Source: Tridacna crocea (Eukaryota; Mollusca; Bivalvia; Cardiida; Cardiidae). Taken from it: DNA of 64,000 nucleotides. Positions within the stretch are counted from its first letter, which is position 1. Each line of letters opens with the position of its first letter. The stretch covers positions 25,683,231 through 25,747,230 of the forward strand of contig OX031060.1 in NCBI GenBank assembly GCA_943736015.1, given 5' to 3'. The notes beneath the pieces are model-generated. The model worked only from the letters and a program-made list of their open reading frames with translations. It had not been told where the DNA came from and did no database searches. Positions 1-64,000 of this stretch are shown here, in pieces. Made by a program: the position numbers and the translations under genes.

Positions 1-90
1 TGTGGTGGCCTGTGCACCTATCTATGATGATCCTGGAGTTTTTCTTTACCCAGCCACTGGCTGCTCCCCCACATAACTATCTCAAACAAT
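1..90 (-). repeat. SINE 3' part
   Basis: The complement matches the 3' part of the SINE at 63757-64000 (AGCCAGTGGCT, ACTCCAGGA, GATAGGTGCAC). It is cut by the window edge. Confidence 0.6.
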
Positions 91-124
91 GTTAAGGACT
101 GAGAGACAAATGATACGCCCGTCT

Positions 125-1176
125 TACCCAAAGTTGTAAAGCTGGGGCATGCACCAGACTAAATTCAAGTATGAAAAAAGGACAAAGGGCAATAACTCAA
201 AAATTAAGCAAGCAAGAGTTATGACTTCTGTGCACTGCACTCCCCCTTGATAAGATCTATCCACCCATGAAATTTCATAACCCTAGGTAGTATAGTTTTG
301 GAGATATTCACCGGACAAAATTCAAGTATGAAAAAAGGACAAAGGGCAATAACTCAAAAATTAAGCAAGCAAGAGTCATGGTTCCTAAGCACTGCACTCC
401 CCCTTAGTGAGATCTATTCACCCAAGAAATTTCATAACCCTAGCTAGTATAGTTTTGGAGATATGCGCCGGACAAAATTCAAGTATGAAAAACGACAAAG
501 GGCAATAACTCAAAAATTAAGCAAGCAAGAGTTATGGTTCCTAAGCACTGCACTCCCCCTTAGTGAGATCTATCTACCCAAGAAATTTCATAACCCTAGC
601 TAGTATAGTTTTGGAGATATTCACCGGACAAAATTCAAGTATGAAAAACAACAAAGGGCAATAACTCAAAAATTAAGCAAGCAAGAGTTATGGTTCCTGT
701 GCACTGCACTCCCCCTTTGTGAGATCTATTCACCCAAGAAATTTCATAACCCTAGCTAGTATAGTTTTGGAGATATGCTCCGGACAAAATTCAAGTATGA
801 AAAACGACAAAGGGCAATAACTCAAAAATTAAGCAAGCAAGAGTTATGGTTCCTCTAAACTGCACTCCCCCTTAGTGAGATCTATCCACCCAAGAAATTT
901 CATAACCCTAGCTAGTATAGTTTTGGAGATATTCACCGGACAAAATTAAAGTATGAAAAACGACAAAGGGCAATAACTCAAAAATTAAGCAAGCAAGAGT
1001 TATGGTTCCTGTGCACTGCACTCCCCCTTGATGAGATCTATCCACCCATGAAATTTCATAACCCTAGGTAGAATAGTTTTGGAGATATGCTCCGGACAAA
1101 GAACTGGACGCCGCCTGCCCGCCCGCCCGCCACGGGTGATCCCATAATACGTCCCGTCTTCCACGGGCGTATAAAA
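125..1176 (-). repeat. Tandem-repeat element, ~156-bp units (copy 1)
   Basis: The landmark GGACAAAATT recurs at about 313, 470, 626, 782, 938 and 1094, a period of 156-157. Each unit contains GGGCAATAACTC and a CACTGCACT motif. The right end passes into a GC-rich stem (GACGCCGCC.., ACGGGCG) and TATAAAAAGG. It is the opposite orientation of the element at 48.6-50.15 kb. The style is like BIV160/pearl-type bivalve repeats; that identity is an inference. Confidence 0.85.
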
Positions 1177-1342
1177 AGGAAATGGCAGAAATGGGTATTC
1201 AAATCAGCAACTCCATGTTCTAAATTCCTGCATGCTAACATTAGCAGTCTCAGCCTTACCTGATATGCTTTGTGATTTAATTCATAATTTTGAATGTTAC
1301 ATTTTGCTACGCCAGTAACAAGATAACATTTAGTTACAGTAC

Positions 1343-1467
1343 CTCTGCAACCCTTTGCAAATCCAAGAATAGTCTTTAATGCCTTCTCTGCTTCACTATC
1401 TGCCCAGGTCCCTTGTCTGTTCACATTGACGCTGTACCCCTGATCTATACCGCCCACCTCAACACCT
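1343..1467 (-). CDS. SHPRH: SHPRH coding exon 21 (last exon seen)
   Basis: Encodes RGVEVGGIDQGYSVNVNRQG then TWADSEAEKALKTILGFAKG, aligning with the G.WA.SE.E...K.IL.FAK segment. Acceptor TTACAG, donor GTACTG. A shortened palindromic element (1517-1617) lies 50 bases 5' of the acceptor. I find no further SHPRH exon between 1 and 1342. Confidence 0.88.
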
Positions 1468-1861
1468 CTGTAACAAGATTTCTCCCCTTTTGAAGTGTAC
1501 ATACCCCTCTTTCTTCTTAACCCTTTACCAAACAATCCCAGAGGAAGAAGCCTTTTGAAAACATTGTGGGAAAAGGAGAAAATGCTGGTAACCATTTGCT
1601 ATTTAGTGAAGAGTTAAACTTTGAAATACAGAAAAACTGACTGACAGAAAAATATTTCCACCCAGGTCAGACTGTGCTGACTGCACAAGGTGACATTGGT
1701 TGATAATCTTTGCAGATGCATTAAACCCCCTTTTCATATAGTATGACCCAGAACACTGTGACCAGCTCTTAACTATACCAGAGATTTTTTTTTTCTAATT
1801 ATTGATACTGAAGGTACTTAGATACAATATATTAGATACAGCTCAAAGTAAAGGAAACTAG

Positions 1862-2176
1862 AGCTGTCACTGAATGTGACTTAATACCCCCGCCAGCAAT
1901 TTGACAGAATAAAGTGTCAGGATCAAGAGGAGATAATTCCTCAATCCGGAGGAGTTGACACTTGAAAATTGCATCTTGCAAATCTTCAATATATGTTCAG
2001 TACATGTGCAAAGTTTCATTACAATTGAAGGAAAATGTAGGAGAAGTTCACGACACAAAATTACTAGTATTTTGTACACAGACGGACACATGGTCAGACT
2101 GACACATAGACACATGGACAGACAGGCTGATTCCAGTTTACCCCCGAAAACATTTGTTTTGCAGGGGTATAAATAT
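1862..2176 (+). repeat. Dispersed ~300-bp repeat (inverted mate at 43.83 kb)
   Basis: Matches the reverse complement of 43830-44125 over most of its length (AGCTGTCACTGAATGTGACT, the CAAATCTTCAATAT region, AAAATTACTAGTATTTTGTA). It ends in a hairpin CCCCGAAAACA..TTGCAGGGG followed by TATAAA. Confidence 0.75.
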
Positions 2177-2334
2177 CTTTGAGAAGGTTGAAAACATTGT
2201 AAAAGATAGTTTTTTCTACCAAAAGTTTTTCTTACACATTCCTCCTATGTGAAGATACATGAATACAAGGGGTAGTCTTCTAAAATTGACAAATGACCTA
2301 ACTATCACCTTGACCTCAGAAAATTTGTCCTCAA

Positions 2335-2525
2335 AAATAATGAGGTTCATAGGATTGGGAAACTCACCATGGTTTGTCCTCACAAACCAGTCCTAAGAAT
2401 GTTCGTAAGACTTATCCTTGAGATTTCTACATTTGAAAGAAATACAACTTCTGATTGGCTAAACCATATGGGTTTAACCAATTAGATGTGTTACTTTCAA
2501 ATTTAGAAAATTAATTTAACATGGT
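2335..2525. repeat. Decayed foldback element
   Basis: Weak inverted repeat around GATTGGCTAAACCATATGGG and TTTAACCAATTAG, related to the foldback at 4466-4660 but diverged at both ends. Confidence 0.55.
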
Positions 2526-2646
2526 TAGTGCCTTCTAACAAGTAGTGTTGTCCACATAAATTGCTTCATCTGCTGCATTTGCATTGAAAAGCAATCAATG
2601 TTATGAATTATGACTAATAATTAAATAGCAGAAAAACAATATTTAC

Positions 2647-2715
2647 CTTTCAACAAAGAAGAACAGTTTTGACTCATAAGTCTCAAATAACTCTTCAGAT
2701 TTACAAAATGGACAG
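2647..2715 (-). CDS. SHPRH: SHPRH coding exon 20 (zinc half-site)
   Basis: Encodes NCPFCKSEELFETYESKLFF. The CPFCK..ELF..YESKLF run corresponds to the CVFCKADELF region of the vertebrate protein. Acceptor CATTCCAG, donor GTAAAT; phase-consistent on both sides. Confidence 0.89.
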
Positions 2716-3174
2716 CTGGAATGACAAAATGATTTTAGTGACAACAGTACATACAGCTCAAAATAACTAAAGGGCCACTTGTTAGGAATTGTGATCTCGA
2801 CATAATTATTTCAAATCCAACTTACAGCTGAAAGTAAACAATTAAGCAGTTATAACGCAGGCAACTTTTGTTCATACCATTTCAAAGCATGGGTATCATT
2901 TTGAGTCTTACTTTATGGTATGTATACTAGGATCTGTCAAATTTCAAGTCACTAGCAGAAAAGTAAATGGTGAAACTACAATTAAGCTTTCGCCTTTTGA
3001 ATGGTATGACTTAAACTTGCCAAAATTTGTTTACTTTTGTGCTTTCTTTAAACAAAGCACAAATGCTATAGCTTAAGCACAGTATTGAGAAAAAAAAAAG
3101 AGAAAACATACATATTTAATACAAATAGGACTGAAAGGAATTTGTCAAAAAATTCTTAACAACATGGCTTATCA

Positions 3175-3355
3175 GAGTCTGTATTCACCAACCATTCTTA
3201 AGAACAATCTTTGTCTTACTCTTCAAGATTTTCTAACTGAAAGTAACAGATTTTCTGATTGGCTAAACCGATTGGTTTTTGCTTTCACATTGACAAAATT
3301 CTGAAGAATTAGACTAAGAATGTTCTTAAGAATGGTTGGTGAATACAGGTCCAGG
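3175..3355. repeat. Foldback element copy 2
   Basis: Terminal inverted repeat CTGTATTCACCAACCATTCT / AGAATGGTTGGTGAATACAG, with GATTGGCTAAACCGATTGGT at the centre. One arm has drifted. Confidence 0.8.
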
Positions 3356-3421
3356 ATTTAAAATCCATCGAACAAGTAAGGCTTCATGTCATGTTGCCAA
3401 GATAGAAAGGAAACAACCTAC

Positions 3422-3595
3422 TTCTTCAGCACTTCTGCTATAGGTCTCAGACAACACTCTACAGTTTTATTGATAAGATCTTGCGATGGTTCCCCCTGAA
3501 GCTCTTTCATTACTTTTAAGACCTGCTGGTAAGCTGAGTCTATGCCTGACAGCTGGTGATGCATCACATACTGTAAACCTGTGGAGTTTCTACAG
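3422..3595 (-). CDS. SHPRH: SHPRH coding exon 19
   Basis: Encodes SCRNSTGLQYVMHHQLSGID and continues to ..TVECCLRP. Matches the RGLQFLLT.Q segment and the CHLRP run before the zinc half-site. Donor GTAGGT lies one codon before an in-frame stop, so readthrough would truncate the protein. Confidence 0.88.
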
Positions 3596-3755
3596 CTGAA
3601 AATATTAATTACTTTTATATACTGAATGTTTGTTATCTTGAACACAGATACAGCCAAGCTTAATCGCTGGTTACTAGCATTTTCTTCTATTCAAACAATG
3701 TTTTCAAAAAGCTAATGTTAAGGATCAGAACTGTTTGGTTAACAGTTTACTGTAG

Positions 3756-3967
3756 TTAACTCTTTACTAGACAACAAAATTTTAGACTGGTCCAAATTGA
3801 ATGAAAGCATTTGCTGACGACTAAATTAATGCTACTGAAAAATTGAAATTTGTTCTGGGAAGCTAGAATACATTGTGGTTACCAGCATTTTCTCCTTTTC
3901 CATTATGTTTTCAATAGCGTTCTTTTTCAGGATCGTGAAAACCAGGAATTGTTTGGGAAATGGTTAA
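3756..3967 (-). repeat. TTAA palindromic element, full length
   Basis: TTAACTCTTTACT at the left, GGGAAATGGTTAA at the right. One half of the central hairpin has been lost, leaving GGTTACCAGCATTTTCTCC. Confidence 0.75.
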
Positions 3968-4185
3968 TTGATCAAAGGCTGTTTAGCCAGTGCATCAAAG
4001 TGATGCAGTTCTCGTGGTATGTATTACAAGAGTTAAGCACCTATAGTCAGATTGAATGTATCAATTAAGACTGTTGGTTCTATGCATAGAAGGCAAGCAA
4101 GCGTGAGAGTATTTGGCTTTTGTCAGAACTGTTACAGTAAGACGATTTGTGATACAAATGCCTTAAAATAGAAAGTTCAAAGTAC

Positions 4186-4322
4186 CTTCTAAGAGGTGTT
4201 TTTAACTGGTTGTCAGTGTTCTCTAGAAGATCATCTTTAATTCTTATCACCAGTGTCTCATCTTGATCTCTCTGTATTGCCCACAGTATGATGTCTAACC
4301 ACCACTCTGACCCTTCATGTAA
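4186..4322 (-). CDS. SHPRH: SHPRH coding exon 18
   Basis: Encodes LHEGSEWWLDIILWAIQRDQ then DETLVIRIKDDL. The S.WWL..I..AI pattern is characteristic of SHPRH orthologues. Acceptor CTTTCAG, donor GTACTT; phase 2 out. Confidence 0.9.
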
Positions 4323-4419
4323 CTGAAAGTTGTGAAATCTAGATCAGTTTTACATGCTATGTTCAGGATTTTACACTGATTCATCATGATGCTTAACACC
4401 CCTTTTCAACATCATTTCA

Positions 4420-4877
4420 GTTGTATTGCAGTAGCCAGTGCACTTGTCTATACTTTCCTGGGCCCGTATTCACCAACCGTTCTTGAGAATATTCTTAGTC
4501 TTATTCTCCAAAGAATTCTACATTTGTAAGTAACACAACTTCTGATTGGCTAAACCGAATGGTTTAGCCAATCAGAAGTCGTGTTACTTACAAATGCAGA
4601 AAATTCTGGAGAATAAGACAAAGAACGTTCTTAAGAATGGTTGGTGAATACGGGCCCTGGAGTCTCTTTTACCAGTGTTCACCACAATACTCTTTCCAAG
4701 CCACTGGCTGCTTTCCTACACGGCCAACATTGAAACATTGGTCAGCAGTGGGACAAGAATGAATCCTGTCACAATAACTTTCATCTATCCCCCGAAAGAA
4801 ATTTGCTGAGCCTGGGATCAAACCCACGACCCCCTGTTCCTAAATCCTGCACACTATCGACTATGCTACCAGGGATC
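4420..4877 (-). repeat. tRNA-headed SINE interrupted by a foldback element
   Basis: Reverse-strand SINE: a tRNA-like head with box B complement (GGGATCAAACCC) near 4820 and box A complement (CTATGCTACCAGGG) near 4865. The body matches 63757-64000. It is split at about 4463 by the 195-bp foldback (see next entry). Confidence 0.8.
4466..4660. repeat. Near-perfect foldback element (195 bp)
   Basis: Reads GGCCCGTATTCACCAACCGT to a reverse-complement end GGTTGGTGAATACGGGCC. The arms pair over almost the whole length around CCGAATGGTTTAGCC. CTG flanks both sides, consistent with a 3-bp target duplication in the SINE sequence CCTGGAG. Confidence 0.88.
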
Positions 4878-5209
4878 AGCACATGATTACAAAATAGCAT
4901 CAGAAGATTTCAACCTGATCATTTCACTGCTACAACTTCACAGCTTATGCAATTTTGTATCCCTGTACAGCAAAAATGTATATTTTCAAAACTGTCTGAC
5001 TTATATCTGTTCTAGGATTCAATGAGTGAACCCTCCATCACACAATTTTTATTTTTCACAACCCCAAGGAAAACTGCATCTTGAAAATATTCTTGAAAAT
5101 GCATAAAAATCCTGGTTACAACCATTTTCTCCTTTCGTCCACAATGCTCTCTATCCTGTCAAAAAGAAAGTTTAAATTGCACATTCAAAAATATAATGAC
5201 ATTACAAAC

Positions 5210-5317
5210 CTCTCTTTGCAACTGTTTCACTTCAAACTGTACAGTATTTAGTGCATCCCCTGTTTCCTTCACATAGGCTATGGCCTTTGCCATATAGGTA
5301 TCTTTCAATTCCTGGAT
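5210..5317 (-). CDS. SHPRH: SHPRH coding exon 17
   Basis: Encodes IQELKDTYMAKAIAYVKETG and continues to ..VKQLQRE. Heptad-like helical sequence consistent with the coiled inter-lobe segment. Acceptor TTTTAG, donor GTTTGT. Confidence 0.87.
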
Positions 5318-5442
5318 CTAAAACAGACCAGAAGCCAGTTTCATTTTGCAATTAGCTAATACAGATACAGCCTGTGATACAATAAGAAATTCTATTTGTT
5401 ATTTAAAGAATATTTCAAGTATTTTCAGAATGAGAGAATACC

Positions 5443-5665
5443 TTAAGTCTTTACCAGACAATCCTGACCTTAATGACCATGGATAAGATGCCTTTCGAAA
5501 ACATTGTCGGAAAGGGAGAAAATGCTGGTATCCAGCATTTTCTCCTTTTCCTACAATATTTTCTACTCTTCCCAAATCAAATTTCAATTTCCAGTCACAT
5601 TTATTTTGTCCTCTGCGAATTCAATTTGGATCACTCTATAGATTTGTTGTTTGGTAAAGAGTTAA
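5443..5665 (+). repeat. TTAA palindromic element, full length
   Basis: TTAAGTCTTTACC to GGTAAAGAGTTAA, 223 bp. The hairpin centre is GCTGGTATCCAGC. Confidence 0.88.
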
Positions 5666-5740
5666 CCCAGTTCTTGCACTGCAATACATCTAGTTCCTGT
5701 AATTTTAAGGACCAACATACTACCCCTAAACTTGACTGAC

Positions 5741-5917
5741 CTGAATTTGTAACTGATCATCCCTTAAAGTTGGAGCCACTCCATTAGGTTTAGACTGTAA
5801 TATTTCATTCAGGTTGTACATGGCATGTAGTTGCTGTAACTTGTCTGTGTGCAATGAATCTTTCTGTTCTTCAATCGACCTTAGTACCTCCCTGTATCTA
5901 TCTACTGCATCGACAAA
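5741..5917 (-). CDS. SHPRH: SHPRH coding exon 16
   Basis: Fifty-nine codons: FVDAVDRYREVLRSIEEQKD.., LHTDKLQQLHAMYNLNEILQ, and ..GVAPTLRDDQL. It matches the YREVLRS..E and LHA.HNL..L patterns of the inter-lobe helical region. The preceding 2.4-kb intron (5918-8276) contains a 166-bp tandem element and several palindromic elements. Confidence 0.91.
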
Positions 5918-6144
5918 CTGGAAAATAAGGATTTATTGACCTCAGAGAGCACAAAATATAGATAAGAATGTTGCAGAAAATGTTACAGTTTGTCTTTTAA
6001 GATATGACAAAAAAAAAACTGGGCATAGGAGAAAATGCTGGATGCCAGCATTTATTCTAACAGCATTTCAAATTCTCTTTACGCATCAAAAGGATTGTTT
6101 GATAACCCTTTTCCACACCAACATAAGTTTTAAAGACCTTAAGA

Positions 6145-7562
6145 AACGAGAGGGCCAAGATCGCCCTGGATCGCTCACCTGTATTTTTGAGAGGACCATA
6201 GCCTTTTTTTTTTTTTGAAGGTATTGAAAAACTGGAAACAAAATCACTATTTTGTCAAGCAATTTTTAAAAGGTCACCTGTAAAAGTCCCTTCAAAATGT
6301 GACTGGCAATTTCAGACAAGAAGAATTTTTAGGCGTTTCTTGATTTCCCTACAGTGCAAGTAAGCCCCATTCACCAGAGCCATGTTTCTTGACCTATCAA
6401 AATTTTGCGAACAAATTTTGAAAAAAGGTCATTCAAGGAATATTTCCGTGAAATACTTATCAGATCTGACCAGCCATTTCAGAGTAGAAGAATTTTCAAG
6501 AAATTCTTCATTTCCATATGGTGCAAGTTGCCCCCATTCACCAGAGCAATGTTTCTCGACGAATCAAACTTTCACGAACAATTTTTGAAAAGGGTCACCC
6601 AAGGAATATCTCCGTGAAACTTCTCCAAAATCTGACCAGCCATTTCAGAGAAGAAGAATTTTTGAAAATTTCTTCATTGCCCTATAGTTGCAAGCAGCCC
6701 CCATTCACCAGAGCCATGTTTCTTGAAAGATCAAAATTTCACAAACAATTTTTGAAAAGGGTCACGCAAGGTACATCTCTGTGAAATTATTTCAAAATCT
6801 GACCAGCGGTTTCAGAGAAGAAGAATTTTTAAGAATTTCTTCATTTCCCTATAGCGCAAGTAGCCCCCATTCACCAGAGCCATGTTTCTTGACGGATCAA
6901 AATTTCATGAACAACTTTTGAAAAGGGTCATCCAAAGAACATCTCTGTGAAATTATTTCAAAATCTTATCAGCCGTTTCAGAGAAGAAGAATTTTTAAGA
7001 ATTTCTTCATTGCCCTAAAGTGCAAATAAGAAGTCCCCATTCACCAGAGCCATGTTTCTTGACAGATCAAAATTTCACAAACAATTTTTGAAAAGGGTCA
7101 CCCAAGGAACATCTCTGTGAAATTATTTTAAAATCTGGCAAGCGGTTTCAGGGAACAAGAATTTTTAAGAATTTCTTATTTCTATATAGTGAAAGAAGCC
7201 CCCATTCACCAGAGCCATGTTTCTTGACAGATCAAAATTTCGCGAACAATTTTTGAAAAGGGTCACCCAAGGAAAATCTCTGTGAAATTATTTTAAAATC
7301 TGGCCAGCAGTTTCAGAGAAGAAGATTTTTAAAGAATTTCCTAAAAAATTCCATTTCATTGCCATGGCAACCAGAGTTTTTGACGGAATCAAATTCTGTG
7401 AACACTTTTCAAAGAAGACCTCCCAAGGAACAGCTCAGCCAAGTTTGGTCCAAATTGGCCAAGCGGTTTAGGAGGAGTTGATGTTTAAAGAATTGTTGAC
7501 GACGGATACCGGGTGATCCTAAAAGCTCCCCTTGAGCATGTTGTGCTCTGGTGAGCTAAAAA
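6145..7562. repeat. Tandem-repeat element, ~166-bp units
   Basis: CCATTCACCAGAGCCATG recurs near 6367, 6534, 6701, 6867, 7037 and 7202, a period of 165-170. The left end is AGAGGGCCAAGATCGCCCTG..GCTCACCTG. The right end is a small hairpin GAGCATGTTGTGCTC, then TGGTGAGCTAAAA. A hairpin plus CTAA is reminiscent of Helitron 3' ends (inference). It lies inside SHPRH intron 15 and holds no gene. Confidence 0.85.
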
Positions 7563-8232
7563 GGTTTTGAAAATATATTTGGGAAAAAGGAAATTGCTGG
7601 TAACCAGCATTTTCTCTTTTCCTACAATGTTTTCTACCATAATAATAACAATTTCAGTTTTTGAACCCCATTATTTTATTGTCTGTCAATGCTCTCACTT
7701 TCAGCAAGTCCAAACTTTTGTAATTTGGTAAAGACTTAAAGGGCTGGACCTTTGTACAATTTGGTTATTCATATTCTGCAAAATTATAAATATAGTTATC
7801 ATCTGCTAAAAAAGACTGGTCCAATTTGAAAGTACTTGTATACTACAAATTAAATGTTATCAAAATGATAATTTATGTTTTGATTAGGTAGGAAACATTG
7901 TGGAAAAAGGAAAAAAATGTTAGTTACCACCATTTTCTCCTTTTCCCACAATGTTTTCAAAAGACTTCTCTAACAGGCCCGTTAAAACTCGTGATTGTTT
8001 GGAAATGGGTTAACCCCTTCACCAAACAATCCATAGTTTTTACAACCCTGAGATACAAGCCTTTTGAAAACACTGATGAAAAAGGAGAAAATGCTGGTAA
8101 CCAGCATTTTCTCCTTTTCCCATAATGTTTTCTACCCTGCTGGAAACAAATTTTCATTTTTGAGATCTTTTGATTTTGTTATCTGCAAGTGCTTTCAATT
8201 TGGACCAGTCTAAAATTTTGTTTGGTAATGGG
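7560..8232. repeat. Cluster of three TTAA palindromic elements
   Basis: A partial copy (7560-7740), a minus-oriented copy (about 7800-8013) and a plus-oriented copy (8010-8232). The last two share TTAA at 8010-8013. Confidence 0.8.
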
Positions 8233-8276
8233 AGAAAATGAGAGAAAATCAAGTAAATGGAAAAGTTAAAACTTAC

Positions 8277-8403
8277 TTGCTCTTGTATGATGCAAAGGCC
8301 AGCTTGACCATTTATGGCTGCAATCAACAGCCTGTGAGACTCTTCAGCTTCCAACTTGGCCTTTTTGGTCAAAGATTCTAACAGCTCTTCCATTGTCATA
8401 GTT
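8277..8403 (-). CDS. SHPRH: SHPRH coding exon 15
   Basis: Encodes TMTMEELLESLTKKAKLEAE then ESHRLLIAAINGQAGLCIIQ. This starts the long helical insert between the helicase lobes that is typical of SHPRH. Donor GTAAGT. Confidence 0.92.
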
Positions 8404-8459
8404 CTGTTAATGGAGACATGCGATTACAAATTTTATACCAGTCCATTTTGACAGTATTT

Positions 8460-8990
8460 ACAGACAAAATATCAAGGAGTAAAGAGGATTTTCTCTTTCT
8501 CCGATAGCATTTTCAAAAGCATCATCAAATCCTGGGACTTTTTGGCAAAAGATTTACCATATAATCCCAATTTTTAACAACCCTGTGGAAAAAAGCTTTA
8601 AGCCTTCACCGGACCACAAAATTTTAGACAGGTCCAAGTTGAAAGCACTTGCAGATGACAAAATTAATGTAACTTAAAAATTGAAATTTGTTTCCAGCAG
8701 GGAAGAAAACATTGTGGGAAAAGGATAAAATGCTGCTTAACTGCATTTTCTCCTTTTCCAACAATGTTTTCATTAGCCTCTTTTTTCAGGGTTGCTAAAG
8801 TCCGGACTGTGCAGTAAAGGGTTAAAAGAAAATTCTGGAAAGAGGAGAAATTGCAGGTAGCTAGCATTTTCAGCTTTTCCAAGAAAGTTTCTACCTTTCT
8901 AGGACAATTTCATCTTTTGAACAATATTTCATTTGCAAATAATTTGAGTTTATACAAGTCAAAACTTTGTGGCTAGGTAACGAGTTATCA
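8460..8990. repeat. Degenerate TTAA palindromic elements
   Basis: Copies around 8600-8825 (centre TGCTGCTTAACTGCA) and 8821-8990 (centre GCAGGTAGCTAGC). The ends are eroded. Confidence 0.65.
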
Positions 8991-9204
8991 ACTATTTTGT
9001 GTATAGAAATAACCAATATTCAAAACAGCACAAAAATACACACATGTGATTCTGATCAGGTCCCTAAGTCTTCTTCTTACACATTCACAGCTGCACAAAA
9101 CTAGATTTAGACAAAAGGGAATGAATTCCTTATAGTGTTCATTGGGACATGTCTATCTATAACAATTGCATCATAAAAAGAACAAGCAATTTCGTTGAAA
9201 TGAT

Positions 9205-10010
9205 ATCCCCCGCCGAAAAAGACCTTTTTTGATACAAACGTATAAGAGGTATTGTGTTTTGCATGTACATGTGGCCTTTTTGTTATTGGTCCATGATAAA
9301 ATTATACATTAAGCTCCCTTGTTCCATGGCACAGGATTTCATTACATAATAACTCAAAAATCATAAAAAGCAAAGTTATCATTCTTGTACAGTGCAGTCC
9401 CCCACAATAAAATCTATCCACGTATGAAGAAACATGTCATTAACTGAAATAATTTTTGAGTTATGTCCTGGACAGAAATTGAGCCTGAAAAATAACAAAG
9501 GGCAAAAATTCAAAAATCATATTGCCAGAGTTATTGTTCTTGTACACTGCACTCCTCACAGTAAGATCCAACGACCGATTAAGTTACATGTTCATATCTG
9601 AAATAGTTTTTCAATTATGTTCTGGACAAAAGTTAAGCCTGAAAAATAAGAAGGGGTAATAACTCAAAAATTATGAAAGTTAGAGTTATTATTATTCTGC
9701 ACTGCACTTCTCCTTATTGAAATCTAGACACATACAAATTTCAAGTTGATATGTGAAACAATTTTCAAGTTATGTGCTAGACAAAAAAATTAAGCCTGAA
9801 AAATAACGAAGGGCAATAACTCCAAAAATTTGAAGGACAGAGTTGTCATTCATGTACACTGCACCCCTCCTTAACAAGATCTATCCACTTACGAAGTTTG
9901 AATTTGGTATCTGAAATACTGGTTAAGTTATCTTCCGGATAAAAATCAGGGACAGAAGGAGGGACTGACAGAGACTATTACCATATCCCCCCCCCCCCCA
10001 CCAGGGGGAT
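9205..10010 (-). repeat. Tandem-repeat element, ~156-bp units (copy 2)
   Basis: About four diverged units with CACTGCACT and GGGCAATAACTC motifs, bounded by ATATCCCCCGCC at the left and a C-run/ACCAGGGGGATAATAAG stem at the right. SHPRH intron 14. Confidence 0.8.
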
Positions 10011-10079
10011 AATAAGTATGAAAAATAAACTAGCACTTGTTCCAGAACAGGATAAATTCATCAAAGGGTAATCTATCAA

Positions 10080-10617
10080 AAAAGGCCTGTGAATCTAAAT
10101 AGAAATGTGCGAACAAAAATCCAAAGTAAAAATTTACAAAGGGCAATAACTCCAAAAATACTGAAGATAGAGTTATGGTTCTTGTGCACTGCACTTCTCC
10201 TCAATGAGTTCTATATATCTGTGAAGTTTCAAGTTCCTAGCTTTTATACTTAAGGAGATATGCTCTGGACAAAAATCCAAAGTTAAAATTTACAAAGGGT
10301 AATAACTCCAAAAATTCTGAAGATAGAGTTATGGTTCTTGTGCACTGCACTTCTCCTCAATTAGTTCTATATGTGTGTGAAGTTTCAAGTTCCTAGCTTT
10401 TATACTTTTGGAGATATGCTAGAGATAGAGTTATGGTTCTTGTACACTGCACGCCTCCTTAATGAGATCTATCCACTTGTGAAGTTTGAAGATGATATCT
10501 CAAATACTTTTGGAGATATGCTCCGAACAAAAATGTGGGACGGAAGGACGGACGGAATGACGGAAGGACAGACGGAGACTATTACCATATCCCCCACCGC
10601 CTTTCGGCGGGGGATAA
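10080..10617 (-). repeat. Tandem-repeat element, ~156-bp units (copy 3)
   Basis: About three units (GGAGATATGCTC, CTTGTGCACTGCACTTCTCC). The right end is GACGGA-rich, then the hairpin CCCCCACCGCCTTTCGGCGG, then GGGATAAAAA. Confidence 0.82.
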
Positions 10618-10696
10618 AAACCATTACTCTTTGACAGTCAAGTTCTCATAATGTTTACAGGTTGCATTCAAAATGTATTTTAGATGTGGACTTTGA

Positions 10697-10913
10697 TTAA
10701 CTCTTTGCCACACAATCCTGACTTTTAAAGACCCTGAGGAAGAAAGCCTTTGAAAATATTGCAGGAAAAGGAGAAAATGTATTTCTCCTTTTCCCACAAT
10801 GTTTTCTACCCTTTCCAAATCAAATTTCAATTTTTGATTCACATTTACTTGGTTGTCTACAAATGCTTTCTATTTGGACTAGTCCAAAAATTTGTCGTTT
10901 GGTAAAGAATTAA
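10697..10913 (+). repeat. TTAA palindromic element
   Basis: TTAACTCTTTGCC to GGTAAAGAATTAA, 217 bp. The hairpin core is shortened to GGAGAAAATGTATTTCTCC. Confidence 0.85.
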
Positions 10914-10939
10914 TATCAAAACCAAATTAATCAAAGATT

Positions 10940-11150
10940 TGTTTGTTTGAATGGTGTTTTACACCGCTTTCAACGTTATTTCAGTCATATCATGGCGACA
11001 GCTCACATTATTCATGTTTCCCTGGGTTTCACCAGTATTAGGCTAGGCTCTGAAGTGTCTTGCCCAAAGACACTCCTGTGAAAAACCCCAGTGAGACCTC
11101 CAGGTTACGAGTCTTGCAATTTACCACTGAGCCACACAGGACCCATTTAA
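10940..11150 (-). repeat. tRNA-headed SINE, second family
   Basis: Contains GTGTTTTACACCGC, ATATCATGGCGACAGC and, at the right, the complement of a tRNA-like head (TTACCACTGAGCCACACAGG). Related to 16515-16957. Confidence 0.7.
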
Positions 11151-11201
11151 TTAAAGAACAAAGTGTAAAAGTGGCTAGCTTTATTTACAAACTCTACCTA
11201 C

Positions 11202-11284
11202 GTTTTCTGTATGGGTAAAAATTCTCCTCTCACAGCCTGTGGATGGCAACATGCTTGCCTCAATCTAAGCAATGGGTAAAGCAA
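11202..11284 (-). CDS. SHPRH: SHPRH coding exon 14
   Basis: Encodes LLYPLLRLRQACCHPQAVRG then EFLPIQKT, a very strongly conserved SNF2-family RQAC.HP segment. Acceptor after a T-run, donor GTAGGT; ends in phase 2. Confidence 0.92.
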
Positions 11285-11420
11285 CTGAAAAAAATATAGA
11301 CTGCTAATAAGTCATTGATCTGAATAAACACACTAGGAGCATATGGCTGGTGCATTCTTTTATATCATAAATAAAAATATTGTTGAATCACTAGCAACAA
11401 CTGCCATTCTATTTTCAAAT

Positions 11421-11750
11421 ACAATTTTATTTATGCAGGATCATACATTGGTGTACTGATAATTTTTTCAATGCTCCTGGAGAATGCATCTTTTGAAAAC
11501 ATTCCAAGCCAAACAGTGCACTTGCATGTGAAATGCCTTTTGGGAATATTTCTTCCTTCAAACATTTGCTTTTCGCATGCTTTACAATTTTATTTATGCA
11601 AGGTCATACATTTGTGTACTGATAATTTTTTTAATACTGTTGCAGTATGCATCTTTTAAAAACATTCAAAGCAAAACAGTGCACTTGCATGTGAAATGCC
11701 TTTTGGGAATATTTTTTCCTTCAAACATTTGATTTTTGCATGCTTTACTA
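11421..11750. repeat. Two-copy tandem duplication, period 163
   Basis: 11421-11583 is repeated at 11584-11746 with a few differences (ACAATTTTATTTATGCA; GTGCACTTGCATGTGAAATG). It sits in SHPRH intron 13. Confidence 0.88.
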
Positions 11751-11933
11751 TAGTTAAGTTTTGATACCAATAACAAATAAACTGTTTGAAAATCCGTCAA
11801 ATATTATCTAAAATATCAAAGGCAATAAAAATCAAAGCTAAACCTTATCTGAACTAATTCTGAAATGGTGTTTTAAGTTTAATATGAATCTAGAATAAAA
11901 TGGATTAAAAAAAGGATCTAGAACCTGATTTAC

Positions 11934-11990
11934 TGTATGTCTATCCAGGCTGCTAAGTCTTGTACTGCTGTCTGTCCATTTACCCAATCT
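11934..11990 (-). CDS. SHPRH: SHPRH coding exon 13
   Basis: Nineteen codons, RLGKWTDSSTRLSSLDRHT, corresponding to the ..W..KLSSLDRRT segment of the family. Acceptor TTTGCAG, donor GTAAAT. Confidence 0.88.
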
Positions 11991-12004
11991 CTGCAAAATA
12001 GTGA

Positions 12005-12240
12005 ATATTGGTTACCACCATTTTCTCCTTTTCCCACCATGTTTTCTTCCCTTTCCAAAACAGTTTCAAATTTTCAGTTTACCATGTTATAATTATGCAT
12101 ATTTTCAGTAATGGTGTATTTTAGGCCAGCGGCCTTTATTTAGAAGAGAAGTATTGTATTGCATTATAAAAAGTCAAATTTATTTTGTTGTTGTCAATTT
12201 GGACAAGTCTAAAATTTTGTCATTTGGTACAGAGTTAATA
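12005..12240 (+). repeat. Partial TTAA palindromic element
   Basis: Starts at the hairpin right arm (GGTTACCACCATTTTCTCC) and ends GGTACAGAGTTAA. An AT-rich stretch (about 12085-12175) interrupts the usual 3' half. Confidence 0.65.
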
Positions 12241-12354
12241 GAAAGTGTGGAATGATCAAGATCAGAAAGTGTAATCTGATCTTAATTCACCCCTTCCATA
12301 ATGACCTTGTATAACAGGATATGGTTTATTAACAGACAAGTCAACCATACATAC

Positions 12355-12462
12355 CTCCATAGACATTCTGACACAGTCCCTGTATTGTCTTCTGTAGAAA
12401 TGTTCCTCTACAGGAGAAAATGTCAGCCAGTTCATTTCTTCTGTCTGTTCTGGTATGTTGAT
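12355..12462 (-). CDS. SHPRH: SHPRH coding exon 12
   Basis: Encodes INIPEQTEEMNWLTFSPVEE then HFYRRQYRDCVRMSMEV, matching the IP.QTEE..WL.FSPVE.HFY.RQ block of SHPRH. Acceptor TTTCAG, donor GTATGT. Confidence 0.93.
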
Positions 12463-13061
12463 CTGAAAGTAAAAAGAAATTACCAATAAACCTATCAACA
12501 CTTAAAGTAAAAACTTCTGGTGCTTTTGACATAAGAAGGAATCAAGATCAACAACCAACATGATGTCTTATCTGCTAAATCTGCTAACCCATAAGATAAA
12601 AATTATGCTTAATTCTGGTAAATGGTTTACAATTATCTCATTACTCACAACAATTGCTTCATTTTGCCTAAGACAGTGTACAAACTTGCAGCAAACAAAT
12701 TCTAAACACCCCATTAGAAGAGAGAAAACTAGCATAAATTAGAATTAAATACTGAAATACATATGAAAGTATCACTTCAAAAGGAGAAATTGCTCAATGC
12801 TCATTATGAGCAACTATGTCATCAACCCTTTTCACAACGTCCCCTCATTTTCACAAGATCTGTATTGTTATCTGCAAATGCTTTCAACACAAAAAAGCCT
12901 AAAACTTTTGATGTTGTGTTCTGAATTTTTGGTGCAAATTAAATGCAGTTCCTTGATTGAGCGGCAAAACCATTTTCCTTTTTCCTGTAATTTTTCCAAA
13001 ATCATTTTTCATCAGGGTTATCATAACTCAGGACCATGTGGTAGAGTTTACAGACACAGAC

Positions 13062-13225
13062 CTGATCTAACACATCTATCTTCATTGTTCTCCACATGAC
13101 TGACGTCAGTAACTCATACATAGGTTCTGTAACTCCGTAACAAAAAGGTTCATAGATAAGTTTGTTCCACCATGGCTGAACCCAATAGGGATCCACTCCA
13201 AGAAACAGCAACAAACCATACATAT
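13062..13225 (-). CDS. SHPRH: SHPRH coding exon 11
   Basis: Encodes DMYGLLLFLGVDPYWVQPWW, followed by a region ending in WRTMKIDVLDQ, as expected after motif III. The donor reads GTCTGT, weaker than its neighbours, but the next exon follows in frame with the expected protein sequence. Confidence 0.91.
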
Positions 13226-13408
13226 CTGTAAATAGATTAATAACACTACTCATTCACTCCTGAAACTAATTAAATATCACACAAAATTCCTTCAAGGACT
13301 TTGGCTGCTTTCTCAAATAAAAATAAACAAAACAATTTTCAATGAGAGAAGTATGAATCCTGTGGCATGGCATAATAAGCAATGCTGATAAGGAGTTTGG
13401 CTGAGGTT

Positions 13409-13634
13409 TTAACTCTTTACCAAACGACAATATTTTAGATGTGTCGAAATTGAAAGCATTTGCAGTAGACAGAATAAAAGTGACTGAAATTTTGAAATTT
13501 ATTTTGTGAAGGGTAAGCATTGTGGGAAAAGCAGAAAATACTGGTTACCAGCATTTTCTCTTTTTCCCACAATGTTTTCTAAAGGCTTCTTTCTCAGGGT
13601 CATCAAAAGTAGGGATTGTGTGGTAACGGGTTAA
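13409..13634 (-). repeat. TTAA palindromic element, full length (left of pair)
   Basis: TTAACTCTTTACC to GGTAACGGGTTAA, 226 bp. Shares its right TTAA with the next copy, which points the other way. Confidence 0.9.
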
Positions 13635-13857
13635 CTCTTTACCTCACAATCCTAAGTTTTAATGACCCAGAAGAAGAATGCCTTATTGAAACATTGTGGG
13701 AAAAGGAGAAAATGCTGGTAACCAACATTTTCTGTTTCCCACATAGTTTTTTTGCCTTTCACAGACAATTCACATTTTTGTGCCACATTCACATTATCAT
13801 TTGCATGTGCTTTCACTATGACCCAATCTACCGTTTTATCATTGGTAAAGAGTCAAA
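13631..13857 (+). repeat. TTAA palindromic element (right of pair)
   Basis: TTAACTCTTTACC at the left, GGTAAAGAGTCAA at the right (end mutated). Lies just beyond the donor of SHPRH exon 10. Confidence 0.87.
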
Positions 13858-13882
13858 TTGGGCAGGATAAGGCTAAACGTAC

Positions 13883-13961
13883 CTTCAACACTTTTCTGGA
13901 TAGGGGTACCAGTAACACACCATCTGTTGACAGCTGTCAGTCTTAGAGCCATTTCTGCTGT
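13883..13961 (-). CDS. SHPRH: SHPRH coding exon 10 (helicase motif III)
   Basis: Encodes TAEMALRLTAVNRWCVTGTP then IQKSVEG, the SNF2 motif III (TGTPIQ). Acceptor TTTAG, donor GTACGT. A palindromic element ends about 26 bases beyond the donor. Confidence 0.92.
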
Positions 13962-14505
13962 CTAAAGATTAAAGACGAAATGAAGGGTTCAAATATTGAC
14001 TCATTAATATCAAAACATTTTCTTTTCATCATTTGCTTCAGAACAATAATTCAACATGACACTTACTGTATGTTAGTTAACTTTCCATTACTGTAACATT
14101 TTTGACATTTTTTTATATCCCATTCAGTTATCATCTTTGGGAAACATTTCGGAAAAGGAAAATTAGTTGTAATACACAACTGTTCCTTTACCAAAGCATT
14201 TCTTATGTACCAGATGTGCATGTACTTACAAACAAAGATGCTCCCCCACCCATTTCGAATTCCTTTCCTTCAAATGTTTTTCTGCACTGTATACCACTAC
14301 TAATTATTTTTCTCCTTAAACATAGACAACAGCTTTCACATAAAACAAATTCAGAGGATAAAATATGCTTATTCAACCTTTACGAAAAAACTGTATTTTT
14401 TTGTAGCCATAAGACAGCTTTCAAAAACATTGCGGGAAGAAAAAGAGCATTATTTATGACAAAAATTTTTTTTATAGATAAATGGTAGGTGAAAAAAACA
14501 CAAAC

Positions 14506-14550
14506 CTTTGTTGTTGTACATTCCACCATCTGGGCCTCATCCAAACAAAT
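14506..14550 (-). CDS. SHPRH: SHPRH coding exon 9 (DEAQ Walker B, 45 bp micro-exon)
   Basis: Fifteen codons, ICLDEAQMVECTTTK. The box is DEAQ rather than DEAH, which is characteristic of SHPRH. Splice sites are TAACAG and GTTTGT. It lacks a Met, so it is easily missed by ORF scanning. Confidence 0.92.
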
Positions 14551-15286
14551 CTGTTAGAAAAATATATAAAAAAAAAACTCATTCAATATTGCAAATAACT
14601 ATTCTTCTCTTGCAGCATACCAATTTTGCCACACATACCAATTTTGCCAAACATGTTATCTCTATACCACATTATGTTATTTTCGGCTTATTCAATTCAA
14701 CACCTTTTGCAAATTCAATGTGGGTCAAATGATTGGCTTTGCCTAAGAAAGGATATAAAGCATTTTTGGGAAAAGAGAATTATGCTGATAACTCACATTT
14801 TCTCCTTTTCCCACTTTGTTTTCAAAGACCTTCCTCCTCTGGGTCGTTAAAAAACAGGATTGCCTGGTAAAAAGGGATACCATATTTTATATGGATTTTT
14901 CTTATTTTACCAGGATGTTTTCAAAGTTTTCTACTGATGTTTTACTCCAAGACCTGGTTGACATGTTCATATTTCAGGAAAAAGTAAAAAAGAACAGAAG
15001 GGTTTACTTTTTTCTCATTAACCCTTTACCACAAGGAGGTGGGGGAGGGGATTACAATGTTTCCAGTAATCAAGTCCCTCAAACTCTATAAATATTATCA
15101 TAATTTTATGCAAATGCTTAAAATTTAGTCAAATCTATCATCAGACACCACTGCTTTGAGAAACCTCTTCTATGATTCTACATCCCTTCACTAATGCACA
15201 AAACAAACTTCATTTAAAGACAACTTGCTGTATGAGACCACCATGCTGTAAGAGACCACTTTTCTTAGTGACCTTAGGTGATCTCT

Positions 15287-15515
15287 TTAACCCTTTATCC
15301 CATAAGGCATTTCTATGGTATCTCTAATTGACACTAAATAACAGTAAGGATGAAGCAGTTTCTTATATGTATATTACACCTTTTGATAGCATTGAAAACA
15401 TTGTGACAAAAGGTGAAATTGCTCGTCACGAGCAATTTCACCTTTTGCCACAATGTTTTCCAAAGGCACCTACAAGCAGTGCGTAGAAGTGAGTATCTAT
15501 GAAGTAAAGGGTTAA
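15287..15515 (-). repeat. Second TTAA palindromic family, copy 1 (229 bp)
   Basis: TTAACCCTTTATCCC to GTAAAGGGTTAA, with hairpin core GCTCGTCACGAGC flanked by AATTTCACCTTTTG. Same ends as the main family but a different interior (GTGTCATATACACATAAGAA-type sequence, reversed). Confidence 0.9.
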
Positions 15516-15658
15516 AATCACAGGAATGCACAGATTGATGCATACACTGCAGTAAAATTAACCAATGGCAAGTAGCTATTGAAAAATGAATGTAACAATA
15601 AAACATACGAAAATGGCTGGGCAGCAATGCTTGGTAAAAAAAGGAAGAAAAAATATAC

Positions 15659-15738
15659 CCTCCACCATTCCACGGCTATCATTGGGCTGGGAATTGCCAT
15701 GAACCTCTTTGGATGTCTCAATCTTCTTCCACTGTCAC
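15659..15738 (-). CDS. SHPRH: SHPRH coding exon 8
   Basis: Encodes SDSGRRLRHPKRFMAIPSP then MIAVEWWR, joining in frame to the DEAQ exon. The order matches SHPRH closely. Donor GTATAT lies immediately beside an AT-rich stretch. Confidence 0.91.
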
Positions 15739-15762
15739 CTACAGTATATCAAATCTTTAAGT

Positions 15763-16205
15763 CAATCATTACCAAATGACAAAATTTTTGGCTTGTCCAA
15801 ATGGAAAGCATTTGAGGATAATAAGATAAACCTAACTGAAAATTTCAAATTTGTTTGGTGAAAAGGGTAGAAAATGTTGGTTACCAGCATTTTCTCCCTT
15901 TCCCACAATGTTTTTTAAAGACTTCTTTCTCAGGCTCGTCAAAAGTAGGGATAGTGTGGTAATGGGTTAAACCTTTAACAAATTACCCATTAATCCTATT
16001 TTCAAAAGATTCTAACAGATACAATTTTTAAAATATCATGGGAAAAGAACATAAAGCTGATAACCATTATTTCTTTCATTTTCCAACAAACGTTTTCCCC
16101 TTGCAATAGCAAATTTGTTCATTTGAGCCACGCTGAATTTGTGAGCTGCAAATACATTTGATTTGGATAAAAGTAAACTTCTGTTCAGGTAAAGGCTTTA
16201 ACCTT
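15763..16205. repeat. Pair of TTAA palindromic elements sharing a TTAA
   Basis: Minus copy 15763-15969 (ends GGTAATGGGTTAA) abuts a diverged copy at 15966-16205. SHPRH intron 7. Confidence 0.78.
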
Positions 16206-16514
16206 TAATCTTGTGCATATTTTACACAAAGGATTTTGAAAACTTCTGTCAATTTCATTTTCAGAATTTGATGTATTTATATGAATCTCTTTTCGAAATA
16301 CATCACATAACATACTGGCTGTGTGACAATACAACAGCCAACGAGTATATTCCAACTTTGTTTGCTAGATGTTAAAAAAAAAATGCTGATAACCAGCATT
16401 TTCCCCATTTTCCACAATGTTTTCTCCCATCGAAAGACAATTTCCATCACTTGAGCCACAATACTTTCCTCTGCAAATGCTTCCACTTTTGATGAGTCTG
16501 CATTTTTTTGCGTG

Positions 16515-16957
16515 GTTGGTTGTATTGGGTTTAACGCCACTTTAACATCTAAGGTCATATCATGGCGGTAGGTGATGCACATGTGTTTCCTGGCTTTCTC
16601 ACACAAGTACTAACACAACTTTCTTTCTAAAGCCACTGACTACTTTTCTCACTTGCTTCAGAGGAGGTGAGAGGCGAAAAAAAAGCCGGAAAGAAAATTC
16701 ACCTCAACAGGGTATTGAACTCACAACCACCAGGTCGTAAGTCTGACACGCTTACCACTGAGCCACCCAGGTGGGCTTTTTGTGTGGTAAATATTCATGG
16801 GTAAAAAGGATGTTTCTTTCAGCCGGAAAGAAAATTCACCTCAACCCGGTATTGAACTCACAACCACCAGGTCGTAAGTCTGACACGCTCACCACTGAGC
16901 CACCCGGGTGGGCTTTTTGTGTGGCAAAGAGTCATGGGTAAAAAGGGTGTTTCTTTC
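16515..16957 (-). repeat. SINE with duplicated tRNA-like head
   Basis: The body has ATTGGGTTTAACGCCAC and ATATCATGGCGGTAGG. The head complement (ACCACTGAGCCACCC) occurs twice because 16684-16820 is directly repeated at 16821-16957 (period 137). Confidence 0.82.
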
Positions 16958-17011
16958 AGTTTTCTGTCTAGCTTTCTATAGAATAACAATAATGGATTCG
17001 AAAGCACTTAC

Positions 17012-17138
17012 TGTTACTGTGGGGTAAATCCACATAGTCTATCTCCTTCCTCAAGGTCTCATATGTAGTTATTACAATATCCTGTCTGGCCAGGGTCTGT
17101 GGTTGTATAAATCCTTGTTTGTTCACTCCAGTGTACAT
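17012..17138 (-). CDS. SHPRH: SHPRH coding exon 7
   Basis: Encodes MYTGVNKQGFIQPQTLARQD followed by IVITTYETLRKEIDYVDLPHSN. The IVITTYE..R segment is the SNF2 motif II-proximal strand. Acceptor AACAG, donor GTAAGT; phase 0 in, 1 out. Confidence 0.91.
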
Positions 17139-17504
17139 CTGTTATTGATAATAAAACAACTGTGTCATGTTCTGAGAACAGGGTTTTAACCCTTTACCAC
17201 ACAATGACGACTTTTAACGTGACTAAACTGAGGAAGAAACCTTTTGAAAACACTATGAGAAAAGGAGAAAATGCTGATTTCAACTTTATTTTAAATGTTT
17301 TTAAAAGTCGTCTGCGGGGAAAAGGGAATGAATGTTGCTATTCAATTACTTTCATAGCAACTTACCAAAATATATGACATGGTTAACACCAGAAAATATT
17401 GGTTACATCCACAGTATGCATTGCTATCTAATAAATCTAAAAATAATTGTATAGGAAAGAAATGCAAGACCTGCCCTTCAGTTAACAAAGTTTCCCATAC
17501 TTAC

Positions 17505-17612
17505 AAAGACATTTATGGATTCATGTGCAACATGTTTTAAAATCTCCTCCACCCACTGGTCAGCTATAGAAGATGGAGAAATAATCAGTGTAGCCCCTGA
17601 TGGTACTGGTTT
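17505..17612 (-). CDS. SHPRH: SHPRH coding exon 6
   Basis: Encodes KPVPSGATLIISPSSIADQW, the block that directly follows the PHD finger in SHPRH (helicase motif Ib region). Acceptor CACAG, donor GTAAGT, 36 codons in phase 0. Confidence 0.92.
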
Positions 17613-17777
17613 CTGTGAAATGAAAAACAGAATATGCGATCACATGATTTGGTGACCCTAAGGTAGACAGCTATTGAAAATATTGTGGAAAAATGCTGGA
17701 ACTCTAGGCTTTAGATTTCCACAAGCTAATTTGATCAGCTCTTACTCTTTACTAAACAACAAATCTTTACACTAGTT

Positions 17778-18135
17778 TAACTCATTACCAAACAACTCAA
17801 ACGCACATGCAGATGACGAAATAAAAGTGACTGAAAATTTGAAACTTGTTTTGTAAAGGGTAGAAAACATTGTGGGAAAACGAGAAAATGCATGTTACCA
17901 GCATTTTCCCCTTTTCCCACAATGTTTTCTAAAGGCTCCTTTCTCAGGGTCGTCAAAAGGTGGCAATGGGTTAATTAACTCATTAACAGATGACAAAATT
18001 TTGACCATGTTCAAATTGAAAGCATTTGCAGATAACAATTTAAATGTGACCAGCACTTCCTCCCTTTCCCACAGTATTTTCAAAAGGCTTCTTCCTCAAG
18101 GGTGTTTAAAGTCATCATTGTGTGGTAAAGGATTA
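17778..18135 (-). repeat. Pair of TTAA palindromic elements
   Basis: 17778-17975 and about 17972-18135 are joined at GGGTTAATTAACTCATTA. The second has lost half of its hairpin. SHPRH intron 5. Confidence 0.78.
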
Positions 18136-18583
18136 AAAGAATTTGCAGAACACAAATTATATGTGCTTCATATGAAAAGATTTGCCTTTTTCAATGGTAG
18201 AAATATTTCTGAAAATGTGTTTGATTGATTTGGCACTTTATTAGAAATTCATACTAGCCAAAAGCAACACATGCTGAACCCAATGCTTGGCTGCAGTTGC
18301 TTGATTTTCAGTGAAAATTCAAGTCAATAAAGAGGCATTACTGTGTCAGAAGTACTTTGATGGTCATTTGTCACTTGTTCTATTGGTTCTCCATTTGATA
18401 GTCAATAACTTATATGAATTTGAAGTAAACATCTTCAGAAATAACAGAGATAGAACAGAATGTAAAAATTTTGCACATCAACAATGATGATAACATTGAT
18501 GAAGAAAATGATGACAACACCAGTGCTTCGACAATATCTAAATATTTTCTTTGAAAACAGCTGAGCTAAAAATGTCAACTTAC

Positions 18584-19023
18584 AGATTCTACATGACAGT
18601 GGGGACACTTAAACTCCCCTCTGTATGGGTCCTTAAGGTCATAGTTGACACATTCTGCATGCTGCAGCAGCCCACACATCACACACTGAACTTTGTGCTT
18701 CCTTTTCTTCCGTCCTCTCAGTCCCTCAAACTCATCACTACCGCATATACACTCAAACTCTCCACTATGACTCCTTGGCTTCTCTGTGAATATATTTTTC
18801 TCTCTCCTTTCAGACGACTTTTCAGTGGTGGTTTTGGCACCATTATCATTTCCCTCAAACATCACATCTAAGTCTATCAGAGAAGCTTGTTGCTCAGCTG
18901 AGATATCCAGAAGACTCTTAGAATACACAATTGTGCTGTCTGAATCTTCAGAATCTGACTCTATCACAACCTTTTTCTTCCTTTTCTTCTTTCCTTTCTT
19001 ACTTGAAGACTCCTCTGGTTCAT
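18584..19023 (-). CDS. SHPRH: SHPRH coding exon 5 (basic tract and PHD finger)
   Basis: Begins DEPEESSSKKGKKKRKKK, a possible nuclear localisation signal, followed by an acidic Ser/Asp run. It then encodes a C4HC3 PHD finger: CIC, CVMC, HAEC and CPHC in the expected spacing. A basic loop GRKKRKHK is inserted between the first two zinc pairs. PHD fingers read histone tails. Donor GTAAGT, phase 0 out. Confidence 0.93.
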
Positions 19024-19109
19024 CTGCAAAATCAAAGTCACCTTTTTACATTTTTCATCTTCTCAAAACTTATTACAATGCACTACCTGCAAATATCTGT
19101 CACTGAACT

Positions 19110-19520
19110 TCAGCTAAACACTTTTGAAAATGTTTTCATAGAAGGAGGCATTGCTAATAAACAGCAATTTTTTCCTCTTCCTACCATGTTGTCTGATTAA
19201 TCATTCATTGATCTGTCTTTGGTCTGTGAAGAACAAAAAAATGCTGGCAACCAGTATTTTCTCCTATTCCTACAATATTCTCAAATGCCTTCTTAAAGTT
19301 GAAATATTCTGTGATTGTTGAGTAAAGAATAAATCAGAGGCCTGTGACTGAAATGTAAGAGAATAATTTGTAAAATATGTATCCTTAACTGTTTACCACA
19401 AAACAAAATTGTTGACAAAATTGCTGGTAACCAGAATTTTCTCCTTGTGTCACAATGTTTTCAAAAGGCTTCTTTTTCAAGGGTATTAAAAGGTTGTATT
19501 ATGTGGTAAAGGGTCAACAC
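19110..19520. repeat. Degenerate TTAA palindromic copies in SHPRH intron 4
   Basis: Fragments around 19130-19200, 19235-19335 and 19390-19520 (centres GCTGGCAACCAG, GCTGGTAACCAG). No coding signal is visible between exons 4 and 5. Confidence 0.65.
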
Positions 19521-19636
19521 CTCACAACACAATACAGAAGTTTTCTTCTTAATTTACAGAAGAAGGCTTCTGAAAATACTCTGAGAAAAGGAGAAGTTCT
19601 GGTACTCAAAGATGAAGTAAGGTTTACTCATATTAC

Positions 19637-19791
19637 CTTCTAATATAGGCAGTATATCTGGCAGACAAACAAACTCTCGTGGATTGTGTAACATACAACC
19701 TAGAACCTCTACTGTCTTTCCAAGACCCATCTCATCCGCCAAGATACCTCCTGTCGGGTCACTGACATCACTGGGTCGTTCTTTGATAAGG
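19637..19791 (-). CDS. SHPRH: SHPRH coding exon 4 (Walker A)
   Basis: Encodes GGILADEMGLGKTVEVLG, helicase motif I, whose lysine binds ATP phosphate. The exon ends ..LPDILPILEG and joins exon 5 in frame. In vertebrate SHPRH a linker-histone (H1/H5-like) domain sits between this motif and the PHD finger; it is not present here (see findings). Confidence 0.93.
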
Positions 19792-19985
19792 CTTGAAATA
19801 AATATGAAATAAGAACAAATTTTCTTACATGCAAAATAAATTACACTGTACTATCATACCTTTTGAATGGACCAACCTATATCTTACTTGTGATACAGCT
19901 TCTGTCATAAACAAAGACTTTAGGAATCCTAAACATTTGTTTTTATGCCTTGAGCCTGGTAACTCAGTCACAAACCTACTAAGTT

Positions 19986-20183
19986 TTAAACCTTTACTCC
20001 ATAGATACTCATTTCTACACATTGCTTGTAGGAGCCTTTAGAAAACATTTTGACAAAAGGTGAACTTTCTCGTCACTATGCTATCAAAAGGTGTCATATA
20101 CACATAAGAAACGACTTCATCCTTGATGTTATTCAGGGTCAATTAGAGATACCACAAAAATGCCATATGGGGTAAAGGGTTAA
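19986..20183 (+). repeat. Second TTAA palindromic family, copy 2 (hairpin arm deleted)
   Basis: TTAAACCTTTACTCCATAG to GGTAAAGGGTTAA. Interior matches 52895-53123 (GTGTCATATACACATAAGAA). One hairpin arm after CTCGTCAC is missing. Confidence 0.85.
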
Positions 20184-20184
20184 A

Positions 20185-20400
20185 CAAGGAGGTCACTGGT
20201 TAAAATCTCAAGCTCTGCCAATTTATTTCCCAGGATTGATAATAGTAATTGTTACAAAGTTCCTTAATACCTCTTGCAATATGGATCGCTGTTTCTAAAA
20301 AATAGTAACTGGGAAAGCAGCCAGTGGCTTCAGAGGAATACTGTGCTGAGTACTGGTACCAGAGAGCCCAGGAAAGCATGAGTAGGTATACTTTTATGTG
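20185..20400 (+). repeat. SINE body
   Basis: Same family as 63757-64000: AAGCTCTGCCAATTT, AGCAGCCAGTGGCTT, GTACTGGTACCAGAGAG. The tRNA-like head is truncated. Confidence 0.65.
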
Positions 20401-20582
20401 CTAGATTAGTTAAACAACATCGAAAACTGTGTTCAAAACCCAATACACAAACACAAGAAACTTTTCGAGCCAAGATATAAACATATAGAACAGCTGTTAG
20501 ACAGAATAGATATACATTTATATGTATATATGCTGTATGTATGCACAATGTAACATTCTATGGACTAAAGTAATTAACTTAC

Positions 20583-20658
20583 ATTCCTGAGTGGTTGTTA
20601 TAATATAAGGTTTTTCTATCCACTGTCTGGAACTTTGTGTAGAGTAAATGAAGTCTCT
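20583..20658 (-). CDS. SHPRH: SHPRH coding exon 3
   Basis: A 76-base exon with no Met, found by reading between exons 2 and 4. It encodes LHLLYTKFQTVDRKTLYYN, matching the family pattern LHPLW..L....G..LYYN that precedes the ATP-binding loop. Acceptor TTTCAG, donor GTAAGT; phase 1 in, 2 out. Confidence 0.87.
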
Positions 20659-20954
20659 CTGAAACATGCAAAATTAGATACAAACTGTAAACTCTTTACC
20701 TCACAACAGAATTTCAAAAGCAATTGAAAGCATTTGAAGAAAAGTCAACACCATAAATTTAAAGAAAAAGGGTAGGAAACACTGTGTGGATAAAAGAGAA
20801 AATGCTGGTCACCAGTATTTTTATCTCTTTTCTCCATATTGTGTTCAAATGCCTTCTTTCTCAGATGTGTTAAAATGTGGAATTGCTTGAAGAGTCAGTA
20901 AATTCATCTTCAACTTTTTATCACACAACAGAATTTTGGACTTGTCCAAATTAA

Positions 20955-21435
20955 TCCTTTACCACATAAACCCAAAATTTAATGACCCTTAAAAATAAGG
21001 CCTTACAAAACATTGTGGGAAAAGGGAAAAATGATAGCAACCAACATTTTCTATATTTCCTGCAATGTTTTCTACCTTTTGACAGAAAAATTTTATGTTT
21101 TGTGTAACATCTTGTTTGCTCTGTAAATGCATTCAATATATATGGACTGGCTAGAAATTTCTCCATCTGGTAAAGACTTTTAGCATTTGCACAGAACAAG
21201 ATCTACTTAACCCATTACCACACAATCCCTACTTTTGACGCCCCTGAGAAAAAAAGCCTTTAGAAAACATTGTGGGAAAAGGAGAAAATGCTGGTAACCA
21301 GCATTTTTTCCTTTTCCCACAATGTTTTCTACCCTTCACAAAACAAATTTCAAATTTCAGTCACTTTTATTTTGTCGTCTGCAAATGCTTTTAATTTGGA
21401 CCAGTCTAAAATATTGCTGTTGGGTAATGGGTTAA
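20955..21435 (+). repeat. Two TTAA palindromic elements
   Basis: A diverged copy at about 20955-21180 and a complete copy at 21207-21435 (TTAACCCATTACC to GGGTAATGGGTTAA) with a near-perfect hairpin centred on GCTGGTAACCAGC. Confidence 0.85.
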
Positions 21436-21774
21436 ATTTTGCTAAAATCAGGAGACTTTCTGTGAAAGAGCAGAAAACACTGTAGGAAAGGCAATGCTGG
21501 TCTCCCACATTATCATCTCTTCCCACAATGTTTTAACTCTTAACTCCAAATAAATAAATTTTGCACTGGTCAAAATTCGAAGTATTTGCAGATGACAAAA
21601 TAAATGTGACTCAAAAAGTGAAATTTGATTTGGTTACCAGCATTCTCTCCTCTTCCTACAATGTTTTCAAAAGCTTTCTTTTTCAGGGCCATTAAAAGTC
21701 AACATTGAGTGGTAAAGGGTTTAAGGCTTTCTTTATCAGGGTCTTTAAAAAGTCTAAAGTATATATTGTAGATA

Positions 21775-21838
21775 ATGTCCCGTACAGACGGACAACGCTA
21801 AAACTATATCTCTCCACCTTTGGTGGGGGGTAATAAGC
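21775..21838. repeat. Terminal fragment of a tandem-repeat element
   Basis: GTACAGACGGACAACGC then a stem CTCCACCTTTGGTGGGG ending in GGGTAATAAG, like the right ends of the 156-bp elements. Confidence 0.6.
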
Positions 21839-21919
21839 AAATCTTGATTACGAAAAAAAGCTCCAACAATATTTTCCAAGTACGACAAAAAGTTAAACAC
21901 TTTCTTTTTCACAGTAATG

Positions 21920-21985
21920 ATGCAGAGCCGTAGTAGCTCAGCTTGTAGCATACAGGACTTGAACAAAAGGGGAGTCTCTACTTCG
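21920..21985 (+). repeat. tRNA-like SINE head
   Basis: AGCCGTAGTAGCTCAGCTTG (box A-like) with ACAGGACTTGA. Box B is degenerate, so it is a SINE fragment and not a tRNA gene. Confidence 0.55.
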
Positions 21986-22047
21986 ATAGCCAGTCCAGTT
22001 GTCTTTGATTAGCATCAGAGAATATGTTTACATGAATGATGACATGC

Positions 22048-22210
22048 CTACCTTGTTTTATGATGGATCTATATTGTTTGATGCTATGCTTACATTGTTC
22101 CATGTTTTGCTTATGTTGTTTGATATTTGACCTTAATCGTTTGATGATGTGCCTTTGTTGTTTGATAATGAATCTATCGTGTTTAATGGACTTGATGTTT
22201 GATAATCTGC
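22048..22210. repeat. Degenerate short tandem repeat
   Basis: Irregular repeats of TGTTTGATnnTnTGCCT type, 21-30 bases each. In reverse it reads as Lys/His-rich IIKxxR repeats; probably not coding. Confidence 0.5.
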
Positions 22211-22297
22211 CTTTTAAAAATACCCCTTCCTTGATATTTAGGTCTCTGTTATGAGATGGTATATACACGGTTCTTGGCATTTATTTCATAACTGTAC

Positions 22298-22498
22298 CTT
22301 TTTCCGCAGTATCTGATTGCCTCTCTTTCTCCACCATCCATGTAATTGCTTCTTGCTGATATGGCCGTAATTTTGGAAGGAGTTTTTCATGCTGGATGCC
22401 TTGAAGTGGTTTTCTCTGCTGTTTTCTGTGCCTTTCTTTGATATGTTTGTACAGCTGATTCATGTCGTGCTTCTTATTAAAGGTGTACCCTTCAAAAC
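22298..22498 (-). CDS. SHPRH: SHPRH coding exon 2 (start of helicase lobe 1)
   Basis: Acceptor CCCAG before 22498. Translates as ..FEGYTFNKKHDMNQLY and then LLPKLRPYQQEAITWMVEKE, the LRPYQ..A..WM entry motif of SNF2 helicases. Donor GTACAG follows 22298. Phase in and out is 1. Confidence 0.92.
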
Positions 22499-22572
22499 CT
22501 GGGAGAAAATATGTAAAAAACAAGTCTTGACTGCATTGTTGCATTACCTGGGAAAGGAAAAATAAAATGCTG

Positions 22573-23275
22573 CTTGACCCTTTACCAAACAATCACTGGT
22601 TTTTTTTTTTATGACTCTGAGATAGCAGCCTTTTGAAAACATTGTGTGAAAAAGAGAAAATGCTAGTTACCACTATTTTCTCCTTTGCCCACAATGTTTT
22701 CTACCCTGCTGTAAACAAATTTCTGTTTCTGAGTTACATTTATTTTGTCATCTGCAAGTGCTTTCAATTTGGTCCAGTCTAAAATTTTGTCATTTGGTAA
22801 AGAGTTGGATAGTGATTTCTGTCTTTGATCGGGAAGAAAACATAGTGAGAAAAGGAGAAAATGTTGGTTACCCACAATTTTTTCAAAGCCCTCTCTTTGG
22901 GCATCATTAAAAGTCTGGATTATGAGGTATAAGGTGAACTAATAGTCTCCCCTTTATAATAGTCCCTTAGAATGGGACTTCTTGAACAGTTATCAGGAAA
23001 GGAAAAAATCCTGGTTAACAGCGATTCGTTACGTTTTGCACAAAATTTTCTACCCGTCCAAGAAAATTCCCATCATCTGAGCTATCTGAATTTGTCCCCT
23101 ATAAATTCTTTCATTTATGGACAATACTGTTAACCAGCATTTTCTCCTTTTCCCACAAGGTCTTCTACCTTGATGGAAAAAAAATTCAATGTTCAAGTTC
23201 TGTTTATTTTGTTGTCTGCAAGTGCAAACTGCTATCAATTTGGACCAGTCTAGAATTTTGCCATTTGGCAAAGAT
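22573..23275 (+). repeat. Cluster of TTAA palindromic copies in SHPRH intron 1
   Basis: Copies around 22573-22807 (GCTAGTTACCACTATTTTC), 22805-22940 and 23095-23275. All have mutated ends. Confidence 0.7.
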
Positions 23276-23690
23276 TTAAATGTAATGGAATTTTTTGTCA
23301 TGACAGTACATGACCAATATACATGTACATGATGTATTACAAATTCAAAGTTCTTGGTCATCTACCACGATGGGGCATGAAAGTTTCAACTAGTCTTACT
23401 CCAAGATCACAATGCATATTCTCTGCAGTCTGATCTTGATAAATTTACATAATCAGCAAAAGTAATCAACTGCCTTTACCATGTTCATCATCTGTACATT
23501 TCTAACTTATGGCCTTGGATACGAAAGTTTTCTGACAAAGGCATAATTGCACTTTGTGCACTTTATGATCTACACTTTCATTTGCAACTGTTCTTAGACA
23601 TCAACATATTTTCCACAGCTACAGCATTATTATTAGAACTCAGAATAGGAGCACAGAATTTCAAAAAGGAACAGACTATGTTTCACTTAC

Positions 23691-24462
23691 TTGGTTCTGC
23701 TATCCTGTAAAAGAAAGCCATTAAAGTTTTCAATGACACATTATGTTGTCTGGGTCGAACAGCCTCACTTGCAAATGACAAATCACTCAAAACATTTTCT
23801 GTTCCAATTATCTTGAAGGTCAAGGTCATCTGAAGCTTATCAAAATGATCCAGCACAACAAGTAAGTTTTTACACTTCAGAGCTAGCAAGCAATCATATG
23901 GTAAATCAATGTCAACCAACCAAAACTGTATCTCTTTTTCCATTTCAACTTTCGACTTGCCTTTTTTCTTTGAAGAAACAATTGGGTTGTTCCCGAGATA
24001 TTTCTCAAAACTCAGAACACTTTTTTCACCCTCCGCACTAACAGATAATGTACAGGTTTTTGTATCCGGTAGTCCAGCAATAGGAAGAGGTAAAAACAAG
24101 GGACTGGGAGAAAAACTAACTTCAAATCTGGCAAGTTCAAAACTCCAATCTTCCTCTTTCAATACCAAATCTAGATATCCAGTTAGGTGGAATAAACAAG
24201 TTTCTATGTGAAGATCAAAAATATCTTTCAAGTCCTCATTTTTGTACCCAACAAGATTTTCCCGTTCATTTGTTGAAGTATGTGGCTTATCAGGTTTTTG
24301 CTGTGTCAATGCATGTTCCTGTTCTGCTAGCAGTGAAGGATCATTGTCTGGGATAACAGTCACCTCTGTTGACTGGTCACCTCCATCTAACATATTCCAA
24401 GTCAGACATTGTCGTTTCTCCTCTGTAGCTCTTTGTGGTACAGACTGCTTTCTCTTTCCCAT
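23691..24462 (-). CDS. SHPRH: SHPRH coding exon 1 (start codon exon)
   Basis: Encodes MGKRKQSVPQ.. followed by EEKRQCLTWNM, which resembles the SHPRH N-terminus. I chose the ATG at 24462 over an in-frame Met 19 codons upstream because the basic MGKRK start abuts the conserved block and a candidate 5'UTR acceptor (TATATCCAG) falls at about 24487, between the two. The 257 codons contain no recognised domain beyond the family N-region; a KKKGKSK patch lies near residue 170. Donor GTAAGT at 23690-23685, phase 1. Confidence 0.9.
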
Positions 24463-24772
24463 GTTTGTAGGTAGACACGTCTTTGACCTGGATATAGTGA
24501 TAAAAAGGAGTATTTTCAAAGTGTAAGATTAACCCTTTACTACACAATGACGACTTTTGACTAACCTGAGGAAGACACCTTCCGAAAACATTGTGGGAAA
24601 AGGACGAAATGCTGGTAACAAATGCCGGTCATCAAGGAAGAGTTATTTGCACCACTATGAAAATGTTGTCTGCAAAAGATTTCAATTTGGATAGGTCTAA
24701 AAATTTGCCATGTCATAATGGGTTAATGGTGTAAGAGATACAAGAATATGAATTTGCAAACTCTTTTGTGGA

Positions 24773-24892
24773 TCAACTTGAAAAGAAATCATAAAAAAAT
24801 ACCTCGCTAGCAAACTGCTGTAATTTTTTTTGTCAACTTGAAAAGAAATCATAAAAAAATACCTCGCTAGCAAACTGCTGTATTTTTTTTTT
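24773..24892. repeat. 60-bp direct tandem duplication near the SHPRH 5' end
   Basis: 24773-24832 and 24833-24892 are almost identical (TCAACTTGAAAAGAAATC.. and ..CCTCGCTAGCAAACTGCTG). On the minus strand each unit holds TTACAGCAG and a GCGAGGTATTT donor-like site, so it may affect the 5'UTR. Confidence 0.85.
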
Positions 24893-24899
24893 CCACATT

Positions 24900-26335
24900 G
24901 TCTTGCATATACTGTATATATGTATTGTTGAAAACCAGAAATTTTCAGTTACATATATTTTTCAGAGTAAGATGTTAATCAAAATCATAGTTGAATAACT
25001 TAGAAGTTGCTTCCAAAGATGATGTGTGAAAAGTATTGTGCTATGGTATGGAGACCTATGCACTTGCTAAAATACGAGCAGGAGTCATGCACTGAATAAT
25101 ATCACTGTAACTGCTCGCAACAAAAGGTTTAACAAATTACCTTATTTCAACTATAAATGTCTCGTTTTCTCATTTTATTTTCTAACGCCTCCATACCAAA
25201 TGCCACCACTATAGTATTAGCAGACAATAACCATGAATGCACTCTTAGAATGGAAGTAGATGCAGATCTAGTGAAACTAGGACACCATATTACTCAACAT
25301 ATAAACAGTACTGAGCAATAATAAATCAATATAGATTTACTATAAGACACAGTAACGCTCAAGTTTACCGGATTACAGTAATTCAGATTTATATTTTTAT
25401 AAATATACTCGGAACACATTTTGTTGTGTCAATATCTGGACTACTTTTAAACAATACCGTAAAATGTTGATAAATAATACCAGTTTAGTTTGACAGGGAT
25501 ACTCTAACACCGGGCAAAATTTAAGAATAGATTATCATCTAGTCCAAATTTGAAGATGACTGGAATCGGATGATATCTGTATCAAATGATGAATTATATC
25601 ATTGAAAAAGTGGAAAACATTGTGGTAAAAAGAGAAAACCCTGGTTACCAGTATTTTCATCCTTTTCTAACAAGGTTTGCCAAGGTTACTGGAGAAATCA
25701 TACCCTGGAAAACTCGTGCACTGGAAAACTCGTTCCCCAATCTCAAGGGTACGAATTCTCCTGAGAAGTCAACTTTTATTATGCCGTCACTGTGATGTAG
25801 ATTTTGATCAAAATGTTAAAAAGACAAAAATAGAGTAAAAAAAAATACTTGTGTGTTTTCTCATACAGTGTTTACATTTTGTGTTTGAAAATCTGGAGTT
25901 AAATTTCTTCACAAGTTAACACTCTACGACACAATCCTGTGTCTATTCGAACCTGAAGAAGAATGATTCTGAGGACCTTGTGGGGATAGGAGAAAAGCCT
26001 GGTAACCAGCGTGTTCTTTTTTGTTTTCATTTTCCACAATGTTTTTGACCCCGTTGAGGGCTATAGTTTAAACATATTTTATTTCATATACAATGAAATG
26101 GGGTTGGACCACAAGTTCTAACAACTTAGAATCGGTCCTTCCCCTACAAGAATGTATAATAATTATTTCTACAACAATGGCAAATACAGTAAATACCTTT
26201 CTAATAAATGTAAAACAAAAATGAAAACGAAAGGAACGGAAAGAAGGGATATTTATAAGGGGAAAAAGATAAAAGGAAATATGATGGTGCTCTCTGTTAG
26301 ATGTCTGGTAATATTATCACTGTTACAGTCGGTGT
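24900..26335. other. Intergenic stretch 5' of SHPRH
   Basis: Mostly unique AT-rich sequence that should include the SHPRH promoter. I see no convincing TATA or CpG-rich start. Worn TTAA palindromic copies lie at about 25600-25680 and 25920-26055. No gene seen. Confidence 0.5.
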
Positions 26336-26338
26336 AAA

Positions 26339-27560
26339 TTACTTAAAACGTTTGGTATTTTTTATATATGTCTGGACTGCTTCAAAAAGTAAACAGTTTT
26401 GATCAAAAGTTAGGTCAGCACTGCCAAACAGTAATTTATTAATATTTAAAGGATGGAATTGCCTTGTTGCTCGAAAAAGCGAGATCCTGAAATCTGAATA
26501 ACGATCGATGGCATTTAAAAAAATAATGTTCAGCATTTTCGACCCCAGTATAACAGTCACACATTGGATCCAATCTTAGATGGTTTATAAATATAAAGAT
26601 CTTCGTTTAGATGGCTACAGTTGTTTCTTAACCGTGCATGAAGCACTGAGATATATCTATTACCAATATAATAAATATTTGAAATTTTGACTTGCTCATT
26701 CTTATCAGAGAATTTGGATTTAAACGAACTATATGTTGAACTACTTCTTATTTCTTGTTCTAATTGTTCCAGAGTGAAATTGAAGATGGGATACATGACT
26801 TTTGTAAAATACTTGTTCTAGTATGTATATTTTCATAATTTTGGCTGTCTCTCAGCTGATATTGTGATCTGTTGCCAACTAATGAAGGAATTAATTCTGC
26901 TATATAATGTGGGACAAGATTATTAGAAACTTTGTACATAAAACACAACTTAGAATTTTTCCTTCTTGCAGATAATGTTTCCCAACCACATTCTCGGTAA
27001 AGATTTTCAAGAGATACTGATCTTGTAAGGCCTGTTACGATTCTTGCAGCTTCATTTTGTAGTTTGTCAATACGTAGAATCCGAACATGAAGCTGAGCAG
27101 CCATCCCATACTATAGATGAGTATTCAAGGATAGGTCTTACATAGGATAAATAAATTTGATTTAATGCTGCACGAGTCAGAGTAAATTGAAGTCGACGCA
27201 TAATATGAATTATTTTGGATGCCGCGTTTAAAGTGTTATTTATATGGTCATTCCAAATACCTGAACTACTTAGTGTTATACCAAGATGTTTCTGTTGATC
27301 CACAATATTGATTCTAGAATTTTCAAAATAAAGTTCTGGCTCACCATGATCCTTTCTTGAGGAAAATATAACAGCTTCAGTTTTATTTGGGTTGAAATCA
27401 ACCAGCCATTGTTTTGCCCATATTGAAACATTTCTTAGGTCATGGTTTATTATACCCTCAATATCTTGTAGTGATGTAGCGGAATAGTAAAGGGAACTGT
27501 CATCTGCATATAATCTAGTAAGACTTAATATACTTAGTAAGATAAGGTTTAACTTAAATT
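26339..27560 (-). mobile_element. Truncated, frameshifted LINE (non-LTR reverse transcriptase 3' half)
   Basis: Minus-strand pieces of a LINE ORF2: LTRLYADDSSLYY with the catalytic YADD box (about 27.50 kb), WLVDFNPNKTEA, KHLGITLSSSGIWNDH, ILEYSSIVWDG, and a C-terminal region (LQNEAARIVTGLTR, NKLLFGSADLTFD) typical of Jockey/CR1-like elements. At least three frame changes (about 27.09, 26.77 and 26.57 kb) break the ORF. The 5' end stops just before YADD, so the element is dead on arrival. No poly-A tail is obvious at the 3' side. Confidence 0.9.
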
Positions 27561-27929
27561 AAACAAATACCCCCCTCCATTCCTCAAGAAATTAGAGCAA
27601 ATATACCGTTTAAAGTGGGACCTGTTAACCCAGGTTAGGCCTACATAGATGCATTTGAAAAAAAAATGTTCAGGCAGAAAAATGCATCTTTTGGCACAGT
27701 AATTAGAACAGACTTACCCTCCCTCACAGCTTTTAACAAATCCAAACTTTTACAAGTGATCAACGTAAGACTAAACGAGATAAACACTTAAGGTAAGACC
27801 TGTGTAATGGAAAACAGCTATTTCCACTAAAATATCATCCTGCAAAATTAGCTATAATTAAAAATGAGTATTATTGAACTCCTTTCACCTTTTCATTTTT
27901 TTGTTTTTTTCCTTCTTCCCCGTGGGGTC

Positions 27930-28400
27930 CCGGGGGTTTTTACTATATAGAATAGGACCTCGGCCTTTCTCTATGGCATGTCGTAGAAGGCGACTAAAAT
28001 AAGAGACAAACGGCTGCTTTCCTCGTAATTCGTAGGATTGCAGCAGGCTAGGTAGTTCTTATTCCAAATCCTATATTTTTTTCTCGATGTAAATAGGGTT
28101 TGGAATGGGAATCAATTGGCCTGTGGGACCCCGTGTGGTTTAATCGGGGGTATAAGAATAAACCACTGCAGTCCCGCGATCGTCACATCTGCCATTTCAT
28201 CTGGCGGAACAAAAGTGACAGCATGCATGTCGTAAAAGGCGACAAAAGGGGCATCATTTTGTGTTTCATCCATTCCTCATTTATCATGTTTGTCTTGTGT
28301 TGTTCGACATGTATGTTATTTTCACCTCACATTATTGTTTACTAAATAAGTGCGCCCAATATGACCTAAGTTGTTGACGGGCCTTAAAACACTATTCATT
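27930..28400 (+). repeat. Possible SINE-like repeat pair
   Basis: Two blocks share CATGTCGTA(G/A)AAGGCGAC and GTGGGACCCCGTG/GTGGGGTCCCG motifs. The second ends GACGGGCCTTAAAACAC then TATTCATTC, a form often seen at the ends of molluscan short repeats (recalled, not checked). Confidence 0.5.
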
Positions 28401-29096
28401 CTATTTTTTCCTTCTTTGAATTATCATTTATAAATCTAAAACCGCTATATTCTCAATTGAAAAAGATGTAATAAGTGCATTACACAGGTATTACCTTAAT
28501 TATGACACGTGTGTGTTAACTAGTCGGTGCCCAAAAAAACACAACAGCTTTTCAAATAGATCATCCACTTTGATGGTGAAAGACCGAGATCAAACGTACA
28601 CCCAGCTAACCCTTGACTAGCTTTTCAATGAAAATAAGTATAGCACGTATTTGCTCCCTGAAAATGAATCTCTAACATCTTTTCTTCTAGAGGGAATGGA
28701 AGGTTTGAAATTTGAATTAAACTTTGTTATTACGATAGTCAACTTAAAAGGTAGATCAAACAGGAAAATTGCAAACATGAAACTATACAGATTTTTGAAA
28801 ATGTTATTTCAAAGTTAAGATTTTTGGTATAAATTCAAAATGTTTGATGTCCCAGTTTTTTTTTTTTAGTAGACTGTCTCTGTCTTTTAGCAGATACTGG
28901 AACGATTTTTTTGGAAAAATTATCACATTAATAGTTTAAATAAATCAAACCACAGATTCCTGGACTTCGAGCCTGTACGTTACAAACTTAGCTACAGAAT
29001 TACGCAAACATTGGTTGAATAATCAGACATAAAATTAGGAAAGGTCTATTGCAGGTACACGTATATTGATGTTAACCACACACACACCCCATTTTT
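28400..29096. other. Intergenic stretch without recognised features
   Basis: AT-rich unique-looking sequence. A short (CA)n tract lies at about 29078-29090. No ORF or splice pattern worth calling. Confidence 0.5.
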
Positions 29097-29280
29097 ATAA
29101 CACTGAATCGTTCACCATATCTTTACGAAACAAAAATTTGAGACTTGCCCAAATTGGAAGTCTTTGCAGGTAACAGTTTGAATGTGACTTAAAAATGAAA
29201 TTTTCTTTAGGAAGGATAGCAAGGGAAAAGGAGAAAAGGTTGGTTACTAGAATTTTAACCCTTTTCCACAACATTCTTTA
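29097..29280 (-). repeat. TTAA palindromic remnant, left flank of duplicated segment
   Basis: Nearly identical to 30788-30970 (AAATTTGAGACTTGCCCAAA, GGTTGGTTACTAGAATTTTA). The pair brackets the segment 29281-30787. Confidence 0.8.
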
Positions 29281-30787
29281 AAAAAACTATATTTCTAAGG
29301 GTCATGAAAAACTTGGGTTATGTGGCATAGGGTTTTAAATAGTTACTACGAATGTTTTCATCCGACGACAACACTTTGGACTCGTCCAGATTCTTAGCAT
29401 AATGGAGACGAATGAATAAACTAGGGTCAAATGGTTGTAATTGACTTTTAAAAAGTAAAAAAAATAAAGTGTTGAAACAGGAGAAAATGCATGTTGCAAG
29501 CCCTTCCTTTTTTCCTCAAATATTTTCGCTCACACTTTGAAAATTCGTTTTTTTCACAAATGTTTATGAACTACATATTGATTACTTTCAGTTTTAGGTT
29601 TTTTGAAAGTGTGTGGGGGGGGGGGATGTGTTAAGGTTGAGAAAGTGAGACAAATAACAGACAGTGGGACGAATCAGCACGTCTTCCCCCTTTTTACACA
29701 GGTCGCTCGAAATACTTTGGTAAAAGGTTGATTAGCTGTTTAGTGTCTTCAGAAAGACAGGGACAGTCCATTTAGTGATTTTAAAGTACTATTATCAAAC
29801 ATCCTTGTTGCACTTTCAGGCATGTACCTATTGACGAATAACTTATTATATATAGATCATGAACAAAAGAAACGTGGCTTCAGATCAAAATTCAGCCCTT
29901 CCATAACTTCTTTTGAGCTTCATTTTGAGTACAAAAAAATATGTATCTAATGAAGTCTTACTAAAAGAAAATGGATGAAGGGTTAAATCTGTGTTCCTTT
30001 GATCTCGGTATCGCACTGCAGAGTGGGTGACCTTTAGAACAGCTGTAATGTTTTATATTAATTTACCCCTTTGGTGATCATTAATGGTCAGGATTATGAA
30101 TTTTATACAGGTTTCAGAGGCTAAGTCCGTTCTTAGTCTCAATATGCTCTTTATTTAAATACGATTTTATAAAATGCATATTTTGTCTGTTTGTGATTTT
30201 CTTTTTCAAAGGCAATATCATGAAATATGTTTGAATTGTGTTAGAATTGATTTCCATAGATTTCTTGCTATGTTATTTTCTTTTCAGTTATGAATTTGTC
30301 CAAATTAAAAGGATTTGCGAACGGGACATACGGCATTTGTTACTGAAATAATGCTTTGATTGTCCGGTATCACGTGATACTACAGGTGCGCCACTTACGA
30401 TAAAATGGAAATATCGCTTATCGTCTATTGATTGTAATGTTGGAAATTGAATGTAAAAGGCTAGAGATATTTCAAAATTATAGTTTTCAGGAACAAACTT
30501 AATTTTGTTCGATATATCAACAGGAATTTTCTCTGTATTCGTTATGTATATTACTGTCAAGGGGCGTTACTCCTGCTTCTTTCTCATAATCAAAAGGAGA
30601 CCACTTATACAAAAATAAACCAAACTTTGTCATGAATACTCTCCCTTCAACCGAAAAGGTATTCATTTGCTTAGTGGGTTGACTTTTAAGCCAATATCTG
30701 AACAATATGTCTCTGTTTCTTTCAAACTATTAATTCCACACATGGATTTCCTTGACAAATACCACTTCAGCGTTTTCAACGCTTTGA
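29281..30787. repeat. Segmental duplication, copy 1
   Basis: Matches 42068-43379 in the same orientation at high identity. Compared with copy 2 it carries about 260 extra bases (about 29700-29960) and lacks a block corresponding to 42590-42660. On the minus strand both copies keep open stretches (FSVEGRVFMTKFGLFLYKWSP, ISNKIK.VPENY..EISLAFY) of unknown origin, in different frames. Confidence 0.85.
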
Positions 30788-30999
30788 TTACAACACTGAA
30801 TCTTTCACCAACTCTTTACGAAATAAAAATTTGAGACTTGCCCAAATTGGAAGTCTTTGCAGATAACACATTGAATATGGCTTTAAAATGAAATTTTCTT
30901 TAGGAAGGATAGCAAGGGAAAAGGAGAAAAGGTTGGTTACTAGAATTTTAACCCTTTTCAACAACATTCTTAACTCAAAGTACTGAAAGTACTGTAAGC

Positions 31000-32160
31000 C
31001 AGCGAAGCATGACTGCTTCAGGAAATTTGACCTTAGTCACAGGTTGAATCAAGGGCAACAAGTGTGTAATGTTTCGTGATTATAAATTAAATAGCTAAAA
31101 GGTTAGAGCACAGGAACCTTTGACCTATGACACGAAAATACAATAGGACACCCCGTTTGGCTGATGGGCAACACTTGAATTAAGTTTTTAAGTTTCTTGG
31201 TCCTACATAGAATGGCTTTTCAGTTAGAGCACGAAACATACGAACGGACAGACATGGTGAAACCATTATACCCCCTCTCCTTTGTAGGTGTATGTATGTA
31301 TGTATGTGTGTATGTGTGTGTATCTGGGGGGAGTGGGGGTTATAACAATCTATTGACAGGAACTGCAGAGTTGTAATGGAACAAAGTTGGCACCTTTTAT
31401 TCTTATGCAGGACAATCCGTATTTGTGAAATCTGGCTACCTGGAAAGTCATGCAAGCACCTTACATAATGTATGGGGAATAATAAGCATCTTTCCAAGAG
31501 CCGAGATGCACATTTCCTGGAGCACCAATCAGTCAAGGAAAATGTATTTTCATCCATTAAATCAAGAGGATAATTGTTAAGAAGGGCGTAGTCATTTGAA
31601 ATACAAACAACAATAATATGTATCTTCTGAAAAACGTCAAAATTTAATACATCTCTGACGTCTACAAAAAGAAAATAAAAATGAAAAAGTATGTCAATCA
31701 TTATTTCCTACAGTCCCAATACTTTTTGCTGTCAGTCATATCATAGTTTGTTTACACCGACAATTATTAAAAAAAAAAGAAGAAGCTGCATCCATAGTAA
31801 CACCTTATGGACGAGTCCAAAAGCTATCATTAGATCATGTATAGGGTCGTCTTTGCATTTTTCACTATTTGTCATAACCAGCATTTTCTTCTTTTCCCAC
31901 AGTGTTTTCTAAAGCCTTTTTTGTCAGTGTCGTGAAAACCAGGGATTGATTGGTAAAGGGTTAAAGCATTTTACAAACAAGAACACAAATGAAAATGGAT
32001 GACTAGACTGAAGTTTGAAATAACATGATGCCAAAACATAAAAGTCTTTCTTTCTGAACTCATTGTGCAAATGTTAAAGGAACGACATCTGCTCCTTTGA
32101 ATGTGATGTTGGCCCTCAAAGGACCATCTAAAACCAGTTGTTCATGGTCTTAATCCGTGG
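31000..32160. other. Intergenic stretch with microsatellite
   Basis: Unique-looking sequence with an irregular (GTAT/GTGT)n tract at about 31286-31322 and a TTAA palindromic half-copy at about 31870-31965 (ends GGTAAAGGGTTAA). No gene called. Confidence 0.5.
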
Positions 32161-32169
32161 CAGACTGAA

Positions 32170-32286
32170 CTAGTCTTTGCTAACTTTCACGACACGATCA
32201 TCGTCTAACAGAAGTTCGTAGTCTGTGTCACCAGTGGATACTGCCACAATGGAAGCACTAGCAGTAAAAGATGGGGCATCTCCTTT
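32170..32286 (-). CDS. Candidate orphan terminal exon
   Basis: A TTACAG acceptor is followed by 38 codons reading KGDAPSFTASASIVAVSTGD then TDYELLLDDDRVVKVSKD and a TAG. Composition and the lack of repeats look coding. It does not join the candidate ATG exon at about 32.96 kb in this frame (wrong phase), so it is either the last exon of another transcript or a gene remnant. Family not recognised. Confidence 0.4.
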   Translation of the reverse strand, partial: KGDAPSFTASASIVAVSTGDTDYELLLDDDRVVKVSKD

Positions 32287-32657
32287 CTGTAAGATATAAA
32301 CAAAGTACACAAAGGGTGAAATAATTAATTTCTAATATTTTACAAGTTATTGAGTAGAATGAAGAATGTTCAAAGTTTTCTGCTTTTTTCCAAGGTTTTC
32401 AAAATATCCCAATGAGGAAAGAAGCCTTGCCCACAAAAGCCGTATTTTTCAAGGGAATCTAAAAAGGTTCACACCAGGACCATCCATGTGAAATTAAGTT
32501 GAAATTCACTCACTAGTTTCTGGGGGAAAAAATCAGTGCATACAATAAAAAAGAAATGGTCTCCCATCCACAGAAGCCATATTTTACATCAGATTAAAAT
32601 TTCTTAACTCATTACCAAACAAAAACAGAACAAATTTATGCATTTCATTAGACACTT

Positions 32658-32965
32658 TTATTTCACAAGTCCTGAACAATCGCTTCGAACAGTTGTACAA
32701 TCACAGAGAGCATAAAAATGCGAGCAATAGGCATAAACCATAAGACTGTGACAACACGAAATGTCCCGACATGTGACAAGGCCCCATTACGAATGAGAAG
32801 TCGGCCTGCATCTGCACTGTGAGAATAAGTTTTATTTTCGGGCCAATACAATGTATATTAAATAAGGGAGAAATAAAGACAGTTAGCCCATTTTGTACCA
32901 AAACGAAACTGGTGACTCACCTTAACGGTTCAGGTTGAAATCTATTTGTCCGCTTCATGAACGTG
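32658..32965 (-). CDS. Candidate two-exon small membrane protein
   Basis: On the minus strand an ATG at about 32962 opens MKRTNRFQPEPL and runs to a good donor (GTGAGT). A TTCTCACAG acceptor at about 32820 resumes in the matching phase with SADAGRLLIRNGALSHVGTF, then a hydrophobic stretch (VVTVLWFMPIARIFMLSVIV), ending ..EAIVQDL and TGA. AATAAA overlaps the stop region. The product would be about 62 residues with one or two membrane spans. I do not recognise the family. Support is gene structure only, so chance cannot be excluded. Confidence 0.35.
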
Positions 32966-33458
32966 ACCTTCTTTCGTGAAATATGCGCGTTCAATTTGGT
33001 TGAACTAATATTCTATAGAGTGAGGGTACGCTGTTTTGATATAGACTCGGTATAGACTCTAAAGAGCGAGGGTACGGTATGACAAAATGGAAACGCTGGC
33101 ATATGTAGAAATATGTATCATATAGAAGATCTGCAGATCAAAATTAAAATTTAAATATCGTCCTAGATATCTGCAAATTAAGAAGAAAATGCCAATATTC
33201 AAGTTATTAAAATTGAACTACTTTATGCCAACTTTAATATCATTGCGCTAAAGCCCGGGACCTTTCGGAGGTAGATTAATTTATCATCTTTCATTGGGAT
33301 CTTTCATTGATCAACATATCCGGGTTAAGTACTGGTGTAGTTCCCAGGAAGCAGAATCAAGAGAGATTTGGATAATTTGTAGAAACTTGTTTTTAAATCG
33401 CTGATAAATAGATATGTTTAGTTGTTTTATGACCGAAATATGTTTAACATGCGCTTTA

Positions 33459-33570
33459 ACCCATTACCACACACTACCTACTTCTGATGACCCTGATAAA
33501 GAAGACTTTAGAAAACATTGTGGGAAAAGGAGAAAATGATGGTAACAAGCAATTTTTCTCGTTCCCACAT
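33459..33570 (+). repeat. Truncated TTAA palindromic element at the satellite edge
   Basis: TTAACCCATTACC start and hairpin left arm (GTGGGAAAAGGAGAAAATG). The right arm breaks at TTCCCACAT, where the 39-bp satellite begins. Confidence 0.85.
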
Positions 33571-36500
33571 GAAGACTCTAAAGAGTTTAGGTACATACAC
33601 AACACAAATGAAGACTCTAAAGAGTAAAGGTACATACACAGCAGATATGACGATCCTAAAGATTAAAGGTACATACAGAACAGAAATGAAGACTATAAAG
33701 AGTAAAGGTACATACAGAACAGAAATGAAGACTCTAAAGAGTAAAGGTACATACACAGCAGATATGACGATCCTAAAGAGTGAAGGTACATACAGAACGG
33801 AAATGAAGACTCCAAAGAGTTAAGGTACATACACAGCAGATATGACGATCCTAAAGAGTGAAGGTACATACAGAACAGAAATGAGGACTCCAAAGAGTAA
33901 AGGTACATACACAGCAGATATGACGATTCTAAAGAGTGAAGGTACATACAGAACAGAAATGAAGACTCCAAAGAGTAAAGGTACATACACAGCAGTTATG
34001 ACGATCCTAAAGAGTGAAGGTACATACAGAACAGAAATGAGGACTCCAAAGAGTAAAGGTACATACACAGCAGATATGACGATCCTAAAGAGTGAAGGTA
34101 CATACAGAACAGAAATGAAGACTCCAAAGAGTAAAGGTACATACAGAACAGAAAAGAAGACTCTAAAGAGTGAAGGTACATACAGAACAGAAATGAAGAC
34201 TCCAAAGAGTAAAGGTACATACAGAACAGAAAAGAAGACTCTAAAGAGTGAAGGTACATACAGAACAGAAATGAAGACTCCAAAGAGTAAAGGTACATAC
34301 ACAGCAGATATGACGATCCTAAAGAGTGAAGGTACATACAGAACAGAAATGAAGACTCCAAAGAGTAAAGGTACATACAGAACAGAAAAGAAGACTCTAA
34401 AGAGTGAAGGTACATACAGAACAGAAAAGAAGACTCTAAAGAGCAAAGGTACATACAGAACAGAAATGAAGACTCCAAAGAGTAAAGGTACATACACAGC
34501 AGATATGACGATCCTAAAGAGTGAAGGTACATACAGAACAGAAATGAAGACTCCAAAGAGTAAAGGTACATACACAGCAGATATGACGATCCTAAAGAGT
34601 GAAGGTACATACAGAACAGAAATGAAGACTCCAAAGAGTAAAGGTACATACAGAACAGAAAAGAAGACTCTAAAGAGAGAAGGTACATACAGAACAGAAA
34701 TGAAGACTCCAAAGAGTAAAGGTACATACAGAACAGAAAAGAAGACTCTAAAGAGCGAAGGTACATACAGAACAGAAATGAAGACTCCAAAGAGTAAAGG
34801 TACATACACAGCAGATGTGACGATTCTAAAGAGCGAAGGTACATACAGAACAGAAATGAAGACTCCAAAGAGTAAAGGTACATACACAGCAGATGTGACG
34901 ATTCTAAAGAGCGAAGGTACATACAGAACAGAAATGAGGACTCCAAAGAGTAAAGGTACATACACAGCAGATATGACGATTCTAAAGAGCGAAGGTACAT
35001 ACAGAACAGAAATGAGGACTCCAAAGAGTAAAGGTACATACAGAACAGAAAAGAAGACTCCAAAGAGTGAAGGTACATACAGAACAGAAATGAAGACTCC
35101 AAAGAGTGAAGGTACATACAGAACAGAAAAGAAGACTCCAAAGAGTGAAGGTACATACAGAACAGAAATGAAGACTCCAAAGAGCAAAGGTACATACAGA
35201 ACAGAAATGAAGACTCCAAAGAGTTAAGGTACAAACACAGCAGATATGACGATCCTAAAGAGTGAAGGTACATACAGAACAGAAATGAAGACTCCAAAGA
35301 GTAAAGGTACATACACAGCAGATATGACGACTCTAAAGAGTGAAGGTACATACAGAACGGAAATGAAGACTCTAAAGGGTGAAGGTACATACAGAACGGA
35401 AATGAAGACTCCAAAGAGTAAAGGTACATACAGAACGGAAAAGAAGACTCTAAAGGGTGAAGGTACATACAGAACAGAAATGAAGACTCCAAAGAGTAAA
35501 GGTACATACACAGCAGATATGACGATTCTAAAGAGCGAAGGTACATACAGAACAGAAATGAAGACTCCAAAGAGTAAAGGTACATACACAGCAGTTATGA
35601 CGATCCTAAAGAGCGAAGGTACATACAGAACAGAAATGAAGACTCCAACGATTAAATGTACATACACAGCAGATATGACGATCCTAAAGAGCGAAGGTAC
35701 ATACAGAACAGAAATGAAGACTCCAAAGAGTGAAGGTACATACAGAACAGAAAAGAAGACTCCAAAGAGTGAAGGTACATACAGAACAGAAAAGAAGACT
35801 CCAAAGAGTGAAGGTACATACAGAACAGAAATGAAGACTCCAAGAGTAAAGGTACATACAGAACAGAAATGAAGACTCCAAAGAGTTAAGGTACAAACAC
35901 AGCAGATATGACGATCCTAAAGAGTGAAGGTACATACAGAACGGAAATGAAGACTCCAAAGAGTAAAGGTACATACACAGCAGATATGACGACTCTAAAG
36001 AGTGAAGGTACATACAGAACGGAAATGAAGACTCCAAAGAGTAAAGGTACATACAGAACAGAAAAGAAGACTCTAAAAGGTGAAGGTACATACAGAACAG
36101 AAATGAAGACTCCAAAGAGTAAAGGTACATACAGAACAGAAAAGAAGACTCTAAAGAGCGAAGGTACATACAGAACAGAAATGAAGACTCCAAAGAGTAA
36201 AGGTACATACACAGCAGATATGACGATTCTAAAGAGCGAAGGTACATACAGAACAGAAATGAAGACTCCAAAGAGTAAAGGTACATACACAGCAGTTATG
36301 ACGATCCTAAAGAGCGAAGGTACATACAGAACAGAAATGAGGACTCCAAAGAGTAAAGGTACATACACAGCAGATATGACGATCCTAAAGAGCGAAGGTA
36401 CATACAGAACAGAAATGAAGACTCCAAAGAGTAAATGTACATACAGAACAGAAATGAAGACTCCAACGAGTAAATGTACATACACAGCAGATATGACGAT

Positions 36501-38003
36501 CCTAAAGAGCGAAGGTACATACAGAACAGAAATGAAGACTCCAAAGAGTGAAGGTACATACAGAACAGAAAAGAAGACTCCAAAGAGTGAAGGTACATAC
36601 AGAACAGAAATGAAGACTCCAAAGAGTGAAGGTACATACAGAACAGAAAAGAAGACTCCAAAGAGTGAAGGTACATACAGAACAGAAATGAAGACTCCAA
36701 GAGTAAAGGTACATACAGAACGGAAATGAAGACTCCAAAGAGTGAAGGTACATACACAGCAGATATGACGATCCTAAAGAGTGAAGGTACATACAGAACG
36801 GAAATGAAGACTCCAAAGAGTAAAGGTACATACACAGCAGATATGACGATCCTAAAGAGTGAAGGTACATACAGAACGGAAATGAAGACTCCAAAGAGTA
36901 AAGGTACATACACAGCAGATATGACGACTCTAAAGAGTGAAGGTACATACAGAACGGAAATGAAGACTCCAAAGAGTAAAGGTACATACAGAACAGAAAA
37001 GAAGACTCTAAAAGGTGAAGGTACATACAGAACAGAAATGAAGACTCCAAAGAGTAAAGGTACATACAGAACAGAAAAGAAGACTCTAAAGAGCGAAGGT
37101 ACATACAGAACAGAAATGAAGACTCCAAAGAGTAAAGGTACATACAGAACAGAAAAGAAGACTCTAAAGAGCGAAGGTACATACAGAACAGAAATGAAGA
37201 CTCCAAAGAGTAAAGGTACATACACAGCAGATATGACGATTCTAAAGAGCGAAGGTACATACAGAACAGAAATGAAGACTCCAAAGAGTAAAGGTACATA
37301 CACAGCAGATATGACGATCCTAAAGAGCGAAGGTACATACAGAACAGAAATGAAGACTCCAAAGAGTAAAGGTACATACAGAACAGAAAAGAAGACTCCA
37401 AAGAGTGAAGGTACATACAGAACAGAAATGAAGACTCCAAAGAGTAAAGGTACATACGCAACGGAAAAGAAGACTCCAAAGAGTGAAGGTACATACAGAA
37501 CCGAATTGAAGACTCTAAAGAGTAAGGGTACATACGCAACGGAAATGATGATCCTAAAAAGTAAAGGTACATACAGAAAAGAAATGAAGAGTCTAAAGAG
37601 TAAAGGTACATACGCAACGGATATGACGATCCTAAAGACTAAAGGTACAGACAGAACAAAAATGAAGACTCCAAAGAGTAAAGGTACATACAGAACAGAA
37701 AAGAAGACTCTAAAGAGCAAAGGTACATACAGAACAGAAATGAAGACTCCAAGGAGTTAAGGTACATACACAGCAGATATGACGATCCTAAAGAGTGAAA
37801 GTACATACAGAACAGAAATGAAGAGTGTAAAGAGTTAAGGTACATTCGCAACGGATATGACGATCCTAAAGAGTAAAGGTACATACAAAACAGAAAGGAA
37901 GACTCTAAAGACTTAAGGTACATACACAGCAGATATGACGATCCTAAAGAGTGAAGGTACATACAAAATAGAAATGAAGACTCTAAAGAGTAAAGGTACA
38001 TAC
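33571..38003 (+). repeat. 39-bp satellite, forward block (~114 units)
   Basis: Units of AAAGAGTRAAGGTACATAC plus one of three 20-base variants: ACAGCAGATATGACGATCCT, AGAACAGAAATGAAGACTCC or AGAACAGAAAAGAAGACTCT. Variants alternate, giving a 78-bp dimer pattern. Larger blocks are also copied: a region with CAAACACAGC at 35230 recurs at 35893, and a 3-base deletion (CTCCAAGAGTAAAGG) recurs at about 35848 and 36698. Because 39 is a multiple of 3 and stops are rare, several frames on both strands stay open for hundreds of codons. Units at the right end are more diverged. Confidence 0.97.
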
Positions 38004-39050
38004 TCTTTAGAGTCTTCTTTTCTGTTCTGTATGTACCTTTACTCTTTAGGATCGTCATATCCGTTGCGTATGTACCTTAACTCTTTAGAGTCTTCATTTC
38101 TGTTCTGTATGTACCTTTACTCTTTAGGATCGTCATATCCGTTGCGTATGTACCTTAACTCTTTAGAGTCTTCATTTCTGTTCTGTATGTACCTTTAGTC
38201 TTTAGGATCGTCATATCCATTGGGTATGTACCTTAACTCTTTAGAGTCTTCATTTTTGTTCTGTATGTACCTTTACTCTTAAGGATCGTCATATCTGCTG
38301 CGTATGTACCTTTACTCTTTAGACACTTCATTTCTGTTCTGTATGTACCCTTACTCTTTAGGATCGTTATATCCGTTGCGTATGTACCTTTACTCTTTAG
38401 AGTCTTCAGTTCTGTTTTGTATGTACCTTTACTCTTTAGGATCGTCATATCCGTTGCGTATGTACCTTTACTCTTTAGAGTCCTCTCAGCTGTTGTGTAT
38501 GTACCTTAACTCTTTAGAGTCTTCATTTCTGTTTTATATGTACCTTTATTCTTTAGGATCGTCATATCTGTTATGTATGTACCTTAACTCATTAGAGTCT
38601 TCATTTCTGTTTTTTATGTACCTTTACTCTTTAAGATCTTCATATCTGTTGTGTATGTCCCTTAACTCTTTAGAGTCTTCATTTCTTTTCTATATGTACC
38701 TTTACTCTTTAGGATCGTCATATCTGTTGTGTATGTACCTAAACTCTTTAGAGTCTTCACTTCGGTTTTATATGTACCTAATCGCTTTAGAGTCTTCATT
38801 TCTGTTTTGATGTACCTATTCCCTTTAGAGTTGTCATCATTGTTGATAGGAACCTAATCTCATTACAGTCTTTATCATTGTTGTGTACGCACCGAATTTC
38901 TTTTAAGTCGTCAAGTCTGATGTGTATGTACCTTAACTCTTTAGAGTCTTCATTTCTGTTTTGTATGTACCTTAACTCACAGCTGTTGTGTTTGTACCTT
39001 AACTCTTTAGAGTCTTCATTTCTGTTTTGTATGTACCTTAACTCTTTAGT
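38004..39050 (-). repeat. 39-bp satellite, inverted block (~27 units)
   Basis: Same unit in reverse complement (CTTTAGAGTCTTCATTTCTG, GGATCGTCATATCCGTTGCG). The switch falls inside a unit at GGTACATA/CTCTTTAGAG. Units carry the CGTTGCG variant, which is also seen at 37450-37620 near the junction. Confidence 0.96.
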
Positions 39051-39120
39051 TTGTGAAGAAGACTCTAAAGAGTTTAGGTACATACAAAACAGAAATTATT
39101 CTAAAGAGATTAGGTACATA
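39051..39120 (+). repeat. 39-bp satellite, short terminal block back in forward orientation
   Basis: After TTTGTGAA the sequence returns to GAAGACTCTAAAGAG for fewer than two units, then ends at ACATAGTTAACC. Confidence 0.9.
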
Positions 39121-39288
39121 GTTAACCATAATGCCGATTAGGCACATAGGCAACAGTGTTTTCTAGTCTTTCTGATTCAAATTTGAATCAATTTTTACAC
39201 CTTTAATTTTTCGAAATTTTAAATGTGTATAAGGCTTGCCATTATTAATGTTTTTGTAATGTTTTCATGTCGTATTAATATGTCCCAA

Positions 39289-39718
39289 TATAACTCTTTA
39301 CCAAACAAGTCTGAGTTTTTTAGTTCTGATAACCAAGAGGAAGAAGCGTGAAAATCGCAAAATCATTGCGGGAAAAGAAGACAGTGCTGGTAACCAACAG
39401 TTTCTCCTTTCCCATAACGTTTACTACACTTCAAAGACAATCCTGTCATTTGATATACATCTATCATAATTTGTCATCTGCAAATGCTTTCAGTATAGAT
39501 ATATATAAAATATGACCATCACAGGGACGTAGGAAGCAATTCAAGATGGGGGGATGCTAACTCGTATTTTATGGAAAATTTTGCGTCGATTGAAACTATC
39601 CGCGACAAAGGGTAATTTGAATTACCATGATTGTCAAAATCATTTGGGGGGGGGGGGGGGCTTACCCCCTCACCCCCCCCCCCCTGTTCCTACGGGCCTG
39701 CATCAGGTAACGAGTTAA
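39289..39718 (+). repeat. TTAA palindromic element carrying a nested insertion
   Basis: Starts ATAACTCTTTACCAAAC and ends GGTAACGAGTTAA, interrupted at 39522-39700 by a different element. Confidence 0.85.
39522..39700. mobile_element. 179-bp TIR element with 5-bp target duplication
   Basis: CAGGGACGTAGGAAGC at the left and TGTTCCTACGGGCCTG at the right form imperfect terminal inverted repeats. CATCA flanks both sides. The interior has long G and C runs (about 39647-39686). Non-coding. Confidence 0.82.
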
Positions 39719-39769
39719 TTCTCTTCAAAACGAGAAAATTTAAGACATGTCGACATCGAAAGCATAAAT

Positions 39770-40345
39770 TTGCAAGTGACATTTGAAATGTTATTCAATT
39801 TTTTTTAAAATTTGTCTTTCAAAAGGTAGAAAACATTGCGGGAAAAGAAAAAAAAATGCTGGTTACCAGCATTTTATTCTTTTCCCACACTGTTTTTAAA
39901 AACCTTCTTTTTCGGGATCGTTAAGAGTCGACCCACGGTATGGTTTGTATAGAATTAGAAAACTTGTTGGCAATGACTTTATATATGTATACTACATGTC
40001 CTTTTTCTGCCCATGTAGATTCCAGTCATTTAATTAAAAGCATACATGTAGATCTATAATGAGTTTGAAATCCAAAGACTTAAAAAGCTTAGAAAATGAC
40101 ACTTGCTACATTTGGGATTTTTACTGTTTTTGAAGACTAGTCAATTAACTCTTTAGCAGACAATTTCGAGTTTTCGCATTTAGCAAACCGATGAAAAAGT
40201 CTGTTTGAAAACATCGTGGAAAAAAGAGAAAATACAAGAAACAGCATTGTCTCGTTTTCTCACTATGTTTTCTAGCCTATCATACAAATTCTGTCATTTT
40301 AACCTGAATTAAATTGTTGTCTGCGAATCCTTTCGATTTGGACAA
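39770..40345. repeat. Two diverged TTAA palindromic elements
   Basis: Copies around 39720-39960 (perfect GCTGGTTACCAGCATTTT centre) and 40145-40345 (TTAACTCTTTAGC start). Confidence 0.7.
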
Positions 40346-40523
40346 GTCGTTCTCGTGTGAGTTGAACTAAAATTCCAAAGCGTTTGAATCAGTTTCAAGC
40401 TACAAACATACGGGATATTCCGGCAAAATTTAAGACGGAACTACTTTAACCCTCGCTCATTCTACCGCTGTGTACCTTCACGCTATAGATTATTAGATCC
40501 ACGGTTCAATTTAGGCCTACTTC

Positions 40524-40961
40524 AGCTGTTTCGGTAACAGACGAGTTCGGTAACGTTAACAAAGCAATTATATAGTTTTTGTGTATCGTGACATTCTTCA
40601 CACCCAACGCATGGAGTTATTTTTTTTTCCAAACCTTCGTTTTTTAAAACTTTATTTTGTAAATTCCACTGTATTTCATATATAATATTTTTGTTATGTA
40701 CCCCATCTCATGCTGTATACGAGTATCGACCATGTGGATTGCCTATCTATTAAGCGAAAAGCGGTAGAGAGTGAAAAAATAAAAGGTTTGAACCTATAGA
40801 TTTATCAATGGATGAAAAGTGCAAAAGTAAAAGCCATACATTACTAGTGTAAAGAACGTCACGGAACACAAACACAATAATGATAGCTTTGTTACCAAAA
40901 CATCCAATCGATTTACTCTTTACAGTCTATGTTACCGAACTCGTCTGTTACCGAAACATCT
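40524..40961. repeat. ~440-bp element with 31-bp terminal inverted repeats
   Basis: Left arm AGCTGTTTCGGTAACAGACG..GGTAAC, right arm GTTACCGAACTCGTCTGTTA..CATCT, nearly exact complements. The interior is AT-rich and non-coding. Probably a MITE. Confidence 0.8.
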
Positions 40962-40969
40962 GTAACCCC

Positions 40970-41105
40970 CATTATCTCCCGCTAGATGGCATTCTATAAA
41001 TACTCATCTATCTGATATGGGCATCCTGGGTACAGAACATTATCTCCCGCTAGATGGCCTTCTATAAATACTCATCTATCTGATATGGGCATGCTGGGTA
41101 TAGAC
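40970..41105. repeat. 68-bp direct tandem duplication
   Basis: 40970-41037 is repeated at 41038-41105 (ATTATCTCCCGCTAGATGGC). Confidence 0.9.
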
Positions 41106-41184
41106 TGGTTACCGCTTCTGATACAACTACGTATAAAGGTAATACACGGTATACAACGGTGGCCAGTTCATGCTGGGTACAGAG

Positions 41185-41775
41185 CCGAACCACTTTCCTA
41201 CGCGACAACCGTTACTTTGAATTTAAAACAAAAAAAGGTTTACCAAATAAAACGCCACCTCGTGCAATTAACTCAACAATGATCACCAGTTTAGAGAAAT
41301 CTGTTGCTACAACAAGTCTCATTTCTCCTCAAACGTATTGATATGTAAAAGCTATTTTCAACATTGCTACTTTATAGAGCGTAATATTACAGTCAACCCG
41401 CTTTCGGGGCTAGTAGTGATGCGTCATATAAGACAGTCGAATCTTCGAAGAATATGACATGCGCAGACAACGGGGCACAGAACCGAACCACTTTCCTACG
41501 CGACAACCGTTACTTTGAATTTAAAACAAAAAAAAAAAAGGTTTACCCAATAAAACGCTACCTCGTGCAATTCACTCAACTATGATCACCAGTTTAGAGA
41601 AATCTGTTGCTAAAGCAGGTCTCATTTCTCCTCAAACGTAATGATACGTAAAAGCTATTTTCAACACTGTTACTTTATATAGCGTAATATAACAGTCAGC
41701 CCGCTTTCGGGGCTAGTAGTGATGCGTCATATAAGACAGTCGAATCTTCAAAGAATATGACATGCGCAGACAACG
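41185..41775. repeat. ~298-bp direct tandem duplication
   Basis: 41185-41472 and 41483-41775 are about 97% alike (CCGAACCACTTTCCTACGCG; ATGACATGCGCAGACAACG). They differ mainly in an A-run length. Confidence 0.92.
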
Positions 41776-42067
41776 CTGTCACCCCTTCAGCTATGACGGA
41801 AATATTATTGCGCTAAATTGTATGGCCAAACCTTTGTATTTAGATCTATAAATGAACACATGTCCAGGTTTTGTGTCAGAATTTCTCACATAAATCTATT
41901 CATTTTAAATGCAAATAGATAGATACTTGTTAAAAGTTTCAAAATTCCATTAGGACTATTTGAATGGCGTAGAGTTCAGTGGTTAAGCCTCCAAGGGCAG
42001 TTTGAACTCGTTTTTGGACAGAATTTTGTATGTTAACTTAAGTCCGCGAAGCTGAGAGCTTCGCTGA

Positions 42068-43379
42068 CTAAAAACTATATTTCTAAAGGTCGTAAAAAAC
42101 CTGGGTTATGTGGCAAAGGGTTTTAAATAGTTACTGCGAATGTTTTCACCCGACGACAACACTTTGGACTCGTCCTGATACTAAGCATATGGAGATGATT
42201 GAATAAACTTAGGTCAGATGGTTATGATTGTCTTTTAAAAAGTAAAACAAAAAACTATTGTTGAAACAGGAGAAAATGCATGTTTTAAGCCCTTCCTTTT
42301 TTCCTCAAATATTTTCACAATTTGAAAATTCGGTTTTTTTTTCACAAATGTTTATGAACTAGATCTACATAATGATATTACTTTCAGTTTTCGGTTTTTT
42401 GAAAGTGTGTGTGGGGGGGGGGGGGATTGGGGGGATGTGTTAAGGTTGAGAAAGTGAGAAAAATAACAGACAGTGGGACAAATCAGCACGTCTGCCGCCT
42501 TTTAACAAAAAAAAAATGGGTGAAGGGTTAAATCGGTGTTCCTTTGATCTCGGTATCGCACTGCAGAGTGGGTGACCTTTAGAACAGCTAATGTACTTTC
42601 TTCTTACAGATTAGCACACACGTGTCACATTAAATTGACTCTTCTTACCTTTTGTTTCATATTAAAATACCCCTTTGGTTATCATTAATGGTCAGGATTA
42701 TGAATTTTATACAGGTTTCAGAGGCTAAGTCCGTTCTTAGTCTCTACATGCTCTTTATTTAAATACAATTTTATAAAATGCATATTTTGTCTGTTTGTGA
42801 TTTTCTTTTTCAAAGGCAATATCATGAAATATGTTTGAATTGTGTTAGAATTGATTTCCATAGGTTTCTTGCTATGTCATTTTCTTTTCAGTTATGAATT
42901 TGTCCAAATTTAAAGGATTTGCAAACGGGACATATGGCATTTGTTACTGAAATAATGCTTTGATTGTCCGGTGTCACATGATACTACAGGTGCGCCACTT
43001 ACGATAAAATGGAAATATCGCTTAACGTCTATTGATTGTAATGTTGGAAATTGAATGTAAAAGGCTAGAGATATTTCATAAGTATAGTTTTCAGGAACAA
43101 CCTTAATTTTGTTCGATATATCAACAGGATTTTTCTCTCTATTCGTCATGCATCCTACTGTCAAGGGACGTTACTCCTGCTTCTTCCTCATGATCAAGAG
43201 GAGACCATTTATACAAAAATAAACCAAACTTTGTCATGAATACTCTCCCTTCAACCGAAAAGGTATTCATTTGCTTGGTGGGATGACTGAACAATATGTC
43301 TCTGTTTCTTTCAAACTATTAATTCCACACATGGATTTCCTTGACAAATACAACTTCAGCGTTTTCAACGCTTTGATTC
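42068..43379. repeat. Segmental duplication, copy 2
   Basis: Direct copy of 29281-30787. G-run at about 42413-42435. The minus-strand open stretch TYEISLAFYIQFPTLQSID differs from copy 1 at several residues. Confidence 0.85.
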
Positions 43380-43557
43380 AAACCAGACACACAATTCAAA
43401 ACATGGAATTCCGAGGAAGAACGCTGACAGAGTTGTTTATTCATGTTTGTGTGGCTTAAACACGATGGTTTATTCATGTCAGTATATCAATATAGGCCAA
43501 ATAAATGAAATATTACAGGTTTAGCCTGCCATACGCCTGTACATCCAGGCGTACAGA

Positions 43558-43602
43558 AAGAGAGAGAGAGTGAGACAGACAGACAGACAGACAGACAGAC
43601 AG
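43558..43602. repeat. (AGAC)n microsatellite
   Basis: AGAGAGAGAG then about seven ACAG units. Confidence 0.95.
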
Positions 43603-43829
43603 TGGATGGATGAATTACTGGGCAAACAGGTTTTTACATTTTTGTTGATTTTCTATTGACCTAATGCTACTACTTTAGAGACTTACTGAACCTACAGATG
43701 ATGATATCAAAGGAACCTTCTACATTTATTGAAGTGTATTCAGAAGTACGCAAAAAATAAATCTAAGTGAAAAATCTGTGTTCTTATCCAAATACTTAAG
43801 AAAAGTAGGCCTATGTGTATTCTCAGAGC

Positions 43830-44125
43830 TTGGGTATACTGGAATCAGCCTGACTGTCTGTGTGTTCGTCCATGTGTCCATCCGCCCGTCAGCCCATGTG
43901 TACAAAATACTAGTAATTTTGTGTTGCGAACTCCTCCTACAGTTTTCCTTCTTGTATTGAAACTTTGCACATATACTGACCAAATATTGAAGATTTGCAA
44001 GACGCAGTTTTCAAGTGTCAACTCTTCCTGGTTGAGGAATTATTTCCCCTTGAACTTGACACTTTTTTTCTGTCAAAGCGCTGGTGGGGGTATTAAGTCA
44101 CATTCAGTGACAGCTCTAGTTTCTA
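43830..44125 (-). repeat. Dispersed ~300-bp repeat, inverted mate of 1862-2176
   Basis: Ends AAGTCACATTCAGTGACAGC. Begins with the CAGCCTGACTGTCTGTGTG region. Confidence 0.75.
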
Positions 44126-44129
44126 CCCC

Positions 44130-45780
44130 ATACCCCATGTTGTGGATATTCATTTGAATTGCCTCAATGAGACAATTCTAATGAGTAGCCATAACATAGG
44201 GTTAAGTGGAGAAAAACTAATATTTTCAGTTATGAAATCAGAATCACATCCTCTATCTGGAGCTCTGATTCTGTGTTCTGAAACTCCAAAGTATTTGATC
44301 CAAGCTCTGTGAAAAAGGGGCTTTATTCATCTGTGAAATGCATCAACCAAGATCAGCCTGCAATCTGGGCAGGCTGACCAGGGCCAAACTGTTTCGCTGT
44401 AAGTCAACTCAATGTATGTCTAAGGATCAGCCTACCTCATGATTAAGTCTGTTGTTATTATTGATCTGTAGGTAAAACATGGCTTGCTCGGTATAAAACA
44501 TCACAGAGATGCATTTATTTGCAGACATGTACACTGGGCTCAAACTTTTTGCTGTCAGTCATATTTTTGGTTATTGATCAATCAATGTTGGTCAATTTTC
44601 TGTTTGTCAAAGGACTACCACAAGGTAAGGTAATTATTTTTAAAAAGTGGCTCCAGTGGATCCATAAATGTGAAGACTTAGGCTGGTATCAAGTGTCATG
44701 GAGCTGCATTAAGCCCCCTTTTTGCTAGAGCATGGTTTATATTTATCAGCTCCGGTTGTTCCTGGAAACCTGAATTAAGACCTGTACTGGAGCCATAATT
44801 ATGGTGGACTTTTTAAAGTCTATGGTGACCCTTCTCACCATAGATGTAAACCCGAAATCTCACACCTGAGCTGCAAACCCTTCTTTGCTATTGGGTTGAC
44901 GATATACAACAAAAGTGTGACAATCTTTAGAATATACAGGAGCAAAAAAAAAAAAGCATCACCCAAAGCTCGGTAAAATTCAATTATCGGCCAGAAACTC
45001 GGTGTATTTTGGTAGTTAGTATGAAGTTACATTATACCCGGTCGCTTTGGGATTTAAGAACTACCCATGTTTCTGGACCTAATGCTACAGTATATCCTGT
45101 CCTGGTTATACATCATTATGTTGAAATAGACACTAGATTTTATTAAAGAATAAATGAGCATTTGAAACAGGTGTTTAGGAGGAAAATGATGATCTTGCAA
45201 GATGACAGGCTGTTAGCTATCACATCTATTTATAGATTGTATATGACCCATTTCTATTTATAGATCACATCAGGACTAGGTTATTTTCATGTAAACACAG
45301 TGACAGAAACACAAATCAGATCGGTGAAAGGAAACGAAAGGTTGAGCATTATTTGTTTCTTCAAAAGACGTTTAAAGGTCGGTATAGATATTTATTTTTT
45401 TAGATAAATGTCTAAGCTTTGTAATTGAGCTGTTCTGGACCAAGGATTTGTAAAATTTGATTATTTCAGTACAATGGAGTATGGTCTACGTAGTTTCGAT
45501 TTTACAGCAAAGAGGAAACATATAACATTCATAATTATCACTTTATTAGATTAAATCAGCTTTGTGAAAAACTCACAAATCAAGTAACTAAAATATCGTA
45601 TGAAAAAGCAGCTGTTGTAGCGGGTTCAGTCATAATAAGACTTCTATCTAAGATGGTTTAAGTTGGTTCTTTCAAACAGGAAGAAAATTTGCCATGGCTA
45701 TATTCATCAACCCATTCTTATTCCACTAGAACAGCGACTTTTATCTCAAAATTGAAAATGTTAATTTTTCTCCACTGAAC
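44130..45780. other. Intergenic stretch
   Basis: A diverged copy of the ATGTTGTG..GAGTACCCACAACAT palindrome lies at about 44138-44205. Otherwise unique-looking; no gene called. Confidence 0.5.
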
Positions 45781-45791
45781 CTGATGTTGTG

Positions 45792-45908
45792 TACCTTCAG
45801 TCTGAAGGTGTCTGCTCTGATGCTATTTTTGTGACTGGTCTTCGCAAACAGTTTGCAAAGACCAGTCACAAAAATAGCATTGGAGCAGACACCTTCAGAC
45901 TGAAGGTA
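45792..45908. mobile_element. 117-bp palindromic element with 9-bp target duplication
   Basis: TACCTTCAGTCTGAAGGTGT to ACACCTTCAGACTGAAGGTA folds on itself almost completely. GATGTTGTG flanks both sides exactly (45783-45791, 45909-45917). A 9-bp duplication is the Mutator-superfamily signature. It is inserted in another palindrome (to 45961). Confidence 0.9.
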
Positions 45909-45965
45909 GATGTTGTGGGTACTCATTAGAATCATCTCATTGAGAATGAGTACCCACAACATAGG
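45909..45965. repeat. Palindrome ATGTTGTGGGTACTCATT
   Basis: Inverted repeat 45910-45961 (ATGTTGTGGGTACTCATT / AATGAGTACCCACAACAT). Related sequences at 44138-44205 and 53255-53300. Confidence 0.75.
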
Positions 45966-46286
45966 GTTTGGAAGAAAAATAATGAATTTAGAAAACTATC
46001 ACTCCCTCTTATCTGGAGAGCTGCATTACTATTCAAAACTGCAAGACAAGCATTTAGGTTTTTCTGAGACAGCGCCTCTCAGCCAATAAGATGGCTTGTC
46101 TTAGAAACCAGAGTTAATATACGAATGTTCTAGAGTTGATTGTGCCAATCTGAACTAATCAGGCTGGGTAATGCAGCATGAAAGTTCAAAACTAGTGACC
46201 AGTCTATACATACAAGAAATTATTGATGCATAATGCCCATGGCGCAGGAAATCAGTTGTTTCTAAAAATAAGGCACATTACAGGAT

Positions 46287-46512
46287 TTAAACCCATTACC
46301 ACACAATCCCTACTTTTAATGACCCTGAGAAGCCTTTTGAAAACACTGTGGGAAAAGGAGAAAATGCTGGTAACCAGCATTTTCTCCTTTTCCCACAGTG
46401 TTTTCTACCCTTTCCAGAATAAATTTCTATTTTTCAGTCACCTTTATTTTTTTGTCTGCAAACGCTTTCAGTTTGGACCAGTCTAAAATTTTCTCGTGTG
46501 GTAATGAGTTAA
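46287..46512 (+). repeat. TTAA palindromic element, best preserved copy
   Basis: 226 bp including both TTAA. The hairpin (about 46336-46406) is essentially perfect: GTGGGAAAAGGAGAAAATGC, GGTAACC centre, complement. Use as reference for the family. Confidence 0.95.
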
Positions 46513-46737
46513 ACCCATTACCACACAATCCCTACTTTTAATGACCCTGAGAAGCCTTTGGAACACATTGTGGGAAAAGGAGAAAATGCTGGTAACCAGC
46601 ATTTTCTCCTTTTCCCAACATGTTTTCTAACCTCTACAAAACAAATTTCATATTTTCAGTCATTTTATTTTGTTTTCTGCAAATGTTTTCAATTTTGACA
46701 AGCCTAGCTAAGATATTGTAGTTTGGTAATGTGTTAA
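46509..46737 (+). repeat. TTAA palindromic element, tandem neighbour
   Basis: Shares TTAA 46509-46512 with the preceding copy, same orientation, 229 bp, perfect hairpin core. Confidence 0.95.
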
Positions 46738-46967
46738 ATTGACCAAAGTAATTTTTTGCAGAACTTAAATTGGTGACAAATGAACTAATAAGTGCTAAAC
46801 ATTCCTTAGAATGCAACTTAAAACTATCGAGGTGGGTACAAAATGACAAAAAAAAAAAGAATAAATAAGTATCAAATGTCTTCAATTGTTTGAAACGGCC
46901 TAGGTACACCATGGCCTAGTTACAAAATGACTTGGAAGCCAAGTAAATGAAATGGCTGTCTCCATAG

Positions 46968-47072
46968 TAACTTCAGTCTGAAGGGTCTGCTCTGGACAAT
47001 GCTATTTTGTGACTGGTCTGCGAAGAACAGGTACAAAAATAGCATCGGAGCAGACCCTTCAGACTGAAGGTA
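46968..47072. mobile_element. 105-bp palindromic element, second copy, 9-bp target duplication
   Basis: TAACTTCAGTCTGAAGGGTC to CCTTCAGACTGAAGGTA. Flanks TCTCCATAG and CCTCCATAG match at 8 of 9 bases. Homologous to 45792-45908. Confidence 0.87.
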
Positions 47073-47236
47073 CCTCCATAGGTACTTTTCAAAACCAAAT
47101 AAAAATACATGTATAGTGCCGCCACTCATGCGGTGCCACAATAGCCAGACTGCCATCTTAGTGTAACCTCGTATCAAACCGTTCAAACGACAAAATTTTA
47201 GACTTACCGAAATTCACAGACTGCACAGATGACAAA

Positions 47237-47468
47237 TTAACCCATTACCACACAATCAGGGCTACTTTTGATGACCCTGAGTAAGAAGCCTTTACAAAAC
47301 ATTGTTGGAAAAGGAGAAAATGCTGGTAACAAGCATTGTATCCTTTTCCTACAATGTTTTCTACCCTTCAAAAAACAAATTTTAAATTTTCTGTCACTTT
47401 TATTTTGTCGTCTGCAAATGCTTTCGATTTGGACAAACCTAAAATTTTGTCATTTGGTAATGAGTTAA
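47237..47468 (+). repeat. TTAA palindromic element, full length
   Basis: TTAACCCATTACC to GGTAATGAGTTAA. One hairpin arm is lightly mutated (ACAAGCATTGTATCC). Confidence 0.92.
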
Positions 47469-47594
47469 TTTGACATAAAAATTCAGATTTGTCTTTAGAA
47501 GGGTACAAAATGCAGCATTTTCTTTTTTTCCCACAATGTTTTTAGGAGCTTTCTTTCAGGAGATCAATCAAAGTCAGTATTTTGCGGTAACAGG

Positions 47595-48095
47595 TTAACC
47601 CTTTCCCAAACAATCCCTGGTTTTTAAGGGTCTGGAATAGAAGCTTTTTGAAAACATTGTGGGAAAAGGAGAAAATGCTGGTAACCAGCATTTTCTCCTT
47701 TTCCCACATTGTTTTCTATACTAACTGTTTATATGTCACCAGCATAATGCATTCAATTTGGTCTGGTCCAAAATTTGCCAATTGGGAAAGGGTTAAACCT
47801 GTACCAAATACTTCCATGTTTAAACAAATTACAAGGAGAAGACTTTGAAAACATGTTTGGTAAAGAGTTGACCGATTGCCACACAATCCTTACTTTTGAT
47901 GACCCTGAGAAAGAATCCTTTAGAAAACATTGTGGGAAAAGGAAAAAATGCTGGTAACCAGCATTTTCTCCTTTTCTCACAATGTTTTGTACCCTTCACT
48001 AAACAAATATCAAATTTTCAGTCACTTTAATTTTGTTGTCTGCAAATGCTTTCGATTGGACAGACTTAAAATTTTGTCGTTTGGTTTTTAGTTAA
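47595..48095 (+). repeat. Two TTAA palindromic elements upstream of the VWA gene
   Basis: 47595-47796 (TTAACCCTTTCCC to GGGAAAGGGTTAA, shortened right half) and about 47866-48095 (GTTGACCGATTGCC to GTTTTTAGTTAA). They end about 95 bases before coding exon 1. Confidence 0.88.
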
Positions 48096-48201
48096 TGGAA
48101 AAAAAATCAAACAGAATTTTGTAAATATGTGTTTTATTAATTCTTACATTAATACTTTATTGTTATTTCATTAGATTTTTTATTTCAGACAACATAGAAT
48201 A

Positions 48202-48293
48202 ATGGATTTTGGGTCAAGTTTTGTATACATGTATGACGAAATGGGATACGAGTACATCTCAGACGATGAGTATGAAGACGGAATGCAAGTAAG
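48202..48293 (+). CDS. VWA/zinc-ribbon protein coding exon 1
   Basis: Starts 13 bases after an acceptor (TTTATTTCAG), so a 5'UTR exon should lie upstream. Encodes MDFGSSFVYMYDEMGYEYIS then DDEYEDGMQV, very acidic and Tyr-rich. Two donors overlap: GTAAGG (after 48288) and GTAAGA (after 48293). Only the second keeps frame with exon 2. Confidence 0.78.
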
Positions 48294-48607
48294 GTAAGAA
48301 ATCACCCGTGTAATAAATTGTGTACAACCCATTATTTTGCACATACTGGTTAATGTCCAATGAAATCATTTTAATGCCACCACGTGAGTACAGAATATCG
48401 TAGCCCATATTAGACGCTGTGGAGTCCAATACAGATTTTTCAGAATGAGGCACGAGTCCAATATAGATTTTTCAGATCAAGGCAAGAGTCCAATATGGAT
48501 TTTTCAAAATCGAGGCTAGTAGTCTACTGAAGTCCGTTTTTAAAAAAAAAGGCAACTTCAAAATCTTCTTTTGATATATTTTGATTTCTTTTTTCTTTAA
48601 TTATTAT

Positions 48608-50150
48608 GCCCCCCTTTCGAAGAAATGGGGGTATATTGCTTTGCACTTGTCGGTCGGTCTGTCGGTCCGTCAGTCAGTCCGTAGACCACATGTTTGTCCA
48701 GAGCATAACTCAAAAAGTATTTCAGGTATCATCTTGAAATTCATAGGTGGATAGATCTCATTAAGGAGAAGTGCAGTGTACAAGAACCAGAACTCTGCCC
48801 ATCATATTTTTGGAGTTATTGCCCTTTGTTGATTTTCATACTTAATTTTTGTCTGGAGCATAACTCAAAAACTATTTCAGGTATCATCTTGAAAGTACAT
48901 AGGTGGATAGATCTCATTTCGGAGAAGTGCAGTGTACAAGAACCATAACTCTGCCCATCATATTTGGAGTTATTGCCCTTTGTTGATTTTCATACTTAAT
49001 TTTTGTCCGGAGTATAACTCAAAAGGTATTTTAGGTATCTCCTTGAAACTTCATAGGTGGATAGATCTCATTCTGAAGAAGTGCAGTGCACAAGTACCAT
49101 AACTCTGCCCATCATATTTTTGGAGTTATTGCCCTTTGTTGATTTTCATACATGTATTTAATTTTTGTCCGTAGCATAATTCTAAAAGTATTTCAGGTAT
49201 CACCTTGAAACCTCATATGTGAATAGATCTCATTAAGGAGAAGTGCAGTGCCCAAGAACCATAACTCTGCCTATCATATTTTTGGAGTTATTGCCCTTTG
49301 TTGATTTTCATACTTAATTTTTGTCCAGAGTATAACTCAAAAAGTATTTCAGGTATCATCTTAAAACTACATAGGTGGATAGATCTCATTAAGGAGAAGT
49401 GCATTGCACAAGAACAATAACTCTTCCCATCATATTTATGGAGTTATTGCCCTTTGTTGATTTTCATACTTAATTTTTGTCCGGAGCATAACTCTAAAAG
49501 TATTTCATGTATCATCTTTAAACCTCATAGGTGGATAGATCTCATTAAGTAGAAGTGCAGTGCACAAGTACCATAACTCTGCCCATCATATTTTTGGAGT
49601 TATTGCCCTTTGTTGATTTTAATAGTTAATTTTTGTCTGGAGCATAACTCAAGTATTTCAGGTATCGCCTTGAAACCTCATAGGTGGATTAATCTTATCA
49701 AGGAGAAGTGCAGTGCACAAGAACCATAACTCTGCCCATTTATATTTTTGGAGTTATTGCCCTTTGTTGATTTTCATACTTAGTTTTTGTCCAGAGCATA
49801 ACTCAAAAGGTTTTTCAGGTATCATCTTGAAACTTTATATGTGGATAGATCTTATTCAGGAGAAGTGCATTGCACAAGAACCATAACTATGCCCATTATA
49901 TTTTTGCAATTACTGCCCTTTGTTGATTTTCGTACTTATTTTCTTTAAAATATGTGAGGTAAAATCATGAAACTTTAAAAGCTGATAGTTCACATAAATG
50001 GGAAGTGCAGTGCCCAAGAATTGTTAATTTATCATTTATAATTTTTGAGTAATTACCCTTTGTTCATTTTTACACTTTAAATGTAAGAGTTTATAATCAC
50101 ATTGGATGCCATTAGGGGGGCATACATGTTTTACAAACATCTCTTGTTCA
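48608..50150 (+). repeat. Tandem-repeat element, ~156-bp units (copy 4, largest)
   Basis: GAGCATAACTC recurs at about 48701, 48856, 49010, 49172, 49328, 49484, 49640 and 49794. Units contain GGAGTTATTGCCCTTTGTTG and AGAAGTGCAGTG. The left end is a stem GCCCCCCTTTCGAAGAAATG/GGGGG; the right end is GGGGGGCATACATG. Inside intron 1 of the VWA gene. Confidence 0.92.
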
Positions 50151-50922
50151 AATTGAAATGGCTCTATACTTTTTGTTTACTTTAAAATCAAGTCTGAAGT
50201 GTAAAATAAATAGGTCATTTAAGATGCTTGGATACAATACTGAATTCAATTGGATTCATACACTCTATATATTTTTTATTTGGCTTTCGCTTCATCCAAC
50301 ATAGAGACTGATTCTGGGGTGTACTCATCCAAAAAAATTCCATATTGTATCCAAGCATGTTAAATAACCTCATATTATCAGACGATACATAAGATTTTAG
50401 ACATTAGGCTTTTTGCGGATGATATTTGCAGATGAGAAATAGGGCCTAAAATCAACGTAACAAAACAAGTGAGAGAAGGAGAAAATGCTTGTTATTTGAA
50501 TCTTTTTTCATTAGTGTCGTTATTCCAAGGCGGAGGGATGTAGTTTCAGCTTTGTCCGTCCATCCCTCTTTCAGCCTGTCTTTCTATCCATCCGTTCTTC
50601 TGTCTGTATGGGACAATATCTCCATTACCATTTGATGGGAATTTCTGGAACTTTATACATGGGTACAATAACCTTTTCCACCAATATTTTTTTTTTATGT
50701 TTTTTTTTGTTCCATGCAAAAAGGTCATCTGGTAGCAATTTTGAGTTACATGGTCACTTAAATTTTTGAAGTGTTTTTTGACGGGGAATATCATTTCAAC
50801 AAAATCTCTTGTTGAAAGCAGGAATTGTGTGGTGAACAATGAATGATTTACCAAGAATTGTTTGGTGAAAAATTACTTTTGTACCAAAGTGTGAGATGGC
50901 AGTATGGACAGGAAGAAGGAAA

Positions 50923-51130
50923 TTAACCCTTTCCCAAACAGCAAAACTTTAGACTGGTCCAAATAAAAAGCACTAGTCTTGCAGATGGCAAAATAAATAT
51001 AACTTAAAAATTGAAATTAATTTTCAGCAGGACAGAAAATATTGTGGGAAAAGGAGACAATGCAGCATTGTTTTCAAAAGGCTTCAACCTCAGGGTTGTA
51101 AAAGCGAGGGATTTTTTGGTAAAGGGTTAA
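50923..51130 (-). repeat. TTAA palindromic element abutting coding exon 2
   Basis: TTAACCCTTTCCC to GGTAAAGGGTTAA, 26 bases before the exon 2 acceptor junction. The polypyrimidine tract lies between them. Confidence 0.9.
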
Positions 51131-51156
51131 ATATCAATCTTCTGGATCTATTTTAG

Positions 51157-51356
51157 TGACTCAGATTCTGATGATGAGTCAGCCTCTCGTGACAGAAGGA
51201 GTGCCCCAGCCCCAGGGTTACTACCCCTTGATGATGCTGATGCCAGTAGACCGCTGACCTTACATTCAGTGCCCTCTCCCCCACCAGTACCGCAGCCACG
51301 TTCCATTCTGCAAACTACATCCAAGACTAAAAAGAGAGCACACTGGAAACAATTAG
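51157..51356 (+). CDS. VWA/zinc-ribbon protein coding exon 2 (acidic, proline-rich linker)
   Basis: Acceptor ATTTTAG. Encodes SDSDSDDESASRDRRSAPAP, a Pro-rich run (SVPSPPPVPQP) and KTKKRAHWKQLG; probably disordered. A complete palindromic element (50923-51130) ends only 26 bases before the exon. Donor GTATAT, phase 1. Confidence 0.82.
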
Positions 51357-51585
51357 GTATATTACCAAACCAGTACCAGTAATTTAAAAAATTAATTTAA
51401 GATTTAAGATAATAATTAAATCTTGTTCAAACTAGCATGCTCTCCTTTTCCTTGAATGTTTATTATCTTTACAACAAAAAAATCTGTTTGTTAATAGCTA
51501 AGTTAACCCTTAAGCTCTTTATATTAGTCAGATAAAGTCAGCTGATACATGTAGTAAAACCCCAGATATATTGCTATTTTATCTT

Positions 51586-51801
51586 TTTACCACACTATCC
51601 TTTAACGACCCTGAGAAAGAAGCCTTTTGAAAACATTGTGGGAAAAGGAGAAAATGCTGGTAACCAGCATTTTCTCCTTTTCCCACAATGTTTTCTACCC
51701 TTCCTTAAAAAAGTTCAATTCTTTAGTCAAAGTTATTTTTTTGTCTGCAAATGCTTTCAATTTGGACCTGTCTAAAATTCTGTCGTTTGGTAAAGAATTA
51801 A
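51586..51801 (+). repeat. TTAA palindromic element
   Basis: Left end mutated (TTTTTACCACACT), right end GGTAAAGAATTAA. Perfect hairpin about 51625-51700. Confidence 0.9.
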
Positions 51802-52055
51802 AGTTGATTGCAGGGAAAATATCTCCTTTATTGGACAGTGTATATTCAAGATCAGACTGCACATTCTGATTTTGATCCACATTGTCAGCTAATGGTCCTC
51901 TGGTTGCGCTTAGCAGCTTCGCAGCCAATTGGTTAACATTAAAATTTTGATGTCTGGTTTAAAGATGAAAAGCAAAAAAATTTCACTGTATGGGAAAAAG
52001 CTAAAATTATATCAAGATTTCTACAGCCTTTATGGCTTACTTTTGTTCACACCAG

Positions 52056-52240
52056 GTATTCCGGAATTCAGACAAAATAGGGGACAAAAAGTTCGCAGTG
52101 GGGACACAAATATTGTGTCAATCAAATTCAATCAGTTGGTTGCGCCAAGCAACATGCATGCAGGTGATCCACACTATTGCTCAGGCTGTGGAGCCATCCT
52201 GTCTAAAATCAGCAAACTGGAAACTTGCGGAAATGATAAG
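52056..52240 (+). CDS. VWA/zinc-ribbon protein coding exon 3 (first zinc pair)
   Basis: Encodes GIPEFRQNRGQKVRSGDTNI, then SNMHAGDPHYCSGCGAILSK, giving the first CxxC of a zinc ribbon that is completed in exon 4. Acceptor CACCAG, donor GTAGGT, phase 0 out. Confidence 0.9.
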
Positions 52241-52300
52241 GTAGGTATTGTTAGTCCTTCACAGGCGATCCTGAGTTCTATTGAACAAGAAAAAGTATGT

Positions 52301-52815
52301 TTAACTCTTTACCATCCCGACTTTAAACAACCCTGAGAAAGAGAGCCTTTGAAAACATTGTTGGAAAAGGAGATAATGCTAGTAACCAGCATTTTCTCTT
52401 TTTCCCATGATATTTTCCAGCCTGTCCTAAATCAAATTTCAACATTTATTTTGTCGTCTGCAAATGGTTTCAATTCGGACTGGTCTAAAATTTTTTTGTT
52501 TGGTTAACTCTTTACCACACAATCCTGACTTTCAATGACCCTTAGAAAGAAACCTATGCAAAACATTGTGGGAAAATGAGAAAATGCTGGTAACCAGCAT
52601 TTTCTTCTTTTCCCACAATGTTTTCTACCTTTCTCAAAACAAATTTCAATTTTTGAGTCCCATTCATTTTCTTGCCTGCAAATGCTTTTAAATTAGACTG
52701 GTCTAAAATTTTGTTGTTTGGTAAAGAGTTCAGAAATTTTGTTGGAAAAGGAGAAAATGATAATACTAGTAAGCAGCATTTGCTCCTTTTCCTACAATGT
52801 TTTCTACTCTTTCCT
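52301..52815 (+). repeat. Chain of three TTAA palindromic elements
   Basis: 52301-52507, then 52504-52730 sharing TTAA 52504-52507, then a hairpin-only copy to 52815. All point the same way. Confidence 0.9.
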
Positions 52816-52894
52816 CATTTGATCCCCATATACTCTCTCTACTGCAAAACTCAGCAAAAGATTTTATTACCTATGGATCTTAAATTTTGTCTTC

Positions 52895-53123
52895 TTAACC
52901 CTTTACTCCATAGATACTCATTTCTACACACTGCTTGCTGGAGCCTTTGGAAAACATTGTGGCAAAAGGTGAAATTGCTCGTGACGAGCAATTTCACCTT
53001 TTGCCACAATGTTTTCTATGCTAGCAAAAGGTGTCATATACACATAAGAAACTGCTTCATTCTTGCTATTATTTAGGGTCAATTAGAGATACCATAGAAT
53101 TGGCTTATGGGGTAAAGGGTTAA
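52895..53123 (+). repeat. Second TTAA palindromic family, copy 3 (229 bp, intact)
   Basis: TTAACCCTTTACTCC to GGTAAAGGGTTAA. Hairpin TTGTGGCAAAAGGTGAAATT / complement around GCTCGTGACGAGC. Same length as 15287-15515, opposite orientation. Confidence 0.92.
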
Positions 53124-54160
53124 GTCATATGGCAGATTTTTATATAATAATATCTCTGTAAGTTTTACATAACTAATGTATCTGTCAGTCAGCTGGTGAT
53201 ACTCAGCAACATGGCATCCTTACTATTGTTTTTTTTTTTGATGCTCACTTAAAAGATGGTTCTAATGAGTGCCTACAGCACAGGTTAAAGTGGAGAAATG
53301 CTGCTTTTAGAAGTTTTAAAACAACTACCGTGTAAAGTGTTTAATTTTACTGGTTGAAAACCAGCAGAGCTTACATGTATGCAGGGCGTCAGTTTTTGTC
53401 CTATATCCTATATTTGTCCTATTCATGTATTTTGATGGCTGTCCTATATTGGATTAGGTGTCCTATATAGTGATAAAATGTCCTAAATATTCATGAGATC
53501 AAGAAAAAGAAAATGATAATTATAGTAATATTGTTATAACAGACTTTTGGAAGATGGAAAATTAGAATTATTTGTATTAAAGTCTGTTGAAAAATCAGAG
53601 GCTACAGTAGATAGTAGCGTTACTTCTTTTGCATAGCTGTTAATCTGTGTGCAACATATTTTCTACAGATCTGATATCACAACAATTTACTCAATATTTG
53701 AAGAAACTGATGCTTTTGTTGTCATGTTACCATTTCAATGTGATATTTTGTTAAGTTTCAAGGTAGATGCAGTTTTTGATACTAAAGATTGATGTCATGA
53801 AGCTAAATGATTTGCTCTTGTCTATGATATTAAAGCAACATGGCCCGATATAGTTTCTGGGAGCTCTCAAGAAGCACAGGTTATGCATAGCTCTGAAGAA
53901 ACAGTTTGAGAAATCTCATGGCAGCAGTTCTGAATCCTTCAACACAATCTGGAAAGCCTAGTGACTAATCTCCAAAAAGGTCACAGAAATCTAGAAGCCA
54001 TCAGCAAAACTGCATGTTTAACATTTCATACAAAATAGACATGATTTTATGTAAGAAAAAGAATTTAGTTGAGTAGTTTCAAAAACTTCACAATGTTTTT
54101 CTAAAAGGCACTTCGTATAAATATCATACTGACAATAGAGTATGGCTTTCTAATCAACAA
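53124..54160. other. Intron 3 of the VWA gene, remainder
   Basis: AT-rich. Contains repeated GTCCTATAT words near 53398-53480 and a relic of the GAGTACCC palindrome at about 53255-53300. No coding signal. Confidence 0.5.
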
Positions 54161-54164
54161 TCAG

Positions 54165-54356
54165 GTGTGGATCTGTGAATTCTGCTCAACAAGGACTGTG
54201 TTAGATGTTGAAGAGGAGGAAATCCCACAGGAAGAAGATGTGACATTTATGTTAGAGCCAGCATTGTCAACACAAGCAAGTGGGCCCTCAGGGCTTGATG
54301 AATCACTGGTTGTGTTTTGTTTAGATGTTTCTGGCAGTATGTGTGTCACCACAGAG
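54165..54356 (+). CDS. VWA/zinc-ribbon protein coding exon 4 (second zinc pair and MIDAS)
   Basis: Begins VWICEFCSTRTV, the second CxxC of the ribbon, then an acidic linker, then SLVVFCLDVSGSMCVTTE, the first strand and MIDAS DxSxS of a VWA domain. Acceptor AATCAG, donor GTTTGT. A palindromic element starts 14 bases after the exon. Confidence 0.93.
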
Positions 54357-54370
54357 GTTTGTAGCTTTGT

Positions 54371-54572
54371 TTAACTCTTTACCACACAAGAAAATTTTGG
54401 ACTAGTCCAAATTGAAAGCATTTGCAGACGACTAATTACATGTGACTGAAAAATTGAAATTTGTTTTGTTTTGTTTTGAGAAAATTCAGCATTTTCTCCT
54501 TTTCCCACAAGGTTTTCCAAAGGCTTCTTTCTCAGGGTCATCAAAAGTAGGGATTGTGTGTTAAAGAGTTAA
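54371..54572 (-). repeat. TTAA palindromic element 14 bp after exon 4
   Basis: TTAACTCTTTACC to GTGTTAAAGAGTTAA. The left half of the hairpin is deleted. Confidence 0.87.
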
Positions 54573-55023
54573 CAGATTGTACAGAATGCTCCCTTTTTGC
54601 ACTCTGATGGTTTGTTTTATGTGACAGCTCTTGTTGTCTTTCTATTAGCAACATTGCACACACCCATCTCCTATGACAATTTTCGTTAAAATTCCATAAC
54701 TGTTTTCTGTGAGCTGAAAAGTAAATCTTGTCCAAAGTGAAAGGAATTGTGGCGGACATGTCAGATACAGCTCAAACATGATATTGAATTTTGTATTTGA
54801 AAGAACAGAAAATGTTGGAAATGCAGAAAATGCTTCTTACAAGCATGTTCTCCAGCATGTTCTCCTTTTGCCGCAATGTTTTCTTTAGCTGTCTTCATAC
54901 AAATTGTCTGAACTTGAGATGTTTTGTAAAAGGTTAAAACCTACAACAGTGTTTCTGACCATGTGATTTTAGACAGAAAAATGAAAAACAACTTTCACTT
55001 TATAACTCTGTGAATAGCATGTC

Positions 55024-55096
55024 AATAGGTCAGTGCAACACTATTCTAAGTGCCTGCACATTGTACAGGCATTTAGAATAGTGTTGCACTCACCTA
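55024..55096. repeat. Stand-alone hairpin
   Basis: ATAGGTCAGTGCAACACTAT and its complement ATAGTGTTGCACTCACCTAT enclose CTAAGTGCCTG..CAGGCATTTAG with a 7-base loop. Unrelated to the other palindromes here. Confidence 0.85.
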
Positions 55097-55239
55097 TCGA
55101 TGTAACACAAAGGTTTTGCACTGGATATTTTTTGTTCTGGTAGGCAAAGGCTTTCTAGTGGTATATGTCCTAAGACATGCCATTTATTACAATCCCCTTA
55201 GGGCATACATCATGTTGCTCTCTTTAGAATAGTAAGCTC

Positions 55240-56680
55240 CTCACCAAATGATAAAATTTTGGACTTGTCCAGACTGAAAGCATTTCAAAGAAAAAAGTGA
55301 CTATAGCTGTAATGATTATAAATTGTGTGTGAAAGTGTTGAAAACCTGTGAGGAATAGGAAAATTAAAGCTGTTTACCAGCATTTGTTCCTTTTCCACAA
55401 TGTTTTGGAAGGGTTATTTCCTCAGGGTCATTAAAACTTGGGATCATGAAGTAAAGGGTTACAGCATGGAATTGTTTGGTTGTTCATGGCTCATTAGTGA
55501 AGGTCTAGGATTTTGTAAACTAGATAGCCTGATTTCGATCTTCACTAAAGGTACTGAGCACTGTACTCTTTTTTACTTGCTCACTACACAATCCTGACTT
55601 TTAACAACCTTGAGAAAGAAGCATATGGAAAACATTATTGGAAAAGGAGGAAATGCTGGTAACCAGTATTTTCTCCTTATCCACAATATTTTCTACCCTA
55701 TCAAAGTCAGATATCGTCATAATTATTACTAAGATTTAATTTGTTGTCTGCAGATGCTTTGAATTTGGTATAGTCCCCTAAAAATTATCTGATTGTAAAA
55801 AGTTGGCATTGTAGAGTGCTAGCTGAGACCATTGACACAAATAAGTAAGTTGACACTGTGATATCAATATCACTGGATTGATGTTTAAAACAATGTCAGT
55901 CATTCATAAAACTTTACAGTGACTACAATAAATAGTTCAGCCAATCAGAAGAATAATTCTGGATTTGGAATTTTGATGCAGATTTTATTAAGATGTGTAG
56001 GTATTTGGTTTCTCATGAACCCAGGGTTTACATTAGAGATACTGAATCATTTTTTTTTGCCATTTCAAGGTACCAGGTCATGTTGAGCTGCGTGGTGCTG
56101 AAAGTCTGCGACGAGCCCGACTGTTTAATCGTGAACGAGGGGACCAATATCTACCATCACAGAGACGGGATGTTACATATGTATCAAGGTTACAGTCCGT
56201 ACAAGCTGCTATTGATCACCAGTTGCAGGAAATGGAGAAAGAATTCCCCAATCGTAGAGTGGCCCTTATCACCTTTAGCAATGAGGTTTGTAACAGTATG
56301 TTAATGTCAGGCTGGTTAACACTTTACGAAACTATCCCATGTATTGATGACCTTTAGAAAGAAGGCTTGTGAAAACATTAGTTCTTTACCAAGCAACATA
56401 ATTCTGGACTTGTCCAAACTGAGACCATTTGCAGATTACAAAATAAATGTGAATCAAAAAATCGAATTTTGATTATGCAAGGGTAGAAAACATTGTGGGT
56501 AAAGGAGAAAATGCTGCTTACCAGCATTTTCTCTTTTTCCCACAATGTTTTTCAAAAGCTTCCTACTCAGAGTCATTAAAAGTTGGGATTGTGAGGTAAA
56601 AAGAGTAAAGGGAAAAGGAGAAAATGCTGGTAACTAGTATTTTCTCCTTTTCTCACATTGTCTTCTACTCATTTAGAGAC
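55240..56680. repeat. TTAA palindromic copies in introns 4 and 5 of the VWA gene
   Basis: Degenerate copies near 55240-55460, 55580-55800, 56376-56605 and 56605-56760. They have hairpin cores of the TGCT..AGCATTTTCTCC type and mutated ends. Confidence 0.7.
56070..56285 (+). CDS. VWA/zinc-ribbon protein coding exon 5
   Basis: Encodes VPGHVELRGAESLRRARLFN, then YVSRLQSVQAAIDHQLQEME and RRVALITFSNE, the VWA helix 1 / strand 2 (ALITFS). The acceptor TTTCAAG follows a T-run. 72 codons, phase 0 in and out. Confidence 0.91.
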
Positions 56681-57188
56681 GATTTCAAAAAAACTTAGCC
56701 ACATTTGATTAACTGTCTGCAAATGCATTCCAATTGGAAAAGTCTAAAATGTCATTTTTGGAGAAAATTTGTTGATGGCATATATGTATGCAAAGTCCTT
56801 TCCATAATGTAAAACATGCAAAGAAGTTTCTTGAGGTACACAAGATAGGAAATATTTTCAAAATACATGTACTTAAAGAAAAATGTCCAGTAGCTTGAAA
56901 TTTTAAAGCAAATCTGTGATGAACATTTTGATTTCCAGCTATTTGAGAAATTCATGTGCTTTCCATGTGTTACTGATTTGCAACAACCTGGAGTTAATCC
57001 TTCTAGACCCGATCATAAGTAGAGTTATTTTTCGGGACATTTTAGGTTGAGATTAGAATGAATAAGATGTAAAGTCCAGGCCTGTTCTTGTAAAACTGGA
57101 GTTCATGTTTAGCTGAGGTTGTGCTCAAACTATCAAATTCATTCTTGCTTACTTCTGAAGTATAATGAAAAACAAAGAATGTTATTTC

Positions 57189-57433
57189 TTAATGCTTTAC
57201 CAAACAATCCCTGCTTTTTACAATCCTGAGACAGATGCCTTTTGGAAACATGGTGGTAAAAGGAGAAAATGCTAACCACTACGCTAAATGTTAACCAGCA
57301 TTTTGTCTTTTTCCCACAATGTTTTCTACCATGCTAGGAATAAATTTCAGTTTTTGAGTTACATTTATATTGCCATCTGCAAATTCTTTCAGTTTGGACA
57401 ATTCTAAAATTTTGTTGTTTGGTATAGGGTTAA
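57189..57433 (+). repeat. TTAA palindromic element
   Basis: TTAATGCTTTACC to GGTATAGGGTTAA. The hairpin centre carries an insertion of about 14 bases (AACCACTACGCTAA). Confidence 0.85.
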
Positions 57434-57713
57434 GAAGAAGGAAAGGGAAGCTCCAAACTTGATAAAGTTACCGTGTGAAGTGTGTTTAATCAGTTCTGTA
57501 TAATCTAGAAATTTCATGTTCATCTGAGTGGGGCATAAAAAGGAGATTTATAACAATGTACCTTTTGTCTAAATGTTGAGTCAAAAATTGCCACTGTAAG
57601 AAAAGTAGCATTTTTTTTCTACTCTGTGTTGTTAATGCATATGCTTTGTTAGGGCCATACTTACATATACATGTAGTAATTGTTGTGAGTGACAGTATAA
57701 ATGTATTTTTCAG

Positions 57714-57865
57714 GTTACAGTGATTGGTGATGGAAAAGCAGACCCAATATGTCTTGCAGGTGATAAACTTGGAAGTAAAGATGCATTGAAAGAAGCTGCA
57801 AGGGAAGCAACTCTTCCAGATTCCATAAAAAATACTAGGAAGGCACTTGGAGCAAAACTATTTGA
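57714..57865 (+). CDS. VWA/zinc-ribbon protein coding exon 6
   Basis: Encodes VTVIGDGKADPICLAGDKLG then EATLPDSIKNTRKALGAKLF. The part before the MIDAS Thr loop. Acceptor TTTTTCAG, donor GTGAGA, phase 2 out. Confidence 0.9.
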
Positions 57866-57934
57866 GTGAGAGAATTTCTATCTCTGATTTCTTTAGTTTT
57901 TTGGGAACCTGGAACCCTCAGGTATTCCTATTCA

Positions 57935-58725
57935 ACCCTTTTCCAAACAACTTAATTTCAAACTGGTCAAAATTGAAAGCACTTGCATATGACAGGTAAC
58001 TCAAGAATTGAAATTTGTTTCCAGTATGGTAGAAAACATTGTGGGCTACCATTATTTTCTCTTTTTCCTACAATGTTTTCAAAAGGCTTCATGCCCGGGT
58101 TCATATAAACCAGGGATTGCTTGGTAAAGGCCTACTTGTCTGAGACATTTTGTGTAGAATTAGATCAGAATATGATTTCTGTGGAAACTGTTGCCTTTGC
58201 TTTTTATATTGATGTACTCATGTTGTGCAGATGGTTTTAATGGTCTTTTTATGGTAATTCTTTACGAAGAATATGTTAGGCTTATGTGTAGTGAAAGAAT
58301 TTGCAGATGACAATGAAATACGACTCAAGAGATGAAATTTGTCTGTTGTAAGGTAGAAAACAATATTGGAAAAATGTTGAAAGGGTAAAATACATAGTTC
58401 AAAAATGAGAAATGCTGCTTACAGGCAATTTCTCCCACATTTTTTCCAAAGGCTTCCTTTCTGGACAAATTAAAGTACAAAAGCTTTTTTTTTTTTAACT
58501 CTTTACAAAACCGCAACCTTATAGAGTGGTCCAAATTGAAAGCATTTGCAGACGACAAAATAGATGTTACAGAAATATTAAAATTTGATTTGGGAAGGGT
58601 AGAAAACATTGTGGGAAAAGCAGACAATGCTGGTTTCCAACAATTTCTTCTTTTCCCACAATGTTTTTAAAAAGCTTCTACATCGGGGTCATCAAAAGTT
58701 GTCTATTTCTGGTAAAGGAATAAAG
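57935..58725 (-). repeat. TTAA palindromic copies in intron 6 of the VWA gene
   Basis: Copies around 57935-58130 and 58495-58725 (GTGGGAAAAGCAGACAATGC hairpin), and a decayed one between them. Confidence 0.75.
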
Positions 58726-58793
58726 CACTTACCTGTAATCACGCTTATGCTAAATGCCAAATCTGGGATAATTCTTTTAAAACAAAATTTCAG

Positions 58794-59003
58794 ATTGGAG
58801 GAATGTGGACCTACAGCTCTGGGACCAGCCCTGTTAGTAGCAAGCACACTGGCATCCAGGGTCCGAGGTTCGAAAGTAATCTTGTGCACAGATGGGTTGG
58901 CCAATGTTGGGATGGGAAAACTGGATAATTTTAAAACAGGGGAGGAAGAGGAGGCCTCTCTTAACTTTTATGAGGAGATAGCTAATTGTGCAGCTGATGA
59001 TGG
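58794..59003 (+). CDS. VWA/zinc-ribbon protein coding exon 7 (MIDAS Thr and Asp loops)
   Basis: Encodes ELEECGPTALGPALLVASTL, carrying the MIDAS Thr, then SKVILCTDGLANVGMGKLDN with the Asp loop, then an acidic loop and FYEEIANCAADDG. The arrangement resembles Sec24-type trunk VWA domains. Donor GTATTT. Confidence 0.92.
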
Positions 59004-59160
59004 GTATTTGTTTATTTAGGTTTTTATTTAACTATGTATTTCTAGTTTTCATAACTGACATGAGTGTAATAAACCACATGTGGACATTCTTTTGTCCTAT
59101 ACTAGATCCCTTTTTTGAACATATATACATAAATTTGAGCCACATTCTGTGAAAAGCGGT

Positions 59161-59828
59161 TTAACTCATTACCAAATGACAAAATTTTGGACTAGTCCGA
59201 ATTGAAAGGATTTGCAGACAAAAAAATAAATGTGAATGAAAAATTGAAATGTGATTTAGGAAGGGTAGAAGACATTGTGGGAAAAAAGCATTTTCACTTT
59301 TCCCCCACAATGTTTTCAAAGGCTTTCTTTCTCAGGGTCACCAAAGTCAGGATTGTGTGGTAATGACTTATTGCATCTCTGTGATGGATTTTTCCAAGCA
59401 AATCATTATTAAGGATCCATTAAATCTGTTTAGTCTGATAATTGATTGAAACTTGAGGTAGAATGATCCTTGGACATACATAAAATTCTCAAATAGCATA
59501 AAGTTTCGACTCATATCAACATGCATGCACTGCACAAGCTGGAACAAGGCGATACTTTTTACAGATGCATCAGACATAGCATTGCTCTTGTTCATTGTAT
59601 TTCTTAACTCATTACCAAACAACAATATTTTAGGCTAGTCCAAATTAATAGTATTTGCAGACGACAAAATGTAAGTGACTGAAAATTTGAAATTTGTTTT
59701 GTGAAGGATAGAAAGCATTGTTGGAAAAAGAAAAGATGCTGGTTACCACCATTTTCCTTTTTCCCACCATCTTTTCAAAAGGCTTCTTTCTCAAGGTCGT
59801 CAGAAATAGGGATTGTGTTAATGGGTTA
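59161..59828 (-). repeat. Two TTAA palindromic elements in intron 7 of the VWA gene
   Basis: 59161-59367 (TTAACTCATTACC to GGTAATGACTTA) and 59604-59828 (TTAACTCATTACC to TTAATGGGTTAA). Both are in minus orientation. Confidence 0.87.
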
Positions 59829-60126
59829 AAAGTCATTTCAGGGGATCCCAGGTGTTCGCAGTAATTTTTGAAATATTTTGTTTCAAATTTGTTTCATTGC
59901 GTTTGTTACTGTCAATTTATAATATGTTTCAGCAAAGTTTTTTTGTGAAACTCTTCCCCAAAAAATGAAAATGTTTGCTGATGGCCTTTGAACTAAAACA
60001 CCTGTGCTGGCCCAAAAAAATGTCTTGAAAACATTGGAGATTTCTAGTTTTTTGTAAAGAGTGTGTGCCATTTTTCACTGGTAAGGCAGAATAAGTCATG
60101 TTTTGTCTTTCTCTTTTTCTTTCCAG

Positions 60127-60211
60127 TGTTGCCATATCAGTTATCACCATCAAAGGTACAGATTGTAAGTTGGTTGAGATAGGAAAACTTGCTGACAAAA
60201 CCGGAGGACAG
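60127..60211 (+). CDS. VWA/zinc-ribbon protein coding exon 8
   Basis: Encodes GVAISVITIKGTDCKLVEIG then KLADKTGGQ, the last VWA strand and helix (V..I.I.G..C....L..LA..TGG). Acceptor TTTCCAG, donor GTAACC. Confidence 0.91.
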
Positions 60212-60299
60212 GTAACCGCCATGTACACAATACAAACATGTCCAGATAAATTATAGTTGTTTGTGCACAAACAAAAATACTAGTCAAAAGATTTCCTGT

Positions 60300-60529
60300 T
60301 TAACCCTTTACCACACAATGCTGACTTTTAACACCTCTCTGAAAAAAAAGCCTTTTGAAAACATTGTGGGAAAAGGAGAAAATGCTGGTAACCAGCATTA
60401 TCTCCTTTTCCCACAATGTTTTTATCCTTTCTTAAAACAAATTTCAATTTGTTAGTCACTTTTATTTTGTTGTCTGCAAATGTTTTCAATTTGGACCAAT
60501 CTAAAATTTTATTGTTTGGCGAAGGGGTC
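60300..60529 (+). repeat. TTAA palindromic element
   Basis: TTAACCCTTTACC at the left, a mutated right end (GCGAAGGGGTCA), and a hairpin differing by one base (AGCATTATCTCC). Confidence 0.88.
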
Positions 60530-61120
60530 ATTCTTTACAAAAAGACAAAATTTTGACAATGTTCCCTCTAGCTTTTTATTTCAAGGGTACACTTACCTCC
60601 TAGAATGAAAATGTGGGGGGGTTAGATTTAATATAAGAGGGTATGACAATACTGGTTCTCAGCTTGAGGTAAAGCAATCTATAATGATGATTTACAGCAA
60701 AAAAAGTCTGCTATGATAAGATATTTATGTAAATTTACTGCCTAAAGTCATTAACAAGCTGAATGGCTTTCAGAGTGACTCTGATCAGACAGTGTCTAAG
60801 AGATATTTTGTTGTGTAGTGTGTTTACGCGGTTTTTGTTCCGTTGGATTTTTCATACCTGGCAATTTCTGGTTAAGTATTTCTGCTTGATTGGATCTAAC
60901 TTTGTCAATAAGAATAACAAGGAACTTTAAAACCTGTCAGTATAACCGAGATAAGTCAACAGTGCTCATGTTGTCTATGTATTTTCTTACGTGAGGTCTC
61001 GCATGTAATCAATATTTGTTACGTAAATTTCAATTCTGTAAACTCATCCTGGTTGAGGAATTAGCAATGTATTTTTTCAGAAATGAGTACTCAATTGTTC
61101 TACAAAATATATTTTTCTTT
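60530..61120. other. Intron 8 of the VWA gene, remainder
   Basis: AT-rich with a short G-run at 60615-60621. No recognised element or coding signal. Confidence 0.5.
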
Positions 61121-61126
61121 CAACAG

Positions 61127-61233
61127 GTAAATATTGTCGACCCACTGAAGCTAACACAAGAGTTCAGTACAATTCTGGCAAATAAGATCATTGCTACAAA
61201 TGTGGTCTCCACTTTTATACTTCATAAACAGCT
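61127..61233 (+). CDS. VWA/zinc-ribbon protein coding exon 9
   Basis: Encodes VNIVDPLKLTQEFSTILANK then IIATNVVSTFILHKQL. It follows the VWA domain as in Sec23/24-like trunks (V...DP..L...F). Acceptor CAACAG, donor GTAAGT. Confidence 0.89.
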
Positions 61234-61953
61234 GTAAGTATAGCCCACAGAGAGCTGGTTCCTTTAAATAACCTAGTTTAAATAAGTTTTACTCAGACCT
61301 GAGGAAAACTGTTTCAAGATGGCTTTTGAAACGAGACTCCCTAGGATTAAACCATTTGCAAACAACAGATCAAGTGTTGCTTAATAGTATGTGATGGGAT
61401 TTTGTTTTAATAGGTAAAAAAATCATCATGAGAAAAGGAGAAAACGCTGGTTACCAACGTTTTCTTTTTTTCCACAAAGTTCTTAATATTTAAAGGCCTT
61501 CAATTGTTGATACATGAAATTTTTTACACAGGGTTTTTTACATAAATGCAGGTGAAATATTTTAGTAATGGGAGAAATTACTCATGATAACCATTTTGGC
61601 CGTACTTCACATTGTTTCCAGTTCTCAGTTGTATTTTCAAGAAAACCTATTATGCATTTGATGACTCTTTTGCTCCTTAAAACATCCTTAAGATTTTTTC
61701 CCAGTTAAGAAATTGAAAACTGTGGCGGTTATAATTGGTCTTCAGAATATTTCCATTTTGTTTTTGGGGTGAAAACCTATTTTGTATATAGTCTTTAGAT
61801 CGTCTTAAAGAGGCGATTCTATTGAGTACACACAATAAGGTTTCTGTGAGAAAATAATGTTTCATAGTATATGTGAAACGACCAACAACACGTTTACATA
61901 AAAAAACAGTGAAATAATGGTTACTAAAATGCATGCTTTTGTTGTCTTTTCAG

Positions 61954-62078
61954 ATTTTTCTTTTATGAGGAAACAGAAGAAAGCAAAGTTGTAAAGAAAA
62001 TTGGCAATGTGACGTCTGATACAGAAATTACATTCGAGTATGGAGTTAGAACAAACAAGAAAGATACCGGTGATAAAG
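61954..62078 (+). CDS. VWA/zinc-ribbon protein coding exon 10
   Basis: Encodes LFFFYEETEESKVVKKIGNV then TSDTEITFEYGVRTNK. Predicted beta-rich. Acceptor CTTTTCAG, donor GTGAGT, phase 1 out. Confidence 0.88.
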
Positions 62079-62630
62079 GTGAGTTTCTGTGAAAACATGC
62101 AAGACCATTCTAAATTATGTATGTGCGTAAATCCGCATAGACTGATCTGAGATGACTCTTTATGTCTACATTTGAGTTTACCCTGCAGTAGACTTGCACA
62201 AAACAGAAAATGATACAAGAATGGAGGGTATTGTCTCAGATTAGCCTGCGCATGCTGATCCGAGATGACACTTTACGCAGATGTAAATACCTTTTTCCGT
62301 GTATTACAGGCAACATGTACCTACCAAACCATCTGAGATTCCATTTCACTATGATTCTGTGGCTGGTGCGAATCAAGATAAGTGAGTGAAAAAAGCTACA
62401 GTTCCAGTCACTGGTCAAAATGTTAAATATTAATTTTCAAATAAATGTTGGCAACTTTATTTGTAGCTTTGATATTTACTATTCTGCCAATGACTTGATC
62501 CTTGACAAACCATATTTCAGCAGATCACCAGACTCACAATAATACTATTAAAAGATATGAATGACTATTACCTGTTGTTTACATTTGGTAGTTTTTTTTA
62601 CTTTAATTGTGTTCATTTTATTTTTAACAG

Positions 62631-62963
62631 CTGCTGAAACAAAAACTGATGCTCAAGCAAAGAACCAGTCTACAAAAACAGACAGAGATCAGGGTAGCAG
62701 TGAAACCAGTCAGGGTGCTGATGCTGAATCAAAAATGCAAAATGATGACTCGAAAGCTGAAACTGACTCTACAGAACTGCCTGGGACTTCTAAAGCAAGT
62801 ATGGAGGGTGCTGCCAGTGGCGGAACAGACAAAGCAGGGGCCCAGAAAAAAGAACTACCATTCCAGTTACAGATTGTTTACACTGACACAGAAGGGGCCA
62901 AAGCTCTACGAGTACTGACCAAAGTTAAGCCTGTAACTACAGATAGACAGAAAGCTGAAAGAT
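62631..62963 (+). CDS. VWA/zinc-ribbon protein coding exon 11 (low-complexity linker and beta strand)
   Basis: About 80 residues of Ser/Thr/Lys/Asp/Gln-rich sequence (AAETKTDAQAKNQSTKTDRD.. onward), then KKELPFQLQIVYTDTEGAKA and LRVLTKVKPVT, which looks like a Sec23/24 beta-sandwich strand pair. Acceptor TTTAACAG, donor GTAAGT, phase 1. The disordered tract may be species-specific. The next exon is not in the window. Confidence 0.88.
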
Positions 62964-63089
62964 GTAAGTATAGTCTGATTTATCTTTAGCTTTTCAGAAG
63001 AGGAAAGATTTGGACTTGTTTGTAATGAAAGCATTTTTCAGACAACGAAATTTAGCTTAAGAATATGATAAACCCTACTTCCACAGATT

Positions 63090-63345
63090 TTAGCCCATTA
63101 CAACATAATCCCAAAGTTCTAAGGACCCTGAGAAATTGCATGTATACTTTTGAAAACATGTAAACTTTTGAAAACATTGTGGAAAAAGGAGAAAATGCTG
63201 GTAATCAGCATTTTCTCCTTTTTCTACAATGTTTTCTAACCTTTTGGAAACAAGTCAAATCATTTGAGCTAAATATAGATTGTTGTCAGCAAATGTTTTC
63301 AATTTTGCCCTGTTTAACATTTTTTCATGTAGTAAAGAGTGAAGC
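63090..63345 (+). repeat. TTAA palindromic element, eroded ends
   Basis: Hairpin GTGGAAAAAGGAGAAAATGC with centre GCTGGTAATCAGC. Left end TAGCCCATTACAACA, right end AGTAAAGAGTGAAG. Confidence 0.82.
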
Positions 63346-63756
63346 ATACGGTAAAATTTAGGACTTGTCTATATTGAATGTAAACGTAGACAAGAAACTG
63401 AATGTAGCCAACATACAGGGATTTACCCTTTGAAATTAAGAAAACCGTGTTGAAAAAGGAAGATATGAAAGTTGTTGTAGATATGAAGCTAGATATGACC
63501 GTACTGAAAGAATGTCTTCAAAAGATAGTAGCCAACATTTGGTAAAATGCTGGTAAGTGATGTTTTGTCTTTTTCCAAAATGTTATCAAAATGTTTCTTG
63601 ACTGAGTTCATAAAGGTAGAATAATATTTTGGAAAAGTAGAAACTATCTTTTACGTCATGGTTGAGTGAAAGTATTGACATTTTGTGATATCTCTGTAAA
63701 TACCTAAGGTCCATGTACTTACTTCAAAGTAGAGCTAGTTGTTCACTATCACCGAG

Positions 63757-64000
63757 CCCTGGTAGCTCAGTTGATAGCGTGCAGGACTTGAGAACACGGG
63801 GTCCAGGGTTTGATCCCTGGCTTGGCCAATTTCTTTCCAAGGACTGATGATAGTCACTGCGACAGGATTCCTCTAGCACCGCTGACCATTGTTTCGATGA
63901 TGATCATGCTGGAAAGCAGCCAGTGGCTTGGAAAAAAAATTGTGTGAAGTACTGGTAAATGAAACTCCAGGAATGCATGGATAGGTGCACTGGCCTCTGC
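63757..64000 (+). repeat. tRNA-headed SINE, most complete copy
   Basis: Begins with a tRNA-like region: CTGGTAGCTCAGTTGATAGC (box A) and GGGTTTGATCCCTGG (box B), then a body with AGCCAGTGGCTT and GATAGGTGCACTGG. A retroposon driven by an internal Pol III promoter (family knowledge), not a functional tRNA: no anticodon stem can be folded confidently. It runs off the window. Confidence 0.82.

Follow-up and report, generated by a model that had tools for sequence, protein, structure and literature searches.

The window, that is, the whole 64-kb stretch of DNA analysed here, is densely populated by a short element of about 229 bp, termed HP1, which inserts at TTAA and carries a long palindrome whose arms show an excess of complementary changes. 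This palindrome diverges less than the flanks around it, and it recurs, at the same modal distances from the TTAAs, in a second family, termed HP2. We consider it probable, if far from certain, that HP1 and HP2 are piggyBac-type MITEs in which the hairpin, lying at a constant asymmetric distance from the two ends, contributes in cis to transposition.

Abundance and target site of HP1

A profile built from 69 near-full copies identified 88 non-overlapping copies or pieces of HP1, which together make up 23.2% of the window at a density of one per ~0.73 kb. Near full length, namely, from model position 8 or earlier to 222 or later, is reached by 35 of these 88 matches, and a few of them are pieces of the related HP2 (e.g. 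15381-15515 and 52895-53121). The abundance reported in the initial annotation, about fifty or more copies, is thereby confirmed, although its estimate of one per 1.2 kb was too low. The window is unremarkable for HP1, because 20 other ten-kb stretches of the same genome have a mean HP1 share of 18.6% (bootstrap 13-24%), with 218 matches in these 200 kb. The profile gave 0 matches when these 264 kb were shuffled once with a second-order Markov model. Both strands are hit about equally, with 45 matches on + and 43 on - in the window, and 153 on each in the whole sample. If the sample is representative, the 1.05-Gb genome would contain around a million HP1 pieces; to our knowledge, it is extreme for a single small MITE family to account for nearly one fifth of sampled DNA.

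The copies referred to in this work are listed below. The first five individual copies are the full copies given in the initial annotation, whose start and end coordinates were all exact.

1517..63611, 45 + / 43 -: full set of 88 non-overlapping HP1-profile matches, including some HP2 pieces
46287..46512, +: HP1 copy from TTAA to TTAA with diagnostic changes of a young subfamily; hairpin core 46339-46405
46509..46737, +: HP1 copy having TTAA 46509-46512 in common with copy 46287..46512; hairpin core 46561-46627
21207..21435, +: full HP1 copy; hairpin core 21263-21329
5443..5665, +: full HP1 copy; hairpin core 5497-5563
13409..13634, -: full HP1 copy; hairpin core 13515-13581; TTAA 13631-13634 common to copy 13631-13855
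47237..47468, +: full HP1 copy with TTAA at both ends
51580..51801, +: near-full HP1 copy with TTAA found only at the right end; perfect hairpin 51629-51695
8010..8233, +: near-full HP1 copy; left TTAA common to inverted copy 7813-8013
47595..47796, +: HP1 copy; left TTAA common to inverted copy 47465-47598
56380..56602, -: near-full HP1 copy; when joined, its flanks align with the hairpin region of further HP1 copies, probably a nested insertion
52895..53123, -: HP2 copy with HP1-type end motif but different flanks; its hairpin is homologous to that of HP1, shows compensated changes and is centred 137 and 85 bp from the TTAAs
15287..15515, +: HP2 copy with its hairpin centred 137 and 85 bp from the TTAAs

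The window also contains weak, below-cut-off Pfam matches to the SHPRH helical domain and a PHD finger, and a search for tRNA found none.

The HP1 consensus of 229 bp has the ends TTAACCCTTTACC...GGTAAAGAGTTAA, with CCCTTTACC and CTCTTTACC as its terminal sequences. An exact TTAA lies within five bases of the predicted end in 125 of 195 left and 121 of 197 right ends, as compared with 9% of random positions, and 74 of 137 full copies have it at both ends. Insertion at this site is seen directly in the copy at L021:2426-2654, which interrupts a repeat: two uninterrupted relatives, L018:5745-5950 and L022:7096-7298 (86% over 209 and 203 columns), have a single TTAA and lack the element, in agreement with the TTAA-target MITE proposed earlier. 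Some other joined HP1 flanks align to relatives that lack an exact TTAA. Neighbours have one TTAA in common in 11 of 287 adjacent pairs. Among 131 near-full copies, the left flank measures 55 in 67 copies, the core 67 in 80, and the right flank 106 (to column 229) in 48. HP1 is, like MITEs in general, short, uniform in length and present in high copy number, with inverted terminal repeats.

The end motif of HP1 is CCCT on the left and CTCT on the right, and that of HP2 is CCCT at both ends; these CCCTTTAC-type ends, namely, the left end of HP1 and both ends of HP2, match the piggyBac end motif. From the TTAA target site and the CCCT-type ends we infer a piggyBac affiliation for both families, and since these two features form its basis, the name is used here as a putative one.

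The hairpin core in HP1 and HP2

The ~60-bp near-perfect hairpin of the initial annotation turned out to be a 67-nt palindrome in which 33 consensus pairs, all of them Watson-Crick, flank one base (33+1+33). When folded as DNA, the copy at 46287 has a z of -11.2 with respect to shuffles. The modal distances from the hairpin centre to the TTAAs are 85 and 137 bp in HP1 and HP2 alike. Over 237 of 247 core matches, the most frequent TTAA offsets are 85 (77 counts) and 137 (61); in 13 HP2 rows, 137 occurs in 9 and 85 in 5, and five other HP2 rows have their short-side TTAA at 81, 88, 89, 99 and 114. A suggestive signal of breakage at the hairpin tip is left unclaimed, because a further peak is present, and other hairpin families that were seen are set aside.

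HP2 has the end motif of HP1 and a hairpin homologous to it, but its flanks are for the most part different. The two cores are identical at 57 of 67 positions. Of the ten differences, eight make up four compensated pairs, and the other two are an uncompensated arm base and the centre base. The four pair differences are linked compensated swaps (G-C to C-G, A-T to T-A). Flank identity in equal-length register is 0.45 and 0.56, with six shuffled comparisons giving 0.38-0.52. As with CMITEs, what is conserved between HP1 and HP2 is an internal region, the rest of the element differing from one family to the other.

Within HP1, per-site divergence is 0.116 in the core and 0.117 in the termini, against 0.224 and 0.225 in the left and right flanks, which bears out the earlier remark that the core is better kept. 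Trees, rates and one of the covariation counts were obtained from the 158 near-full copies among 348 matches, using 32 of the 33 pairs. Changes per site on internal branches of the flank-only tree of these copies are 1.64 for the core, 2.95 for the termini and 5.28 for the flanks, the termini being less conserved than the core on these branches. Terminal-branch rates, with no gap nearby, are 0.059, 0.062 and 0.096, respectively; since the core is slower than the flanks here too, part of the contrast may be post-insertional or reflect alignment noise in the flanks. Youth of the copies had been put forward as one reason for the contrast. A young HP1 subfamily, defined by diagnostic changes, does exist, but core and flanks differ roughly two-fold in each of the six bins of nearest-neighbour distance, and therefore youth alone is rejected as the cause of the hairpin symmetry.

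Complementary changes in both arms exceed chance expectation and controls in which the partners were slid. In 220 core-spanning copies out of 306 non-overlapping matches, scored at 28 of the 33 pairs, 137 cells show complementary changes in both arms, where 41.4 are expected; a further 72 are double non-complementary and 866 single-arm cells. The 158-copy set gives 63 double complementary cells against 17.8 expected, and 7-16 with partners slid. A third count finds 28 cells changed in both arms, whereas shuffles give 4.8 (sd 2.0), none of the 500 reaching 28, and slid partners give 5-11. This count comes from a choice of cores that favours indel-free ones, of which the 220- and 158-copy counts are independent. 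This choice started from 74 of the 120 length-suitable cores, out of 158, and kept 59, two of them of 70 nt; of the 15 left out, 14 were not 71 nt and one, window:16027-16097, was dropped for no reason, whereas one misregistered HP2 piece, L014:9340-9410, was added.

In single inserted copies, most changes affect one arm without the other. On terminal branches 517 changes are single-arm, and of the double changes 24 are paired and 20 unpaired. These observations fit a hairpin that is kept in the amplifying source lineages and is not repaired after insertion. The tendency of the arms to change together suggests that the hairpin is needed for the element to multiply.

A proposed cis-acting hairpin and its alternatives

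Under the explanation we favour, HP1 and HP2 would be non-autonomous DNA transposons inserting at TTAA, moved in trans, most likely, by a piggyBac-type transposase encoded elsewhere. Both families have the same anatomy: behind a TTAA and an end of the CCCTTTAC type come a short spacer and the 33+1+33 nt palindrome, and a long spacer then leads to the other end and its TTAA. The palindrome would serve amplification in cis, either as a symmetric site for a transposase dimer, by analogy with piggyBac, or by extruding as a hairpin structure. Source elements with an intact palindrome would multiply, and their copies, once inserted, would decay with the two arms mutating independently. That two families are alike mainly in their ends, spacing and co-varying palindrome points to a cis requirement that is absent from end-only MITE models. 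Several observations sit poorly with this explanation: the right end of HP1 is CTCT and not CC[C/T]T, the palindrome with its 67 nt exceeds the 19-bp repeat of piggyBac in length, and double paired changes on terminal branches are about as many as double unpaired ones. Internal branches with at least three tips, in a tree built from noisy flanks, carry 38 single-arm changes and 7 double paired and 2 double unpaired ones. The slower core on terminal branches, the less conserved termini on internal ones, the scattered short-side TTAAs of five HP2 rows and the joined flanks whose relatives lack an exact TTAA likewise count against it. Moreover, an extra internal site need not help, because the activity of piggyBat is reduced by a transposase-binding site of this internal kind (PMC11707139).

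A bolder version, which we regard as doubtful, takes the 67-nt hairpin as the driving module, namely, structure-forming DNA needed to amplify several TTAA MITE families and kept by compensatory evolution and by its 85/137 bp placement while the remainder was replaced, the flanks being passive spacers of set length.

Another superfamily with a TTAA target could move HP1 and HP2, the remaining mechanism being unchanged. Kolobok and Sola3 both use TTAA, so that this target by itself is not decisive. The right end of HP1, which lacks CC[C/T]T, would suit such a mover, as would the prevalence of Kolobok in a survey of bivalve transposable elements, where this superfamily is described as almost exclusively bivalve among molluscs and the curated set includes 43 Kolobok and 27 PiggyBac (PMC10294476). 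The CCCTTTAC ends, in contrast, match the motif of piggyBac, several coral members of which have similar ends, and we hold a Kolobok or Sola3 mover to be rather unlikely. The symmetry of the hairpin might also arise by mutation without selection, if template switching or hairpin-templated repair copied one arm onto the other in active source lineages. Several source-level changes are indeed compensated in both arms, and the four pair differences between HP1 and HP2 are all swaps, for which a stepwise route requires a mismatched intermediate. Acting alone, however, this process should change pairs about as fast as flank sites, whereas 4 of 33 pairs differ between the families by compensated change, besides one uncompensated arm base and the centre, with flank identities of 0.45 and 0.56 (0.38-0.52 in the shuffled comparisons), and it leaves the common spacers unexplained. 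It is a contender of some weight that we nevertheless think improbable.

Gene conversion between the arms that goes on after insertion, keeping every copy symmetric, was another alternative of the initial annotation. Arm mismatch is slightly lower within than between copies (0.128 and 0.154), and paired changes slightly outnumber unpaired ones among the double changes on terminal branches. Single-arm changes prevail, both in the 220-copy cells and on terminal branches, which disfavours such conversion to the point where we find it hardly credible. A hairpin kept for its transcript, as a source of small RNAs or as intronic double-stranded RNA structure, agrees with the 33-pair stem and with copies lying in probable introns. 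Against it stand the balanced strands (153/153 in the sample, 45/43 in the window) and the decay of single copies, which implies no copy-level RNA function under visible selection; in addition, no Rfam family reaches its gathering score within the window. A transcript role appears very unlikely. Maintenance by function, as the initial annotation also proposed, fits in the form of upkeep in source lineages, given the covariation and the compensated swaps between HP1 and HP2.

Comparison with known systems

Literature searches for prior art listed no MITE that combines a TTAA target with covariation in a hairpin core. As regards the host, Tridacna crocea, a bivalve with 18 chromosomes, 34.9% of the genome has been classed as 'DNA, unknown', amounting to 2.58 million elements (PMC10858879), a class that may include HP1. 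In piggyBac, a dimer of the CRD (cysteine-rich domain) binds a palindromic internal repeat of one end only, asymmetrically placed from the tips (PMC7351741). TTAA targeting, a palindromic internal repeat and asymmetric use of the two ends are thus features that piggyBac has in common with HP1 and HP2, with the difference that piggyBac has a 19-bp internal repeat per end and HP1 and HP2 a single 67-nt palindrome between the ends (PMC7351741).

The closest precedent is the CMITEs of Acropora corals, which have a TTAA target and CC[C/T]T-type ends and were linked by their authors to piggyBac-like transposons, whose ends carry CC[C/T]T and TTAA (PMC2872659). Like HP1 and HP2, CMITEs comprise several families with a common internal region that is more conserved than the ends, and tandem arrays occur, as in HP1 (PMC2872659). 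CMITEs are ~100 bp long, with ~1,600 copies estimated in A. millepora, whereas HP1 has 229 bp and accounts for 18.6% of the sampled DNA; and the conserved interior of HP1 is a palindrome with compensated changes, whereas the main text on CMITEs uses none of the terms palindrom-, hairpin, secondary structure or stem (PMC2872659). HP1 and HP2 bear on the question raised by the coral elements, namely, why an internal region can exceed the rest of a MITE in conservation.

HP1 abundance and TTAA target sites

A profile built from 69 near-full copies of HP1, the MITE of ~229 bp in which two flanks separate the termini from a 67-nt hairpin core, detected 88 non-overlapping matches in the window (45 and 43 on the two strands), 35 of them near full length, covering 23.2% of its bases; these and the following abundance figures also count pieces of the related family HP2, which the same profile picks up. 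The start and end coordinates of the five copies listed in the initial annotation were all exact, and one shuffled version of 264 kb gave no profile matches. Outside the window, 20 stretches of 10 kb from 17 contigs, set at round-number positions without a random generator, showed a mean HP1 share of 18.6% (bootstrap 13.1-24.1%; 0 to 49% per stretch), with 10.9 matches and 4.55 near-full copies per 10 kb. If these stretches are representative, multiplying up from 200 kb to the 1.05 Gb of this genome (31 contigs) gives ~1.1 million HP1 pieces, ~0.48 million of them near full length. The Tridacna crocea genome report lists 34.9% as unclassified DNA elements (PMC10858879).

A TTAA lies close to the predicted left end of 125 out of 195 HP1 matches and to the right end of 121 out of 197, compared with 9% of random positions; 74 of the 137 full copies have one at each end. 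When the flanks of 145 full copies were joined and searched, 33 had matches spanning the join, many of these being nested or self matches; some relatives have no exact TTAA there (e.g. TCAA or TTAC), which could be explained by mutation. The clearest empty-site case is the copy at L021:2426-2654, in one of the stretches fetched from the same genome, which splits a repeat found unbroken at L018:5745-5950 and L022:7096-7298. Each of these uninterrupted relatives has a single TTAA, which bears out the insertion into TTAA initially proposed. In addition, one TTAA is common to both neighbours in 11 of 287 adjacent HP1 pairs, as when one element lands in another's TTAA.

Other features were observed in the window. 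At 1056-1595 and 18575-18967 (minus strand), an SHPRH helical domain and a PHD finger are matched weakly in Pfam, with scores under the cut-off. These matches point to an animal genome and suggest an SHPRH-like gene that takes in the window at least in part, the HP1 copies between them then being intronic. A long 39-bp minisatellite array at 33425-38900 has open reading frames in several frames; it seems to turn round, since strand composition switches at about 38 kb and 37949-38044 is an inverted repeat.

Conservation and covariation of the hairpin core

The HP1 consensus hairpin comprises 33 consecutive complementary pairs and one central base. As the initial annotation had it, the core is better kept than the flanks, with a divergence per site of 0.116 against 0.22 in both flanks (termini, 0.117) and a roughly twofold contrast in each of the six nearest-neighbour bins. 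On a flank-only tree of 158 copies, changes per site on internal branches were 1.64 in the core, 5.28 in the flanks (ratio 0.31) and 2.95 in the termini, and on terminal branches 9.45, 15.41 (ratio 0.61) and 10.33, respectively. Without CpG, the core/flank ratios were ~0.28 (A/T) and 0.36 (G/C) on internal branches, and 0.53 and 0.76 on terminal ones. At A/T sites, and on internal branches, the termini changed at rates intermediate between those of core and flanks; on terminal branches, G/C sites in the termini changed slightly less than those in the core. Since with only 158 copies source-lineage changes remain on terminal branches, we read these rates as constraint on the hairpin in source lineages followed by ordinary decay after insertion, with some protection after insertion being possible.

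The two arms also change together. Among 220 copies and 28 pairs, 137 double complementary changes were counted against 41.4 expected by column, together with 72 double non-complementary and 866 single-arm changes. In the 158-copy set there were 63 against 17.8 expected, and 7-16 when arm positions were slid to wrong partners; removal of HP2-like copies left 47 against 16.6. A dedicated covariation tool, applied to 57 distinct rows picked by hand, found 11 pairs changed on both sides, in 28 cells, compared with 4.1 pairs and 4.8 cells in shuffles (0/500 reaching either observed value) and 5-7 pairs and 5-11 cells in slid versions. The slid control carries more weight, because kinship alone can push sequences above shuffles without any structure. 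On the flank-only tree, the changes on internal branches with at least three tips were double paired in 7 cases, double unpaired in 2 and single in 38; for terminal branches the counts were 24, 20 and 517. One compensated change, T-A to C-G at columns 64/116, marks a young subfamily that has other diagnostic changes in its flanks. Its copies (46287-46512 and those in L002-L008) show few base differences among fetched members on contigs 5, 9, 11 and 13, implying recent activity.

In the fetched DNA, shortened HP1 copies often end at the hairpin tip: of the 103 right ends that are internal, 15 lie in model positions 85-94, as do 11 of the 121 left starts, although a second right-end peak at 135-144 (18/103) weakens the case for stopping there. 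At L012:1715-1836 lies a short chimeric element, in which the left half of HP1, as far as the centre of the hairpin, is followed by another right end that reads TTAACCCTTTGCCC on the opposite strand. Long near-perfect hairpins also occur in other repeat families of this genome, several of which fold back over most of their length and have different ends:

4456-4661, repeat with a long near-perfect hairpin
45791-45908, repeat with a long near-perfect hairpin
L015:8095-8265, repeat with a long near-perfect hairpin
L016:1986-2163, repeat with a long near-perfect hairpin
L010:4505-4773, repeat with a long near-perfect hairpin

HP2 and the spacing of the ends

HP2 is marked by four linked compensated swaps, and its consensus bears CCCTTTAC at each end (13 end-containing pieces). 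Its hairpin is identical to that of HP1 at 57 of 67 nt; of the ten differences, eight lie in the four swapped pairs, one is an arm base without compensation and one is the central base. Aligned in equal-length register, the consensuses need no internal gap over 229 bases and show 0.56 and 0.45 identity in their flanks (shuffled flanks, 0.38-0.52; six comparisons); in the opposite orientation the left flanks are identical at 37 of 55 positions in a gapped alignment, exceeding shuffles (0.43-0.52). Thus a remote relationship between the flanks is possible, and the symmetry of the core means that either orientation could be the homologous one.

Typical distances from hairpin centre to TTAA are 85 and 137 whichever orientation is chosen. 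Among 237 core hits, TTAA lies most often at offsets of 85 (77 counts) and 137 (61), and a third peak at 57 (36) coincides with an internal TTAA of the HP1 consensus. Of 13 HP2 rows, the long side measures 137 in nine and 138 in one, and the short side 85 in five and 81, 88, 89, 99 or 114 in five others; one remaining row has no TTAA in range and two have no core. That both modal spacers are kept despite sequence drift suggests that spacing matters, with common descent without indels being a possible account of the same spacers.

Possible symmetric binding or folding, and precedents

Solved piggyBac structures show a palindromic internal repeat, at one end only, bound by a dimer of C-terminal cysteine-rich domains, and activity rises when binding sites are added (PMC7351741). 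By analogy, a single palindrome placed 85 and 137 bp away might serve both ends of HP1 and HP2. Against this, an internal binding site in piggyBat reduces activity (PMC11707139). The palindrome might instead fold into a hairpin that is recognised as structure. A symmetric binding site under selection would also give paired changes, so that covariation alone is no proof of strand folding. The data fit either symmetric-site binding or a hairpin read as structure, and do not separate them.

Word searches with partial coverage of the literature turned up no TTAA MITE described as having a hairpin core that co-varies. The closest likeness is with the CMITEs of the coral Acropora, which have TTAA, piggyBac-type ends and an interior conserved between families, and whose authors left the origin of this interior open while suggesting a role in transposition (PMC2872659). 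Given this precedent, HP1 and HP2 add a variation to an established kind of element.
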